This document shows, in pieces, positions 1 to 52,517 of a DNA stretch of 52,517 nucleotides. The translations under genes and the position numbers were made by a program. Source of the stretch: an uncultured Bacteroides sp. GTDB lineage: Bacteria; Bacteroidota; Bacteroidia; Bacteroidales; Bacteroidaceae. The DNA lies in assembly GCA_949292025.1 (NCBI GenBank), contig CASEYC010000034.1, positions 1 through 52,517 on the forward strand. Direction: 5' to 3'. Each line of letters begins with the position of its first letter. The first letter of the stretch is position 1. The notes beneath the pieces are model-generated. The model worked only from the letters and a program-made list of their open reading frames with translations, was not told where the DNA came from and made no database searches.

Positions 1-1
1 C

Positions 2-418
2 AGCAACCTGAGCCACGAGAACGCCATCATCATCACCGAGGGCGACCACCTGGGCCGCGTCTTCTTCAAGGACCTCTACCAGACGCTGAAGCTGAACATC
101 TTCGAATACACCTTCGAGGAGCACGACGAGACGGTGGCCTACTCGCTCAGCATCCCGTTCGTGTCCACCTTCGTCTTCGCCGCCGTCATGAAGCACCAGG
201 AGGCGCCGGGCACCACGTTCAAGAAGCACATGGCCATCGCCCGCGGCCTGCTCAGCGAGGACGACTACCTGCTGCAGGAAATCCTGTTCAATCCCCGCAC
301 CCCCGCCCAGGTGGAGAACATCCGCCTCGAGCTGAAGCAACTGCTGGAAATCATCACCAACAAGGACGCGGAGGGGATGAAACGGTATCTGACGAAGATT
401 AGGGAGAAGATAAAGTGA
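2..418 (+). CDS. tyrA: Prephenate dehydrogenase, C-terminal part (truncated by window edge)
   Basis: Open from the first in-frame codon (base 2) to the TGA at 416-418, so only the last 138 residues are present. The visible part is the all-helical C-terminal dimerisation domain of prephenate dehydrogenase, which makes 4-hydroxyphenylpyruvate for tyrosine synthesis. The SIPFVSTFVFAAVMKHQ stretch followed by an ARGLLSEDDYLLQEILFNP block fits Bacteroidetes TyrA proteins as I know them. The NAD-binding Rossmann half lies outside the window, so the assignment rests on the C-terminal pattern alone. The next gene starts 50 bp downstream and is unrelated. Confidence 0.75.
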   Translation, partial: SNLSHENAIIITEGDHLGRVFFKDLYQTLKLNIFEYTFEEHDETVAYSLSIPFVSTFVFAAVMKHQEAPGTTFKKHMAIARGLLSEDDYLLQEILFNPRTPAQVENIRLELKQLLEIITNKDAEGMKRYLTKIREKIK

Positions 419-467
419 TTATTGAAAGATTATCCTTATCTTCGCAAACAAAAACAAAGCATAGGCC

Positions 468-719
468 ATGAGTCCCAAATTCAGACAAGAAGACGGATTT
501 GTTTTCAAAATCTACTCAAACGAGGAAGAACGGAAACATATCCATGTGGTCAAAGCCGAGTATGAAGCCAAGTTCTGGTTGGAACCGGACATAGAATTGG
601 CCGAGAATTACGGCTTCAGCACCAAAGATTTGAAGAAGATAACCCAAATAATAGAGCAATATGGAAACGAATTCAAACAACAGTTTGCAGCCCACATCGG
701 TAAGCGTCTTGATGATTAA
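468..719 (+). CDS. DUF4160 domain protein (possible TA-like partner)
   Basis: Small 83-residue cytosolic protein of the DUF4160 type, recognised from the short N-terminal strand pair with an IYSNEEERKHIHV motif (the family usually has a His-x-His near residue 25) followed by a helix ending near GKRLDD. Function is unknown. DUF4160 genes commonly sit directly before DUF2442 genes, as here, and the pair has been suggested to be toxin-antitoxin-like. That role is inference. The downstream reading frame begins inside this gene, so the two are translationally coupled. A weak TATCTTCG promoter-like element lies at about 437-444. Base composition is more AT-rich than dnaG. Confidence 0.7.
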   Translation: MSPKFRQEDGFVFKIYSNEEERKHIHVVKAEYEAKFWLEPDIELAENYGFSTKDLKKITQIIEQYGNEFKQQFAAHIGKRLDD

Positions 720-948
720 CTCGCAAGGCATGATGTTGTCTGTCTTGGGACAAGACTACTTCGTATCCTACAATCGCGTGCCTTGGTTGCGCGATGCCCG
801 GGTCAGCAGTGCGCTGAATGTCCGGATGAGTGGCCCGAATGCCATCGAATGGCCCGAGTTGGATGTCGACCTCGAAATAGAAAGTCTGAAACATCCTGAA
901 CGCTACCCGTTGATTATGAAACGCTCGCCGCTGGATGTAATCATATAA
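661..948 (+). CDS. DUF2442 domain protein
   Basis: A 95-residue protein matching the DUF2442 pattern: an N-terminal strand (SVSVLMINSQGMMLSVLG), then YFVSYNRVPWLRDA, which resembles the family's hallmark aromatic-Pro-Trp segment, and a C-terminal acidic stretch. It overlaps the upstream DUF4160 gene by 59 bases if the ATG at 661 is used. An alternative ATG at 712 would overlap by only 8 bases, but it would remove the first strand, so 661 is preferred. It ends five bases before dnaG. Role unknown; the paired arrangement suggests it works with its upstream neighbour. Confidence 0.65.
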   Translation: METNSNNSLQPTSVSVLMINSQGMMLSVLGQDYFVSYNRVPWLRDARVSSALNVRMSGPNAIEWPELDVDLEIESLKHPERYPLIMKRSPLDVII

Positions 949-953
949 TCTGA

Positions 954-3023
954 ATGATTGACCAACCCACCATCGACCGCATCATGGACGCGGCGCAAAT
1001 CTACGACGTCGTGTCCGACTTTGTCACCCTGCGAAAGCGCGGGGTGAACTATGTCGGGCTGTGCCCCTTCCACGACGACAAGACGCCGTCCTTCTCCGTC
1101 TCGCCCGCCAAGAACCTCTGCAAGTGCTTCGCCTGCGGCAAGGGCGGCAACCCCGTGCACTTCATCATGCTGCACGAACAACTGTCCTACCCCGACGCCC
1201 TGCGCTACCTGGCCAAGAAGTACCACATCGAAATCAAGGAGCGCGAACTGACCGACGAGGAGAAGGCCGCACAGACCGAGCGCGACAGCCTCTTCGTCGT
1301 CAACCAGTTTGCCAACGACTACTTCCGCCGCACCCTGCGCGACACGGACGAGGGGCGCAACATCGGCCTGGCCTACCTGCGCAGCCGCGGCTTCCGCGAC
1401 GACACCATCGAGAAGTTCCAGCTGGGCTACTGCACCGAGAGCCACGACGCCTTCGCCAAGGAAGCCCTGGCCAAAGGCTACCAGCGCGACTTCCTCGTCA
1501 AGACCGGCCTCTGCTACGAGACGGACGACCACCGCCTGCGCGACCGCTTCTGGGGCCGCGTCATCTTCCCCTTCCACACGCTGAGCGGCAAGGTCGTGGC
1601 CTTCGGCGGGCGCGTGCTGGCCTCCGCCACCAAGGGCGTCAAGATGAAGTACGTCAACTCGCCCGAATCGGAAATCTACCACAAGAGCAACGAACTCTAC
1701 GGCATCTACCAGGCCAAGCAGGCCATCGTCAAGCAGGACCGCTGCTACCTGGTGGAGGGCTACACGGACGTCATCTCCATGCACCAGAGCGGCGTGGAGA
1801 ACGTGGTGGCCTCCTCGGGCACGGCCCTGACCACCCACCAAATCAAGCTGATACACCGCTTCACCAACAACCTCACCGTCCTCTACGACGGCGACGCCGC
1901 CGGCATCAAGGCCTCCCTGCGCGGCATAGACATGCTGCTGGAGGAGGGGATGAACATCAAGGTCTGCCTCCTGCCCGACGGTGAAGACCCCGACTCCTTC
2001 GCCCGGCAGCACAACGGCACCGAGTTCCGCCAGTTCATCCAGGAGCACGAGACGGACTTCATCCGCTTCAAGACCAACCTCCTGCTGGACGATGCTGGCC
2101 GCGACCCCATCAAGCGCGCCGAGCTCATCGGCAGCCTGGTGCAGAGCATCGCCGTCATCCCCGAAGCCATCGTGCGCGACGTCTATATCAAGGAGTGCGC
2201 CCAACTGCTGCACGTAGAGGACCGCCTCCTGGTGAGCGAAGTGGCCAAACGCCGCGAGAAGCAGGCCGAACAACGCGCCGAGCAGCGCGAACGCGAACGC
2301 CGCCAGGCACAGGCACAAACGCAAGCCGCCCCACCGTCGGCAACGGATGCCCCGGCAGACGCGCCCGCCCCGCCGGATGTCCCGCCCCCCCCCGGGGACG
2401 AACGTCCCGCCCCGGCCCCCGCCGACTACGTGTCCTTCATCCCCCAGGAAGAGAAGGAAGGCCGCGAGTTCTACCGCTACGAGCGGCTCATCCTCCAGAT
2501 GGTCGTCCGCTACGGCGAGCGCGTCATGTGCAACGTCACCGACGACGAGGGCCGCGAGGTGCCCGTCACCGTCACCGAATACGTGGTGCAGGACCTGCAC
2601 GAGGACGACCTGGCCTTCCACACCCCCCTGCACCGCCGGATGCTCCAGGAAGCCGCCGAGCGCATCGGCACCGAGGGCTTCGTGGCCGAGCACTACTTCC
2701 TCAACCACCCCGACCCCGCCATCAGCCAGCTCAGCACCGAGTTGGTGAGCGACCGCTACCAGCTGAGCAAGTACCACAGCAAGAACCAGCACATCGTCAC
2801 GGACGAGGAACGCCTCTACGAGCTGGTGCCCCTGCTGATGGTGAACTTCAAGTATGCCATCGTCAGCGAGGAACTGACCCACCTGATGCGCGCCCTCCAG
2901 GACCCCGCCGTCCTGGCCGACAACGACCGCTGCACCGCCGTCCTGACGCGCTACAACGAGATGCGGCAGGTGCAGAGCGTGATGGCGAAGCGGCTGGGCG
3001 ACCGCGTGGTGCTGAAACTCTGA
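954..3023 (+). CDS. dnaG: DNA primase
   Basis: Replicative primase of 689 residues. The N-terminal CHC2 zinc finger is complete (Cys37, His40, Cys58, Cys61 within CPFH...CKCFACG). The catalytic core has the Toprim glutamate in LVEGYTDV (about residue 268) and the metal-binding aspartates in LYDGDAAG (about 310). A helical DnaB-interacting C-terminal domain follows. Between core and C-terminal domain is an unusually proline/alanine/glutamine-rich linker (about residues 440-495), partly encoded by a run of nine C at about 2390. The start ATG lies five bases after the DUF2442 stop. The large open frame on the opposite strand is a GC-rich shadow. Confidence 0.97.
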   Translation: MIDQPTIDRIMDAAQIYDVVSDFVTLRKRGVNYVGLCPFHDDKTPSFSVSPAKNLCKCFACGKGGNPVHFIMLHEQLSYPDALRYLAKKYHIEIKERELTDEEKAAQTERDSLFVVNQFANDYFRRTLRDTDEGRNIGLAYLRSRGFRDDTIEKFQLGYCTESHDAFAKEALAKGYQRDFLVKTGLCYETDDHRLRDRFWGRVIFPFHTLSGKVVAFGGRVLASATKGVKMKYVNSPESEIYHKSNELYGIYQAKQAIVKQDRCYLVEGYTDVISMHQSGVENVVASSGTALTTHQIKLIHRFTNNLTVLYDGDAAGIKASLRGIDMLLEEGMNIKVCLLPDGEDPDSFARQHNGTEFRQFIQEHETDFIRFKTNLLLDDAGRDPIKRAELIGSLVQSIAVIPEAIVRDVYIKECAQLLHVEDRLLVSEVAKRREKQAEQRAEQRERERRQAQAQTQAAPPSATDAPADAPAPPDVPPPPGDERPAPAPADYVSFIPQEEKEGREFYRYERLILQMVVRYGERVMCNVTDDEGREVPVTVTEYVVQDLHEDDLAFHTPLHRRMLQEAAERIGTEGFVAEHYFLNHPDPAISQLSTELVSDRYQLSKYHSKNQHIVTDEERLYELVPLLMVNFKYAIVSEELTHLMRALQDPAVLADNDRCTAVLTRYNEMRQVQSVMAKRLGDRVVLKL

Positions 3024-3028
3024 TTTTC

Positions 3029-3108
3029 AGGCGCGGATTACGCGGATTTCACGGGATTTTCTGTATTTGTCTTAAAATTAATCCGTGCAATCCGCGTAAT
3101 CCGCGCCT
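3029..3108. repeat. Intergenic palindrome, 9-mer type, copy 1
   Basis: Nearly perfect inverted repeat in the dnaG 3' spacer. Left arm 3029-3058 reads AGGCGCGGATTACGCGG then ATTTCACGG; right arm 3080-3108 is its complement with one or two differences. The loop is about 21 bp. Each arm is itself a tandem of 9-mers (GCGGATTAC, GCGGATTTC, ACGGATT). The same element recurs at 5315, 6129, 6931 and 12779, always between co-directional genes. A transcript would form a roughly 30-bp hairpin, possibly a 3'-end or stability element. Confidence 0.9.
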
Positions 3109-3168
3109 AACTTTCCCCGTTAACCTAACGTTAACCTAAGCATAACATTCCCCCTCCCCCGCCCTCCC

Positions 3169-3176
3169 TATCTTTG
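3169..3176 (+). promoter_or_regulatory. Bacteroides-type -7 promoter element
   Basis: TATCTTTG matches the Bacteroidetes sigma-ABfr consensus TAnnTTTG. It places transcription start near 3182, so the open frame extending to 3179 cannot be the true start of the next gene; the ATG at 3239 is favoured. Confidence 0.75.
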
Positions 3177-3238
3177 CAGTGTCAAAAGGACAGAAACAGA
3201 TAACAAATAGTATAAACCCTTTTAAAACTGCAAGAATT

Positions 3239-3727
3239 ATGAAATGCTTAGTTATGTCTTTGATCGTGATGGTGAATATGGGTATCAACCTGGGTTTTGC
3301 CACGGCTCCCGCCAATGACTTCGCCTACAACTCCGAACCCGCCGACAGCACCGGCGTCGAAACCCGCTACATCTACCGCAAGACGGACGACGGCCGCTAC
3401 CTGCGCCACCACCTGAAGTACCGCTGCACCTACGATGACGCCCACCGCCTCCTGGCCCGCGAGGTCCTCCGCTGGGATGCAAGCCTCCAGGACTACCGCC
3501 CCGCCTACACCCTGCGCTATGCCTACGCCGCCGATGCCACCGTCACCATCGAATGCGCCCGCTGGGATGCGGAGCAACAAGCCTACACCGACCTGCGCGA
3601 ACGCGCCGTCTACACCCCCGACGCCCTGGGCCTCACCTACCAGTCCTACGCCTACGATGCCGAGGACGGCACCTGGGACCTGACCTGCGAACACGAGGCA
3701 CAAGCACCGCTCCTGGCTGACAAGTGA
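3239..3727 (+). CDS. Small secreted DUF3836-type protein
   Basis: 162 residues from the ATG at 3239, which follows the promoter at 3169 and starts a clean signal peptide (MKCLVMSLIVMVNMGINLGFATA). The frame is open upstream to 3179, but that region would be untranscribed leader. The mature part is rich in Tyr, Arg and Asp, with repeated strand-like segments such as YRCTYDDAHRL, YTLRYAYAADATVTIE and DALGLTYQSYAYDAEDGTW. This resembles the Bacteroides DUF3836 family of short secreted proteins with YD-like beta repeats. Function unknown. It is followed by a 22-bp repeat array and then the histidine kinase. Confidence 0.7.
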   Translation: MKCLVMSLIVMVNMGINLGFATAPANDFAYNSEPADSTGVETRYIYRKTDDGRYLRHHLKYRCTYDDAHRLLAREVLRWDASLQDYRPAYTLRYAYAADATVTIECARWDAEQQAYTDLRERAVYTPDALGLTYQSYAYDAEDGTWDLTCEHEAQAPLLADK

Positions 3728-3765
3728 CCCTCTTGGCACTGCCACGACGGCGCCTTGGGACTACC

Positions 3766-3866
3766 TTGATGTGACGAAAAAGCCTTATTCGTCCTGCGAA
3801 AAAGCCTTATTGGTAGTACGAAAAAGCCTTATTGGTCATACGAATAAGGCTTTTTCGTCACGTCAA
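3766..3866. repeat. 22-bp tandem array 1 with inverted terminal unit
   Basis: Four units start at 3774, 3796, 3818 and 3840, exactly 22 bp apart. The first three share the core CGAAAAAGCCTTATTSGT separated by variable three-base linkers. The fourth is inverted: 3840-3859 is the exact complement of 3773-3792. The outer inverted repeat extends to 27 bp (3766-3792 with 3840-3866) with one mismatch. It fills the spacer before the histidine-kinase promoter. Architecture matches arrays at 16235, 32342, 45044 and 46990 although the sequence does not. Confidence 0.93.
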
Positions 3867-3968
3867 GATACAGCCAAGACCACCCCGAGTGACTACCAAG
3901 ACACCCCCTTGGCAGTGCAGGAACAAACTTTTTAAGCACCAAAACAGATGTCAAACCAAAAAACTCCG

Positions 3969-3976
3969 TATCTTTG
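3969..3976 (+). promoter_or_regulatory. Promoter element of the histidine kinase
   Basis: TATCTTTG lies only five bases before the ATG at 3982, so the transcript may begin at or next to the start codon (leaderless), unless the next ATG at 4012 is used. Confidence 0.65.
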
Positions 3977-3981
3977 GCCCT

Positions 3982-5310
3982 ATGATTGAGAACAAGAAGT
4001 ATATACACTGGATGGCAATGCTCGGCCTGGTAGTCATTATTGGGCTGCAAGGGGTGTGGCTGTATAATTCATATCAATCAGTAAAAGAAGAATTGGAAAA
4101 GGAATGCTTCTCCTGTCTTGATTTAGCTATGTATCAAGAGCAAAATATCATCTCCCAAAATATACCAGATGGAGCAATGATTATGGGAGGCCCTCCAAAC
4201 GATTCAATCCCCATAACAACATTATTATATGACGGCATAAGCAAACTTGGACTACAATATTCCCTATCTGAAGTAGATTCTTTAGCCGGCATAAGTTTAA
4301 AATACAAAGGAATAACATGTGACTATGTAGTTAATGAGATGAATCCTATTACAGGGGAGATATATCATAAAAGCAAAAAGATAAAAAAGACTTTGGGGAT
4401 AATTGTAGAATCTAAAATTGTTCCGATACGCTTAGATTATTCACTAGGATTACAATTAATCTTGGTGAATCCCATTCCCCTATTCTTCTCCCGCATGGGC
4501 CTCCTCCTCGCCGCCACCGCCGTGATGATGCTCTTTGTCATCTATTGCATCGTGTGGCAGGTGAAGATATTGCGCCGCATGAGCCGCGTGCTCCGCATCC
4601 GCGAGGACTTCTCCTACGCGATGGTGCACGACATGAAGACGCCCCTCTCCAGCATCATTATGACCGTGGAGCTTCTGCATCAGGGCCGACTGGACGACAA
4701 GCCCCAGCTGCGCGAACGCTACTTCAGCATTGCCGAGGCCGAGGCCCGTCACCTGCTGGCTCTGACCAACAAAGTGCTGACCCTCTCCAAGCTGGAGCAC
4801 CACCGCCTGCGCATGAATCCCGAAGCCCTGCCTCTCCGTCCCGTGGTGGAGGAACTGGCCGTACGCCTCGCGCCCCGATGCCCCAAGCCCCTGCGCATCA
4901 GCTACGACCTGCAGGTGCCCGACATCCACGCCGATGCCGAGTATTGGCCCGAGGTGATGCAGAACCTGCTGGACAACGCTGTCAAATATACCCGCCCGGA
5001 CGCCGAGGCCGTGGAGATACACGTCAGCACCCGCGCCGAGGGACGCCACACCGAGCTGCGCATCCGCGACAACGGCCGCGGCATCCCCCGCCGCCACCTG
5101 CGCACCATCTTCGACAAATACGAGCGTGCCTCCGCCGAACGCAGCCGACAGCCGCAGGACGGCGCCCCCGCCGGCTTCGGCCTCGGCCTGAGCTTCGTGC
5201 ACCAGGTGGTGCGGGCACACGGCGGCACCATCCGCGCCGAGAGCGAGGAAGGGAGATGGACGGAGTTCGTCATCCGCCTGCCGGAAATACAAGAGAAAGA
5301 AAAAAAATAA
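3982..5310 (+). CDS. Membrane sensor histidine kinase
   Basis: 442 residues from ATG 3982 (the open frame upstream of it precedes the promoter). TM1 is at residues about 10-30, followed by a periplasmic sensor of about 135 residues and TM2 at about 168-195. HisKA carries His216 in SYAMVHDMKTPLSS. HATPase_c has the N-box (QNLLDNAVKYTRP, about 325-340), DNGRGIP (about 363) and GFGLGLSFVHQ (about 399). It would phosphorylate the response regulator encoded 107 bp downstream. DNA for the sensor part (about 4060-4470) is clearly AT-rich while that for TM2 and the kinase core is GC-rich, as if the sensor had been exchanged. The ligand is unknown. Confidence 0.93.
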   Translation: MIENKKYIHWMAMLGLVVIIGLQGVWLYNSYQSVKEELEKECFSCLDLAMYQEQNIISQNIPDGAMIMGGPPNDSIPITTLLYDGISKLGLQYSLSEVDSLAGISLKYKGITCDYVVNEMNPITGEIYHKSKKIKKTLGIIVESKIVPIRLDYSLGLQLILVNPIPLFFSRMGLLLAATAVMMLFVIYCIVWQVKILRRMSRVLRIREDFSYAMVHDMKTPLSSIIMTVELLHQGRLDDKPQLRERYFSIAEAEARHLLALTNKVLTLSKLEHHRLRMNPEALPLRPVVEELAVRLAPRCPKPLRISYDLQVPDIHADAEYWPEVMQNLLDNAVKYTRPDAEAVEIHVSTRAEGRHTELRIRDNGRGIPRRHLRTIFDKYERASAERSRQPQDGAPAGFGLGLSFVHQVVRAHGGTIRAESEEGRWTEFVIRLPEIQEKEKK

Positions 5311-5314
5311 ATTT

Positions 5315-5390
5315 GGCGCGGATTACGCGGATGGACGCGGATTCCTTCTTTAACTAAAAACAAATCCGTGGAATCCGCGTAATCCGCGCC
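5315..5390. repeat. Intergenic palindrome, 9-mer type, copy 2
   Basis: Left arm 5315-5343 begins GGCGCGGATTACGCGGAT; right arm 5363-5390 is its near complement, with a loop of about 19 bp. It sits between the kinase stop and the regulator start, so both genes may still be co-transcribed through a hairpin. Same family as copies at 3029, 6129, 6931 and 12779. Confidence 0.9.
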
Positions 5391-5417
5391 TAAGAAAGAA
5401 TAAAGCAAGAAACTGAT

Positions 5418-6125
5418 ATGGTCAAACTATTACTCGTAGAAGACGATGTGAACCTGAGCTACATCGTGCAGACCGCCTTGGAAGACCTCATCGGCGGTTA
5501 CCAAGTGTTCACCGCCCCCAACGGCGCGGAAGGCCTGAAACAATGGGAGGAGCACCATCCCGACGTCATCGTCTCCGACATCGACATGCCCGTGATGAAC
5601 GGCTTCGACATGGTGCGCCGCATCCGCGAGACGGACAAGACCACGCCCATCCTCTTCGGCTCGGCCCTCACCTCGCCCCGCGACGTGAAGGAGGGCTACA
5701 AACTGGGCGTGAACAACTACGTCAAGAAGCCCTTCGTGCCCGACGAGCTGGACGCCCACATCCACGCCCTGCTGAAGCTGACCGAGGGCCGCAAGTCCAC
5801 CGACGAGACGGACCACTTCCGCCTGGGCCGCTACACCCTGGACGGCCCCCGCGCCATCCTGCGCGACGACACCACGGGCGAGGTGGAGACCCTGAGCGTC
5901 CGCGAGGCCGGGCTGCTCCAACTGCTGGCGGAGAACAAGAACGAAACCGTGCGCCGCGAGGCCATCCTCAGCCGCCTGTGGGGCACGGAGGAGAAGGACT
6001 ACTTCGCCTCGCGCAGCCTGGACGTCTTCGTCAACAAGCTGCGCAAACTCCTGGCCGACGAGCCGCGGGTGGAGATAAAGACGGTGCGCGGCGTGGGGCT
6101 GATGCTGATAGAAAAAGAAGGATAA
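5418..6125 (+). CDS. OmpR-family response regulator
   Basis: 235 residues. The receiver domain (1-120) has the acidic pair Glu8/Asp9-Asp10, phospho-acceptor Asp54 in VSDIDMPVMNGF, Ser82 in the switch position and Lys104 in YVKKPF. A winged-helix DNA-binding domain (about 135-232) ends in the typical FVNKLRKLLADEP...VRGVGLML block. It pairs with the histidine kinase just upstream and probably regulates envelope genes, but no target site can be identified here. Start ATG follows the 9-mer palindrome, so the two-component operon has a hairpin between its genes. Confidence 0.95.
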   Translation: MVKLLLVEDDVNLSYIVQTALEDLIGGYQVFTAPNGAEGLKQWEEHHPDVIVSDIDMPVMNGFDMVRRIRETDKTTPILFGSALTSPRDVKEGYKLGVNNYVKKPFVPDELDAHIHALLKLTEGRKSTDETDHFRLGRYTLDGPRAILRDDTTGEVETLSVREAGLLQLLAENKNETVRREAILSRLWGTEEKDYFASRSLDVFVNKLRKLLADEPRVEIKTVRGVGLMLIEKEG

Positions 6126-6128
6126 TTT

Positions 6129-6207
6129 GGCACGGATTACGCGGATTTCGCGGATTGATTATATAAGGAATGGGAACAAAATCCGTGTAATCCGCGTAAT
6201 CCGCGCC
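6129..6207. repeat. Intergenic palindrome, 9-mer type, copy 3
   Basis: Left arm 6129-6156 (GGCACGGATTACGCGGAT...) and right arm 6180-6207 (AATCCGTGTAATCCGCG...) with a 23-bp loop. Located in the spacer between the response regulator and cmk. Confidence 0.9.
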
Positions 6208-6227
6208 TAAAAACATCATATAACGTA

Positions 6228-6920
6228 ATGAAGAAGATAACCATCGCAATCGACGGCTTTTCCTCCTGCGGGAAAAGCACCATGGCCAAAGACCTGGCCC
6301 GAGAAATAGGCTACATCTACATCGACAGCGGCGCCATGTACCGCGCCGTCACCCTCTACTGCCTGGAGAACGGGCTGTTCCTCGCCGACGGGCAGATAGA
6401 CACCGGACGGCTGGAGCGCGAGATGGACCACATCCGCATCTCCTTCCGCCTCAACCCCGAGACAGGCCGCCCCGACACCTGCCTCAACGGGCAGAACGTG
6501 GAAGACCGCATCCGCACCATGGAGGTGTCGGCGCGCGTCAGCCCCGTGGCCGCCCTGCCCTTCGTGCGCCAGGCCCTCGTGGCCCAGCAGCAGGAGATGG
6601 GGCGCGAGAAAGGCATCGTGATGGACGGGCGCGACATCGGCACCACCGTCTTCCCCGACGCCGAACTGAAGGTGTTCGTCACCGCCTCGCCCGAAATCCG
6701 CGCCCGGCGCCGCTACGACGAACTGAAGGCCAAGGGCCAGCCCGCCGACTATGCCGACATCCTGGCCAACGTGAAGCAGCGCGACGACATCGACCAGCAC
6801 CGCGCCGTCAGCCCCCTGCGCCGCGCCGACGATGCCCTGCTGCTGGACAACGGGGAGATGAGCATCGCGGAGCAGAAGGAGTGGCTGCTGGAGCAATACA
6901 GGAGGATAATCAAGGAATAA
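6228..6920 (+). CDS. cmk: Cytidylate kinase
   Basis: 230 residues, the usual bacterial length. Phosphorylates CMP and dCMP using ATP in the cytosol. The P-loop GFSSCGKST is at residues 10-18. The NMP-binding segment ([17 protein letters not shown]) follows, then the [22 protein letters not shown] block that is diagnostic for Cmk, and [10 protein letters not shown] in the lid. The start ATG at 6228 puts the P-loop where expected. Flanked on both sides by copies of the 9-mer palindrome. ispH is next on the same strand; this cmk-ispH-pfkA order is a familiar Bacteroides arrangement. Confidence 0.96.
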
Positions 6921-6930
6921 AGGAGGTTTA

Positions 6931-7022
6931 GGCGCGGATTTCACGGATATATTCTTTGTCAATCACTGAGATCATGCGTTTTATAATAAAGTTAATCCGT
7001 GAAATCCGCGTAATCCGCGCCT
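6931..7022. repeat. Intergenic palindrome, 9-mer type, copy 4
   Basis: Right arm 6994-7022 is the full 29-bp form; left arm at 6931-6949 has lost one 9-mer (AGGCGCGGATTTCACGGAT). The loop is about 44 bp, the longest in the set. It sits in the cmk-ispH spacer. Loss of exactly one 9-mer in one arm suggests slippage within the arms. Confidence 0.85.
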
Positions 7023-7052
7023 AAAAACAACTCGATAAATCATCATTCAACT

Positions 7053-7916
7053 ATGGCAAACATCGAAATAGACAACGGCTCCGGCTTCTGCTTCGGCGTG
7101 GTGAACGCCATCCGCAAGGCCGAGGAAGAACTGGCCAAGGGCGGCACGCTCTATTGCCTGGGCGACATCGTGCACAACAGCCGCGAAGTGGAGCGCCTGG
7201 AGCGTCTGGGCCTCGTCACCATCAACCACGAGGAGTTCGGCCGCCTGCACGACGCCAAGGTGCTGCTCCGCGCCCACGGCGAACCGCCCGAGACCTACGA
7301 GACGGCACGGCGCAACCGCATCGAAATCATCGACGCCACCTGCCCCGTGGTGCTACAGCTGCAGAAGCGCATCAAGCAGGAACATAACCGCGCGGACGAC
7401 CCGGAGAAGCAAATCGTCATCTACGGCAAGAGCGGACATGCCGAGGTGCTGGGCCTGGTGGGACAGACGGCAGGGCGGGCCATCGTCATCGAGAACCTGG
7501 AGGAGGCCAAGCAACTGGACTTCCATCGCAGCATCCGCCTCTACTCGCAGACCACCAAGTCGCTGAGCGGCTTCCGCGAGGTGGTGGACTACATCCAGGC
7601 ACACATCGCGCCGGGCGTGACCTTCCAATACTACGACACCATCTGCCGCCAGGTGGCCAACCGCATCCCCAACATCCGCGAATTTGCCGCCTCGCACGAC
7701 CTGGTGTTCTTCGTCAGCGGCAAGAAAAGCTCCAACGGCAAGATGCTCTTCAGCGAGTGCCTGAAGGTCAACCCCAACTCCCACCTGATAGACAGCGCGG
7801 CCGAGATAGACGGGTCGCTCCTGGCAAAAGCCCGCTCCATCGGGGTTTGCGGCGCCACCTCCACCCCCAAATGGCTGATGGAGGAGATAGAGCAGGCCCT
7901 GCTGAAAAAGATGTGA
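7053..7916 (+). CDS. ispH: 4-hydroxy-3-methylbut-2-enyl diphosphate reductase
   Basis: 287 residues. Last enzyme of the MEP isoprenoid pathway, converting HMBPP to IPP and DMAPP with an iron-sulfur cluster. The three cluster cysteines are present: Cys13 (GFCFGV), Cys97 (DATCPVV) and Cys198 (DTICRQ). The substrate-binding histidine motifs RAHGEPP and SGHAEVLGLVGQ are also seen. It does not carry the C-terminal S1 fusion found in some Firmicutes. It follows cmk across a palindrome spacer and precedes pfkA, which has its own promoter. Confidence 0.96.
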   Translation: MANIEIDNGSGFCFGVVNAIRKAEEELAKGGTLYCLGDIVHNSREVERLERLGLVTINHEEFGRLHDAKVLLRAHGEPPETYETARRNRIEIIDATCPVVLQLQKRIKQEHNRADDPEKQIVIYGKSGHAEVLGLVGQTAGRAIVIENLEEAKQLDFHRSIRLYSQTTKSLSGFREVVDYIQAHIAPGVTFQYYDTICRQVANRIPNIREFAASHDLVFFVSGKKSSNGKMLFSECLKVNPNSHLIDSAAEIDGSLLAKARSIGVCGATSTPKWLMEEIEQALLKKM

Positions 7917-7973
7917 ATGGAAAACGTAACAACAAATTCAAGGCAAATCGTAACAACGGTTTCAGCTTTTTGC

Positions 7974-7981
7974 TATCTTTG
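7974..7981 (+). promoter_or_regulatory. Promoter element of pfkA
   Basis: TATCTTTG in an AT-rich spacer, 59 bases before the pfkA ATG. No clear -33 TTTG at the standard spacing. Confidence 0.7.
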
Positions 7982-8040
7982 CAAAGTCTAAGTGGCAAAA
8001 GACCAAGACGAGACATCATTAACATCAAATTCAATACAAC

Positions 8041-9021
8041 ATGGGAGCAGTTAAATGCATAGGTATTTTGACGTCGGGTGGTGACGCCCCCGGCATGAAC
8101 GCCGCCATCCGCGCCGTGACGCGCTCGGCCATCTACAACGGACTCAGCGTGAAAGGCATCTACAGAGGTTACAAAGGACTGGTGACGGGAGAAATCAAGG
8201 AATTCAAGAGCCAGAACGTGAGCAACATCATCCAGCTGGGCGGCACCATCCTGAAGACGGCCCGCTGCAAGGAGTTCACCACGCCCGAAGGCCGCCAGAT
8301 TGCCTACGACAACATGAAGAAGGAAGGCATCGACGCCCTGGTGGTCATCGGCGGCGACGGCTCGCTGACGGGTGCCCGCATCTTCGCCGAAGAGTTTGAC
8401 GTACCCTGCATCGGCCTGCCCGGCACCATAGACAACGACCTCTATGGCACGGACACCACCATCGGCTATGACACGGCCCTGAACACCATCTTGGACGCCG
8501 TGGACAAAATCCGCGACACCGCCACGTCGCACGAACGCCTGTTCTTCGTCGAGGTCATGGGCCGCGACGCCGGCTTCCTGGCCCTGAACGGCGCCATCGC
8601 ATCGGGTGCCGAGGCAGCCATCATCCCGGAGTTCAGCACGGAGGTGGACCAACTGGAGGACTTCATCAAAAACGGCTTCCGCAAGTCCAAGAACAGCAGC
8701 ATCGTGCTGGTGGCCGAAAGCGAACTGACGGGCGGCGCCATGCACTATGCCGAACGTGTGAAGAATGAATATCCGCAGTACGACGTGCGCGTCACCATCC
8801 TGGGCCACCTGCAACGCGGTGGCAGCCCCACGGCCCACGACCGCATCCTGGCCAGCCGCCTGGGCGCAGCCGCCATCGAGGCCATCATGGAGGGACAGCG
8901 CAACGTGATGATAGGCATCGACCATGACGAGGTGGTCTACGTGCCCTTCATCAAGGCCATCAAGAAGGACAAGCCCATCAAGAAGGAACTGGTCAATGTC
9001 CTGAGAGAGCTGTCCATCTGA
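8041..9021 (+). CDS. pfkA: ATP-dependent 6-phosphofructokinase
   Basis: 326 residues, classic bacterial PfkA size. Phosphorylates fructose-6-phosphate in glycolysis. Visible motifs are the nucleotide loop [13 protein letters not shown] near the N terminus, GGDGSLTGA, the catalytic PGTIDNDL segment, [20 protein letters not shown] and [13 protein letters not shown]. The GGDGS glycine at the position that distinguishes ATP from pyrophosphate users supports ATP dependence, from family knowledge. It has its own promoter and is followed by a strong hairpin, so it is probably monocistronic. Confidence 0.96.
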
Positions 9022-9048
9022 TTGTAAGCCTGCATAGGAAAACAACCG

Positions 9049-9083
9049 GACGAGGGTGTCCCGACAGACGGGATGCCCTCGTC
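9049..9083 (+). terminator. Hairpin downstream of pfkA
   Basis: GACGAGGGTGTCCCG pairs with CGGGATGCCCTCGTC across a five-base loop (15-bp stem, two non-Watson-Crick positions). The 3' side has no good T-run (ACATTTG), so it is a terminator-like or stabilising hairpin. Confidence 0.6.
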
Positions 9084-9190
9084 ACATTTGTCCGCCTGTC
9101 CCCCGATGCGGGAAGCCCCACCGGGGAAAAACAGCCCGTCAGCCCGGAAAAGGACGCCTTTTCTTGCATAAACATTATAAAAAAGGCGGA

Positions 9191-9216
9191 TATTATTGCA
9201 TACTCTTACAATAATA
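9191..9216. promoter_or_regulatory. Putative ArgR operator (ARG box) upstream of argR
   Basis: Perfect 8-bp inverted repeat TATTATTG (9191-9198) and CAATAATA (9209-9216) with a 10-bp spacer. It is AT-rich, occupies the -33 region, and ends three bases before the -7 element of argR. Length and composition fit an ARG box, so autoregulation of argR and the arginine operon is inferred. Confidence 0.6.
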
Positions 9217-9218
9217 TG

Positions 9219-9226
9219 TAATTTTG
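9219..9226 (+). promoter_or_regulatory. Promoter element of the argR operon
   Basis: TAATTTTG fits TAnnTTTG and lies 27 bases before the preferred argR start. The palindrome at 9191-9216 overlaps where the -33 element should be. Confidence 0.65.
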
Positions 9227-9253
9227 CCGCGCAATCAGAGAATATTTATGCAG

Positions 9254-9733
9254 ATGATAAAGAAGAAAGCAAACCGGCTGGACGCCATCAAGATGATTAT
9301 CTCGAGCAAGGAAATCAGCTCGCAGGAAGAACTGATACAAGCCCTGGGACAGGAAGGCTTCGTGCTGACCCAGGCCACCCTGTCGCGCGACCTGAAGCAG
9401 CTGAAAGTGGCCAAGGCCGCCAACACCAACGGCCGCTACGTCTATGTGCTGCCCAACGACATCCTCTACAAACGCCCCGTCCGGCAGACGGCGGGCGAGA
9501 TGCTGCGGAGCAACGGCTTCATCTCCCTGCAATTCTCGCACAACATTGCCGTCATACGCACACGCCCCGGCTATGCCAGCAGCATCGCCTACGACATCGA
9601 CAACCGCGAATGCCCGGCCATCCTGGGCACCATAGCGGGCGACGACACCATCATGCTGGTGCTGGCCGAGCGCGTCACGCACGACGAGGTGAGGCGTTTC
9701 CTGGAAGACGTCATACCGAACATCAAGGACTGA
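9254..9733 (+). CDS. argR: Arginine repressor
   Basis: 159 residues from ATG 9254 (MIKKKANRLDAIK...). ATG 9248 is two codons upstream and also possible; earlier in-frame starts lie in or before the promoter. The N-terminal winged helix (about 5-70) contains SQEELIQALGQEGFVLTQATLSRDLKQLKVAK, the ArgR SRDL signature. The C-terminal domain (about 85-155) that binds arginine and forms the hexamer ends ...AILGTIAGDDTIMLVLAERV. It is the first gene of the arginine cluster (acyltransferase, argG, argC, argD), which it presumably represses when arginine is plentiful. Confidence 0.95.
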   Translation: MIKKKANRLDAIKMIISSKEISSQEELIQALGQEGFVLTQATLSRDLKQLKVAKAANTNGRYVYVLPNDILYKRPVRQTAGEMLRSNGFISLQFSHNIAVIRTRPGYASSIAYDIDNRECPAILGTIAGDDTIMLVLAERVTHDEVRRFLEDVIPNIKD

Positions 9734-9776
9734 ACAAAAATAGAACCCTATAATAAAGGTAAAGAAACAGAAGACA

Positions 9777-10334
9777 ATGGATGTAATGCAAATTGATGTG
9801 ATGGTGGCAGACGCCTCACATGAAGTTTATGTGGACACGATTCTGGACACCATCCGCGAGGCGGCCAAGAAACGCGGCACCGGCATCGCCGAACGCACAC
9901 ACGAGTATGTGGCAACCAAGATGAAGGAAGGCAAGGCCATCATCGCCCTGAACGGCGACGAGTTTGCCGGATTCACCTATATAGAGAGTTGGGGCAACAA
10001 GCAGTATGTGGCCACGTCGGGCCTCATCGTACACCCCAAGTACCAGGGCATCGGACTGGCCAAGCGCATCAAGCAGGCCTCGTTCCGCCTGGCCCGCCTG
10101 CGCTGGCCCTGGGCCAAGATATTCAGCCTGACCAGCGGCGCGGCGGTGATGAAGATGAACACCGAATTGGGCTACGTGCCCGTCACCTTCAACGAACTGA
10201 CGGACGACGAGGCTTTCTGGAAAGGATGCGAAGGCTGCATCAACCACGACATCCTGGTGGCCAAGAACCGCAAGTTCTGCATCTGCACGGCAATGCTGTA
10301 TGACCCCAAATTACACGAAGAAGACAAAATATAA
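9777..10334 (+). CDS. GNAT acyltransferase of arginine biosynthesis (N-acylglutamate synthase type)
   Basis: 185 residues with a GNAT fold. The acetyl/acyl-CoA binding motif is GLIVHPKYQGIGLAKRIKQA (about residues 82-101), followed by a central strand IFSLTSGAAVMKMNTELGY. Bacteroidetes make arginine through N-succinylated intermediates. From memory, the B. thetaiotaomicron gene in the same position (between argR and argG) was assigned by fitness data as the N-succinylglutamate/N-acylglutamate synthase. On position and fold I infer the same first-step role here. It shares no recognisable features with E. coli ArgA. ArgG begins 13 bp downstream. Confidence 0.75.
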   Translation: MDVMQIDVMVADASHEVYVDTILDTIREAAKKRGTGIAERTHEYVATKMKEGKAIIALNGDEFAGFTYIESWGNKQYVATSGLIVHPKYQGIGLAKRIKQASFRLARLRWPWAKIFSLTSGAAVMKMNTELGYVPVTFNELTDDEAFWKGCEGCINHDILVAKNRKFCICTAMLYDPKLHEEDKI

Positions 10335-10347
10335 AGACTATATAACT

Positions 10348-11562
10348 ATGGAAGAGAAGAAAAAGAAAGTAGTCGTCGCCTTCAGCGGCGGGCTGGACAC
10401 CTCGTTCACCGTGATGTATCTGGCCAAGGAGAAAGGATATGAAGTACACGCTGCCTGCGCCAACACGGGCGGGTTCAGCGCCGAACAACTCAAGACCAAC
10501 GAGGAGAACGCCTACAAGCTGGGCGCGACGAAGTACGTGACCCTCGACGTGACGCACGAGTATTACGAAAAGAGCCTGAAGTACATGGTCTTCGGCAACG
10601 TGCTGCGCAACGGCACCTACCCCATCTCCGTCAGCTCGGAGCGCATCTTCCAGGCACTGGCCATCGCCCGCTATGCCAACGAAATCGGCGCGGACGCCAT
10701 CGCCCACGGCTCGACAGGCGCAGGCAACGACCAGGTGCGCTTCGACATGACCTTCCTCGTCATGGCACCGGGCGTGGAAATCATCACCCTGACCCGCGAC
10801 ATGGCCCTGAGTCGCCAGGAGGAAATTGACTACCTGAACCAGCACGGCTTTGCCGCCGACTTCGCCAAGCTGAAGTATTCCTATAACGTAGGCATCTGGG
10901 GCACCAGCATCTGCGGAGGCGAAATCCTTGACTCGGCACAGGGATTGCCGGAGACCGCCTACCTGAAGCACTGCACCAAGGAAGGCACCGAACAACTGAA
11001 GCTGACCTTCGAGCAGGGCGAACTGAAGGCCATCAACGGCGAACGCTACGACGACCCCATCCAGGCCATCCAGAAAGTAGAGGAGATTGGCGCAGCCTAC
11101 GCCATCGGACGCGACATGCACGTGGGCGACACCATCATCGGCATCAAGGGCCGCGTGGGCTTCGAAGCCGCCGCCCCGATGCTGATTATCGGCGCACACA
11201 AGTTCCTGGAGAAGTACACGCTGAGCAAGTGGCAACAGTACTGGAAGGACCAGGTGGCCAACTGGTACGGTATGTTCCTGCACGAAAGCGAATACCTGGA
11301 GCCGGTGATGCGCGACATCGAGGCCATGCTCGTCTCCAGCCAGCGCAACGTCAACGGCACGGCCATCCTCGAACTGCGCCCCTACGGCTTCCACACCGTC
11401 GGCGTGGAAAGCACGGACGACCTGGTGAAGAACAAGTTCGGCGAATACGGCGAGATGCAGAAGGGCTGGACGGCCGAGGACGCCAAGGGCTTCATCAAAG
11501 TCCTCTCCACCCCGCTGCGCGCCTACTACGCCGGACACAAAGACGAACTGAACAATATCTAA
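10348..11562 (+). CDS. argG: Argininosuccinate synthase
   Basis: 404 residues from ATG 10348 (MEEKKKK...). The frame is open back to 10300, but that would overlap the upstream gene by 35 bp. Joins citrulline and aspartate at the expense of ATP. The PP-loop FSGGLDTS is at about 12-19. Also seen are AIAHGSTGAGNDQVRFD, which is the citrulline/aspartate-binding block, and the YSYNVGIWGTSICGGEILD segment. The C terminus is helical. Part of the argR-led operon; a PspC miniprotein follows after 21 bp. Confidence 0.97.
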   Translation: MEEKKKKVVVAFSGGLDTSFTVMYLAKEKGYEVHAACANTGGFSAEQLKTNEENAYKLGATKYVTLDVTHEYYEKSLKYMVFGNVLRNGTYPISVSSERIFQALAIARYANEIGADAIAHGSTGAGNDQVRFDMTFLVMAPGVEIITLTRDMALSRQEEIDYLNQHGFAADFAKLKYSYNVGIWGTSICGGEILDSAQGLPETAYLKHCTKEGTEQLKLTFEQGELKAINGERYDDPIQAIQKVEEIGAAYAIGRDMHVGDTIIGIKGRVGFEAAAPMLIIGAHKFLEKYTLSKWQQYWKDQVANWYGMFLHESEYLEPVMRDIEAMLVSSQRNVNGTAILELRPYGFHTVGVESTDDLVKNKFGEYGEMQKGWTAEDAKGFIKVLSTPLRAYYAGHKDELNNI

Positions 11563-11583
11563 ACCCCTTATAACACCTGAATT

Positions 11584-11787
11584 ATGGACAATCCGAAGAA
11601 ACTGACCCGTCCCCGCCAAGACCGCAAGATGGCAGGCGTCTGCGCGGGACTGGCCAACTACCTGGGCCTGGACCCCACCGTGGTGCGCGTCATCTACGCC
11701 ATCCTGACCCTGTGCACCGCCATCGTCACCGGGCTTATCGTCTACCTGATACTGATGCTCGTCATCCCCGAAGACCCAACTAAATAA
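11584..11787 (+). CDS. PspC-domain membrane miniprotein
   Basis: 67 residues made almost entirely of a PspC domain: a basic N terminus with the RPRQDRKMAGVCAGLANYLGLDPTVVRVIY signature in two parts (RKMAGVCAGLA, then YLGLDPTVVRVIY), followed by one long hydrophobic helix (AILTLCTAIVTGLIVYLILMLVIPE). A cytoplasmic-membrane protein; stand-alone PspC proteins are linked to envelope stress in other bacteria. It is wedged between argG and argC with gaps of 21 and 6 bp, so it should be transcribed with the arginine genes. No role in arginine synthesis is known to me. Confidence 0.88.
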   Translation: MDNPKKLTRPRQDRKMAGVCAGLANYLGLDPTVVRVIYAILTLCTAIVTGLIVYLILMLVIPEDPTK

Positions 11788-11793
11788 CTCCGT

Positions 11794-12762
11794 ATGATAA
11801 AGATAGGAATCATAGGCGGCGCGGGCTACACCGCCGGCGAACTCATCCGCCTGCTCATCAACCACCCGGAGGCAGAGATTGTCTTCATCAACAGCGGCAG
11901 CAATGCCGGCAACCGCGTGACCGACGTCCACGAAGGCCTCTACGGCGAGACGGACCTGCGCTTCACCGACCGGCTGCCCCTGGACGAGATTGACTGCCTC
12001 TTCTTCTGCACCGCCCACGGCGACACGCGCAAGTTCATGGACAGCCACAACCTGCCGGAAGGGCTGAAGGTCATCGACCTCTCCATGGACTACCGCCTCA
12101 AGGCCGAGGGCAACGACTTCATCTACGGCCTCCCGGAGCTGAACCGCCGCGCCACCTGCAAGGCGCAGCACGTGGCCAACCCCGGCTGCTTCGCCACCTG
12201 CATCCAGCTGGGACTGCTCCCCCTGGCCAAGCACCTGATGCTGAACGACGACATCATGGTGAACGCCATCACCGGCAGCACCGGGGCGGGCGTCAAGCCG
12301 GGCGCGACGAGCCACTTCAGCTGGCGCAACAACAACCTGAGCGTCTACAAGGCCTTCGAGCACCAGCACGTGCCGGAAATCCGGCAGAGCCTGAAGCAGT
12401 TGCAGAACAGCTTCGACTCCGCCATAGACTTCATCCCCTACCGGGGCGACTTCCCGCGCGGCATCTTTGCCACCATCGTGGTGAAGAACAAGTGCAGCAT
12501 CGAGGAACTGACGCGCATCTACGAGGAGTATTACGCGGAGGATTCCTTCACGCACCTCGTGGACAAGAACATCGACCTGAAGCAGGTGGTGAACACCAAC
12601 AAGTGCCTCCTCCACCTGGAGAAGCACGGGGACAAGCTGCTCATCATCTCCTGCATCGACAACCTGCTGAAGGGTGCCAGCGGACAGGCCGTGCACAACA
12701 TGAACCTGATGTTCAACCTGGAGGAGACGGTAGGCCTCAGGCTGAAGCCGTCGGCCTTCTAA
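11794..12762 (+). CDS. argC: N-acetyl/N-succinyl-gamma-glutamyl-phosphate reductase
   Basis: 322 residues. NADPH-dependent reduction of the acylglutamyl phosphate to the semialdehyde. The N-terminal GGAGYTAGELIRLL loop binds the dinucleotide. The catalytic Cys132 is in ANPGCFATC. The GSTGAGVKPG and FIPYRGDFPRGIFATIV blocks are typical of the family. The acyl group is probably succinyl in this phylum, which is inference from the known Bacteroides pathway. Start six bases after the PspC gene; argD follows after a spacer filled by the 9-mer palindrome. Confidence 0.95.
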   Translation: MIKIGIIGGAGYTAGELIRLLINHPEAEIVFINSGSNAGNRVTDVHEGLYGETDLRFTDRLPLDEIDCLFFCTAHGDTRKFMDSHNLPEGLKVIDLSMDYRLKAEGNDFIYGLPELNRRATCKAQHVANPGCFATCIQLGLLPLAKHLMLNDDIMVNAITGSTGAGVKPGATSHFSWRNNNLSVYKAFEHQHVPEIRQSLKQLQNSFDSAIDFIPYRGDFPRGIFATIVVKNKCSIEELTRIYEEYYAEDSFTHLVDKNIDLKQVVNTNKCLLHLEKHGDKLLIISCIDNLLKGASGQAVHNMNLMFNLEETVGLRLKPSAF

Positions 12763-12778
12763 TTCATATTTATCATTT

Positions 12779-12872
12779 GGCGCGGATTACGCGGATTTCA
12801 CGGATTATTCAAGCAAGGTTATGCTTCTCGTTTGATAAAAAAGGAATCCGCGGAATCCGTGTAATCCGCGCC
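12779..12872. repeat. Intergenic palindrome, 9-mer type, copy 5
   Basis: Left arm 12779-12807 starts GGCGCGGATTACGCGGAT; right arm 12843-12872 ends GTAATCCGCGCC, with a loop of about 35 bp. It fills the argC-argD spacer, so it lies inside the arginine operon. Confidence 0.88.
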
Positions 12873-12895
12873 TGAACTTTTAACCAGCAATGACA

Positions 12896-14023
12896 ATGAA
12901 ACTCTTTGACGTATATCCCTTATTCGACATCAACATCGTGCGGGGCAAGGGCTGCCACGTTTGGGACGAGCAAGGCACCGAGTACCTCGACCTCTACGGC
13001 GGCCATGCCGTCATCTCCATCGGCCACGCCCATCCGCATTATGTGGAGATGATAAGCCGGCAGGCGGCCACCCTGGGCTTCTACTCCAACTCCGTCATCA
13101 ACAAGCTGCAAGTGGAATTGGCCGAACGCCTGGGCCGTGCCTGCGGCTACGACGACTACCAGTTGTTCCTCATCAACAGCGGCGCGGAAGCCAACGAGAA
13201 CGCGCTGAAGCTGGCCTCCTTCCACAACGGGCGGACACGCATCGTCAGCTTCGCCAAGGCCTTCCACGGACGCACATCCCTGGCCGTGGAGGTGACGGAC
13301 AACCCGAAAATCATCGCCCCGGTCAATGCCTGCGGACACGTCACCTACCTGCCCCTGAACGACACGGAAGCCATGCGCGCCGAGCTTCGACGGGGCGACG
13401 TCTGCGCCGTGATTATTGAAGGAATCCAGGGCGTGGGCGGCATCCAGGTGCCCGACACGGCCTTCATGCAGGCATTGCGGGAGGAGTGCACGGCGGCGGG
13501 CGCCGTCCTCATCCTCGACGAAATCCAGAGCGGATACGGCCGCAGCGGCAAGTTCTTCGCCCACCAACACGCCGGCATCCGCCCGGACATGATTACCGTG
13601 GCCAAGGGCATCGGCAACGGCTTCCCCATGGGCGCCGTGCTCATCAGCCCCGAGTTCAAGCCCGTCTACGGACAGCTGGGCACCACCTTCGGCGGCAACC
13701 ACCTGGCCTGCGCGGCGGCCCTGGCGGTGCTGGACGTCATCGAAGGCGAGGGTCTCATTGAGAATGCGAAGGCAGTCGGCGCCCACCTGCTGGACGGACT
13801 GAAGAAGCTGCCGCAGATAAAGGAAGTGCGCGGCCGGGGCCTGATGATAGGCATGGAGTTCGAGCAGCCCATCAAGGAACTGCGCAGCCGCCTGCTGCAC
13901 GAGCAGAAGGTGTTCACCGGCGTGAGCGGCACGAACGTCATCCGCCTGCTGCCCCCGCTCTGCCTCAGCATGGACGAGGCGGACTTGTTCCTCGAACGGT
14001 TCGCGAAGGTGATGGAGAACTAA
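12896..14023 (+). CDS. argD: Acylornithine aminotransferase
   Basis: 375 residues from ATG 12896 (MKLFDVYPLFD); an ATG two codons upstream at 12890 is also possible. PLP-dependent class III aminotransferase that converts the acylglutamate semialdehyde to acylornithine. Seen are the GGHAVISIGHAHPHYVE segment, NSGAEANENALKLA, ILDEIQSGYGRSG and the PLP lysine (about residue 237) in TVAKGIGNGFPMGA. The last arginine gene in this cluster. argB, the transcarbamylase and argH are not in the window. Confidence 0.94.
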   Translation: MKLFDVYPLFDINIVRGKGCHVWDEQGTEYLDLYGGHAVISIGHAHPHYVEMISRQAATLGFYSNSVINKLQVELAERLGRACGYDDYQLFLINSGAEANENALKLASFHNGRTRIVSFAKAFHGRTSLAVEVTDNPKIIAPVNACGHVTYLPLNDTEAMRAELRRGDVCAVIIEGIQGVGGIQVPDTAFMQALREECTAAGAVLILDEIQSGYGRSGKFFAHQHAGIRPDMITVAKGIGNGFPMGAVLISPEFKPVYGQLGTTFGGNHLACAAALAVLDVIEGEGLIENAKAVGAHLLDGLKKLPQIKEVRGRGLMIGMEFEQPIKELRSRLLHEQKVFTGVSGTNVIRLLPPLCLSMDEADLFLERFAKVMEN

Positions 14024-14096
14024 AAACGAAGAATGGAGAATCCTGCAGGGACCGACGCCGGATGCCCGCAGATTCTTCATTTTCAATTATAATCCT

Positions 14097-14104
14097 TAAC
14101 TTTG
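14097..14104 (+). promoter_or_regulatory. Promoter element of the toxin-antitoxin pair
   Basis: TAACTTTG fits TAnnTTTG, 32 bases before the antitoxin ATG. The spacer before it holds an imperfect hairpin (GAAGAATGGAGAATC... with ...GCAGATTCTTC, about 14028-14079) followed by ATTTTC, a possible terminator for argD. Confidence 0.65.
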
Positions 14105-14135
14105 TCCCGTCTTACATATTAATTGAACTGACATA

Positions 14136-14381
14136 ATGAATACGAGTATCTCATTGAACGCCTTGTTTGATTTCCTGCAATCACTCCCGCTGACTGCGGA
14201 CAACAAGACATGGCTGGCCGGGAAACTAATAGAATCTGCCCGCCAAGAATCGCAAGACCTGCCGGGACAAATGACCGTTGATGAAGCCAAAACCTGGCTG
14301 GAAGCCTCGGAAAAGCGTTTGGCCAATGGCGAATATGTTACGGAAGAAGAGATGGAGGACTTCTATCGCACATTGCAATGA
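14136..14381 (+). CDS. Antitoxin-like protein
   Basis: 81 residues, mostly helical and acidic at the C terminus (EYVTEEEMEDFYRTLQ). Its N-terminal half (LFDFLQSLPLTADNKTWLAGKLIESARQE) resembles the short N-terminal helices of Bacteroides antitoxins paired with ParE-type toxins. No DNA-binding motif is certain. It overlaps the toxin start by four bases (ATGA), as expected for a translationally coupled type II module, and carries the module's promoter upstream. Family not named with confidence. Confidence 0.75.
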   Translation: MNTSISLNALFDFLQSLPLTADNKTWLAGKLIESARQESQDLPGQMTVDEAKTWLEASEKRLANGEYVTEEEMEDFYRTLQ

Positions 14382-14701
14382 GCCGGAGAATCATTTACGA
14401 CACCCAGGCACGACGCCAAATCGGAGAAATATACCGCTATGGCAAAGAACACTTCGGACCCAACACAGCCCTAAGGTTCAAGGAGGCTATCCGCCAAGCC
14501 ATTTCCTCGCTGAAGCAAAACCCACTGATAGGAAGTGTGGAACAAGAGCTGACCACCAACGAGCATGAGTACAGATACCTGCTGGTCAAGCCCTACAAAA
14601 TCATCTATTCCGTGACGGATGACACAATAAGAATACATCTCTTCTGGCACACCAGCCGAAATCCCAAAGCAATGGGAAGCCAGCTTTCTGCTAAGATTTA
14701 G
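14378..14701 (+). CDS. RelE/ParE superfamily toxin
   Basis: 107 residues with the RelE/ParE pattern: an N-terminal strand (RRIIYDTQARRQIGEIYRYG), a helix pair with ALRFKEAIRQAISSLKQNPLIG, then EYRYLLVKPYKIIYSVTDDTIRIHLFWHTSRNP. The YRYLLVKPYKIIY core and the HTSRNP end are typical ParE features, so DNA gyrase is the likelier target than the ribosome, by family analogy only. It has a four-base overlap with its antitoxin and is followed by a strong terminator, so the module is self-contained. Confidence 0.9.
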   Translation: MSRRIIYDTQARRQIGEIYRYGKEHFGPNTALRFKEAIRQAISSLKQNPLIGSVEQELTTNEHEYRYLLVKPYKIIYSVTDDTIRIHLFWHTSRNPKAMGSQLSAKI

Positions 14702-14728
14702 ACGATTAATAATCAGCATTGTATGAAG

Positions 14729-14767
14729 ATGCCCCACCCTCCGAGCCGGTCTCGGGAGGCGGGGCAT
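14729..14767 (+). terminator. Rho-independent terminator after the TA module
   Basis: Stem ATGCCCCACCCTCCGAG with CTCGGGAGGCGGGGCAT (one mismatch), five-base loop, followed by TTTTGTTTTTT. Confidence 0.92.
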
Positions 14768-14812
14768 TTTGTTTTTTCCAAGACTATTGTTCTTGGTTCT
14801 AAAATATAACTG

Positions 14813-14820
14813 TATCTTTG
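14813..14820 (+). promoter_or_regulatory. Promoter element of the candidate structured RNA / HTH gene
   Basis: TATCTTTG, with a TTCTTGG-containing region about 20 bases upstream. It predicts a transcript starting near 14827 with a leader of about 300 bases before the next ATG. Confidence 0.7.
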
Positions 14821-14826
14821 CAGCGT

Positions 14827-15116
14827 CTTTCAACAACTTCATAGAAGGGACTGGAAGATTTTTTGACAGAGACGTTTACGTACTTTATCTTTCAAGGTTA
14901 AACTTCGCAACTTTAGTCAATAAAAAGATAAAGGCAACGGAAGCGTCCACTATGTATGTGTTTTTTCGACCTTTCCCTCCCGTTTTGGGGAGGGAAAAGG
15001 TTTGTGTATCTCATACGGCGTGGGTGCTACGTTGCTTATCTTTATTGACGGGCAATGCGAAGGCCTAACCTTGGGATAAGCAAATGTAGAACCTGCGCTT
15101 TTTGCGCATAAACACA
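14827..15116 (+). ncRNA. Candidate structured RNA: long imperfect hairpin
   Basis: 420 bp (14702-15122) lack a convincing gene. From a good promoter, the transcript would form one extended hairpin. 14872-14954 pairs imperfectly with 15012-15092 (for example GTCAATAAA/GATAA/GCAAC with GTTGCTTATCTTTATTGAC, and AAGGTTAAACTTCGCA with TGCGAAGGCCTAACCTT). It is capped by an inner stem (CCTTTCCCTCC with GGGGAGGGAAAAGG, 14970-15000) and followed by a small TGCGC-TTTTT-GCGCA hairpin at 15093-15107. It could be a stand-alone RNA or a long leader of the HTH gene at 15123. No known RNA family recognised. Confidence 0.5.
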
Positions 15117-15122
15117 TACCCC

Positions 15123-15332
15123 ATGGAAGCCATCGGTCAACGCATCAAAGAGGAATTGGAACGACAAGAACGTTCCGTAACTTGGCTGGCAAGAAAACTA
15201 TCCTGCCACCGCACAAACATTTACAACATCTTTCTGCGTGAAAACATCGACCTGCAATTACTTATCCGCATCTCACGCATACTGCATCACAATTTCCTGA
15301 AGGATATTGCGGATGACATTGAGGAAGAGTAA
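15123..15332 (+). CDS. Small helix-turn-helix protein
   Basis: 69 residues from ATG 15123; the frame is open further upstream, but only from a TTG inside the hairpin. A compact Cro/C1-like HTH: EAIGQRIKEELERQERSVTWLARKLSCHRTNIYNIF, where VTWLARKLSCHRTNIYNI is the likely helix-turn-helix, then LLIRISRILHHNFLKDIADD. It may bind DNA as a dimer. No partner gene is adjacent on the 3' side, and it is the only coding region downstream of the structured leader, so leader and protein may be a regulatory unit. Function unknown. Confidence 0.8.
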   Translation: MEAIGQRIKEELERQERSVTWLARKLSCHRTNIYNIFLRENIDLQLLIRISRILHHNFLKDIADDIEEE

Positions 15333-15417
15333 AAACAACTTCATTGTATAAAACGACACGACACAAAAGCACTAATTCCTACTACACAAACACACGCTCC
15401 TGCAAATCATTTTCTCC

Positions 15418-15425
15418 TACCTTTG
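15418..15425 (+). promoter_or_regulatory. Promoter element of the porin-like gene
   Basis: TACCTTTG matches TAnnTTTG, 31 bases before the ATG. Confidence 0.7.
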
Positions 15426-15455
15426 CGGACATTAATTAACTACTAAAAAACACTT

Positions 15456-16178
15456 ATGATGAAAAAGATTTGGTTATTTATGCTCCTTGTTTTTGGGAGT
15501 TTTGCTTTTTGCATGGCCCAAGAAATGCAAGAAGTAGTTTATCTGAAAAATGGCAGTGTCATCAGAGGAATGATTATCGAACAGATACCAGGAAAGTCAC
15601 TCAAAATACAAACCAACGATGGCAGCATCTTTGCTTACGAAATGGATGAAGTGGAAAAAATCACCAAAGAACAAGCTACATACCAAAGATATGGCAAGCA
15701 ATATTCATCAGGGTTGAATGGCAATGGCGCACAACGCGGTTACCGTGGTTTCGCAGATCTTGGCTATACCATCGGCACCGGAGGATGGAGCGGAACAAAC
15801 CGGGTTGAGTTTGCCACATCGCATGGTTACCAATTTAATCCCTATTTCTATGCCGGATTGGGCGTGGGAGTCAATTATTACCACGATGCCGAGTTGGTGG
15901 AAATTCCTGTTTTCGCAGACTTTCGCACAGATATTCTGAACAACTGGGTTACACCTTATGTGGATCTCAGAATCGGCTATACCGTATATGACGGAACCGG
16001 TTTCTATATGTCGCCCACTGTTGGCTGCCGTTTTGGCTTTGGCAAAACAGCACTAAATATCGGAATCGGCTATACCATGCAAAAAATATCTGTAGATTGG
16101 TATGACTACGGAAGCTATTATGGGTCAAGTTCTGAAAATATAGGAGGTTTCAGCATCAAACTTGGTTTGGATTTCTGA
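15456..16178 (+). CDS. Secreted outer-membrane beta-barrel protein
   Basis: 240 residues starting MMKK (the second ATG at 15459 is equally possible). The signal peptide is at about 1-21, cut after CMA. A short segment (EVVYLKNGSVIRGMIIEQIPGKSLKIQTNDGSIFAYEMDEVEKI) resembles the Bacteroidetes 'sporadically distributed' strand-rich domain found before barrels. From about residue 90 alternating aromatic strands (YRGFADLGYTIG, YFYAGLGVGVNYY, YVDLRIGYTVYD, IGIGYTMQKISVDW) end in an aromatic residue (GLDF), the classic last barrel strand. Probably an 8- to 10-strand barrel of unknown ligand. AT-richer than flanking core genes. Confidence 0.85.
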   Translation: MMKKIWLFMLLVFGSFAFCMAQEMQEVVYLKNGSVIRGMIIEQIPGKSLKIQTNDGSIFAYEMDEVEKITKEQATYQRYGKQYSSGLNGNGAQRGYRGFADLGYTIGTGGWSGTNRVEFATSHGYQFNPYFYAGLGVGVNYYHDAELVEIPVFADFRTDILNNWVTPYVDLRIGYTVYDGTGFYMSPTVGCRFGFGKTALNIGIGYTMQKISVDWYDYGSYYGSSSENIGGFSIKLGLDF

Positions 16179-16234
16179 GCACAACAAGCTATACTGACAA
16201 GCGAGGATACTTTTGCTAAAGAGCAGGAGTATCC

Positions 16235-16333
16235 CCGTCATTCGTTACATTACTGATGTAACGCCGTTACACCCGTACTGTAACGCCGTTACAAGACTAC
16301 TGTAACAGTGTTACATCCCTACTGTAACGCGGC
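16235..16333. repeat. 22-bp tandem array 2 (TGTAACnnnGTTACA)
   Basis: Units begin at 16257, 16279, 16301 and 16323, exactly 22 bp apart, with a half unit (CGTTACA) before the first and a truncated last one. The conserved core is the 15-bp palindrome TGTAACnnnGTTACA; the seven-base linkers (CCCGTAC, AGACTAC, TCCCTAC) vary but tend to end in TAC. It lies between convergent genes, ending five bases before the minus-strand stop codon, so it is unlikely to be an upstream operator. Confidence 0.92.
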
Positions 16334-16337
16334 CCGT

Positions 16338-16784
16338 CTACGGGCGTGCGTTCCAATCGTAGCGTACTTGGATACGATCGAACACCTGTTCGTAGGGAAC
16401 ACCCAAGGCTTTGAAGGCTTTCACTATAGGGCCTTGTTCTTCGGGCAGGATGGGCCGCTCGTGGTGCATGATGCGGTAGAGCGTAATGCGCGAATAGAGC
16501 CGGTGCAGACGTTTGCTCATAGCCTCGGCCTCCTTGTGCGGCAAACGGTCGAGCGCGTTGCGCAATCCCCAACCTACCCGAATGGGCACCATCGGCTGAA
16601 ACTGGCCACACACGCTTCCTTCCTGCGGATAAGCCAAAGGATTAACCACGTGCAGACGGGGCACATCCGCCGTCACGTGCCGCGCAACAAATTGCCGCAG
16701 GCATTCCTCCGCCCGTGGGCATTGTGCGTTGAAACAATGCACGAAGTCGTGCGGCACCTGGCTGTAATCAAATGTTTCTTCCAT
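16338..16784 (-). CDS. DUF6078-type protein
   Basis: 148 residues from the ATG at 16784 (minus). The frame is open much further upstream, but that extension overlaps divergent proC and lies before the promoter. Begins MEETFDYSQVPHDFVHCFNAQCPRAEECLRQFVARH with a Cys-x5-Cys pair, then a region with PLAYPQEGSVCGQFQP and a helical C-terminal half ending in VPYEQVFDRIQVRY. It resembles a Bacteroides-restricted family (DUF6078) of unknown function. Cytosolic, no signal peptide. It is divergent from proC and its 3' end abuts the 22-bp repeat array. Confidence 0.75.
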   Translation of the reverse strand: MEETFDYSQVPHDFVHCFNAQCPRAEECLRQFVARHVTADVPRLHVVNPLAYPQEGSVCGQFQPMVPIRVGWGLRNALDRLPHKEAEAMSKRLHRLYSRITLYRIMHHERPILPEEQGPIVKAFKALGVPYEQVFDRIQVRYDWNARP

Positions 16785-16804
16785 AAATCTCCGGTTTTTG
16801 CTGA

Positions 16805-16812
16805 CAAATATA
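16805..16812 (-). promoter_or_regulatory. Promoter element of the DUF6078-type gene
   Basis: CAAATATA on the plus strand, i.e. TATATTTG on the minus strand, 21 bases before the ATG; divergent from the proC promoter. Confidence 0.6.
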
Positions 16813-16855
16813 CACAATCCGTTGCACATTCCTTGCATTTTCAAACAGAAAGACG

Positions 16856-16863
16856 TACTTTTG
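16856..16863 (+). promoter_or_regulatory. Promoter element of proC
   Basis: TACTTTTG fits TAnnTTTG; a TTG lies about 20 bases upstream (16833-16835). It supports the ATG at 16891 rather than the long upstream open frame. Confidence 0.7.
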
Positions 16864-16890
16864 CGGCATAACCCCAAGAAAAAGACACGT

Positions 16891-17688
16891 ATGAAAATAG
16901 CCATCATCGGAGCGGGCAACATGGGCAGCGCCATCGCCCGCGGGCTGGCCCAGGGAGGCCTGGTGCAGCCGGAAGACATCACCGTATCCAATCCCTCGGA
17001 GGGCAAGCTCCAGGCCCTGCAGGCCGACATCCCCGGACTGGAAGTCACCACCTCCAACGTCAAGGCCATGGGCGACGCGGACATCATCTTCCTTGCCGTC
17101 AAGCCCAAAGTACTGGAAGACGTGCTGAGGGAACTGCCTCTGCGGAACGGGCTGATAGTGGCTTCGGTAGTGGCCGGGAGCAGCATCAACAGCATCCTCG
17201 ACTACCTCTCCATGATATGCCCCAAAGGCCACGTGCCCGACACCATCTTCTTCCGCATCGTGCCCAACACCGCCGCCGCCATCGGGCAGAGCATGACGCT
17301 GGTGTCCAGCCTGGCCGCCAACCCCAAGCAACGGCAACTCATGCTGGACCTCCTCGCTCCCCTCGGCCCCACAATGTGGGTGCCCGAACCCCAGCTGGCC
17401 GCCGCCACCGCCCTGGCCTCGTGCGGCACGGCCTACGTGATGAAGTACATCCAGGCCGCCACGCAGGCAGGCATCGAGCTGGGCTTCAAGGCACAAGACG
17501 CCCGCCGGATGGTGACGCAATGCGTGACGGGCGCCGCCGCCCTGCTGCAGGACAATCCCGACGCGCATCCCGCCACGGAGATTGAGAAGGTGTGCACCCC
17601 GGGCGGATATACGATACGGGGCATCAACGAACTGGAGCACAGCGGATTTACTTCTGCCATTATAAAGGCTATCAAGGCAAGTGTGTGA
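16891..17688 (+). CDS. proC: Pyrroline-5-carboxylate reductase
   Basis: 265 residues from ATG 16891. Final step of proline synthesis. The Rossmann loop IIGAGNMGSAIARGL is at the N terminus, followed by FLAVKPKVLEDVL. The C-terminal dimerisation/active-site domain contains LASCGTAYVMKYIQAATQAGIELGF and the family signature around KVCTPGGYTIRGINELEHSGFTSAI. It is close to the arginine genes, consistent with shared glutamate-family metabolism, but has its own promoter. Its 3' end is followed by the AT-rich TTAATGGTT repeats. Confidence 0.95.
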   Translation: MKIAIIGAGNMGSAIARGLAQGGLVQPEDITVSNPSEGKLQALQADIPGLEVTTSNVKAMGDADIIFLAVKPKVLEDVLRELPLRNGLIVASVVAGSSINSILDYLSMICPKGHVPDTIFFRIVPNTAAAIGQSMTLVSSLAANPKQRQLMLDLLAPLGPTMWVPEPQLAAATALASCGTAYVMKYIQAATQAGIELGFKAQDARRMVTQCVTGAAALLQDNPDAHPATEIEKVCTPGGYTIRGINELEHSGFTSAIIKAIKASV

Positions 17689-17693
17689 TATTT

Positions 17694-17821
17694 AATGGTT
17701 AATGGTTAATGATAAATGGTTAATAGGCTGCGCACGGGGAACTGTTCAGCCTAATTTTGCCACATTAATCACTAACCATTAACCATTGATTATTAACCAT
17801 TAATCATCAACCCTTAATCAT
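17694..17821. repeat. AT-rich inverted repeat (TTAATGGTTAATGG)
   Basis: Left part 17694-17727 is built of TTAATGGTTAATGG-type heptads; right part 17763-17821 carries the complement (ACCATTAACCATT...). The central stretch is GGCTGCGCACGGGGAACTG... The composition differs sharply from the GC-rich proC before it. Confidence 0.75.
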
Positions 17822-17834
17822 TAACAACGTGGAC
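17791..17834 (+). repeat. Left direct repeat flanking the four-helix-bundle gene
   Basis: 44 bp ending in ...ACGTGGAC, i.e. including the GTG start of the four-helix-bundle gene. Matches 18173-18217 except for one indel and a few substitutions. Confidence 0.85.
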
Positions 17835-18185
17835 AACATCTTGAAAGGAAAGAGTTTTGAATTTGCCACACGGATTGTCAACTTATACAAGTTCTTGACA
17901 ACGGAAAAAAAGGAGTATGTCATGTCCAAGCAAATTCTTCGCTCTGGAACTTCCATAGGCGCCATGGTTTGCGAAAGCGAACATAGCGAAAGCAAGATGG
18001 ACTTCGTTCACAAGTTGGCCATCGCCCAAAAAGAAGTAAACGAGACCTTGTATTGGTTAAAGCTTCTATATGCGACCAACTTCATTGAAAAAGATGGTTA
18101 TGAAAGCGTCAACCAAGATGCCTTGGTCTTGCTTAAAATCATAACTGCAAGCATCAAAACTGCAAAACAAAATATTAACCATTAA
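17829..18185 (+). CDS. Four-helix bundle protein (23S rRNA IVS / S23 type)
   Basis: 118 residues from a GTG start. Belongs to the four-helix-bundle family first seen as ORFs in 23S rRNA intervening sequences: KSFEFATRIVNLYKFLTTEKKEYVMSKQILRSGTSIGAMVCESEHSESKMDFVHKLAIA, in which ILRSGTSIGA and ESEHSES are family hallmarks, then QKEVNETLYWLKLL. These are mobile, often repeat-flanked genes in Bacteroides; biochemical role unknown. Here it lies between nearly identical 44/45-bp direct repeats and is far more AT-rich than its neighbours, indicating insertion between proC and the cupin regulator. Confidence 0.9.
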   Translation: MDNILKGKSFEFATRIVNLYKFLTTEKKEYVMSKQILRSGTSIGAMVCESEHSESKMDFVHKLAIAQKEVNETLYWLKLLYATNFIEKDGYESVNQDALVLLKIITASIKTAKQNINH

Positions 18186-18217
18186 TCATCAACCATTAAT
18201 CATTAAATAACGTGGAC
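18173..18217 (+). repeat. Right direct repeat flanking the four-helix-bundle gene
   Basis: 45 bp matching 17791-17834; it begins inside the end of the four-helix-bundle gene and ends in ACGTGGAC, supplying the GTG start of the next gene. Confidence 0.85.
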
Positions 18218-18760
18218 GAACAGATTAAACAAATAGCCGAGCGCCTGCGCGGACTGCGCGACGCCATGGAACTGACTACCGACGAAATGGCCGGTGACTG
18301 CGGCATCTCGAAGGAAGAGTATGAACGCGCCGAGTCCGGGGAGCACGACATCTCCGTCAGCATGCTCCAGCAGATAGCCCGCCACTACGGCATCGCGCTG
18401 GACGCCCTGATGTTCGGCGAAGAACCCAAGATGAGCACCTACTTCGTGACCCGCGCCGGCAAGGGCGTCAGCGTGGAACGCACCAAGGTCTACAAGTACC
18501 AGGCCCTGGCCGCCGGATTCCGCGACCGCAAGGCAGACCCCTTCATCGTCACCGTGGAGCCGGGCGAACGCCCCATGCACTACAACACGCACGACGGGCA
18601 GGAGTTCAACATGGTCCTCGAAGGCCGCCTGCTGCTCAGCGTCGGCGGAAAGGAACTGACCCTCAACCCGGGCGACAGCATCTACTTCAACTCCAAACTG
18701 CCCCACGGCATGAAGGCACTGGACGGAAAGACCGTGCGCTTCCTGGCCATCATATTATAA
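18212..18760 (+). CDS. XRE-family regulator with C-terminal cupin
   Basis: 182 residues from a GTG start at 18212 that lies within the duplicated flank. HTH_3 domain at about 5-65 (GLRDAMELTTDEMAGDCGISKEEYERAESGE). The cupin domain is at about 105-180, with HYNTHDGQEFNMVLEGRLLLSVGGKELTLNPGDSIYFNSKLPHGMKAL carrying the cupin His/Glu/His metal-type positions. Such proteins sense small metabolites. It lies 11 bp before the acyl-CoA synthetase gene, so it probably controls or is co-expressed with it. The ligand is unknown. Confidence 0.9.
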   Translation: MDEQIKQIAERLRGLRDAMELTTDEMAGDCGISKEEYERAESGEHDISVSMLQQIARHYGIALDALMFGEEPKMSTYFVTRAGKGVSVERTKVYKYQALAAGFRDRKADPFIVTVEPGERPMHYNTHDGQEFNMVLEGRLLLSVGGKELTLNPGDSIYFNSKLPHGMKALDGKTVRFLAIIL

Positions 18761-18771
18761 AGAATAAGACT

Positions 18772-20427
18772 ATGGTAGAAAGATTTCTCACACAAACCAC
18801 ATTTACATCGCAAGAAGACTTCATCAAGAACCTGCACATCCGTGTGCCGGAGAACTTCAACTTCGGCTATGACGTGGTGGACGCCTGGGCTGCCGAAGAG
18901 CCCGACAAGCTGGCCCTGCTCTGGACCAACGACAAGGGCGAATGCCGCCGCTTCACCTTTGCCGACATGAAGCGATACACCGACCAGACGGCCGCCTACT
19001 TCCAAAGCCTCGGCATCGGGCGCGGCGACATGGTGATGCTCATCCTGAAACGCCGCTACGAGTTCTGGTTCAGCATCATCGCCCTGCATAAGATAGGGGC
19101 GACGGTCATCCCCGCCACCCACCTGCTGACGAAGAAGGACATCGTCTACCGCTGCAACGCGGCGGACATCAAAATGATAGTCTGCGCCGGCGAGACGGTC
19201 ATCACCGACCACATCACGGCCGCCATGCCCCAGTCGCCCAGCGTGAAAACCCTCGTCAGCGTAGGTCCCGAAGTGCCCGAAGGCTACCAGGACTTCCACC
19301 AAGGCATCGAGAACGCCCCCGCTTTCACAAAACCCGAACACCCCAACACGAACGACGACATCTCGCTGATGTACTTCACCAGCGGCACCACGGGCGAACC
19401 CAAGATGGTGGCCCACGACTTCACCTACCCCCTGGGACACATCGTCACGGGCTGCTTCTGGCACAACCTGCACCGCGACAGCCTGCACCTCACCATCGCC
19501 GACACCGGCTGGGGCAAGGCCGTGTGGGGCAAGCTGTACGGGCAATGGATAGCCGGCGCCACGGTATTCGTCTACGACCACGAGAAGTTCACCCCGGCCA
19601 ACATCCTGCAGATGATACAAGACTACCACGTCACGTCGCTCTGCGCGCCGCCCACCATCTTCCGCTTCCTCATCCACGAGGACCTGACGAAGTACGACCT
19701 CAGCCACCTGCAATACTGCACCATCGCGGGCGAAGCGTTGAACCCCGCCGTGTTCGACACCTTCAAGAAGCTGACGGGCATCCGCCTGATGGAAGGCTTC
19801 GGGCAGACCGAAACCACCCTGACCGTGGCCACCATGCCGTGGATGGAGCCGAAGCCCGGCAGCATGGGCCTGCCCAACCCGCAATATGACGTGGACCTGA
19901 TAGACAATGAAGGCCGCTCCGTCGAAGCCGGCGAACAGGGACAGATTGTCATCCGCACCAGCAAAGGCAAGCCCCTGGGCCTCTTCAAGGAATACTACCG
20001 TGACCCGGAACGCACCCGCGAGGCTTGGCACGACGGCATCTACTCCACGGGCGACGTGGCCTGGAAGGACGAAGACGGCTACCTGTGGTTCGTGGGCCGA
20101 GCCGATGATGTCATCAAGAGCTCCGGTTACCGCATCGGCCCGTTCGAGGTGGAGAGTGCGCTGATGACGCACCCCGCCGTGGTGGAATGCGCCATCACCG
20201 GCGTGCCCGACGAAATCCGCGGCCAGGTGGTCAAGGCCACCATCGTCCTCTCCAAAGCCTACAAGGACAAGGCGGGCGAAGCATTGGTCAAGGAATTGCA
20301 GAACCACGTGAAGAAGGTGACCGCACCATACAAGTATCCGCGCGTCATTGAGTTCGTGGACGAACTGCCCAAGACCATCAGCGGCAAGATACGCCGCGTG
20401 CAGATACGGCAGAATGACCAGAAGTAA
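18772..20427 (+). CDS. AMP-forming acyl-CoA synthetase (acetyl-CoA synthetase-like)
   Basis: 551 residues of the ANL superfamily. The P-loop-like motif MYFTSGTTGEPKMVAHD is at about 202-218, then EGFGQTETT, YSTGDVAWKDEDGYLWFVGRADDVIKSSGYRIGPFEVE (hinge Asp and A8 motif) and the C-terminal catalytic lysine in KTISGKIRR. Activates a carboxylate to an acyl-AMP and then to the CoA thioester. Overall it resembles AcsM-like medium-chain or short-chain acyl-CoA ligases more than the longer Acs. The upstream cupin regulator is likely its partner. Substrate not predictable from sequence alone. Confidence 0.9.
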   Translation: MVERFLTQTTFTSQEDFIKNLHIRVPENFNFGYDVVDAWAAEEPDKLALLWTNDKGECRRFTFADMKRYTDQTAAYFQSLGIGRGDMVMLILKRRYEFWFSIIALHKIGATVIPATHLLTKKDIVYRCNAADIKMIVCAGETVITDHITAAMPQSPSVKTLVSVGPEVPEGYQDFHQGIENAPAFTKPEHPNTNDDISLMYFTSGTTGEPKMVAHDFTYPLGHIVTGCFWHNLHRDSLHLTIADTGWGKAVWGKLYGQWIAGATVFVYDHEKFTPANILQMIQDYHVTSLCAPPTIFRFLIHEDLTKYDLSHLQYCTIAGEALNPAVFDTFKKLTGIRLMEGFGQTETTLTVATMPWMEPKPGSMGLPNPQYDVDLIDNEGRSVEAGEQGQIVIRTSKGKPLGLFKEYYRDPERTREAWHDGIYSTGDVAWKDEDGYLWFVGRADDVIKSSGYRIGPFEVESALMTHPAVVECAITGVPDEIRGQVVKATIVLSKAYKDKAGEALVKELQNHVKKVTAPYKYPRVIEFVDELPKTISGKIRRVQIRQNDQK

Positions 20428-20435
20428 AAAGAATA

Positions 20436-22745
20436 ATGATGAAGAAACACAGACTTCTTACCCAATGCCTGGCCGCCTCGGCAGCGGCCTTGGCTCTGAC
20501 TGCCTGCGACAAGTGGACGGAACAGACGTGCGACGGCTATAACCTCATCACACAGAAAGACGGGGCAACGCTGGGCTACTCTCCCACATCGGGCATCCAA
20601 ATTCTCCATGAGGACGGTTATGCCTTCAAGGACCTCAACCGCAACGGGCAGTTGGATGTCTATGAGGACTGGCGCCAACCCGTCGGGAAGCGTGTGGAAG
20701 ACCTGGCCGCCCAGCTCTCCATTGAAGAGATTGCCGGGCTGATGCTCTACAGCAACCACCAGGCCATCCCCGCCACTTCCTACGACATGTCCACATACAA
20801 CGGCAAGCCCTACGCCGAGAGCGGTGCCCAGCCGTGGGAACTGACCGACCATCAGAAGAAGTTCCTCAAAGACGACCACCTGCGCCACGTATTGGTGACC
20901 ACGGTAGAAACACCAGAAATCGCCGCCCGGTGGAACAACAGCCTTCAGGCATACGTCGAAGGACTGGGACACGGCATCCCCGCCAACAACTCGTCCGACC
21001 CGCGCCATTCCGCCCGGGCCGATGCTGAGTTCAATGCCGGTGGCGGAGGACAAATATCCACATGGCCCGGCTCATTGGGCATGGCAGCCACCTTCTCCCC
21101 CCAGTTGATGGAACGCTTCGGACAAATAGCCTCCGAGGAATACCGTGCCTTGGGCTTTGCCACGGCTCTCTCGCCCCAGGTGGACATCGCCACCGACCCG
21201 CGTTGGATGCGCTTCAACGGCACAATGGGTGAAGACCCCAAGCTATCCGCCGACTTGGCACGTGCCTATTGCGACGGTTTCCAGACCTCGGAAGGCGAGG
21301 CGGAGATTGCTGACGGATGGGGCTACCACAGCGTCAACACCATGGTGAAGCACTGGCCCGGCGGCGGTTCAGGCGAAGGCGGACGCGATGCCCACTACGG
21401 CTTCGGCAAATATGCCGTCTTCCCCAACAACCAGTTGCCTCTCCACAAGATACCTTTCACCGAAGGCGCCTTTAAGCTGGAGGGCAAGACGGGCAAGGCC
21501 TCAGCCGTGATGCCCTACTACACCATCTCCGTGGGACAGGGCAAAGAAAACGTGGCCAACAGCTACGACCCGGACATCATCACCCGCCAACTGCGTGAAG
21601 AAGCCGGGTTCGACGGCATCGTCTGCACCGACTGGGGCATCACTGCCGACGAAATTCATCCGGGCATCCACTCCGGTAAGCCTTGGGGGGTGGAGAAACT
21701 GACTGTGGCCGAACGCCACTACAAAGCCCTGATGGCCGACGTGGACCAGTTCGGCGGCAACAACGACAAGCAACCTGTCTTGGAAGCCTACGAAATGGGA
21801 GTAAAGGAACATGGTGAAGAATGGATGACGGAGCGTATGCGTACTTCGGCCCGCCGTCTGCTGATGAACATCTTCCGCACAGGCCTATTCGAGAATCCGT
21901 ACCTTGACCCGGCACACACCGCCCAAGTAGTGGGTTGCCCTGAATTTATGGCTGAGGGATATGATGCCCAGGTGAAGAGCACCATCATGCTGAAGAACCG
22001 CAGCAACGTCCTGCCCGTGCAAGGCAAGAAGAAAGTCTACATCCCCGTCCGCCACTATCCAGCCTACACGGGCTTCTGGAACAATCCGATAGAGGCACGG
22101 GAGATCACGCCCGTCAGCCGTGAACTGGCCTCCAAGTACTTCGACGTGGTGGACACGCCCGCCGAGGCCGACTTGGCCATCGTTTTCATCGACTCGCCAA
22201 ACAGCGGCTGGGGTTATGACATGGTCGACGTCAAGCGGGGCGGAAACGGCTATATGCCCATCAGCCTGCAATACAGCGACTACACGGCCCGCACCGCCCG
22301 TGCCAAGAGCCTGGCCGGCGGCGACCCGTTCGAGAAGTCGGACAACCGCAGCTACCGTGGCAAGACCGTCCACACCATTAACAAGGGCGACATGGACTTG
22401 GTGATAGCCACCAAGAAAGCTATGGGCAAACGCCCCGTAGTAGTGTCCGTCAACATCAGCAATCCCGTGGTGATGAAGGAGATTGAGCCGTATGCCGATG
22501 CCCTTTTCCTCACCTTCGACGTGCAAAACCAAGTGATTCTGGAGCTGGCCACCGGCAAACACGAACCTTCCGGCCTCTTGCCCTTTCAAATGCCCGCCGA
22601 CATGGAAACCGTGGAAGCCCAAGCCGAAGACACCCCGCGCGATATGCGTTGCTACACGGATGCCGACGGCCATACCTATGACTTTGCCTACGGCCTCAAC
22701 TGGAAAGGCGTGATTAACGACGAACGCACACAGACGTACAAATAA
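20436..22745 (+). CDS. Glycoside hydrolase family 3 lipoprotein
   Basis: 769 residues with a lipoprotein signal (lipobox LTAC, Cys at about 24). The N-terminal TIM-barrel has KHWPGGGSGEGGRDAHYGFGKY and the nucleophile region DGIVCTDWGIT (about residue 397), a recognisable variant of the family SDW motif. The alpha/beta sandwich begins near DAQVKSTIMLKNRSNVLPVQGKKKVYI. The C-terminal fibronectin-III-like domain of many GH3s is missing or short. It is a surface or periplasmic beta-glycosidase. It follows the acyl-CoA synthetase by eight bases without obvious functional link and ends before a strong terminator. Confidence 0.9.
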   Translation: MMKKHRLLTQCLAASAAALALTACDKWTEQTCDGYNLITQKDGATLGYSPTSGIQILHEDGYAFKDLNRNGQLDVYEDWRQPVGKRVEDLAAQLSIEEIAGLMLYSNHQAIPATSYDMSTYNGKPYAESGAQPWELTDHQKKFLKDDHLRHVLVTTVETPEIAARWNNSLQAYVEGLGHGIPANNSSDPRHSARADAEFNAGGGGQISTWPGSLGMAATFSPQLMERFGQIASEEYRALGFATALSPQVDIATDPRWMRFNGTMGEDPKLSADLARAYCDGFQTSEGEAEIADGWGYHSVNTMVKHWPGGGSGEGGRDAHYGFGKYAVFPNNQLPLHKIPFTEGAFKLEGKTGKASAVMPYYTISVGQGKENVANSYDPDIITRQLREEAGFDGIVCTDWGITADEIHPGIHSGKPWGVEKLTVAERHYKALMADVDQFGGNNDKQPVLEAYEMGVKEHGEEWMTERMRTSARRLLMNIFRTGLFENPYLDPAHTAQVVGCPEFMAEGYDAQVKSTIMLKNRSNVLPVQGKKKVYIPVRHYPAYTGFWNNPIEAREITPVSRELASKYFDVVDTPAEADLAIVFIDSPNSGWGYDMVDVKRGGNGYMPISLQYSDYTARTARAKSLAGGDPFEKSDNRSYRGKTVHTINKGDMDLVIATKKAMGKRPVVVSVNISNPVVMKEIEPYADALFLTFDVQNQVILELATGKHEPSGLLPFQMPADMETVEAQAEDTPRDMRCYTDADGHTYDFAYGLNWKGVINDERTQTYK

Positions 22746-22761
22746 ACCAAGTACATATTAA

Positions 22762-22806
22762 AAAAGAGAAGAGGGTGTATCATTTCGGCCACCCTCTTCT
22801 CTTTTT
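22762..22806. terminator. Bidirectional terminator between the GH3 and lipoprotein genes
   Basis: AAAGAGAAGAGGGTG pairs perfectly with CACCCTCTTCTCTTT across a 12-base loop, with A-run on one side and T-run on the other, between convergent genes. Confidence 0.9.
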
Positions 22807-22831
22807 ATATCTATCTTTCAAGCCTTACGCC

Positions 22832-23419
22832 TCAATATTCGCTCCATACCAAGGTTTCCTCCCCGGACTTCTGCAAATACACCTTACAGTAAGCACTTTC
22901 GGCTTCCCTTTCTTCCTCGTCCGAATAAACGTGCTGCCCGTTTATCTTCAAGGACAACACATGGGCATACCACCCATCTCCTCCAATAGCACCATCCGTA
23001 TATCCATACGTCAAGTCAAAACGGTCGAAAGAACCATTGGAATAGACATAAAAGGAATAAGTGTCCGTGCTTTCGTCTACCGGAAAGTAGCAAGAGAAAT
23101 AAGGCGTCCCGGCTTCATCCACCGGAATCTGACATACCGCCCAAGCAAATGGATAATAATAGCCGTACTCATTCACTTCCGGCACCGGGATCTGTGCCTC
23201 CTTATCGGCACACGACACCGGGTAGGTCGCCGGCAGCGACTTGTCTATCAAACTGCCTCCTTCCTCGTTAATGTAATAGAAATGTACGGTATTTGCCCGC
23301 ATGGAATATCCCCCTTCCGGTATCGAATGATAATAACCATCATCCTCGTCGCTACAGCCGCTGAAGCCTAATGCACCGACCAACAGCAGCAACAAGCCCA
23401 ATAACTTCCGTGTCTTCAT
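22832..23419 (-). CDS. Lipoprotein of unknown function
   Basis: 195 residues with a lipobox (LLLLVGALGFSGC, Cys at about 22) followed by an acidic surface-export-like stretch SDEDDG, typical of Bacteroides surface lipoproteins. The mature part is tyrosine-rich and strand-rich (VNEYGYYYPFAWAVCQIP, YSFYVYSNGSFDRFDLTYGYTDGAIGGDGWYAHVLSL). No family recognised with confidence; size and style resemble NigD-like or fimbrillin-like lipoproteins. It has its own promoter and shares a bidirectional terminator with the convergent GH3 gene. Confidence 0.8.
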   Translation of the reverse strand: MKTRKLLGLLLLLVGALGFSGCSDEDDGYYHSIPEGGYSMRANTVHFYYINEEGGSLIDKSLPATYPVSCADKEAQIPVPEVNEYGYYYPFAWAVCQIPVDEAGTPYFSCYFPVDESTDTYSFYVYSNGSFDRFDLTYGYTDGAIGGDGWYAHVLSLKINGQHVYSDEEEREAESAYCKVYLQKSGEETLVWSEY

Positions 23420-23452
23420 AATGCCTTGTCTTTTAGAATGATTATACCGCTA

Positions 23453-23460
23453 CAAAGATA
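23453..23460 (-). promoter_or_regulatory. Promoter element of the lipoprotein gene
   Basis: CAAAGATA on the plus strand, i.e. TATCTTTG on the minus strand, 33 bases before the ATG. Confidence 0.7.
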
Positions 23461-23536
23461 AGCAACAATATCAGAGATGCCAAACAAAAGGCACAAAAAA
23501 AGAGGAACTACCGTTCAAGTAATTCCTCTTTCTATG

Positions 23537-23607
23537 TTGGGCTACCTGGATTCGAACCAGGAATGACAGGACCAGAATCTGTAGTGTTACCATTACACCA
23601 TAGCCCA
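23537..23607 (-). tRNA. tRNA-Gln (anticodon CUG)
   Basis: 71-nt cloverleaf on the minus strand: acceptor TGGGCTA/TAGCCCA plus discriminator A, D stem GTGT/ACAC, anticodon arm ACAGA-TTCTGGT-CCTGT, variable loop CATT, T arm CCTGG-TTCGAAT-CCAGG. The anticodon CTG reads CAG glutamine codons. The last anticodon-stem pair (31-39) is A with C rather than a Watson-Crick pair. CCA is not encoded. A promoter element lies just upstream. Confidence 0.95.
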
Positions 23608-23637
23608 AACTTGCTATCCCTTTCGGTTTTGCGGTTG

Positions 23638-23645
23638 CAAAGGTA
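23638..23645 (-). promoter_or_regulatory. Promoter element of tRNA-Gln
   Basis: CAAAGGTA on the plus strand, i.e. TACCTTTG on the minus strand, 30 bases before the tRNA 5' end. Confidence 0.7.
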
Positions 23646-23834
23646 CGAACTTTTTTCGAACCACAAATATTTTCGGGCATTTTTTTGCAAAAAAATCTCA
23701 GAAAAGCCTCCAAGCTGCCCCGAAACGGCTGTTTACCTTCCGTCACGACAGAAATCTAGCGTCCTTTTATACCTAAAAAAAGCAAAAAAACGTAGTCTTT
23801 CGACGTTTTGCGTGTTTGATACAGGAAATCAACG

Positions 23835-23842
23835 TATCTTTG
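23835..23842 (+). promoter_or_regulatory. Promoter element of rsfS-ftsH-cdsA
   Basis: TATCTTTG, 29 bases before the rsfS ATG; excludes the long upstream open frame that runs through the tRNA region. Confidence 0.72.
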
Positions 23843-23871
23843 CCCTCAATTTTAACCAGATTGCATATAGA

Positions 23872-24231
23872 ATGAACGAAACAGAAAGACTTATTCAACA
23901 AATCACAGAAGGTATTCAAGATAAGAAAGGAAAAAACATCGTCATTGCCGACCTCACCAAGATAGAAGACACCATTTGCAATTATTTCGTCATCTGCCAA
24001 GGAAATTCCCCCAGCCAAGTCACGGCCATCGTGGAGTCCGTAAGGGATTTTGCACGCAAAGGCGCCAACATCAAGCCCTTTGCCATAGACGGCTTGCGCA
24101 ATGCCGAATGGGTGGCCATGGACTATGCCGACATCCTGGTACACGTGTTCCTGCCTGAAGCCCGGAACTTCTACAACCTGGAAACACTGTGGGCCGATGC
24201 CAAACTAACCCAAGTACCTGACCTTGATTAA
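23872..24231 (+). CDS. rsfS: Ribosome silencing factor
   Basis: 119 residues from ATG 23872. RsfS/Iojap fold: KKGKNIVIADLTKIEDTICNYFVICQGNSPSQVTAIVESV, then AIDGLRNAEWVAMDYADILVHVFLPEARNFYNLETLWADA. The W-x-x-x-DY-x-D-x-x-VH-x-F segment is the family signature. It binds ribosomal protein uL14 and blocks subunit joining in stationary phase (family knowledge). First gene of an apparent rsfS-ftsH-cdsA operon; ftsH begins 10 bp downstream. Confidence 0.95.
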   Translation: MNETERLIQQITEGIQDKKGKNIVIADLTKIEDTICNYFVICQGNSPSQVTAIVESVRDFARKGANIKPFAIDGLRNAEWVAMDYADILVHVFLPEARNFYNLETLWADAKLTQVPDLD

Positions 24232-24241
24232 TTGTAAACGT

Positions 24242-26323
<2,082 letters not shown>

Positions 26324-26353
26324 TATAGGAAAATTCTTAAACGGTAAGTCATT

Positions 26354-27193
26354 ATGAAGAGCAACCTCATACAGCGTACCATTACAGGCATATTGTTCGT
26401 GGCCGTCCTGGTGGGAGCCATCCTTTGGAGCCCCATCTCGTTTGGCATCCTGTTTGCCCTCATCAGCGCCTTGTCCGTCCGCGAGTTCGGACACCTGATG
26501 AACCAAAGCGGCCAAGTGGAAATCAACCGGAACATCGCCTCCTTGGCGGGAGCCTACCTGTTCCTGGCCTTGATGGCTTTCTGCACCCAGGTGACGGACG
26601 CACGGGTATTCCTACCCTACCTGTTGCTGTTGCTCTACCTGATGATTACGGAATTGTATCTGAAGAAAAAGAACCCATTGGGCAACTGGGCCTTCACGAT
26701 GCTGAGCCAGCTCTATGTGGCCCTGCCCTTTGCCTTGCTCAACGTGCTGGCTTTCCACAACGACCCGGCGGCCAGCAGCGTCAGCTACAACCCGATGCTG
26801 CCGCTGTCGGTCTTCATCTTCATCTGGCTGAGCGACACGGGCGCCTATTGCGTGGGCTCGCTCATCGGCAAGCACCGCCTGTTCGAGCGCATTTCACCTA
26901 AAAAGTCATGGGAAGGAAGCGTAGGCGGCGGCGTGTTCGCCATGGTCGCCTCGCTGGTGTTCGCCCATTATTTTCCTTTCCTCCATGAGTGGGAATGGAT
27001 AGGGTTGGCACTGACAGTCGTGGTGTTCGGCACGTGGGGCGACCTGACCGAATCGCTGATGAAGCGCCAACTGGGCATCAAGGATTCCGGCAATATCCTG
27101 CCGGGACACGGCGGCATGCTGGACCGCTTTGACAGCGCGTTGATGGCCATACCTGCCGCCGTGGTCTACCTGTATGCAGTGACGGTGATTTAA
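26354..27193 (+). CDS. cdsA: Phosphatidate cytidylyltransferase
   Basis: 279 residues, about eight membrane helices. Makes CDP-diacylglycerol for phospholipid synthesis. The C-terminal signature is complete: KKSWEGSVGGG, then GDLTESLMKRQLGIKDSGNILPGHGGMLDRFDS. The start ATG at 26354 gives the usual short basic N terminus. Last gene of the rsfS-ftsH-cdsA run. Its TAA overlaps the convergent NigD-like gene's stop in the palindrome TTAA, leaving no room for a terminator. Confidence 0.95.
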   Translation: MKSNLIQRTITGILFVAVLVGAILWSPISFGILFALISALSVREFGHLMNQSGQVEINRNIASLAGAYLFLALMAFCTQVTDARVFLPYLLLLLYLMITELYLKKKNPLGNWAFTMLSQLYVALPFALLNVLAFHNDPAASSVSYNPMLPLSVFIFIWLSDTGAYCVGSLIGKHRLFERISPKKSWEGSVGGGVFAMVASLVFAHYFPFLHEWEWIGLALTVVVFGTWGDLTESLMKRQLGIKDSGNILPGHGGMLDRFDSALMAIPAAVVYLYAVTVI

Positions 27194-27894
27194 TACTCAC
27201 CCTCCTGCACAAGGGTGTACACCAGTTCCTTTTCGCCTTCACCCGCCAAGTTTACTTTCAGACAAATGCCCCTGAAACCGGCAGGGAAGGACAATGCACT
27301 CAAGTTGTATGACACCATGCTGTAAGAGCCCGGAGTTTCCACATTTATTTGTGTGTTGCAGCGAAGTTCCAAGTCATAGTATCCGTCTTCGCCCATGACG
27401 AACTCCGGGGCATCGGTCTGTTGCGGACACACCAGGCTTACGCTGGTTGTAAAGGGCAGACGCTCCACGAAAGACACGTTCAGATAGCCGTTGCCGATGG
27501 TGATACCATCCGCAGTGGTAGGCACAGCATCATTTCCAAACTTGTCTTCATCCTCCGGGGTCATCAACTCCACATTCTTGGTCAACACATTCTGCATTTG
27601 CAGGATTTTCACGGCATGGTCATAGCCGGCATAATCATCCCACAACGGATTGAACACCGTGACCACCCGCTGCCCGTCAATGGGCACATACCAGCCCATG
27701 TCCGTATTTACCGGCCAGCAAGTGCCCCACACATCACAATCCAAATAGAATCCGTTTGCGCCGACAGTGCGCACCGTGGCCAACTGGGGCGCAGTAAAGT
27801 CGCCCAAGGAATATCCGTCACCATCGCCACACGACTGGAAAGCCAGGCATACGGCCAGGCAAATTACGCTCCATACATAAGTTATCTTCTTCAT
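27190..27894 (-). CDS. NigD-like lipoprotein
   Basis: 234 residues; the lipoprotein signal ends LAFQSC (Cys at about 22), followed by GDGDGYSLGDF, typical of NigD-like proteins. The N-terminal OB-like part has the family's FYLDCDVWGTCWPVN and QRVVTVFNPLWDD segments. The C-terminal beta-sandwich starts near GNGYLNVSFVERLP. The family is named after NigD of the B. fragilis nigrescin locus; molecular role unknown. Convergent with cdsA, sharing a four-base stop overlap; lpxB lies upstream on the same strand after about 100 bp that hold a hairpin. Confidence 0.85.
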   Translation of the reverse strand: MKKITYVWSVICLAVCLAFQSCGDGDGYSLGDFTAPQLATVRTVGANGFYLDCDVWGTCWPVNTDMGWYVPIDGQRVVTVFNPLWDDYAGYDHAVKILQMQNVLTKNVELMTPEDEDKFGNDAVPTTADGITIGNGYLNVSFVERLPFTTSVSLVCPQQTDAPEFVMGEDGYYDLELRCNTQINVETPGSYSMVSYNLSALSFPAGFRGICLKVNLAGEGEKELVYTLVQEGEY

Positions 27895-27934
27895 ATTGCT
27901 TTTGTTTTAATTGGTTTCTATAGCAGAAAACGAA

Positions 27935-27962
27935 CAAGCCGGGCATTTACTGCACCGGCTTG
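27935..27962 (-). terminator. Hairpin after lpxB
   Basis: CAAGCCGGGCA (27935-27945) pairs with TGCACCGGCTTG (27951-27962) across a short loop; on the minus strand it is followed by TTCGTTTTC. Probable weak terminator for lpxB. Confidence 0.6.
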
Positions 27963-27993
27963 CATTTGTTTAACATTAAATAGGGATGGACAA

Positions 27994-29142
27994 CTATGAA
28001 TGGGCTTTCTGCAAGAGTCCCACCATCTGCCGGGCGGCACGCATCGGCGCACCGGGTTCACCCAAGCGGCGGGCCATCTCGTCGTAACCGTCACGGAGTT
28101 CATTTTTCCGCTTCGGGTCATGCAGCAACCGTTGCAGTTCGCCGCGCATCTGCTCCACGGTCATCGTGTCGGCCACCAGCTCCCGCACCACCTCTTTCCC
28201 GGCAATCAGATTGACCAACGAGATATAAGGCACTTTCAGGACGTGCCGCTTCAGGAAAGCAATCAACTTGGGCAAGGGGGTATGGTAGCACACGGCCTGG
28301 GGCACCCGGAAGAGTGCCGCCTCCAGCGTGGCCGTGCCCGACGTGACCAAAGCGGCCGTGGCGTGGGACAGCAGCGGATAGGTCTGCCCGAACAGCACCT
28401 TCACCGGGGCATTGCCCGCATAGAGGCGATAATAATCCGCCTCGATGCCGGGCGCACCGGCCACCACCAGTTGGCAATCCCCCGCAACCGAAGAAGCTGC
28501 CCGAATCATGTCCGGCAAGTTGTCCTTGATTTCCTGCTTGCGGCTGCCGGCCAGCAAGGCGACAATCGGCTTGTCTTCCAATCCATTGGAAGCGACGAAT
28601 TCATCGAAAGTCCCCGCATAGGAAGCCTTGAAGGCCTCCACCTCATCCACCGTGGGATTGCCCACATAGTGAATGGGATAGCCGTGTTTCCGCTCGAAGA
28701 AATCCACCTCGAAGGGCAGGATGGAGAACAACTCATCCACGTCCCGCCGGATGTTCTTGATGCGGTATTCCTTCCACGCCCATATCTTCGGGGAAATGTA
28801 ATAGTAGACGGGGATGTCCGTATGCGCATGCACGTGCTTGGCAATCTTCAGGTTGAAGCCCGGATAGTCCACCAGTATCACCACATCGGGATGCCAGGCC
28901 GTGATGTCGTCCTTGCACTGCTTCATGGCGGCAAAAATGGTGCGCAGGTGGAGCAGGACGGGGATGAAGCCCATATAGGCCAAGTCCTTGTAGTGCTTCA
29001 CCCGCGTGCCGCCGACCGCCGCCATCAGGTCGCCGCCGAAGAAGCGGAATTCCGCCTGCGGGTCTTCCCGTTGCAGGGCGGCCATCAGGTGCGAGGCGTG
29101 CAGGTCGCCGGAGGCTTCGCCGACTATGAGGTAATACTTCAT
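27994..29142 (-). CDS. lpxB: Lipid-A-disaccharide synthase
   Basis: 382 residues. GT19 glycosyltransferase that joins UDP-2,3-diacylglucosamine to lipid X in lipid A assembly at the inner face of the cytoplasmic membrane. The N-terminal GEASGDLHASHLMAAL motif is diagnostic, followed by FFGGDLMAAVGG and YISPKIWAWKEYRIKNIRRDVDELFSILPFE. The C-terminal half has VALLAGSRKQEIKDNLPDM and VTSGTATLEAAL, the nucleotide-sugar site. It starts five bases after the surE stop (minus strand), so surE-lpxB form an operon, as in other Bacteroides. Confidence 0.96.
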   Translation of the reverse strand: MKYYLIVGEASGDLHASHLMAALQREDPQAEFRFFGGDLMAAVGGTRVKHYKDLAYMGFIPVLLHLRTIFAAMKQCKDDITAWHPDVVILVDYPGFNLKIAKHVHAHTDIPVYYYISPKIWAWKEYRIKNIRRDVDELFSILPFEVDFFERKHGYPIHYVGNPTVDEVEAFKASYAGTFDEFVASNGLEDKPIVALLAGSRKQEIKDNLPDMIRAASSVAGDCQLVVAGAPGIEADYYRLYAGNAPVKVLFGQTYPLLSHATAALVTSGTATLEAALFRVPQAVCYHTPLPKLIAFLKRHVLKVPYISLVNLIAGKEVVRELVADTMTVEQMRGELQRLLHDPKRKNELRDGYDEMARRLGEPGAPMRAARQMVGLLQKAHS

Positions 29143-29146
29143 GGGG

Positions 29147-29911
29147 TCAGAACCAGGATTTCAGTTCGTCCATCAGGCCGTAGGCGGTGACGTCCACGGT
29201 GGTGGGCGTGATGGCGATGTAGCCGTTGTCCAACGCCCAGTGGTCGGTTTCCTCGTTGTCCGGCTCGGCGTTCTCGAAGTTGCCCGTCAGCCAATAGTAA
29301 TGGGCGTCATCCTTGTGGGCGAAGTTCTCCCACTCGTTCACCCACTGCCCCTTGGTCTGGCGGCAGACGCGCACGCCCTTCAGCTCCTTGACGGCGGGAA
29401 TGTTGACGTTGAGGCAGGTCAGGGCGGGGAGGCCCTTTTCCAGCACCTTGCGCGCCAGGTCGCGGATATACTCTCCCGCAGGCTCGAAGTCGGCGTTGGG
29501 GTCGTGGCTGCAAATGGAGAAGCCGATGGAGGGAACGCCCTTCAGGCAACCTTCCATCACCACACCCATCGTGCCGGAATAGTGCACGTTGACGGCCGAG
29601 TTGTCCCCGTGGTTGATGCCGCCCACCACCAGCGAAGGCTTGCGGTCCAGCACGGTGTGGAAAGCCAGCTTAACGCAATCCGCCGGCGTGCCCGAACATT
29701 TGTAGACGGTCAGGCCCACCTCCTTGCGCAACAACTGGTAATGAATGGGTTCCTTCACCGTCAGCGAACAGGCGGTGCCCGAACGCGCCATGTCGGGAGC
29801 CATTACCACAATCTCGCCCAGCGGGCGGAGGAACTTGATTAACTCGCTGATTCCCTTGGCCGTGATGCCATCGTCATTGGAAACCAGTATCAAAGGTCTT
29901 TGATTTTCCAT
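29147..29911 (-). CDS. surE: 5'-nucleotidase SurE
   Basis: 254 residues. Metal-dependent survival-protein phosphatase acting on nucleoside monophosphates. The N-terminal [18 protein letters not shown] carries the Asp-Asp metal pair; [15 protein letters not shown] and [31 protein letters not shown] are conserved metal and substrate loops. It ends near [11 protein letters not shown]. It has its own promoter and is followed immediately by lpxB. Confidence 0.95.
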
Positions 29912-29943
29912 TGCTCTATGCTTTTTGCTATGTTTGTAGTGGG

Positions 29944-29951
29944 CAAAGATA
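29944..29951 (-). promoter_or_regulatory. Promoter element of surE-lpxB
   Basis: CAAAGATA on the plus strand, i.e. TATCTTTG on the minus strand, 32 bases before the surE ATG. Confidence 0.7.
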
Positions 29952-30008
29952 CATCAATTTACCGACAAACAAGAACATCCCCCGGGCGAAATGACGTTTT
30001 TTAGCGCA

Positions 30009-30083
30009 ACAAAGTGTTCCATGGCTGCGAAACAAAACGCGGATTACAACGGGCCTTGTCACGCCCGTGTAATCCGTGCCTGA
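30009..30083. repeat. Degenerate relics of two repeat families
   Basis: 30009-30032 (CAAAGTGTTCCATGGCTGCGAAAC) resembles one unit junction of the array at 45048 (CAAAGTGTTCCAGGGCGCGAAAC). Next to it, 30037-30080 is a decayed 9-mer palindrome: ACGCGGATTACAACGGG against CGCCCGTGTAATCCGTGCC. The two families are side by side in the surE-GH89 spacer. Confidence 0.6.
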
Positions 30084-30105
30084 AAACAATCAATTTACAC
30101 TCCCG

Positions 30106-32259
30106 TCAACGGGCTATTTCCTCATAAACCTCGCGGGCCGTGTCCAGCACATCCCCTTCCGGAGCAGCGGAATAGGCATTGTGCTGCAACGTCCAGGCTT
30201 CTTCCAACGCATAGAAGTCAATGGCCTGCGGTGCCTCCCCCTCCAACTGGCGGGCCAGCCCATCGAAGTAGGTCTTCCAACGCATATAGTAGAAGTCGCG
30301 CAGAAGCCCGTTCCACTCCTTGTGGGCATAATCGCGCAGGCCTCCGTCATCGGCCGTGACGCGGTTGCCCCACGTGGTGATTTGCACACGGGCGTTCCAC
30401 TCGTAGCGGTCCTTCTCCTCGGGCGTATGCCCCAAGGAACGCGCACGCTCAATCCATTGGCCCACCTTGAATTCAGGACGTGTGGCAAGCAGCTTGTCCT
30501 GCAAGAGAATCAGGTCGAGGAAGCGGCGGGAAGCGGCGGCAAACAGTTCCTTGTCCCCGGCCTTGAACGCGCTGACCACCACCGGATAGACCAGACGGCC
30601 CTTCTCGGCCACGGCCTGGCGCACGATGTCCACCAGGTCGTACTCGAAGTTGTTGTTGCCCCGGAACTCCTCGGCATGTTCCAGCAGGATGCCCGCCGCG
30701 CGGATGATGTCCATCGGTTCGTAATAGTCCGACATCTCGGACCACGTGGACACCTGATAGGCCTGCAACGAAGGACGGGCGCAAAGCACAGACTCGTGCG
30801 TGCCCTGCTGGGTGGAGCCGTCCGGACAGGCATAGATGGTATTGCTCAGCAGCGTCCAAGCTTCCAGCACCCGTGCATCGGCCTTGCCATAGCGGGCTTT
30901 CAAGTAGCCGGCCAGCCATTCGTCTTTCGTGAAACGGGCCTCGCGCCAAGGCAGCTCGGTCACCAGTTCATACATCACAGGGTTGTTCTCGATGCCCTCC
31001 GGCGTCAGTCCCACACCGCGCAAGGTCGTGCCGAAAGGGCTTTCCTTGGCCTTGTAGAACCCGTCGATGACGTGGGCCATCTTGCCGTGCAGGCCGACGT
31101 TGCCGCCATAGTTCAGCAACATGCAGTAGAGCCACTCGTGCCCGTCGAAGCCGTTCTTGCGATACCACGAAGACGAGGGGTCGCCCCATTGCGGACGGCT
31201 TTCGGAATAGAGGTCGAGCACAAGCATGTCGCCCTGCGGCACGCCCTTCAGCATCTGCGGGCGCGGATTGGCCCCCCAGGCCTGCACCACCCAGACGGCC
31301 TTCGGATTGTTCCGCTTCATGGCATCCCGGATGGCCCGTCCCGTGGCTTCCAAATCCACACCTTTCACGCTGCCTCCCTCGTGGGAGGGGTCCATGCAGT
31401 AATAATCGGCCTTGCCGAAGAGGCGGTTCATCTCTTTATAATATAAGGAAGCAATCTCCTGGAAACGCTCGTCCGTGGGTTGCAGGAAGGCGGGACGATG
31501 GAAGCCGTTCCACAGGCCCGGATCGGTGACGTTCACTCCCAATTTCTCCTTGGCATCGTGCGGCAACATGCCGGAATAGCCGGGCAGCACGGGCCGGATG
31601 CCGTACTCGCGCATCCGCTTCAGGATTTTCTTCTGCAGGGCCACGCGGTCCTCATACCATTGGTCGCTGTTGGGGCCGCCCCACCCTTCGAGGTTGTTCA
31701 TCAGCCACCAGGCCTGGAAAGCCGGACCGGCAATGAAGGCATTGGCCTCGTCCTTGGTATAGCCCAGCTTCAGCAGGACATTGCGCCACACGGTGTCGGC
31801 TCCCACCAACGCCAGCGGCAGGTTGATGCCGTGCAGGGCCATCCAGTCAATCTCCTGTTCCCAGCGTGCCCAGTCCCAGAAAGCCATGCTGTAGGAGTGG
31901 GTGCAGTAGTTCAGGTAATAGCGGTCATGCAACGCCGTCTCATGCCGTTCTTTCCGAGAAACCGGCGGAAGCACGTCGGGCAGCGGGGCTTTCATGCAGT
32001 TCCATGACAGATGGATGCCCGCATGATACTTCAGGTACCAGTGGATGCCGGTGGCGATGCTGACGTAGTTGTTGCCGCGCACCACGACCTTGTTGCCCGC
32101 CTGGTCCAACTCGAAAAAGTCGGTGTCCCCGCGTTGCAACTCAATTTTGAACTTGCCCGACGCGCCCGGGTCGATGCGTTCCAACAAGCCGGTTATCGGC
32201 GATGCCTGTGCCAGACCCATGGTCAGACAGAAGGCGAAGAGTAGAAAGAGTTTTCTCAT
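30106..32259 (-). CDS. Alpha-N-acetylglucosaminidase, GH89
   Basis: 717 residues with a Sec signal (MRKLFLLFAFCLTMGLAQA). GH89/NAGLU domains in order: N-terminal domain to about 75 (VVRGNNYVSIATGIHWYLKYHAGIHLSWN), TIM barrel from about 110 (YYLNYCTHSYSMAFWDWARWEQEIDWMALHGINLPLALVG is the family hallmark, followed by the AFQAWWLMNNLEGWGGP block), then MDPSHEGGSVKGVD and TPEGIENNPVMYELVTELPW (catalytic region), and a helical C-terminal domain. Cleaves terminal alpha-GlcNAc from host glycans such as gastric-type mucin or heparan fragments. Last gene of the PUL, suggesting its substrate. Confidence 0.93.
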   Translation of the reverse strand: MRKLFLLFAFCLTMGLAQASPITGLLERIDPGASGKFKIELQRGDTDFFELDQAGNKVVVRGNNYVSIATGIHWYLKYHAGIHLSWNCMKAPLPDVLPPVSRKERHETALHDRYYLNYCTHSYSMAFWDWARWEQEIDWMALHGINLPLALVGADTVWRNVLLKLGYTKDEANAFIAGPAFQAWWLMNNLEGWGGPNSDQWYEDRVALQKKILKRMREYGIRPVLPGYSGMLPHDAKEKLGVNVTDPGLWNGFHRPAFLQPTDERFQEIASLYYKEMNRLFGKADYYCMDPSHEGGSVKGVDLEATGRAIRDAMKRNNPKAVWVVQAWGANPRPQMLKGVPQGDMLVLDLYSESRPQWGDPSSSWYRKNGFDGHEWLYCMLLNYGGNVGLHGKMAHVIDGFYKAKESPFGTTLRGVGLTPEGIENNPVMYELVTELPWREARFTKDEWLAGYLKARYGKADARVLEAWTLLSNTIYACPDGSTQQGTHESVLCARPSLQAYQVSTWSEMSDYYEPMDIIRAAGILLEHAEEFRGNNNFEYDLVDIVRQAVAEKGRLVYPVVVSAFKAGDKELFAAASRRFLDLILLQDKLLATRPEFKVGQWIERARSLGHTPEEKDRYEWNARVQITTWGNRVTADDGGLRDYAHKEWNGLLRDFYYMRWKTYFDGLARQLEGEAPQAIDFYALEEAWTLQHNAYSAAPEGDVLDTAREVYEEIAR

Positions 32260-32341
32260 TGGTTTGAAATTAAGTCTATATATTCTATGTCATCATCCCG
32301 TCTTGCGGAGGAACCACACCCGTCTCCAGGAGTAAGCCTGA

Positions 32342-32471
32342 CCTGCATAGGAAGGAGGATAGGAATCAATGCCAATGATTCCCCCAATCAATGCCGATGA
32401 TTCCCCCCAATCAATGCCATTGATTCTCCCCAATCAATGCCATTGATTCCTATCCTACTTCCCATGCAAGG
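32342..32471. repeat. 22/23-bp tandem array 3 with outer inverted repeat
   Basis: Four units start at 32364, 32386, 32409 and 32432 (periods 22, 23, 23). Each has the near-palindromic 17-bp core AATCAATGCCATTGATT, with C-rich linkers of 5-6 bases. Outer arms AGGATAGGAATCAATG (32356-32371) and CATTGATTCCTATCCT (32441-32456) are perfect complements and pairing continues with mismatches to about 32342/32471. Located between the 798-residue gene and the GH89 gene, inside the PUL. Confidence 0.92.
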
Positions 32472-32505
32472 GGCGGCCACATCCGTAGCCATCCAGGCAG
32501 GCTTC

Positions 32506-34902
32506 CTACCATTGCCCCGCATAGATGTCTTCCCCGAACGCCCAGCCCAGGTAATCCGGTTCCAAATCACGGGTTTGCCCACGGAAAGATACCTTATAAG
32601 CGTTCCGGAGGTTGCAATGCAGGTTGGTCATTTGCTTCTCGTCCGCCTTCACTTCCAGCGTATGGCCCCGGCGGGTCACCCGGCAGTTGTAGCCAACGAC
32701 CGTGCCGTCCGCGCGCTCCACGACAAAAGCGTTTGTCAGCATGGCCTCGCTCAGGAACTTGAACACCTCGTGCACATCATTATCCTGTGTGTTCACTCCC
32801 TGCCAGTCACTGATCATGTTGACATACTGCTCGCCGATGACAAACGTGCGTGTCTCATACAAGTCCGGATGCGGATTGCCAAAGCTCAACGAGTCTGCCG
32901 TCACGTGGGTGTCTGCGCTGCAAGTCTGGCGCACCTTCAAGTAGGGGTCCACCACGAAAGCCCAACGTAAATTTCCCGTCCGATAGTCTATCAGGTTCGA
33001 GAAGGCACCCATCACGTTGTATGTCTCACGCAACCAACGCTCATCGCCCGTCAGCAGATAGGCGTAATAGGTGGCGTATGCACGCCATCCGCTCCAGCCG
33101 TGGGGCGAGTTGAACATGTTGGGCAGCATCTGCACATCGTATTGCGCCTCCCAATAACGCATCGTGCCTCCGCGGCGGCGGGCATCGGGCACACGGAGTT
33201 GGGTCAGGCAATCGTGGCTGCGCAGGATTTGCAACATGGCATCCGTATAATGCTTGCGGGCAGCCTCATCGGACTGCATCAGTCCCAACATGCCTATCTG
33301 TAAGGCCGAGCAGGAAACCATGCCGTCCTCGAAGGTCAGCTCGCCTTCCGTCTCAAAGTCGCCTTGCGCACTTACCAACTGGTCGATGGCACGCTTGGCG
33401 GAAGCGTAATGCCGCTCGGCGGCCTCTTTCCAGGCCAGGTCTTGCTTGCCCAGTTCCTCTTCCATCAAAGCCAGTTCCAGGATGTTCTTGGCCACATAAA
33501 TCACGCTGGTATAGACGGTATTATGATTGACGTAAGCCCCATCCTCACGCTGCCAGGTCTTTATCAGCCAGTCGGCCAGACGCGCGGCCTTCTTCAAGTC
33601 TTCCACATCCCGGTAGGCAGCATATTTGTACACCAGCAGGTTGATGGTGCCCGACGTGTTTTGGATACGGGAGACATGGTACTTAGGCTCCATCTTCACC
33701 GTGTCGTGCAGGAGGTCGAACAGATAGTCGAAGCGGTCGCGCAGTTTGTTATCCAACTCCTTTTCCGGGAAATGCTTCGCCGCCTCGAAAGCGGAATAGA
33801 AACCATACCAGCTCTCGATGTGCGAGGTGGCTTTCTGATGATACTTCCAGGCATTGGCACGGGCCTGCTCCAGCGTCCATTGCCACGAAGCGTGGGCGGA
33901 AAGGACGCCTTCGGCCACCTTGTCACCCTCCACGGCACGCACGGTATAAAGCCCCACTTGGGGCAAAGTGCAGGCCATCCGTTGCACGTCGCCCGCATGG
34001 GATGTCTTCTGCAAGGGCAACTCGCGCCCTTGGTCATCACTGACTGTCACAACGGCATCCGCGGACAAGACATCAAACGAGATTTCCTCGCCGGGACGGC
34101 ATGTGGTCTGCGGCATCCGGAGCACCGGCACCCCGGCCAACTGATGGACGTTTTCCTCAAATTCCTCCGGCCGGTCAATATCCACCAAAGCGATAATCCA
34201 AGTCTTGGACTCGCCTTGCTCCAGCATCCACAAGTCCTGCGGATGGCGTTCGGGCAGAGGCAAGGCATTCATCAAGTCAAGGTTCAGCGATTCGATGCGG
34301 TGCCCCATGAACCAATGGGGAGCCGGGTCCTGATAGCCCAGGTTGTATTCCACGCTCCACGAAGCCACGGGCTGGGGCGACACGATGCCCAACGTATGTC
34401 CGGCGGGCGTTTGCAGATAGCCATAGAAATGCGTCTGCTCACAACGCATCAAGGTCGGGAAGTACTTGCCGAACCAGTCGGGATACTTGTCCATATACGT
34501 GTCGATGCCCAGGCGCAGACCGGCCTTCTCGGGTTGGAAAGGCACGTGCCCTTGGTTTATCAGGGTCACTTCCAGCGCAGGTTGCCCTTTCCACGCCTTG
34601 TAAGTCAGGCGGCACTCCACCTGGCCTATCACGGCCCGATAGGAACGGTAACCGTCCGGCATCCATTCCGCAGTCTGTGACTTGCCGTCCGTCACGGCAT
34701 AGAAAGAGGGTCCCGTAAATTGTCCGTCCGCACGGAAGAAGGGCACCGTATCGTTCCGCCCGCCTTCTTTGAACACAATCTGTTCCAAGCAGCCCCGGTC
34801 GGAAATACGGGCTTCCCAGTTCTTATGTTTCCAAATGGTGGACTGGGCCCATACGTCCAGACAGCAAAGACCCAATGCCATTCCTATCAACAGATTCTTC
34901 AT
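32506..34902 (-). CDS. Large secreted PUL protein, probable (alpha/alpha)-barrel hydrolase or lyase
   Basis: 798 residues with a Sec signal (MKNLLIGMALGLCCLDVWAQ). Residues about 20-330 look like beta-sandwich material (galactose-mutarotase-like: GRNDTVPFFRAD, LTYKAWKGQPALEVTLINQG, ESKTWIIALVDID). Residues about 335-700 are a run of paired helices (LIKTWQREDGAYVNHNTVYTSVIYVAKNILELALMEEELG, WSGWRAYATYYAYLLTGDERWLRETYNVMGAFSNLIDYRTG) like six-hairpin glycosidase folds. A short beta C-terminal tail follows. I do not recognise the family. Its place between GH89 and the DUF4832 proteins implies action on the same glycan. Confidence 0.8.
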   Translation of the reverse strand: MKNLLIGMALGLCCLDVWAQSTIWKHKNWEARISDRGCLEQIVFKEGGRNDTVPFFRADGQFTGPSFYAVTDGKSQTAEWMPDGYRSYRAVIGQVECRLTYKAWKGQPALEVTLINQGHVPFQPEKAGLRLGIDTYMDKYPDWFGKYFPTLMRCEQTHFYGYLQTPAGHTLGIVSPQPVASWSVEYNLGYQDPAPHWFMGHRIESLNLDLMNALPLPERHPQDLWMLEQGESKTWIIALVDIDRPEEFEENVHQLAGVPVLRMPQTTCRPGEEISFDVLSADAVVTVSDDQGRELPLQKTSHAGDVQRMACTLPQVGLYTVRAVEGDKVAEGVLSAHASWQWTLEQARANAWKYHQKATSHIESWYGFYSAFEAAKHFPEKELDNKLRDRFDYLFDLLHDTVKMEPKYHVSRIQNTSGTINLLVYKYAAYRDVEDLKKAARLADWLIKTWQREDGAYVNHNTVYTSVIYVAKNILELALMEEELGKQDLAWKEAAERHYASAKRAIDQLVSAQGDFETEGELTFEDGMVSCSALQIGMLGLMQSDEAARKHYTDAMLQILRSHDCLTQLRVPDARRRGGTMRYWEAQYDVQMLPNMFNSPHGWSGWRAYATYYAYLLTGDERWLRETYNVMGAFSNLIDYRTGNLRWAFVVDPYLKVRQTCSADTHVTADSLSFGNPHPDLYETRTFVIGEQYVNMISDWQGVNTQDNDVHEVFKFLSEAMLTNAFVVERADGTVVGYNCRVTRRGHTLEVKADEKQMTNLHCNLRNAYKVSFRGQTRDLEPDYLGWAFGEDIYAGQW

Positions 34903-34938
34903 AATTTACGATTCAGTTGCCAGTTCAATCAGCTGTTG

Positions 34939-34946
34939 CAAAAATA
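34939..34946 (-). promoter_or_regulatory. Possible promoter element of the 798-residue gene
   Basis: CAAAAATA on the plus strand, i.e. TATTTTTG on the minus strand, 36 bases before the ATG and 5 bases from the upstream stop. AT-rich context makes a chance match possible. Confidence 0.35.
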
Positions 34947-34951
34947 TAAAA

Positions 34952-36526
34952 TCATTTCGAAAGAGGCATCTTGTCCAGCAAGATATTGACACCGTATTTC
35001 TTATCCGGAGAGACCCACCACTCCACATCGCCGTTGGCACAACGGATGGCAAAACGGGCATCGTGGCGCAAGCGTTCGGAACCATCCGGAATCCAAAGGC
35101 CCAACCGGTAGACGCCTTCGGGCAAACCGGCAGAGAGACTCAAATCGGCCTTGATGGTATGGACAAGGGGCGTGCAAGCCTCGTCTCCCGGACGATAAGG
35201 TTGCCAATCGTTCACACAAGCATCGGTCAACACCTGCTGCACCACCTGCCCGTCCGAATCAATCAATACCAGATAGACAGGATGCTCGTTGAACAAGGTG
35301 GAAAAGCCCCGGTTGACCAAAGAAATCTCCACCGGATTCTTGCCATTGGCAACAAGCGTTTCCGGTGCATTGATTTCCTGCAACTCTATCCGATATCCCA
35401 AGTGGTCACGGATGTAGTCAAATACATTCCGTTCCACCCGGCTTCCATCGTGATTTGTAAAATAGCCATCTGAAACCGGCATCTTGTTTTCCTGAAGGAA
35501 GGCTTCCGTGATGGGGGTCTCCTTCCAATACAGCATGGAGTATTTGTCCTTCGTGTCCTTCTCCTTATAATTATGGATGGCGCTCAGCGATGTATAATGC
35601 TGCAAGAACAGCCGACGGGCCGTCTGAGGGCCATCTATCAGCCAACCAGCCTCCGGATTGTCAGGATCCTCGTTCATGCTCCACGTGCCCCAAGGCAATT
35701 CCCCGTCCACCGGGAGCCAGGGAGATTCACGCACAATCTGCTGATAAGCGGGAGTCCCCTCGGACATACCGCCATCCCATACGTGAGGCTTGATGATGAT
35801 GAAATCATCGTGGAAAGAAACCCGTTTGTAATCCTGCGAAGCAGAATCCAACAGATTCTTATAGTCAGGGACACGCACCTGCACAAAGCGGCCTTCGGGA
35901 GCCATCTGGCAGATATGCTCCAAGATGGTACGCTTGGTCTCATCGCTCTTCTCCAAGCCGTGGAAGGAACTGTGCCATTCGCCCCACGCGCCAATCATGC
36001 CGGCCTGCACCACCTGGATCACATCTTTGTTGGCGGCCAAGAACGGTTTCAGTTGTTGCGTATGGCGAATGATGTCTTCCAGCGTAGGCCCGACGTCAGC
36101 CCGCCCTGCGAACTGGGTTTCATAGGCAAAGCGCAGCACGGCTTTCTTGCCCAACTGGCGCAACTTGTCGAGGAACACGGACATAGCCTGGAAACCCTCG
36201 TCCGTCAGCTCCCGTCCGACCGCTCCCGTCAAATAGAAATAAGTCTGTACCAGGGACACACTGTCCGAGGCATACAGTGCGGACTGTTCTTCCAGATACG
36301 AAGTAATGTCCGGGTATTTCTCCGGCTCCCACACGTAGTTCTTTTCTGCCACATCCAAAGCCACTTCCAGCCTGAATCCTCTTTCCGGATTGTATAATCC
36401 TTCCCTGCCTGCAGGGTCATCCGCATAAATCCCGCGGAATGTCCGGTGCTGCATACCGTCGCCGCAAGAGGCGAACAAGCCGGCCAAGCAGCCGGCCACT
36501 ATCATTAAAACTGCTTTACTTCTCAT
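34952..36526 (-). CDS. DUF4874/DUF4832 lipoprotein (paralogue 1)
   Basis: 524 residues; lipobox AGLFASC (Cys at about 21). The N-terminal DUF4874 part begins GLYNPERGFRLEVAL (the NPERG motif) and runs through GKKAVLRFAYETQF and VVQAGMIGAWGEWHSS, a TIM-barrel-like layout with an acidic Gly-Glu-Trp loop. The DUF4832 part (about 200-500) contains VRVPDYKNLL, VDGELPWGTWSMNEDPDNPEAGWLIDG and a C-terminal beta-sandwich (NRGFSTLFNEHPVYLVLID). GAWGEWH is a plausible active-site loop, by inference. Found in PULs; activity unknown. A paralogue lies immediately upstream. Confidence 0.87.
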   Translation of the reverse strand: MRSKAVLMIVAGCLAGLFASCGDGMQHRTFRGIYADDPAGREGLYNPERGFRLEVALDVAEKNYVWEPEKYPDITSYLEEQSALYASDSVSLVQTYFYLTGAVGRELTDEGFQAMSVFLDKLRQLGKKAVLRFAYETQFAGRADVGPTLEDIIRHTQQLKPFLAANKDVIQVVQAGMIGAWGEWHSSFHGLEKSDETKRTILEHICQMAPEGRFVQVRVPDYKNLLDSASQDYKRVSFHDDFIIIKPHVWDGGMSEGTPAYQQIVRESPWLPVDGELPWGTWSMNEDPDNPEAGWLIDGPQTARRLFLQHYTSLSAIHNYKEKDTKDKYSMLYWKETPITEAFLQENKMPVSDGYFTNHDGSRVERNVFDYIRDHLGYRIELQEINAPETLVANGKNPVEISLVNRGFSTLFNEHPVYLVLIDSDGQVVQQVLTDACVNDWQPYRPGDEACTPLVHTIKADLSLSAGLPEGVYRLGLWIPDGSERLRHDARFAIRCANGDVEWWVSPDKKYGVNILLDKMPLSK

Positions 36527-36578
36527 TATTTTCTTTTTTATGGTTATGATTATCCATGCAACTTCTTCCCCTTCAACA

Positions 36579-38054
36579 TTACCATTCCAACGTACCTATC
36601 ACATTGGCCATATATCGCCCATTGCACCAATGCCGCAAGCCGTTTTCTTCCACCCACTGAATATCATATTGGGAGCAATAGTGCAACGCTGGTTGCCCGT
36701 CCGGCATCCACAACGCGACTCTATAGGTCCCGGATGCCAAAGACAAAGGGACTTGCCCTTCCATTGTATGGGGAATCGTTTCATATTTTCCGGCAACACA
36801 ACGATAGGGCTGCCAATCTTTCGGGCAGACACCTTCCAGACAGACCTCCGCAACGACTTTGTCCTGTTCATTGATAAAAAGGAGATAGACAGGATGCGGG
36901 TTGACAACCGTCGCAAAGCCGGTATTCTTCAACCCTATGGAATAAACCAGCTGCCCTTCCTCTTTTTTCAAGGAAGCCCCCGTCAGATACAAACGGTATC
37001 CGAGATGGTCCCGAATGAAATCATAAGCGGAACGGCTGACGCGCTTCCCTTCCTTGTCCTTGAAATAACTGATGTCATAAGGTATCTGCAACGAATCCAA
37101 CTTCTCCGGACACAGCGCATAGTGCTTCCAATGGCGGATGTTCAGCTCCGTGTTTTGCGTGATGTCGAAAGCGGAATAATGATGATCACGCAGGATTTGC
37201 AGGGAACGGTCCACGCTGATCAAGTCATGCAACCCCCATTCCGTGTTCTCGGCATAGGGAATCTCACCGCTCATAAAGAAATAAGAAGCATCCTGAAGAA
37301 CCATCTTGTAGTTCTCGTCTCCCGGAATGAAATCGTTTTCCGGCGCATGCGAGTGTTCGCCTGCCGTAAAATAATCATTGGCAAAACCTATTCTCTTCCC
37401 GTCTTCCGGATGATTCAGCGTCAGTGTCTTTTTCTGCTTGGGGTAGCGAAGCTGCAAGCAATACTCCTTCGGAAAGATTTCCAGCAGGGTATTCACCAAG
37501 CGGTTTTTCGCCTCTTGGTTTTGGCTGAGCGGCGAGGTGTGCCATTCTCCCCAAGCCCCGATGAAACCCATCTGGCAGGTTGCTATCAGCCCATTATTCT
37601 TTCTGAGAAAGGGACGCAACTGCTCCAAATGCCTCATAATGCATTGTTCGGTCTCCCCGCCATACGCATTCAGTCCTTTGTAATTGTAAGCAAAACGCAA
37701 GATGGCCTTGAAGCCACGCGCCTTCAAGTCATCAAAGACAAGCTGCATGTGCTCGAAGGCTTCGGGAGGCAGATCCCGGTCCACATAGTCGGACAAGTAA
37801 AAATACAATTGTGCCAGCGTCAGGCTGTCCTCTTCCGCCTCGCAACGCTTCAGGCGGTCATCCACAAAAGTCTCCGGATACCGCTCCGACGGATTGAACG
37901 GATTCACAAAGTTGTGGACAAAATAGTTGCATTCCACGTGATAGCCCCTCTCCGGATTTCTCAGAGGAGCCGTGGGTTCCATTGGGATATCTTGAGCATT
38001 CAATAGAGTCGTGCAGCTCCATAAGAGAACAGTCAATAGGAAATGAGATTTCAT
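36579..38054 (-). CDS. DUF4874/DUF4832 secreted protein (paralogue 2)
   Basis: 491 residues with a Sec signal peptide (MKSHFLLTVLLWSCTTLLNA) and no clear lipobox, unlike the neighbour. Shares every landmark with paralogue 1: APLRNPERGYHVECNYF, GFKAILRFAYNYKG, ATCQMGFIGAWGEWHTS, LQLRYPKQKKTL, DGKRIGFANDYF, and the C-terminal NTGFATVVNPHPVYLLFIN block. The two probably arose by tandem duplication but have diverged widely. The terminator-like hairpin at 38090 separates it from susD. The differing export signals suggest periplasm or secreted for this one, membrane-anchored for the other. Confidence 0.87.
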   Translation of the reverse strand: MKSHFLLTVLLWSCTTLLNAQDIPMEPTAPLRNPERGYHVECNYFVHNFVNPFNPSERYPETFVDDRLKRCEAEEDSLTLAQLYFYLSDYVDRDLPPEAFEHMQLVFDDLKARGFKAILRFAYNYKGLNAYGGETEQCIMRHLEQLRPFLRKNNGLIATCQMGFIGAWGEWHTSPLSQNQEAKNRLVNTLLEIFPKEYCLQLRYPKQKKTLTLNHPEDGKRIGFANDYFTAGEHSHAPENDFIPGDENYKMVLQDASYFFMSGEIPYAENTEWGLHDLISVDRSLQILRDHHYSAFDITQNTELNIRHWKHYALCPEKLDSLQIPYDISYFKDKEGKRVSRSAYDFIRDHLGYRLYLTGASLKKEEGQLVYSIGLKNTGFATVVNPHPVYLLFINEQDKVVAEVCLEGVCPKDWQPYRCVAGKYETIPHTMEGQVPLSLASGTYRVALWMPDGQPALHYCSQYDIQWVEENGLRHWCNGRYMANVIGTLEW

Positions 38055-38089
38055 AGCGATATATGTTGTCGGTTTGTGTCATATTTTTT

Positions 38090-38116
38090 AAAAAAGGGCA
38101 CTCCGTAAAGTGCCCC
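38090..38116 (-). terminator. Terminator/attenuator between susD and downstream PUL genes
   Basis: On the minus strand AGTGCCC-type stem: plus-strand GGGCACT (38096-38102) pairs with AGTGCCC (38109-38115), and on the minus strand is followed by TTTTTTAAAAAAT. It could reduce transcription of the enzymes relative to susCD. Confidence 0.75.
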
Positions 38117-38137
38117 TTCTGATAGATGGCCTTATGA

Positions 38138-39634
38138 TCAATAGCCCGGATTCTGTGCAATCTTGCCCTTTCCTTCGTTGATTACGCTTTGGGGGATTGC
38201 GAACAATTGGCGGTAATCCGCTGACTGCTCCCCACGGTCAATGGCCGATTGGACAAACTTCCCGTGACGGAGCAAGTCCGTTCGGCGGTTGCCTTCCCAC
38301 CACAGTTCATGACCGCGTTCCAGCAAGACATCGTCCAAGAATGCCTGCACCGTAGGATAATCGGCCAGTGTTCTGGGCTTCAGTTGGGCACGCTCACGAA
38401 TCATGTTCAACAAATCCACAGCTTCTTGTGTCACGGCATTGCCATTACGGACAATAGCTTCCGACAGCAAGGTCAACACGTCAGCATAACGGTAAACAAT
38501 CCAGTCAATCTGGCTGCCGTCACCCGTAGAATTGGGGTCTTCTCCATACTTGACAGGTACTGCACCCTGTCCATAGATAGTAGTGTGAATGGTCTTTTCA
38601 TACTCCTCATTCCATACTGTGCCGTCCGTGCCGATGAACGACCCCACCAAGGTATTCAAACGCTCATCCCCTTCTTCAAAAGTATGATAGAAAGCCCAAG
38701 GCACCTTGTAGCCCTCCCATTTTTGGATGGCCGTGTTCTGCGTCGGATAGATGCTTGGCAACACATGGTCGTGCCACAACTGCAGGCTGATGCCGCGCTG
38801 CTCCACACAGGCATAGATGATTTCCTTGTTCTTCTCATTCTCAAGGGTGAAGATGTCGGCATAATGATCCATCAGCCCATAACCATATTCCGACTTCATC
38901 AGCTCGCGACCTTGTTCTTCCGCCTTGGCCCATTCCTCCACATGCATGTAATATTTCATCAGCACCGTGCGAGCCAATCCCTTGTCAAAACGCCCGTATT
39001 CTTCGGCAGAAATCTTAACAGGAAGCGCCGGACTGTTGATGGCTGCCAGCAATTCCGTCTCGATGAATGTCCTCATCTCCTCTTCCGTAGCACGAGGCAC
39101 GATGATGTCACCCAACGGATTGTTCAATTCCTCCAAAGTGGCCAAAGGCACAGGACCATAAAAATCCCACAACAGGTAGCCAAGCCAGCCACGTCCCAAA
39201 TGGATTTCAGCTTCAAAGCGAGCCTTGACATCATCATCCATCGGAATATCCTTGATGCGGTCTTGGGTCAGCAGCATTTTGCCCAAGTCTTTTGCAAAGT
39301 TCGTATAATTTATGGTGGAATACTCATGGTTTGAATCCCAGAGATGCTGCTGCAAGGGAACCCAGGCCGTTCCTCCCCAGGAACAAGCCCCAAGGTCGGT
39401 CGTCATCTCACCAATGGTCTGGACACCGGAAGCGTTATTGAAAATACCACCATACGAATTATTCCTGAAAGTGGCATACACATTGGCGGTCACCAATGCC
39501 AAGGCATCATTTTCCGTCGTGGGGAAAATCGTCGTATTGATATTGCTGTAGTCTTCCGGCTCCAGATCCATACAGGAAGAGAACAATCCCAGAAGGCAGC
39601 TTACAGCGCAAGCACTTAAATATAGTTTCTTCAT
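38138..39634 (-). CDS. SusD-like glycan-binding lipoprotein
   Basis: 498 residues. Lipobox GLFSSC (Cys at about 21) followed by MDLEPEDYSN. RagB/SusD fold: N-terminal TPR-like helices (DALALVTANVYATFRN; HLGRGWLGYLLWDFYGPVPLATLEELN), then the C-terminal half with QIDWIVYRYADVLTLLSEAIVRNG...EAVDLLNMIRERAQLKP and LLERGHELWWEGNRRTDLLRHGKF, the SusD C-terminal signature. It caps the SusC barrel at the cell surface and binds the glycan. It follows susC with a 24-bp gap. Confidence 0.94.
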   Translation of the reverse strand: MKKLYLSACAVSCLLGLFSSCMDLEPEDYSNINTTIFPTTENDALALVTANVYATFRNNSYGGIFNNASGVQTIGEMTTDLGACSWGGTAWVPLQQHLWDSNHEYSTINYTNFAKDLGKMLLTQDRIKDIPMDDDVKARFEAEIHLGRGWLGYLLWDFYGPVPLATLEELNNPLGDIIVPRATEEEMRTFIETELLAAINSPALPVKISAEEYGRFDKGLARTVLMKYYMHVEEWAKAEEQGRELMKSEYGYGLMDHYADIFTLENEKNKEIIYACVEQRGISLQLWHDHVLPSIYPTQNTAIQKWEGYKVPWAFYHTFEEGDERLNTLVGSFIGTDGTVWNEEYEKTIHTTIYGQGAVPVKYGEDPNSTGDGSQIDWIVYRYADVLTLLSEAIVRNGNAVTQEAVDLLNMIRERAQLKPRTLADYPTVQAFLDDVLLERGHELWWEGNRRTDLLRHGKFVQSAIDRGEQSADYRQLFAIPQSVINEGKGKIAQNPGY

Positions 39635-39658
39635 AACAAATCTTTTTTGAGAAATTAA

Positions 39659-42600
39659 TTAAAACGTAATATCTACACCGAGGCTATAGGTACGTACATT
39701 GGGATATGCCCACTTGGCCGAACTGTCTGTCTCCGGGTCAAGGCCTCCGTAGTTCGTGAACATGAAGGGGTTGTTGACATCCACATACACACGTACATTG
39801 GACAAGATATGCTTGCTCGTCTTCACCGGGATGTTATAGCCCAGCGTGATGTTGCGGCAACGGATGAACCAGATTTTCTCCAAGTAATAATCAGCCGTGC
39901 CATAAATGCTATAGTGCTGCAGAAATCCCGGCAGGGTGCCGTTGGGATTCTCCGTGCTCCACACATTCAAGGCCGATGTCGGCAGGTTGTAGCCACGGCG
40001 CAGGTCGCCGATGTTGTAGGATACCCAGTAATTCTTGTAATTGCTGGTCATCAACTTGTTGAACTCTCCGTAGAAATAGATGTTGAAGTCAAAGTTCTTC
40101 CAGCGGAGCGTGTTGTTGAAGCCCATCATGAAGCCAGGCTCCTGACGACCGTAAATCACCTTGTCCGCATCGTCCAGCTTGCCGTCAGGCTTTCCGGTCT
40201 TCAAGGGAATGCCGTGTTCGTCCACCTTGTACGAACCGTCCTCATTGTATACGAAACCGTCAATATCCTTGATTTTCACCTGTCCGGGCAATGCGCCTTC
40301 CTGCCAAGGCACCTCCTCGCCCGGCTGGATGAGGCCATCGGAGAGATAACCGGACCAATAACGCATCGGGCCATTGTATGACTCCCACGCGCTCGGAACC
40401 CAGCTGTCCACACGGCTCTTCCAATCATCACGATACAGGGAGAGGGTGAAATCCGTGTTCCATTCGAAGTTCTTGGTCCGGATATTGTTCGTGTTGATGG
40501 TCAATTCAAAGCCTTGGCTGACCGTCTCACCGCTGTTGGCCACAATCGAAGACACTTCATTGTAAGACAGCAAAGGACGGGTGGCCAACAGGTTGGACAC
40601 ATTTCGATGGAAATATTCAGCCGTCATATTGATGCGGTTGTTGAAGAAACCCAAATCCAAACCGAGGTTCCATTCCTTGCTGGTCTCCCACGTCAGATCC
40701 GGATTGCCCAATTGCGTCAGGTAAACGCCTTTCACCGAGGTCGAGCCAAACACGTTGTTATAACCTACCCCATAGAAACTCATAGCCCTGTTGCCCACAT
40801 TCGAGTTACCGGTCTGGCCATAGCTCAAGCGCAACTTACCATTGGAAATCACGTCCTGCAGACTTTGCATAAAGTTTTCTTCCGAGAAACGCCATCCCAA
40901 GGAAACCGAGGGGAAGTAACCACAGCGGTTGCCTTCCGCAAAGTTGGAAGAGCCATCGGCACGCAGGGAGGCAGCCACCAAATAACGGTCCTTATAGCTA
41001 TAGTTCACACGGGCAAAGAAAGAGGATACTTTTGAAACATTGGAGAAAGAACCCACAGTCGGCTTGTCCGCATTGCCAGCACCCAGATTGTTGTACAGGA
41101 ATGAATCCAGCAGGAAGTCATTGTTGCCGGCATTGAAGCCTTCGCGGTGGAAGCTTTGATAGGAATGACCCAGCAAGGCAGTAAGGTTATGGTCACCGAA
41201 CATCTTCGTGTAGTTGGCAGTCAGCTCCATCAAGTAATCGTTGGAGTCACCTTGCGCGATGGTGGCCTGGCCATTCATCTTTTGACCATACAGCGTGGTG
41301 GTCGGCAGGTAGGTGGAACGCTTTTGCGTCAGGCGGTCCAAACCGAAATTACCTTTGATGTGCAAGTCCTTGACTGGCTCAATGTCGATATAGAATGTTC
41401 CCAACAACCTGTCTTTCACCGTCTTGTCTGTCACATCCAGCAGGGAAACCGGATTGGGCAGGAAGGTGGCTTCCGGGTTATTCGACCATTCACCATTCTC
41501 GTCCTTGATGGGAATCAGCGGATTGAAGCGGGCCGCAGCCACCAAGATACTGGCATATTCACTGTCGCCATCCCCCAAAGGCACGTTGTCATATTGGCTG
41601 CGGGTAGCCGTCAGGTTCAAACCCACCTTCACATACTTGCTGAGGCGCTGATCCAAGTTGGTGCGCAGGGTGTAACGCTCAATGCCATTATTTTTCACCA
41701 CACCGTCCTGCATCGTGAAGTTGCCGGAAACCATGTACTGGGTGTTGTCCGTGCCACCGTTGATGGACACATTGTGCGTGGTCTGGAAACCGGTACGGAG
41801 CACGGCTCCCAGCCAGTCGGTATTACGGGCGGGATTGGCAATCTCTTCATCCGAATACTTCGGAGTAAAAGAAGAGGTTGCATCCGCCTCACTGCCACCG
41901 CCAAAAATACCAATCTTGTTCTCATACATCCACTGCTCATGCAGGGAGGCATTGGTCAGCTTCATGAAAGAAGAGGCATCCATCATCTCGTATTCACGGG
42001 CGATGCTCTGCACGGAAGCCGTGCCGGAATAGCGCACAGTCGGCGCACCTGCCTTGCCCCGCTTGGTCGTGATGATGATGACGCCATTGCCTGCACGCGA
42101 ACCGTAAATGGCCGTGGAACTGGCATCCTTCAGCACCTCGATGGAGGCAATGTCGTTCGGGTTAATGGAAGAGAGGATGTTGTCCGAGCTTCCGTTGTCA
42201 TACGAGCCGGTCTTGATGACATCGTCGCTGGCCGGATTCACCGGAAAGCCGTCGATGATGATCAACGGGTCATTGCCTGCATTGACCGAAGCCGCACCAC
42301 GAATGCGGAAAGTGGCTCCGCTGCCCGGCTGCGCACTGATGGTGCTGACTTGCAGACCGGCAGCCTTACCGGCCAAGGCATGGCTAATAGTGGAGAAGGT
42401 GCCCACAGGCGCATCATCCATCTTCACGGAAGAAACCGCACCCGTCAGGTCTTTCTTCTTCATCGTGCCGTAACCCACGACCACGACTTCATCCAACAGC
42501 TCGGTGTCTTCTTTCAGCGATACGGCCAGGCTCTGTCCGTTATACTTGATGACCTGAGGCGTATAGCCGATGTAAGAGATTTCCACCTCATCCCCCTTGC

Positions 42601-43039
42601 TCATGTCCAGCGAGAAGTTACCATCAATGTCCGTGATAGTACCCTTGTCAGTGCCCAGCAGACGGACAGAAGCACCAATGATGGGTGCGCCGGCAGCATC
42701 CTTGACCGTGCCGGTCACTTTCTTGGCCGGCTGCTGCGCCTTCTTGGCACCCTTCCGAAGCACAATGTTCTTGCCTTGGATTTCATACGTCACGTCCTGA
42801 CCCTTGAGAATCTGGTCGATGGCTTCCTGCAACTCCTTGGCGTCGATGGACACTGTCTTGTCCAAGTCCAGGTCACCACCCACGTAGACAAAGGAGTAAC
42901 CGCTCTTCTTTTGCAACTCGGCGATGGCTTCTTCCACCGTCACCTTGTTCATTTTCAAGGCTATGCTTTGTGCATAACCGCTAAAATTGAGGCATAGCAA
43001 CGCCCCGGCCACCAAAATGGCCTTTTTCCCATAATTCAT
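39659..43039 (-). CDS. SusC-like TonB-dependent transporter with STN domain
   Basis: 1126 residues. Signal peptide about 1-23. The STN domain (about 25-95: VTVEEAIAELQKKSGYSFVYVGGDLDLDKTVSI...) is found only in transporters that signal to an anti-sigma factor. Then comes a CarboxypepD_reg-like domain (about 105-190, VTGTVKDAAGAPIIGASVRLLG) followed by VVVGYGTMKKKDLTGAVSSV leading into the plug. The 22-strand barrel ends KWAYPNVRTYSLGVDITF. It imports oligosaccharides across the outer membrane with the SusD neighbour. The STN domain should contact the FecR protein encoded upstream. Confidence 0.95.
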   Translation of the reverse strand: MNYGKKAILVAGALLCLNFSGYAQSIALKMNKVTVEEAIAELQKKSGYSFVYVGGDLDLDKTVSIDAKELQEAIDQILKGQDVTYEIQGKNIVLRKGAKKAQQPAKKVTGTVKDAAGAPIIGASVRLLGTDKGTITDIDGNFSLDMSKGDEVEISYIGYTPQVIKYNGQSLAVSLKEDTELLDEVVVVGYGTMKKKDLTGAVSSVKMDDAPVGTFSTISHALAGKAAGLQVSTISAQPGSGATFRIRGAASVNAGNDPLIIIDGFPVNPASDDVIKTGSYDNGSSDNILSSINPNDIASIEVLKDASSTAIYGSRAGNGVIIITTKRGKAGAPTVRYSGTASVQSIAREYEMMDASSFMKLTNASLHEQWMYENKIGIFGGGSEADATSSFTPKYSDEEIANPARNTDWLGAVLRTGFQTTHNVSINGGTDNTQYMVSGNFTMQDGVVKNNGIERYTLRTNLDQRLSKYVKVGLNLTATRSQYDNVPLGDGDSEYASILVAAARFNPLIPIKDENGEWSNNPEATFLPNPVSLLDVTDKTVKDRLLGTFYIDIEPVKDLHIKGNFGLDRLTQKRSTYLPTTTLYGQKMNGQATIAQGDSNDYLMELTANYTKMFGDHNLTALLGHSYQSFHREGFNAGNNDFLLDSFLYNNLGAGNADKPTVGSFSNVSKVSSFFARVNYSYKDRYLVAASLRADGSSNFAEGNRCGYFPSVSLGWRFSEENFMQSLQDVISNGKLRLSYGQTGNSNVGNRAMSFYGVGYNNVFGSTSVKGVYLTQLGNPDLTWETSKEWNLGLDLGFFNNRINMTAEYFHRNVSNLLATRPLLSYNEVSSIVANSGETVSQGFELTINTNNIRTKNFEWNTDFTLSLYRDDWKSRVDSWVPSAWESYNGPMRYWSGYLSDGLIQPGEEVPWQEGALPGQVKIKDIDGFVYNEDGSYKVDEHGIPLKTGKPDGKLDDADKVIYGRQEPGFMMGFNNTLRWKNFDFNIYFYGEFNKLMTSNYKNYWVSYNIGDLRRGYNLPTSALNVWSTENPNGTLPGFLQHYSIYGTADYYLEKIWFIRCRNITLGYNIPVKTSKHILSNVRVYVDVNNPFMFTNYGGLDPETDSSAKWAYPNVRTYSLGVDITF

Positions 43040-43153
43040 AAATAAGAAATTTTAAGATTAAACTTTCAGTAAGGAAAGTGTCTCTTCGGGGAAGAATGCC
43101 TACCTTTGTCAAGGCATTTCCCGGTAGACGTTCACAAGCTTCGAGAAGGAATG

Positions 43154-43161
43154 CAAACGTA
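43154..43161 (-). promoter_or_regulatory. Possible promoter element of susC
   Basis: CAAACGTA on the plus strand, i.e. TACGTTTG on the minus strand, about 115 bases before the susC ATG, in the 232-bp fecR-susC spacer. susC could also depend on the ECF sigma, whose site is not recognisable. Confidence 0.45.
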
Positions 43162-43271
43162 GTCGGGAGAACTGGTACTTCTTCCGGCTTTTTTTGCTTT
43201 CCCTCCATCGGCCCTCACGTGCTGAGGCTCATTCGATGTTTCATGGTCGCTTTCAGTTTTAAGTTAAACAA

Positions 43272-44285
43272 TCAATATATAATAATCACACTGTCTTTCT
43301 GTAACCGGTAGTTTATTTTCCCGGTAGCCTGCAGGATGTCCAAGATGTCCGACAAACCTTGCTCGTTGCGGTTAAAGCTACCATAAAGTCGCAGACCTGC
43401 CAAAGAATCCTCCTCCAGCCGGATGGAAGCATCGTAGCTGCGTTCCAACACTTGTATCACCTTGTCCAAAGGCGTGCCGTCGAACTCCAGCTTGCCGTCC
43501 ATCCACTTCAGGTAGCTGTCCGTCGCCATCCGCTCGCGCTTCATCCTGCCCTGGCACTTGTCCATCACCATCCGTTCATCCGGCTTCAAGGCCATAGGAG
43601 CTTCCTCTCGAATACGGTTGTCCAGCGTCACCAGACCCTCACGCAAGGACACCACCACCTCGTCTTCCTGGGGATAGTCCCTGAAATTGAACTTCGTGCC
43701 CAATACGGTCAGGGCGATGTTCTCGCTGCTCACCCGGAAAGGCTGCCGCTCGTTGCGCGTCACCTCAAAATAGCCTTCGCCTTCCAACTGCACCTCGCGG
43801 CTCTCCACCCCAAAATCTTGCGCATAGACCATGCGCGAACCGGCATTGAGCACCACCAACGTGCTGTCAGGCAAACGCATACGTGTCTGCGAACCCGCAG
43901 GAGCCTCCACTTCTATCCACGCCAACGTATCTTTCAGGTCTTGCCCGCCTTGGCGGTAGGAGAAATGGGCCACCATACAAAGAACAGCCACTGCGGCAAC
44001 ATATCGCAAGGCTTTCCGCCAGCGGCTTTGCCCGACGGCAGGCTGCGCTTCCGCGGCCTTTATCCTTCGCCGAAATGCCTCGAAGGCTTTGTCTGCGCCA
44101 AACTTTTCCAGCTCCTCCCCGCAGACGGCGGAAAACCAAAGTTCCTCGCGCTGCAGGAAGTAACGCCGGTTCTCTTCCGAGGCATTGATCCAAGCTTCCA
44201 GCTCGGCCTTCTTTGCCGGGTCCAATTCTCCGGAGAGGTATTCGGCAATCCACGCATCTATGTCATAACGCTCATTTTCTTTCAT
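43272..44285 (-). CDS. FecR-type anti-sigma factor
   Basis: 337 residues. The cytoplasmic N-terminal part (about 1-85: DIDAWIAEYLSGELDPAKKAELEAWINASEENRRYF) would hold the sigma factor. One TM helix (about 92-112, ALRYVAAVAVLCMVAHFSY) follows. The periplasmic FecR domain (about 125-225) has VEVEAPAGSQTRMRLPDSTLVVLNAGSRM... beginning IEVEAPAGS, and EGEGYFEVTRNERQPFRV. The C-terminal DUF4974 (about 265-335) has LKWMDGKLEFDGTPLDKVIQVLERSYDASI. It relays substrate binding from the SusC STN domain. The sigma gene upstream is frameshifted, so the circuit may be broken. Confidence 0.93.
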   Translation of the reverse strand: MKENERYDIDAWIAEYLSGELDPAKKAELEAWINASEENRRYFLQREELWFSAVCGEELEKFGADKAFEAFRRRIKAAEAQPAVGQSRWRKALRYVAAVAVLCMVAHFSYRQGGQDLKDTLAWIEVEAPAGSQTRMRLPDSTLVVLNAGSRMVYAQDFGVESREVQLEGEGYFEVTRNERQPFRVSSENIALTVLGTKFNFRDYPQEDEVVVSLREGLVTLDNRIREEAPMALKPDERMVMDKCQGRMKRERMATDSYLKWMDGKLEFDGTPLDKVIQVLERSYDASIRLEEDSLAGLRLYGSFNRNEQGLSDILDILQATGKINYRLQKDSVIIIY

Positions 44286-44360
44286 CTTCGAAGCTTTCTC
44301 TATTAAAGTAGACGATAAAATTATAGTTACGGGTAGTCAGAAAAACTGTTTTTTTGCTGG

Positions 44361-44959
44361 TCAGGCTAAAAAAACGGCCAAGAGGCAAGCGAGGTATTTC
44401 CCCAGGCTATCGTGCAGGCGGGCCAATGCGTTCTTAATGTGATACTTGACCGTATTGACAGAGATGCCCAGTTCTGCGGCGATTTCCTCGTATTTTTTTA
44501 TTTCAAAACGGCTTTTGAGGAATACCTGCCGACACTCCGCAGGCAAGGCGGCTATGGAATGGTGTATCTCGTGCTCCAGTTCCCGCTCCAGCAGGCGGCC
44601 CAGCGGATAGTCGTCCGACTGGATATAACGCTCGGACAAGGGCTGCTTCCCGTCTTCCTCACCTTCCAAAGCCGAAAAGGCAACCTCGGTGCGCTCCCGG
44701 CGCGAGGCAGATGGTCGAGGCAACGGTTGCGGACCGCCTGAAGCAAATAGCTGCGCAGGGAAACCCGTATGTCCAGCGACTCGCGGATTTCCCACAAGTG
44801 GAAAATGACATCGCCCACCAAGGTCTCGGCCGTATAGTCATCCCCCACCCACTCGCGAGCCAGATGACACAACACGGCATAATGCTTCTCATAAAGAAAC
44901 CTGTAAGCCGCTTCCTTGCCCTGCTTCAACTGGTGTATCAAGAGTTGTTCTTCAATCAT
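44361..44959 (-). pseudogene. ECF sigma factor gene, frameshifted
   Basis: From ATG 44959, region 2 is intact (FLYEKHYAVLCHLAREWVGDDYTAETLVGDVIFHLWEIRESLDIRVSLRSYLLQAVRNRCLDHL), and region 4 (IAALPAECRQVFLKSRFEIKKYEEIAAELGISVNTVKYHIKNALARL) lies in a different frame, ending at 44361. The frames must switch near 44698-44712 by the equivalent of a one-base deletion. No slippery heptamer is visible, so programmed frameshifting is unlikely; mutation or sequencing error remain. The unshifted product would run to 44552 with a scrambled tail lacking region 4. It belongs to the FecR/SusCD circuit. Confidence 0.85.
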
Positions 44960-44985
44960 ATCACAAAAGGCGGTCAAAGATGCGG

Positions 44986-44993
44986 CAAAGATA
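44986..44993 (-). promoter_or_regulatory. Promoter element of the ECF sigma gene
   Basis: CAAAGATA on the plus strand, i.e. TATCTTTG on the minus strand, 26 bases before the ATG at 44959; rules out the TTG at 44977 as the preferred start. Confidence 0.7.
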
Positions 44994-45043
44994 CGCCTTT
45001 TTATCCAATAAACAAACTTTCAGACGCGGGTGCAAGTTATGCA

Positions 45044-45160
45044 GAACAAAGTGTTCCAGGGCGCGAAACACTTGGTTCCAAGGCGCGGAACACTTAGTTC
45101 CAAGTACGCGAAACACTTGGTTCCAAGCACGCGGAACCAAGTGTTTCAGATACGTGAAAC
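45044..45160. repeat. 22-bp tandem array 4 with inverted terminal units
   Basis: Direct units start at 45061, 45083 and 45105 (CGCGAAACACTTGGTTCCAAG type; periods 22, 22, then 23). The unit at 45128 is inverted (CGCGGAACCAAGTGTTTC), as is the partial unit at 45044-45060 (AGAACAAAGTGTTCC). The core GGAACACTTAGTTCC is a near palindrome. It lies in the divergent spacer between the ECF sigma gene and the DUF456 gene. Confidence 0.9.
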
Positions 45161-45179
45161 GAAATAAGCAGTAGATTCT

Positions 45180-45210
45180 GCGGATTTCACGGAGAATCCG
45201 CTTACCTTTG
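45180..45210 (+). promoter_or_regulatory. Promoter of the DUF456 gene, with a 9-mer-type hairpin
   Basis: TACCTTTG at 45203-45210. Directly upstream, 45180-45201 (GCGGATTTCACGG...GAATCCGC) is a short relic of the 9-mer palindrome. Confidence 0.6.
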
Positions 45211-45247
45211 TCCCCAAGAAACAAACCTTCATACACATTATCATATT

Positions 45248-45721
45248 ATGGACATTCTCCTGATTATCCTGGGCGCCCTCTGCCTGCTCACCGGACTGGC
45301 AGGCTGCATCCTGCCCATGTTGCCAGGCCCGCCGTTGGCCTATGCCGGATTGTTGCTACTGCACTTCACGGAACGGGTACAGTTCAGCGTTGCCCAACTG
45401 CTGGTATGGCTGGGCATCGTGGTGGTCATCCAGGTGTTGGACTATTTCGTCCCCTTGCTGGGAGCCAAGTATAGCGGCAGCAGCAAGTGGGGCACACGCG
45501 GTTGCCTGGTGGGCACGGTGGTCGGGCTGTTCTTCATGCCGTGGGGCATCATCCTGGGACCGTTCCTCGGTGCTGTCATCGGCGAACTGTTGGGCGGGCG
45601 CCAGGCAGGCGAGGCGCTGAAGTCGGGATTGGGCTCTGTATTGGGCTTCCTGCTGGGCACAGTGCTGAAGTGCGTGGTATGCGGTTACTTCATCTGGCTG
45701 TTTGTTACGGCTTTGCTCTGA
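45248..45721 (+). CDS. DUF456 membrane protein (intact copy)
   Basis: 157 residues, almost all hydrophobic: helices at about 2-25, 28-45, 50-68 and, after a Lys/Gly-rich turn (GAKYSGSSKWGTRGC), two Gly-rich re-entrant helices (GTVVGLFFMPWGIILGPFLGAVIGELL and GLGSVLGFLLGTVLKCVVCGYFIWLFV). This matches DUF456 inner-membrane proteins with glycine-zipper-like segments; function unknown. A second copy about 2.2 kb downstream is broken. It has its own promoter, with no operon partner. Confidence 0.9.
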   Translation: MDILLIILGALCLLTGLAGCILPMLPGPPLAYAGLLLLHFTERVQFSVAQLLVWLGIVVVIQVLDYFVPLLGAKYSGSSKWGTRGCLVGTVVGLFFMPWGIILGPFLGAVIGELLGGRQAGEALKSGLGSVLGFLLGTVLKCVVCGYFIWLFVTALL

Positions 45722-45749
45722 AAAAAGGAGGCAAAAGTTCCGCTTTTTA

Positions 45750-46331
45750 TCACAAGTATTTCTTGAAAAACGCCTCGAACTTGTCGAACGGAATGATGTC
45801 CATCCTGTCATACAAGTCGGTATGGCTTGCACCGGGAATAATCATCAGTTCCTTGTTGTCTCCTTTCAATTTGCCGAAAGCCTCCTGGGAAGCCGGAAGT
45901 GAATAGGCCTTCTCTCCATGTACAACAAGCACGGCGGAACGGATTTCGTCTGCATGGTCGAGCAAGGAGAACGTGAGGAAAGGCAGGTCGGCTATCTTCT
46001 CCCAACCTCCGTTGGAGTTCACTGAACGGGGCTGTCCGCCGCTTTCTCCGCAGAATGACGGATCGAAAGCAAGAGTGATGAACCCACGTTCGGCAAGTGT
46101 CTGGGCATACAGTCCAGATGCCTGCTCCTTTACCGCCCCGTAAGGACCGCAGACCGTGATTGTGGGCAGTTTCCCTACATGGTTCTTAGGCATGTACAGG
46201 TCGCCGACCAGACGGATGCCGTAACGGTTGGTGAAGCTGACTTTCTTGTGGCTAACTTTGTCACTGAGGGCAAATGTCTTGTCCCATTCGGGAGTGTTGA
46301 TGTATTTCGTTTCCATGTTTAATCTGTTCAT
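45750..46331 (-). pseudogene. Alpha/beta hydrolase with internal deletion
   Basis: An open frame of 193 residues, but relatives as I know them are about 310-340. The N-terminal part is intact up to FDPSFCGESGGQPRSVN, including the strand and oxyanion region. It then jumps to SNGGWEKIADLPFLTFSLLDHADEIRSAVLVVHGEKAYS and the His-box GASHTDLYDR. The missing stretch (junction near 46010-46030) would hold the nucleophile elbow GxSxG and most of the cap. Without the nucleophile it cannot be an active esterase/peptidase-type hydrolase. The deletion kept the frame, so a protein may still be made. Confidence 0.75.
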
Positions 46332-46337
46332 TGATTA

Positions 46338-46683
46338 TTATTCGTGAATCTTGTGTAAGCCGATGCCTTTTACCGTGGGCAAATCCATATCGTCATAAAT
46401 CGGGCTTTTCCCGGTTTCAAGCGTGGCGATGGCATCCCTCTCTTTTTCCGTAAGCGTAAAGTCAAGGATGTTGAAGTTCTCTATCATCCGTTCCTTGCGC
46501 ACCGTCTTGGAGATGACCACCACATTGCGCTGATTCAGCCAGCGAAAGACAACCTGACCACATCCGGTAACCCACTTCGATGGCATCGCATACGATTCTT
46601 TCTGTTTCATCCACCGGAACCTGAAACACGCCGAATCCGATGGCCGGCATCATTACGCCATTATTCAATCTTACATCTTTCAT
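46338..46683 (-). pseudogene. Aldo/keto reductase remnant
   Basis: The N terminus of an aldo/keto reductase (MKDVRLNNGVMMPAIGFGVFQVPVDETERIVCDAIEVGYR, start 46683) is fused near 46550-46575, in a shifted frame, to the C-terminal end (GQVVFRWLNQRNVVVISKTVRKERMIENFNILDFTLTEKERDAIATLETG...). The middle, about 160-170 residues including the catalytic Tyr and Lys, is gone. The deletion boundary and frame change make it non-functional. It lies seven bases upstream of the damaged hydrolase, so both probably formed one operon. Confidence 0.85.
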
Positions 46684-46834
46684 ATCATTATGAGTTTTAA
46701 TTTCTGATGCAAAATTACGGAGTGCCTGTTGTTCTGTTGTTACATAATTGAGGGCAATATTTTCACTATTCGTGGTTTTTCTATATATTTATCCTGAGCA
46801 TTAAAAAAAGAAGAAGATGAAACGTCTGTAAAAT

Positions 46835-46894
46835 TCAATTGGCAATCCTATACTCACTCGGTGTCATGCCTGTCACTTTCTTGAGCATCCCGTA
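46835..46894 (-). pseudogene. AraC-family C-terminal scrap
   Basis: Minus-strand codons read YGMLKKVTGMTPSEYRIAN then stop, the extreme C terminus of an AraC-type regulator (typical KKxxGMTPSEYR). No frame continues upstream. The 46684-47184 stretch otherwise holds no gene, only this scrap and the 46990 array. Confidence 0.7.
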
Positions 46895-46989
46895 ACTTTG
46901 CAAGCAGAAAATCACCTTTCTGTTAATAATTAGTCAAATGAAAAGACAGCCAAAGACACCCCGTTTGCCCGTCGGGGACACACGAAATG

Positions 46990-47074
46990 CTCGTGGGGGT
47001 TCAACGAGGGTCTCGTGGGGGTTCAACGAGGTGGTCGTGGGGGTTCAACGAGGGTCTCGTTGGGGTTCAACGAC
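46990..47074. repeat. 22-bp tandem array 5
   Basis: Four units start at 46990, 47012, 47034 and 47056, exactly 22 bp apart. The core is CTCGTGGGGGTTCAACGAG, whose ends (CTCGT/ACGAG) are complementary; the linkers are three bases or so (GGT, GTG, GGT). The fourth unit differs by one G to T and a final G to C. It is strongly strand-asymmetric (G-rich on plus). Confidence 0.92.
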
Positions 47075-47184
47075 AAACCGCTGAAAATCAGCAGGCTGCA
47101 AAGGCGTTTGACAAGCATTGGGAGAAGACACAAAAAAGGATGTCTGTATGATTTTTTAGAAAATGAGTGTAACAAGCAAGCATC

Positions 47185-47409
47185 ATGCCCCACTATCTGT
47201 CGGAAATATGCAAAAAGATAAGCGGAAGGCCTGCCTCTTACTGGATAGACCGCTTCACTATGCAAGAAATCACCCGCCTGCTCCGGCAAAAAGAACTTTC
47301 GTTGACTGAAATCGCAGAGCGGATGAATTTCTCTTCTGTATCTTATTTCAGCCGGTATGTGCAGAAGCGAATCAACCTGTCACCTTCGGAATACAAAAAT
47401 CATATCTGA
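47185..47409 (+). pseudogene. AraC-family regulator, C-terminal HTH fragment
   Basis: 74 residues starting PHYLSEICKKISGRPASYWIDRF, in which the first HTH of an AraC DNA-binding domain begins, followed by LSLTEIAERMNFSSVSYFSRYVQKRINLSPSEY, the second HTH and family signature. The N-terminal sensory domain is absent. Scraps of a possible N-terminal remainder (KKGCLYDFLENECN) appear in another frame just upstream, suggesting frameshift plus deletion. It could be transcribed with the broken DUF456 copy two bases downstream. Confidence 0.8.
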
Positions 47410-47411
47410 CT

Positions 47412-47741
47412 ATGGACATTCTATTGATTATCCTGGGTGCCCTCTGCCTGCTCACCGGACTGGCAGGCTGCATCCTGCCCATGTTGCCCGGCCCGCCGTT
47501 GGCCTACGCCGGCCTGCTGTTGCTGCACTTCACAGAGCGGGTGCAGTTTAGTGTCAGTCAACTATTGGCATGGCTGGGCATCGTGGTGGTCATCCAAGTG
47601 CTGGACTATTTTGTTCCCCTGCTGGGCGCCAAGTATAGCGGCAGCAGCAAATAGGGCATGCGCGGTTGCCTGGTGGGCACGGTGCTGAAGTGTGCGGTGT
47701 GCGGTTATTTCATCTGGCTGTTTGTTACAGCTTTATGCTAA
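47412..47741 (+). pseudogene. DUF456 membrane protein, second copy with nonsense codon and internal deletion
   Basis: Near-identical to 45248-45721 for the first 80 codons, then TAG at 47652-47654 replaces the tryptophan codon of the intact copy (KW becomes K-stop). After it, the frame matches again but lacks exactly 48 codons: GTVV...LLGTVL has become GTVL. In the intact copy the deleted segment is bounded by GGGCACGGTG (45511) and GGGCACAGTG (45655), so the loss is explained by recombination between 10-bp direct repeats. It ends TAA 47739-47741. Confidence 0.93.
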
Positions 47742-47813
47742 ACCACACGGCAAAACTTACGTTTTTTCATTTTATTTAGCACGGTTCTTACACTTATATC
47801 AAATGATTTCTCC

Positions 47814-47821
47814 TATATTTG
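47814..47821 (+). promoter_or_regulatory. Promoter element of the oxidoreductase operon
   Basis: TATATTTG, 26 bases before the ATG at 47848; excludes the upstream open frame that runs through the DUF456 relic. Confidence 0.7.
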
Positions 47822-47847
47822 TCATACACAAACTCAACGACATAAAC

Positions 47848-48936
47848 ATGGATCAACCCACATGCAAAATCAAGGCCGCTTTGATAGGATTCGGCCGAAT
47901 GGGACAAATGTATGCTGAAACGATGTCGCAAAGCGGACGCTGGGACATCGCCTATATTTGTGACCTTTCCCCTGAAATTCGTGCGAAAGCTGTCCAAAGG
48001 TTTCCCCAAGCCCAAGTCATCGCCCATGACCAAACCATCTTCGATGATGAAAGCGTACAGATGGTAGGTCTCTTCGCCTTGGCAAACTCCCGAAAAGAAC
48101 AAATAGAGAAAGCCATACGCCACCGGAAACATATCCTGACCGAAAAGCCAATAGCCGACACGATGGAGAAAGAATGGCAAGTAGTAGACATGACAGAAGC
48201 TTGCGGACTGGTCTGTGGCGTCAATCTCTACCTGCGCAACTCATGGTATCATCAAGCCATGAGGCAGTTCATCGATGAAGGAGAGATAGGCGAGCTGGCC
48301 ACCCTGCGCATCTGCCACATGACACCTGGATTGGCCCCCGGCGAGGGACACGGATACGAAGGCCCCGCTTTCTATGACTGCGGAATGCATTACGTAGACA
48401 TCGCACGGTGGTATGCCCGAAGCGAATACAAGACTTGGCATGCACAAGGCATACGCATGTGGAACTATAAAGACCCTTGGTGGCTGCAATGCCACGGCAC
48501 ATTTGAAAACGGAGTAACATACGACATTACCCAAGGCTTTGTCTACGGACAACTGTCCCAACAACAGACACACACTTCGTATACGGACATCATAGGCACC
48601 AAAGGCATCGTACGCATGACACATGACTTCAAGACTGCCGTAGTAGAATTGCACGGCGTCCACCGCACCCTACGCATCGAGAAGCCCTACGGAGGGAAGA
48701 ATCTGGACACACTATGCAACCAGATGGCAGACTCTATCCTGAGTGGCCAACGGAATCCGCTGCTTCCGCCAATGCGTGACGCAGCCATTGCTTCGCAAAG
48801 AGCCTGGCTATTCTTGGACGATGCACGCCAACACGACCTGCCAGCCATAGGAAATCTGCAAACCTTGGAAGACATCAAGGAACGGCGCCGCCACATGACC
48901 AATGGCTATGGCCTACTTCGCCCCTCAAAATCCTGA
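47848..48936 (+). CDS. Gfo/Idh/MocA oxidoreductase (cytosolic)
   Basis: 362 residues from ATG 47848. Rossmann loop ALIGFGRMGQMYAETM, then the dinucleotide-binding EKPIADT (the family EKP motif, Lys is catalytic) and a C-terminal GFO/IDH domain with GPAFYDCGMHYVDIARWY, where the His is the usual catalytic residue, and a typical beta-sheet. No signal peptide, in contrast to the next gene. Oxidises a sugar ring hydroxyl with NAD(P). First gene of a four-gene operon with a secreted sister oxidoreductase, DUF1080 and a TIM barrel. Confidence 0.92.
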   Translation: MDQPTCKIKAALIGFGRMGQMYAETMSQSGRWDIAYICDLSPEIRAKAVQRFPQAQVIAHDQTIFDDESVQMVGLFALANSRKEQIEKAIRHRKHILTEKPIADTMEKEWQVVDMTEACGLVCGVNLYLRNSWYHQAMRQFIDEGEIGELATLRICHMTPGLAPGEGHGYEGPAFYDCGMHYVDIARWYARSEYKTWHAQGIRMWNYKDPWWLQCHGTFENGVTYDITQGFVYGQLSQQQTHTSYTDIIGTKGIVRMTHDFKTAVVELHGVHRTLRIEKPYGGKNLDTLCNQMADSILSGQRNPLLPPMRDAAIASQRAWLFLDDARQHDLPAIGNLQTLEDIKERRRHMTNGYGLLRPSKS

Positions 48937-49016
48937 AAGCGACACCGACCTATCATAACAACAAGACCACAAGTTACTTTCATTCAATAATTCATTTACC
49001 TTTAAAAATTAAAAGC

Positions 49017-50504
49017 ATTTCAACATTCACCCGACGAGAATTTCTCAAGACCGGCGGTCTGGCTTTGGCCGGACTCACCATTGCCCCCAGCAGCATCCTG
49101 GGGCGCAGTCACGGACACATCCCGCCCAGCGATAAACTGAACATCGCAGCCATCGGCATCGGCGGCATGGGACACACCAACATCAACAACGTAAAGAACA
49201 CGGAGAACATCGTAGCCCTGTGCGACGTGGACTGGCGTTATGCCAAAGGCGTGTTCGACGAACTGCCCAACGCCAAACGGTATTGGGACTACCGCAAGAT
49301 GTTCGACGAGATGGGCAAGAGCATTGATGCTGTCATCATCGCCACGGCAGACCACACGCATGCCATCATCGCAGCAGACGCCATGACTTTGGGCAAGCAC
49401 GTATTCTGCCAGAAACCCCTCACCCACTCCGTCTACGAGTCGCGCCTGCTGACCCGCTTGGCCGCTTCGACCGGCGTGGCCACCCAAATGGGCAACCAAG
49501 GCTCGTCCGACGAAGGCACCGACTTGGTGTGCGAATGGATTTGGAACGGCGAGATTGGCGACATCTACAAAGTGGAGTGCGCCACCGACCGCCCCATCTG
49601 GCCGCAAGGCTTGAACGCCCCGGAGAAAGAAGACCGTATCCCCAAGACCTTGAATTGGGACCTCTTCACCGGTCCGGCCAAACTGAATCCCTACAATGAA
49701 ATCTACCACCCGTGGAACTGGCGCGGTTGGTGGGACTATGGCACCGGCGCCTTGGGCGACATGGCATGCCATATTCTCCACCAGCCCTTCCGCGCCCTGA
49801 AGCTGCAATATCCCACCAAGGTGGAAGGCTCGTCCACGCTGTTGCTCAACGCTTGCGCCCCGCAAGCCCAACACGTCAAACTGACCTTCCCCGCCCGCGA
49901 GAACCTGCCCAAGGTGGCCATGCCCGAAGTGGAAGTACATTGGTATGACGGCGGCATGATGCCCGAACGCCCGAAAGGTTTCCCCGAAGGCAAGCAACTG
50001 ATGCAGAGCGGAGGCGGACTGACCATCTTCCACGGTACGAAAGACACACTGATCTGCGGTTGCTACGGACAGAATCCGTGGTTGCTGTCCGGCCGTGTGC
50101 CCAATGCGCCGAAGGTGTGCCGCCGCGTGCCCAACGCCATGAACGGCGGACACGAAATGGACTGGGTGCGTGCCTGCAAGGAAAACAAGGAGAACCGCGT
50201 GCCCTGCAAGTCGGACTTTGCCGAGGCTGGCCCGTTGAACGAAATGGTAGTAATGGGTGTGCTGGCCATTCGCCTGCAAGCCCTGAACCGCACGCTGGAA
50301 TGGGACGGCGCCAATATGCGCTTCACCAATATCGGTCCGGACGAAACCATCCGTACCGTTATCAAGGATGGTTTCCAAATCCACAACGGACACCCGACCT
50401 TCGACAAGACATGGACCGACCCGGTCAATGCACAAGCCTTCGCGCAAGAGCTTATCAAGCACACATACCGCGAAGGATGGTCGTTGCCCGCCATGCCGAA
50501 ATAA
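49017..50504 (+). CDS. Tat-exported Gfo/Idh/MocA oxidoreductase, ATT start candidate
   Basis: 495 residues if started at the ATT at 49017. The in-frame codons after it read STFTRREFLKTGGLALAGLTIAPSS, a textbook twin-arginine signal with RREFLK. No in-frame ATG, GTG or TTG precedes this motif within the spacer; the first conventional candidate, TTG 49065, would cut the signal in half. The mature part has AIGIGGMGHTN, QKPLTHS, GTGALGDMACH and long inserts typical of glycoside-oxidising relatives. The cofactor-loaded enzyme would be exported folded. 80 bp after the first oxidoreductase, before DUF1080. Confidence 0.88.
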   Translation: MSTFTRREFLKTGGLALAGLTIAPSSILGRSHGHIPPSDKLNIAAIGIGGMGHTNINNVKNTENIVALCDVDWRYAKGVFDELPNAKRYWDYRKMFDEMGKSIDAVIIATADHTHAIIAADAMTLGKHVFCQKPLTHSVYESRLLTRLAASTGVATQMGNQGSSDEGTDLVCEWIWNGEIGDIYKVECATDRPIWPQGLNAPEKEDRIPKTLNWDLFTGPAKLNPYNEIYHPWNWRGWWDYGTGALGDMACHILHQPFRALKLQYPTKVEGSSTLLLNACAPQAQHVKLTFPARENLPKVAMPEVEVHWYDGGMMPERPKGFPEGKQLMQSGGGLTIFHGTKDTLICGCYGQNPWLLSGRVPNAPKVCRRVPNAMNGGHEMDWVRACKENKENRVPCKSDFAEAGPLNEMVVMGVLAIRLQALNRTLEWDGANMRFTNIGPDETIRTVIKDGFQIHNGHPTFDKTWTDPVNAQAFAQELIKHTYREGWSLPAMPK

Positions 50505-50552
50505 AGAACTTAGCTGACCATTCATTCTTAACTTATAACAAACTTCAATCGT

Positions 50553-51419
50553 ATGAAACACGTATTTTACACCTTGGGATGTGCCACACTGGCCCTCTCA
50601 CTGGCTGCCTGCGGCAGCAAGAAACAAAACACGGAAGCCGAAGCCGAGACCAAAGCTCCTGCCGTTCCGGAATATGCCTTAATGGACAAGGCGCAAGTCA
50701 ACCTGGATGAGTTCCCCAAAGACGCCGATGGCTACATCACCCTCTTCGACGGCAAGACCTTGAAAGGGTGGCGTGGCTATGGCCGCGACACCGTGCCCGG
50801 ACGCTGGGTTGTGGAAGACGGCTGCATCAAGTTCAACGGCAGCGGCGGCGGTGAAGCCCAAGTGAACGACGGCGGCGACCTGATTTTCGCACACAAATTC
50901 AAGAACTTCGAGTTGGAACTGGAGTGGAAAATTTCCAAAGGCGGCAACTCGGGCATCCTCTACCTGGCCCAAGAAGTGACCACAAAGGACAAGGACGGCA
51001 ACACTGTCGTGGAACCCATCTACATTTCCGCACCGGAATACCAGTTGCTGGACAATGAGAACCACCCGGATGCCAAGTTGGGCAAGGACAACAACCGCCA
51101 GTCGGCTTCGCTGTACGACATGATTCCCGCCGTTCCGCAAAACGCCAAACCTTTCGGCGAATGGAACAAAGCCAAAGTCATGGTCTACAAAGGTACCGTC
51201 GTTCACGGACAAAACGATGCCAACGTGCTGGAGTACCACCTCTGGACACCGAAATGGACGGAAATGCTGCAAGCCAGCAAGTTCAGCGAAGAAGCTTGGC
51301 CCTTGGCCTTTGAACTGCTGAACAACTGTGGCGGTGAGAACCATGAAGGCTACATCGGCCTGCAAGACCACGGCGATGACATCTGGTTCCGCAACATCCG
51401 TGTGAAGATTATGGAATAG
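50553..51419 (+). CDS. DUF1080 (3-keto-disaccharide hydrolase) lipoprotein
   Basis: 288 residues with a lipobox (LAAC, Cys at about 21) and a Glu/Ala-rich linker. The DUF1080/PF06439 domain (about 55-288) is a concanavalin-like jelly roll: YITLFDGKTLKGWRGYG, RWVVEDGCIKF, DLIFAHKFKNFELELEWKISKGGNSGILYL, YQLLDNENHPDA and HEGYIGLQDHGDDIWFRNIRVK. DUF1080 enzymes are reported to cleave 3-keto-glycosides. Two oxidoreductases upstream could create the 3-keto group, supporting a joint pathway. Confidence 0.93.
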   Translation: MKHVFYTLGCATLALSLAACGSKKQNTEAEAETKAPAVPEYALMDKAQVNLDEFPKDADGYITLFDGKTLKGWRGYGRDTVPGRWVVEDGCIKFNGSGGGEAQVNDGGDLIFAHKFKNFELELEWKISKGGNSGILYLAQEVTTKDKDGNTVVEPIYISAPEYQLLDNENHPDAKLGKDNNRQSASLYDMIPAVPQNAKPFGEWNKAKVMVYKGTVVHGQNDANVLEYHLWTPKWTEMLQASKFSEEAWPLAFELLNNCGGENHEGYIGLQDHGDDIWFRNIRVKIME

Positions 51420-51443
51420 CCCACCTCCAAATCGTCCACAAAC

Positions 51444-52361
51444 ATGAGAATCAAAACTCTTATGATGAGCATAGCCCTTGGCTTGGGATTGTTGCAGACA
51501 TCATGTGCCTCTCAACCGGCCAACACCGGCCAGGAAAACACTTCTGCACCCAAAGCAAAGAAAGAAGTGTGCATCCAGCTCTACTCCGTGCGCGACCTGC
51601 TGAAGGACGCCACACAGCTGGAGCCTGTGCTGAAGCAACTGGCAGACATGGGTTATACCAACGTGGAAGCCGCCAACTACAACGAGGGCAAGTTCTACGG
51701 CAAGACACCGCAGGAGTTCAGGCAACTGGTGGAGCAATGCGGCATGAAAGTGCTATCCTCGCACACCACACGTGCCCTGACCGACCAAGAATTAGCCTCG
51801 GGCAACTTCACTGAAGCCTTGAAATGGTGGGACCAGTGCATTGCCGACCATAAAGCTGCGGGCATGAAGTACATTGTCACGCCGTGGATGTCGGTGCCCA
51901 AGACCATAAAGGACCTGCAGACGTATTGCGACTACTTCAACGAGGTGGGTAAGCGCTGCCAGGCCGCCGGACTGAAGTATGGCTATCACAACCACAGCCA
52001 CGAGTTCCAGAAGGTAGAGGACAAGGAAGTGATGTACGACTATATGCTGCAACACACCGACCCGGCCTGCGTTTTCTTCCAGATGGATGTGTATTGGGTA
52101 GTGCGCGGCCAGAACAGCCCTGTGGACTACTTCAACAAGTATCCCGGCCGCTTCACGATGCTCCACATCAAGGACCACCGCGAAATCGGGCAGAGCGGCA
52201 TGGTGGGCTATGACGCCATCTTCCGCAATGCCGACAAAGCCGGTGTCTGCGACATCGTGGCCGAAATCGAGCAATACAGTGTCCCCGTCTTGGAAAGCGT
52301 GGAGCAAAGCTTGGACTATCTGCTGGAAGCCCCGTTCGTGAAGGCTTCGTATACGGAATGA
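51444..52361 (+). CDS. Sugar phosphate isomerase/epimerase-like TIM-barrel lipoprotein
   Basis: 305 residues with a lipoprotein signal (LGLLQTSC, Cys at about 20). AP-endonuclease-2/xylose-isomerase-like barrel: EVCIQLYSVRDLLK, GYTNVEAANYNEGKFYG, KYGYHNHSHEFQKV (metal-binding His cluster), FFQMDVYWVVRGQ, MLHIKDHREIG and a C-terminal Glu strand (DIVAEIEQYSV). Metal ligands appear complete. It closes the operon 24 bp after DUF1080; a role in isomerising, hydrating or eliminating keto-sugars is inferred from the cluster. Periplasmic, unlike most cytosolic relatives. Confidence 0.9.
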   Translation: MRIKTLMMSIALGLGLLQTSCASQPANTGQENTSAPKAKKEVCIQLYSVRDLLKDATQLEPVLKQLADMGYTNVEAANYNEGKFYGKTPQEFRQLVEQCGMKVLSSHTTRALTDQELASGNFTEALKWWDQCIADHKAAGMKYIVTPWMSVPKTIKDLQTYCDYFNEVGKRCQAAGLKYGYHNHSHEFQKVEDKEVMYDYMLQHTDPACVFFQMDVYWVVRGQNSPVDYFNKYPGRFTMLHIKDHREIGQSGMVGYDAIFRNADKAGVCDIVAEIEQYSVPVLESVEQSLDYLLEAPFVKASYTE

Positions 52362-52389
52362 CATCGTAACAAATGAATAATCGAGTAGG

Positions 52390-52517
52390 AGGAAAACGAA
52401 GTAGTTTTCTTCCTACTTTCGTTTTCCGACCTCTCACACCACCGTACGTGCCGTTCGGCATACGGCGGTTCCTTAGTGCTGATGCAATTTGACATATAAA
52501 TCCACAAGGCAGGGGTA
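52390..52517 (-). mobile_element. Group II intron, 3' end (domains V and VI), continuing beyond the window
   Basis: On the minus strand 52475 down to 52430 reads GGAACCGCCGTATGCC...GGCACGTACGGTGGTGTGAGAGG, the compact hairpin typical of group II intron domain V next to a maturase gene. It is followed (52426-52390) by a second stem, GGAAAACGAAAGTAG with CTACTTCGTTTTCC, with one unpaired A, placed like domain VI. The intron-encoded reverse transcriptase should start right of the window. The intron's 3' boundary is probably near 52375-52390, just after the TIM-barrel gene. Confidence 0.72.

Follow-up and report, generated by a model that had tools for sequence, protein, structure and literature searches.

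The five tandem arrays found in intergenic spacers of a 52,517-nt contig from an uncultured Bacteroides sp. (CASEYC010000034.1, assembly GCA_949292025.1; this whole stretch is the window) are members of a genome-wide class. The best available explanation for this class is a protein that reads its geometry: the arrays may be tandem, helically phased sites for dimeric, sequence-specific DNA-binding proteins whose specificity differs by species. Judging from sequence comparison, we put the probability of this reading slightly below one-half (about 0.47).

Five arrays in the window

All five arrays described in an earlier note on this DNA were recovered by TRF in the same places (Table 1), which bears out the account of five intergenic arrays of about four units each (3.8 to 4.0 copies). 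The 22-bp period given for all of them holds for arrays 1, 2, 4, and 5, but TRF assigns 23 bp to array 3. Their units are near-palindromes, as had been claimed, although the dyad symmetry of the array 5 core is weak (TCGT...ACGA). Because of this near symmetry, the reported inversion of the last unit in arrays 1 and 4 means little, since flipping a unit alters only one or two letters. The five cores are indeed unrelated to each other, but four of the arrays have relatives at other places in their own genome (six for array 1, three each for arrays 2 and 3, and five for array 4), while array 5 has none elsewhere in that genome at an E value of 0.001.

Table 1. Positions and units of the five arrays in the window
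Array	Positions	Strand	Units	TRF result
1	3766..3866	.	four 22-bp units, core CGAAAAAGCCTTATTCG	3774-3860, period 22, 4.0 copies
2	16243..16330	.	arms TGTAAC-nnn-GTTACA, three whole and two half units	period 22, 4.0 copies
3	32345..32467	.	four 23-bp units, core AATCAATGCCATTGATT	32364-32450, period 23, 3.8 copies
4	45044..45160	.	22-bp units, half-sites G[AG]AACA / TGTT[TC]C	45053-45137, period 22, 3.8 copies
5	46989..47073	.	four 22-bp units, core TCGTGGGGGTTCAACGA	period 22, 3.9 copies

The sequence does show the inverted repeats said to enclose arrays 1 and 3 (3765-3776 / 3856-3867 around array 1, and an imperfect repeat of ∼22 bp around array 3), but such repeats are not general. In a flank test on the 36 arrays retained in 632 kb of the own genome (7 of 43 rows, of coding, 7-bp, and 11-bp types, being excluded here and in a first orientation tally), these two gave p values of 0.015 and 0.054, and only 3 of the 36 reached p < 0.01, so that enclosing repeats were dropped as a defining trait. 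Outside the array 1 inverted repeat, a weaker CTTGG period of 22 bp can be seen.

A genome-wide class set by its period

In 334 kb of the own genome (G000), made up of the window and stretches not picked for arrays, 14 arrays have a lag of 22 and 7 a lag of 23, compared with 4 for lags 12-20 and 25-43 together. When the window is left out (288 kb not picked for arrays, three all-N loci removed), lags 22 and 23 still account for 7 and 4 arrays, against 0 to 2 for each other lag from 8 to 60; the outcome that the earlier note had named as refuting, lag 22 no commoner than lags 18-26, was not seen. In 972 kb of the close relative Candidatus Bacteroides pullicola (G015), we counted 67 arrays at lag 22 and 13 at lag 23, numbers that are raised, like all full-set counts, because stretches L034-L049 and L169-L181 were picked around known matches.

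The 142 arrays of both genomes (all TRF rows with a period of 21-23 and a score of at least 60, including coding, 7-bp, and 11-bp types, and with some orthologous pairs counted once per genome) fall into 37 sequence clusters at 72%, and families are dispersed within genomes. Spacing is nevertheless locked across families: when distances of up to 70 bp are counted for six motifs, 136 of 140 neighboring pairs are spaced at 22 or 23 bp, the remaining distances being 25, 44, 44, and 46. Two of these motifs, the TGTAAC and GTTCCA types, are probably related. Taken together, the lag counts, the 37 clusters, and the fixed spacing across six motifs argue for a single class whose common trait is geometry rather than any one sequence. 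The strict family 4 pair pattern, its gap left free at 5-9 bp, has 13 own-genome sites (gap 7 in 3, gap 8 in 10); among 149 genomes of the order it matched G000 only, on which basis family 4 was rejected as an order-wide motif, although looser motifs are present in several named Bacteroides.

Genomic setting

Nearly all placed arrays (108 of 111, drawn from 43 own-genome and 77 G015 arrays of at least 2.6 copies) are intergenic according to a crude, home-made gene caller. Their spacers are tandem in 68 cases, divergent in 29, and convergent in 11, compared with 324, 121, and 42 for all spacers; with this caller there is no gene-orientation bias among the 108 arrays, which speaks against a terminator or promoter element as far as so crude a caller can tell. 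The array lies closer to the upstream stop codon in 48 of 68 cases. By eye, flanks are locus specific, and no shared ends surround the arrays inspected, apart from one dispersed element of 220-280 bp in G015, with imperfect inverted ends starting TAAGTAG, which holds some arrays of two families.

Dyad symmetry within the units

Using a stem score in place of a circular dyad score that was too weak, we found arrays of period 21-23 to be dyad symmetric beyond shuffles (mean mid-p of 0.20 in the own genome, 0.33 in G015, and 0.22 in relatives, versus 0.63, 0.44, and 0.36 for other periods), with some large families having weak dyads, e.g., GTACCTGCGCCCGTGCTTACC (a cluster of 30). Near-palindromic units close to an upstream stop codon could point to action as RNA, with rows of hairpins in transcripts serving as terminators or as processing or stability elements. 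The pairing within units is divided on this. In family 1 (99 units, partly nonindependent), arm positions 4, 6, 7, and 8 are almost invariant on both sides, and the variable positions show no base-pair compensation (2/16 paired at 0.32 versus 0.41 expected, 5/13 at 0.38 versus 0.49). Family 3 retains a mismatched pair in 36 of 47 units, yet pairs above expectation elsewhere (0.98 versus 0.73), as do some positions of family 4 (1.00 versus 0.89 and 0.70 versus 0.48), and symmetric double changes occur at G015 L220 (TTCCA/TGGAA to TCACA/TGTGA) and in one G076 unit (TTTTAC/GTAAAA). A hairpin constraint therefore finds no support where family 1 varies, even though some family 3 and 4 positions do pair. 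Given also that orientation bias and Rfam matches to the window arrays are absent, and that a hairpin could do without a fixed 22-bp period and without the uniform half-sites described below, we consider RNA action very unlikely.

Half-sites and turnover at orthologous spacers

At the orthologous loci L004 and L171, half-sites are conserved beside altered centers and linkers: with arm limits that were fixed after the units had been seen, changes affect 0 of 40 arm positions, 8 of 20 center positions, and 16 of 28 linker positions. For array 2, with limits set in the same way, the window differs from G015 at 0 of 36, 1 of 9, and 3 of 21 positions, respectively. Unchanged half-sites next to changed linkers are left unexplained by a mutational process that is neutral and has a length of its own, in which slippage would multiply short palindromes and replication template switching would keep their arms complementary with no reader involved. 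Compensatory arms can arise and persist through template switching (PMC8794818). Such a neutral process fits the variable unit number at the array 1 spacer (four here, five in G015, and two in G045), and it fits a G015 array absent from G000, where one half-site and a GGC microhomology were left behind in what looks, from the two sequences, like a deletion with microhomology and not an insertion. That arrays avoid genes and tend toward the upstream stop would likewise suit tolerated debris. The common generating process that the earlier note had proposed would then have a fixed length, but neutrality accounts neither for the 22-23 bp fixed across motifs nor for a single half-site variant at same-genome loci with unrelated linkers (see below), and we think it rather unlikely.

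Aligned stretches between relatives are mostly 82-98% identical, and differing families can occupy the same spacer. Among the G015 stretches examined, 14 of 36 own arrays have a counterpart spacer, that of array 5 being doubtful. The same family is kept in eight (array 1, array 2, L004, L015, L039, L042, part of L044, and L053 at 18351) and a different array is found in four (array 3, array 4, L017, and L053 at 17518); L047 is degraded, and none was seen for array 5. Array 3, for example, is retained in G100 (flanks 99% identical), whereas its spacer in G015 (flanks 92%) holds 22-bp CATCATCGTACATGATG units instead, and the array 4 spacer contains two ATCTCC..GGAGAT units in G015 and four ATTTCC..GGAAAT units in G100. 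In G068 and G076, the array 2 spacer carries TGTTAC-nnn-GTAACA; in G045, G089, and G053, it carries GTTCCA..TGGAAC. Centers and linkers of array 2 match at 0.40-0.46 between the TGTAAC and the TGTTAC genome groups, no closer than between different loci (mean of 0.47, maximum of 0.59), suggesting that the array may have been swapped whole; we dropped unit-by-unit half-site change at this locus on the same grounds.

One half-site variant of a family in each of four genomes

Across 99 genomes, a pattern that left A or T free at each half-site matched 37 pairs, all of them in four genomes. Of the 35 pairs listed, 24 come from G000 and G015 and have TGTAAC/GTTACA without exception; the other 11, from G068 and G076, all have TGTTAC/GTAACA. 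None is mixed, and the period is 22 throughout, so that each of the four genomes has a single variant at all listed arrays of this family. A second comparison (ATTTCC in G100, G248, and G250; ATCTCC in G249) was less clean: 4 of the 20 rows, coming from 3 places, contain both types, and G250 gave one match to the reversed control. Several half-site types coexist per genome, sometimes within one array (G015 L258 and L220).

Such uniformity could reflect copying, if the arrays were nonautonomous mobile elements (MITE or REPIN like) that spread as arrays. Families are dispersed, whole arrays are replaced at a spacer, the TAAGTAG element holds arrays of two families, and TGTAAC pairs number 22 in G015 versus 4 in G000; G015 linkers are also alike across loci (0.71 versus 0.36), which points to recent copying. 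In G068, however, linkers across four loci with uniform half-sites are no more alike than shuffled ones (0.38 versus 0.36, n = 9), so that recent copying does not simply explain that genome. Considering as well that the other inspected arrays lack shared ends, that no array could be tied to a target-site duplication, and that a Y1 transposase was not matched in G015, G068, or G076 and only partially in G000, we regard mobility as unlikely.

Since half-sites are conserved relative to centers and linkers and are uniform over dispersed arrays, sequence appears to be read as well as geometry. The suggestion of the earlier note that a protein reads geometry rather than sequence thus stands insofar as geometry defines the class, but not for the half-sites.

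Proposed tandem sites for protein readers

In the protein-binding explanation, each unit would consist of two half-sites of 5-8 bp placed as a dyad about a short center. Successive units would start 21-23 bp apart, or about two turns of the helix, so that about four dimers would have room next to each other on the same side of it. Proteins or specificities would differ from family to family, and specificity would also differ from species to species. We infer as candidate features a protein reader, its dimeric state, cooperative binding, and half-sites that track the reader, and the readers would presumably act in trans. Given that gene orientation does not matter, we would guess at an insulator or roadblock between genes, or else at chromosome organization. 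A bolder version, in which hundreds of tandem operator arrays are bound by diversifying readers, packing fixes the geometry, and half-sites coevolve and stay uniform per genome, much as satellites coevolve with their readers, seems to us doubtful.

If the protein-binding explanation is true, dominant gut bacteria would have an unrecognized genome-wide DNA-binding system in many intergenic spacers, whose specificity differs even among close species. The question of how a reader can shift its specificity, given that many sites must change with it, would become testable, and such a system would help to account for spacer turnover between relatives as similar as these. Should the arrays turn out to be neutral, there would still be novelty in a mutational process that measures out 22 bp.

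Comparison with known systems

A literature search with most subscription journals outside its coverage yielded no account of such arrays that we recognized, and the arrays do not show the features for which they were checked against REP/RAYT elements, BrickBuilt, CRISPR arrays, and Rfam families. REP, BIME, and REPIN sequences are, according to PMC2817692 and PMC3116915, palindromic intergenic repeats at hundreds of places, at times in regularly spaced clusters. The arrays here are also intergenic and palindromic but differ in having head-to-tail units at a fixed 21-23 bp and many different sequences. The Y1 transposase profile PF01797 had no match in G015, G068, and G076 and one partial match in G000 (228 bp, 31.7 bits against a cutoff of 23, within a 1,168-aa frame), with genomes 83-96% complete, so that a gene could be missed, and with a positive E. 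coli control; REP/RAYT identity was rejected because three of the four genomes examined gave no match to the transposase. According to PMC3733652, each REP repeat bears a tag of the GTAG or CGTC type at one of its ends; units judged by eye share none, although GTAG occurs in some linkers.

The BrickBuilt MITE of Porphyromonas gingivalis, also in the Bacteroidales, consists of 23-nt intergenic tandem repeats, presented in PMC4596501 as a single sequence family with no spacers and with a leader, a tail, and 12-bp TIRs of the GAGACCTTTGCA type. Setting, period, and host order are similar, but the arrays here comprise many families, have dyad cores with linkers, and mostly lack shared ends. Identity is excluded by the 37 clusters in place of one shared 23-nt repeat; by eye, we also saw no leader or tail with 12-bp inverted ends, the sole shared-end element, that of G015, starting with TAAGTAG. 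CRISPR arrays resemble these in their short, partly palindromic, intergenic direct repeats but are ruled out by linkers of 3-8 bp, between units 21-23 bp apart, in place of unique repeat-length spacers. Searched with Rfam at the gathering score, the window gave nothing on the arrays, a tRNA and a group II intron being its sole matches.

The tandem operators of lambda OR are ∼17-bp dyads repeated every 23-24 bp and read cooperatively by dimers. The arrays described here differ from them in number (36 in 632 kb), in occurring in all gene orientations, and in their many half-site types.

Intergenic arrays with a locked period and diverse sequences

The window's own genome (G000; 3.47 Mb in 147 contigs, of which the window is contig 34) carries a class of intergenic arrays that share a locked period and are diverse in sequence. 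TRF confirmed the five arrays of the window where the earlier note had placed them, with 3.8 to 4.0 copies each; the 22-bp period (occasionally 23) claimed for all five held for arrays 1, 2, 4, and 5, but that of array 3 was 23 bp. Lag autocorrelation (40-bp span, 75% identity, with one array possibly counting at two lags) over 334 kb of this genome, made up of the window and stretches picked without regard to arrays, gave 3, 14, 7, and 1 arrays at lags 21, 22, 23, and 24, a total of 4 over lags 12 to 20 and 25 to 43, and 8 at lag 44. For the close relative G015 (972 kb, some stretches being selected around known matches), the same four lags held 4, 67, 13, and 3 arrays, lag 44 held 28, and each remaining lag within 12 to 43 held at most 3. 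Other Bacteroides-group loci (1.27 Mb) yielded 11, 23, 4, and 3 arrays, with at most 3 at each remaining lag within 14 to 33. Lag 22, the periodicity proposed earlier, was thus the commonest within 18 to 26 in all three samples. A single array, at lag 22, was found in 194 kb of other Bacteroidales, and none over lags 14 to 32 in 50 kb of E. coli. From these data we infer some 150 to 290 arrays per genome in the clade.

The 142 arrays from G000 and G015 stretches fell into 37 unit clusters, the biggest containing 30, 17, 12, 12, 11, and 11 arrays. Spacings between neighboring occurrences of six motifs, tallied without a lag filter, were 22 bp (32 cases) and 44 bp (1) for motif 1; 22 (2), 23 (22), 25 (1), and 46 bp (1) for motif 2; 22 (13) and 23 bp (23) for motif 3; 22 (16) and 44 bp (1) for motif 4; and always 22 bp for motifs 5 (TGTAAC arms, 15) and 6 (GTTCCA arms, 13). 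The latter two are probably related, and the linker GTACGGG is common to some arrays of both. In a further family, ATTTCC..GGAAAT, 19 of the 20 rows had a 21-bp spacing. A GTACCTGCGCCCGTGCTTACC cluster with a weak dyad counts 26 arrays in G015 stretches (L188, L189, L191, L192, L194, and others) versus 4 in G000, and has perhaps spread recently in G015. There are also nonpalindromic 11-bp arrays (GGATAACGGAG) and 22-bp arrays made of an 11-bp half (TATTACTCCTA), 11 bp being about one helical turn and half the main period.

Locations of features (window positions unless a locus is named)
Feature	Position
Arrays 1 to 5	3766-3866; 16243-16330; 32345-32467; 45044-45160; 46989-47073
Long 9-bp-repeat hairpins	2999-3136; 5253-5437; 6884-7073; 12743-12916
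Facing 7-bp inverted repeats	17692-17825; 18174-18206
DUF456 gene; partial second copy	45248-45721; 47412-47736
DNA between the DUF456 copies	45750-47400
Gene adjoining the partial copy	47692-48936
Group II intron match (Rfam)	52380-52470
tRNA (Rfam)	23537-23607
11-bp-type arrays	L045 5258-5299; L049 2288-2326; L050 2113-2160; L011 18894-18958
Dispersed 220-280 bp element, G015	L173 7060; L171 7385; L177 7820; L187 7830; L222 10960
Y1 transposase-like stretch, G000	C45:18028-18255 (L272)

Symmetry of the units

Consensus units of period 21 to 23 had longer stems than shuffled units in G000 (5.40 versus 3.84; 46 arrays), G015 (4.64 versus 3.67; 96 arrays), and relatives (5.11 versus 3.60; 56 arrays), and at other periods this excess was weak or absent. 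In family 1 (99 units, several loci being fetched twice), certain positions were almost invariant in both arms and two were free to vary, uncompensated; since the motif tolerated mismatches at any position, this clustering of change is not a filter effect. Family 3 retained one mismatched pair in 36 of 47 units; conversely, pairing exceeded expectation at its positions 1/17 and at positions 5/11 and 6/10 of family 4. On balance, two half-sites on double-stranded DNA fit these data better than a hairpin.

Another class of spacers holds long hairpins with arms built of 9-bp repeats (CGCGGATTA / AATCCGCG). Several carry different hairpins in G015, e.g., of GAAGAATGAA repeats, and one (~6933-7050) has dozens of matches in the related genome G100. 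The 7-bp inverted repeats are TTAATGG / CATTAACC.

Half-sites within and between genomes

Half-sites are constrained at one orthologous locus and uniform within four genomes. In an array kept between genomes (L004, all four units of both arrays compared), changes affected 0 of 40 arm, 8 of 20 center, and 16 of 28 linker positions. Elsewhere the same spacer varied: that of array 1, with conserved flanks, has 4 units in the window, 5 in G015, and 2 in G045; that of array 3 holds AATCAATGCCATTGATT units in the window and G100 and CATCATCGTACATGATG units in G015, each array bounded by its own inverted repeat; and that of array 4 has three distinct cores in the window, G015, and G100. At L017 8881, the GGGAA..TTCCC array of G000 gives way to GAAACACTTTGTTTC units in G015 (97% flank identity). 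At the L044 spacer, three GTTCCA..TGGAAC units precede TCACA-GTACGGG-TGTGA units in G015.

The array 2 spacer carries TGTAAC-nnn-GTTACA in the window and G015 and TGTTAC-nnn-GTAACA in all units of G068; the two differ at 6 of 36 arm positions, with one and the same letter differing in six half-sites, and at 13 of 21 positions in the linkers. The TGTTAC form also occurs in G076, where one unit is TTTTAC/GTAAAA; G045, G089, and G053 have GTTCCA..TGGAAC. The agreement of centers and linkers between groups (0.40 to 0.46) does not exceed that seen when different loci are compared (mean, 0.47; maximum, 0.59; 33 comparisons), so that the array may either have changed unit by unit or have been replaced.

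The test of half-site uniformity across genomes is independent of how array 2 changed. Of 99 genomes of the genus, 4 had matches to a pattern leaving A or T free in each half-site (gap, 5 to 9): there were 4 pairs in G000, 22 in G015, 5 in G068, and 6 in G076. Among the 35 pairs listed, from 2, 14, 4, and 3 distinct places, respectively, TGTAAC accounted for all 24 from G000 and G015, and TGTTAC for all 11 from G068 and G076, with none mixed and a gap of 7 throughout. Linkers were alike between six G015 loci (0.71 versus 0.36 shuffled), so copying may account for the uniformity in G015; those of four G068 loci were not (0.38 versus 0.36; 9 comparisons), and the values for G000 (0.46 versus 0.36) and G076 (0.50 versus 0.31) come from 4 comparisons each, too few to judge. 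A second family (ATTTCC / ATCTCC) showed the same tendency, but both forms were mixed at 3 places, in 4 of the 20 rows, and there was one match of the reversed control.

We give slightly less than even odds (about 0.47) to the arrays being sites of dimeric trans-acting readers, which would bind the half-sites. The chief rival is that the arrays arise by a neutral process, one that has its own length ruler.

Gene setting and mobility

Genes were called with a crude in-house program. Of 120 arrays with at least 2.6 copies, 68 lie in tandem-gene, 29 in divergent, and 11 in convergent spacers, 3 within a called gene, and 9 at an edge; reference spacers of at least 120 bp number 324, 121, and 42 for the three orientations. 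The arrays showed no preference for any orientation, which speaks against their serving simply as terminators or promoters. In tandem spacers, the array was closer to the upstream stop in 48 of 68.

For the DUF456 gene, the nearest named relative found was Candidatus Bacteroides pullicola (98% protein identity), whose genome G099 had the same matches as G015 among those listed, and the two were therefore handled as one. The partial second copy adjoins a gene that in relatives follows the DUF456 gene, with other DNA between the copies.

That the arrays are mobile ranks next after the neutral process. In G015, arrays of two families lie in the middle of a dispersed element with imperfect inverted ends (TAAGTAG..TTAGTTTATA), which also has chimeric units with half-sites from two families; in several copies, one end directly precedes an apparent gene start. 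One G015 array is absent from G000, where a half-site and a three-base microhomology are left behind in a pattern resembling a deletion. Within the depth of these assemblies, G015, G068, and G076 gave no match to a Y1 transposase. The Y1-like stretch of G000 lies within a 1168-aa open frame.

Comparison with described repeats

The nearest described repeats found are BrickBuilt (PMC4596501) and REP/RAYT (PMC2817692), and the arrays fit neither. We place them among dispersed intergenic palindromic repeats, with a putative reader; were it identified, the arrays would be categorically new.
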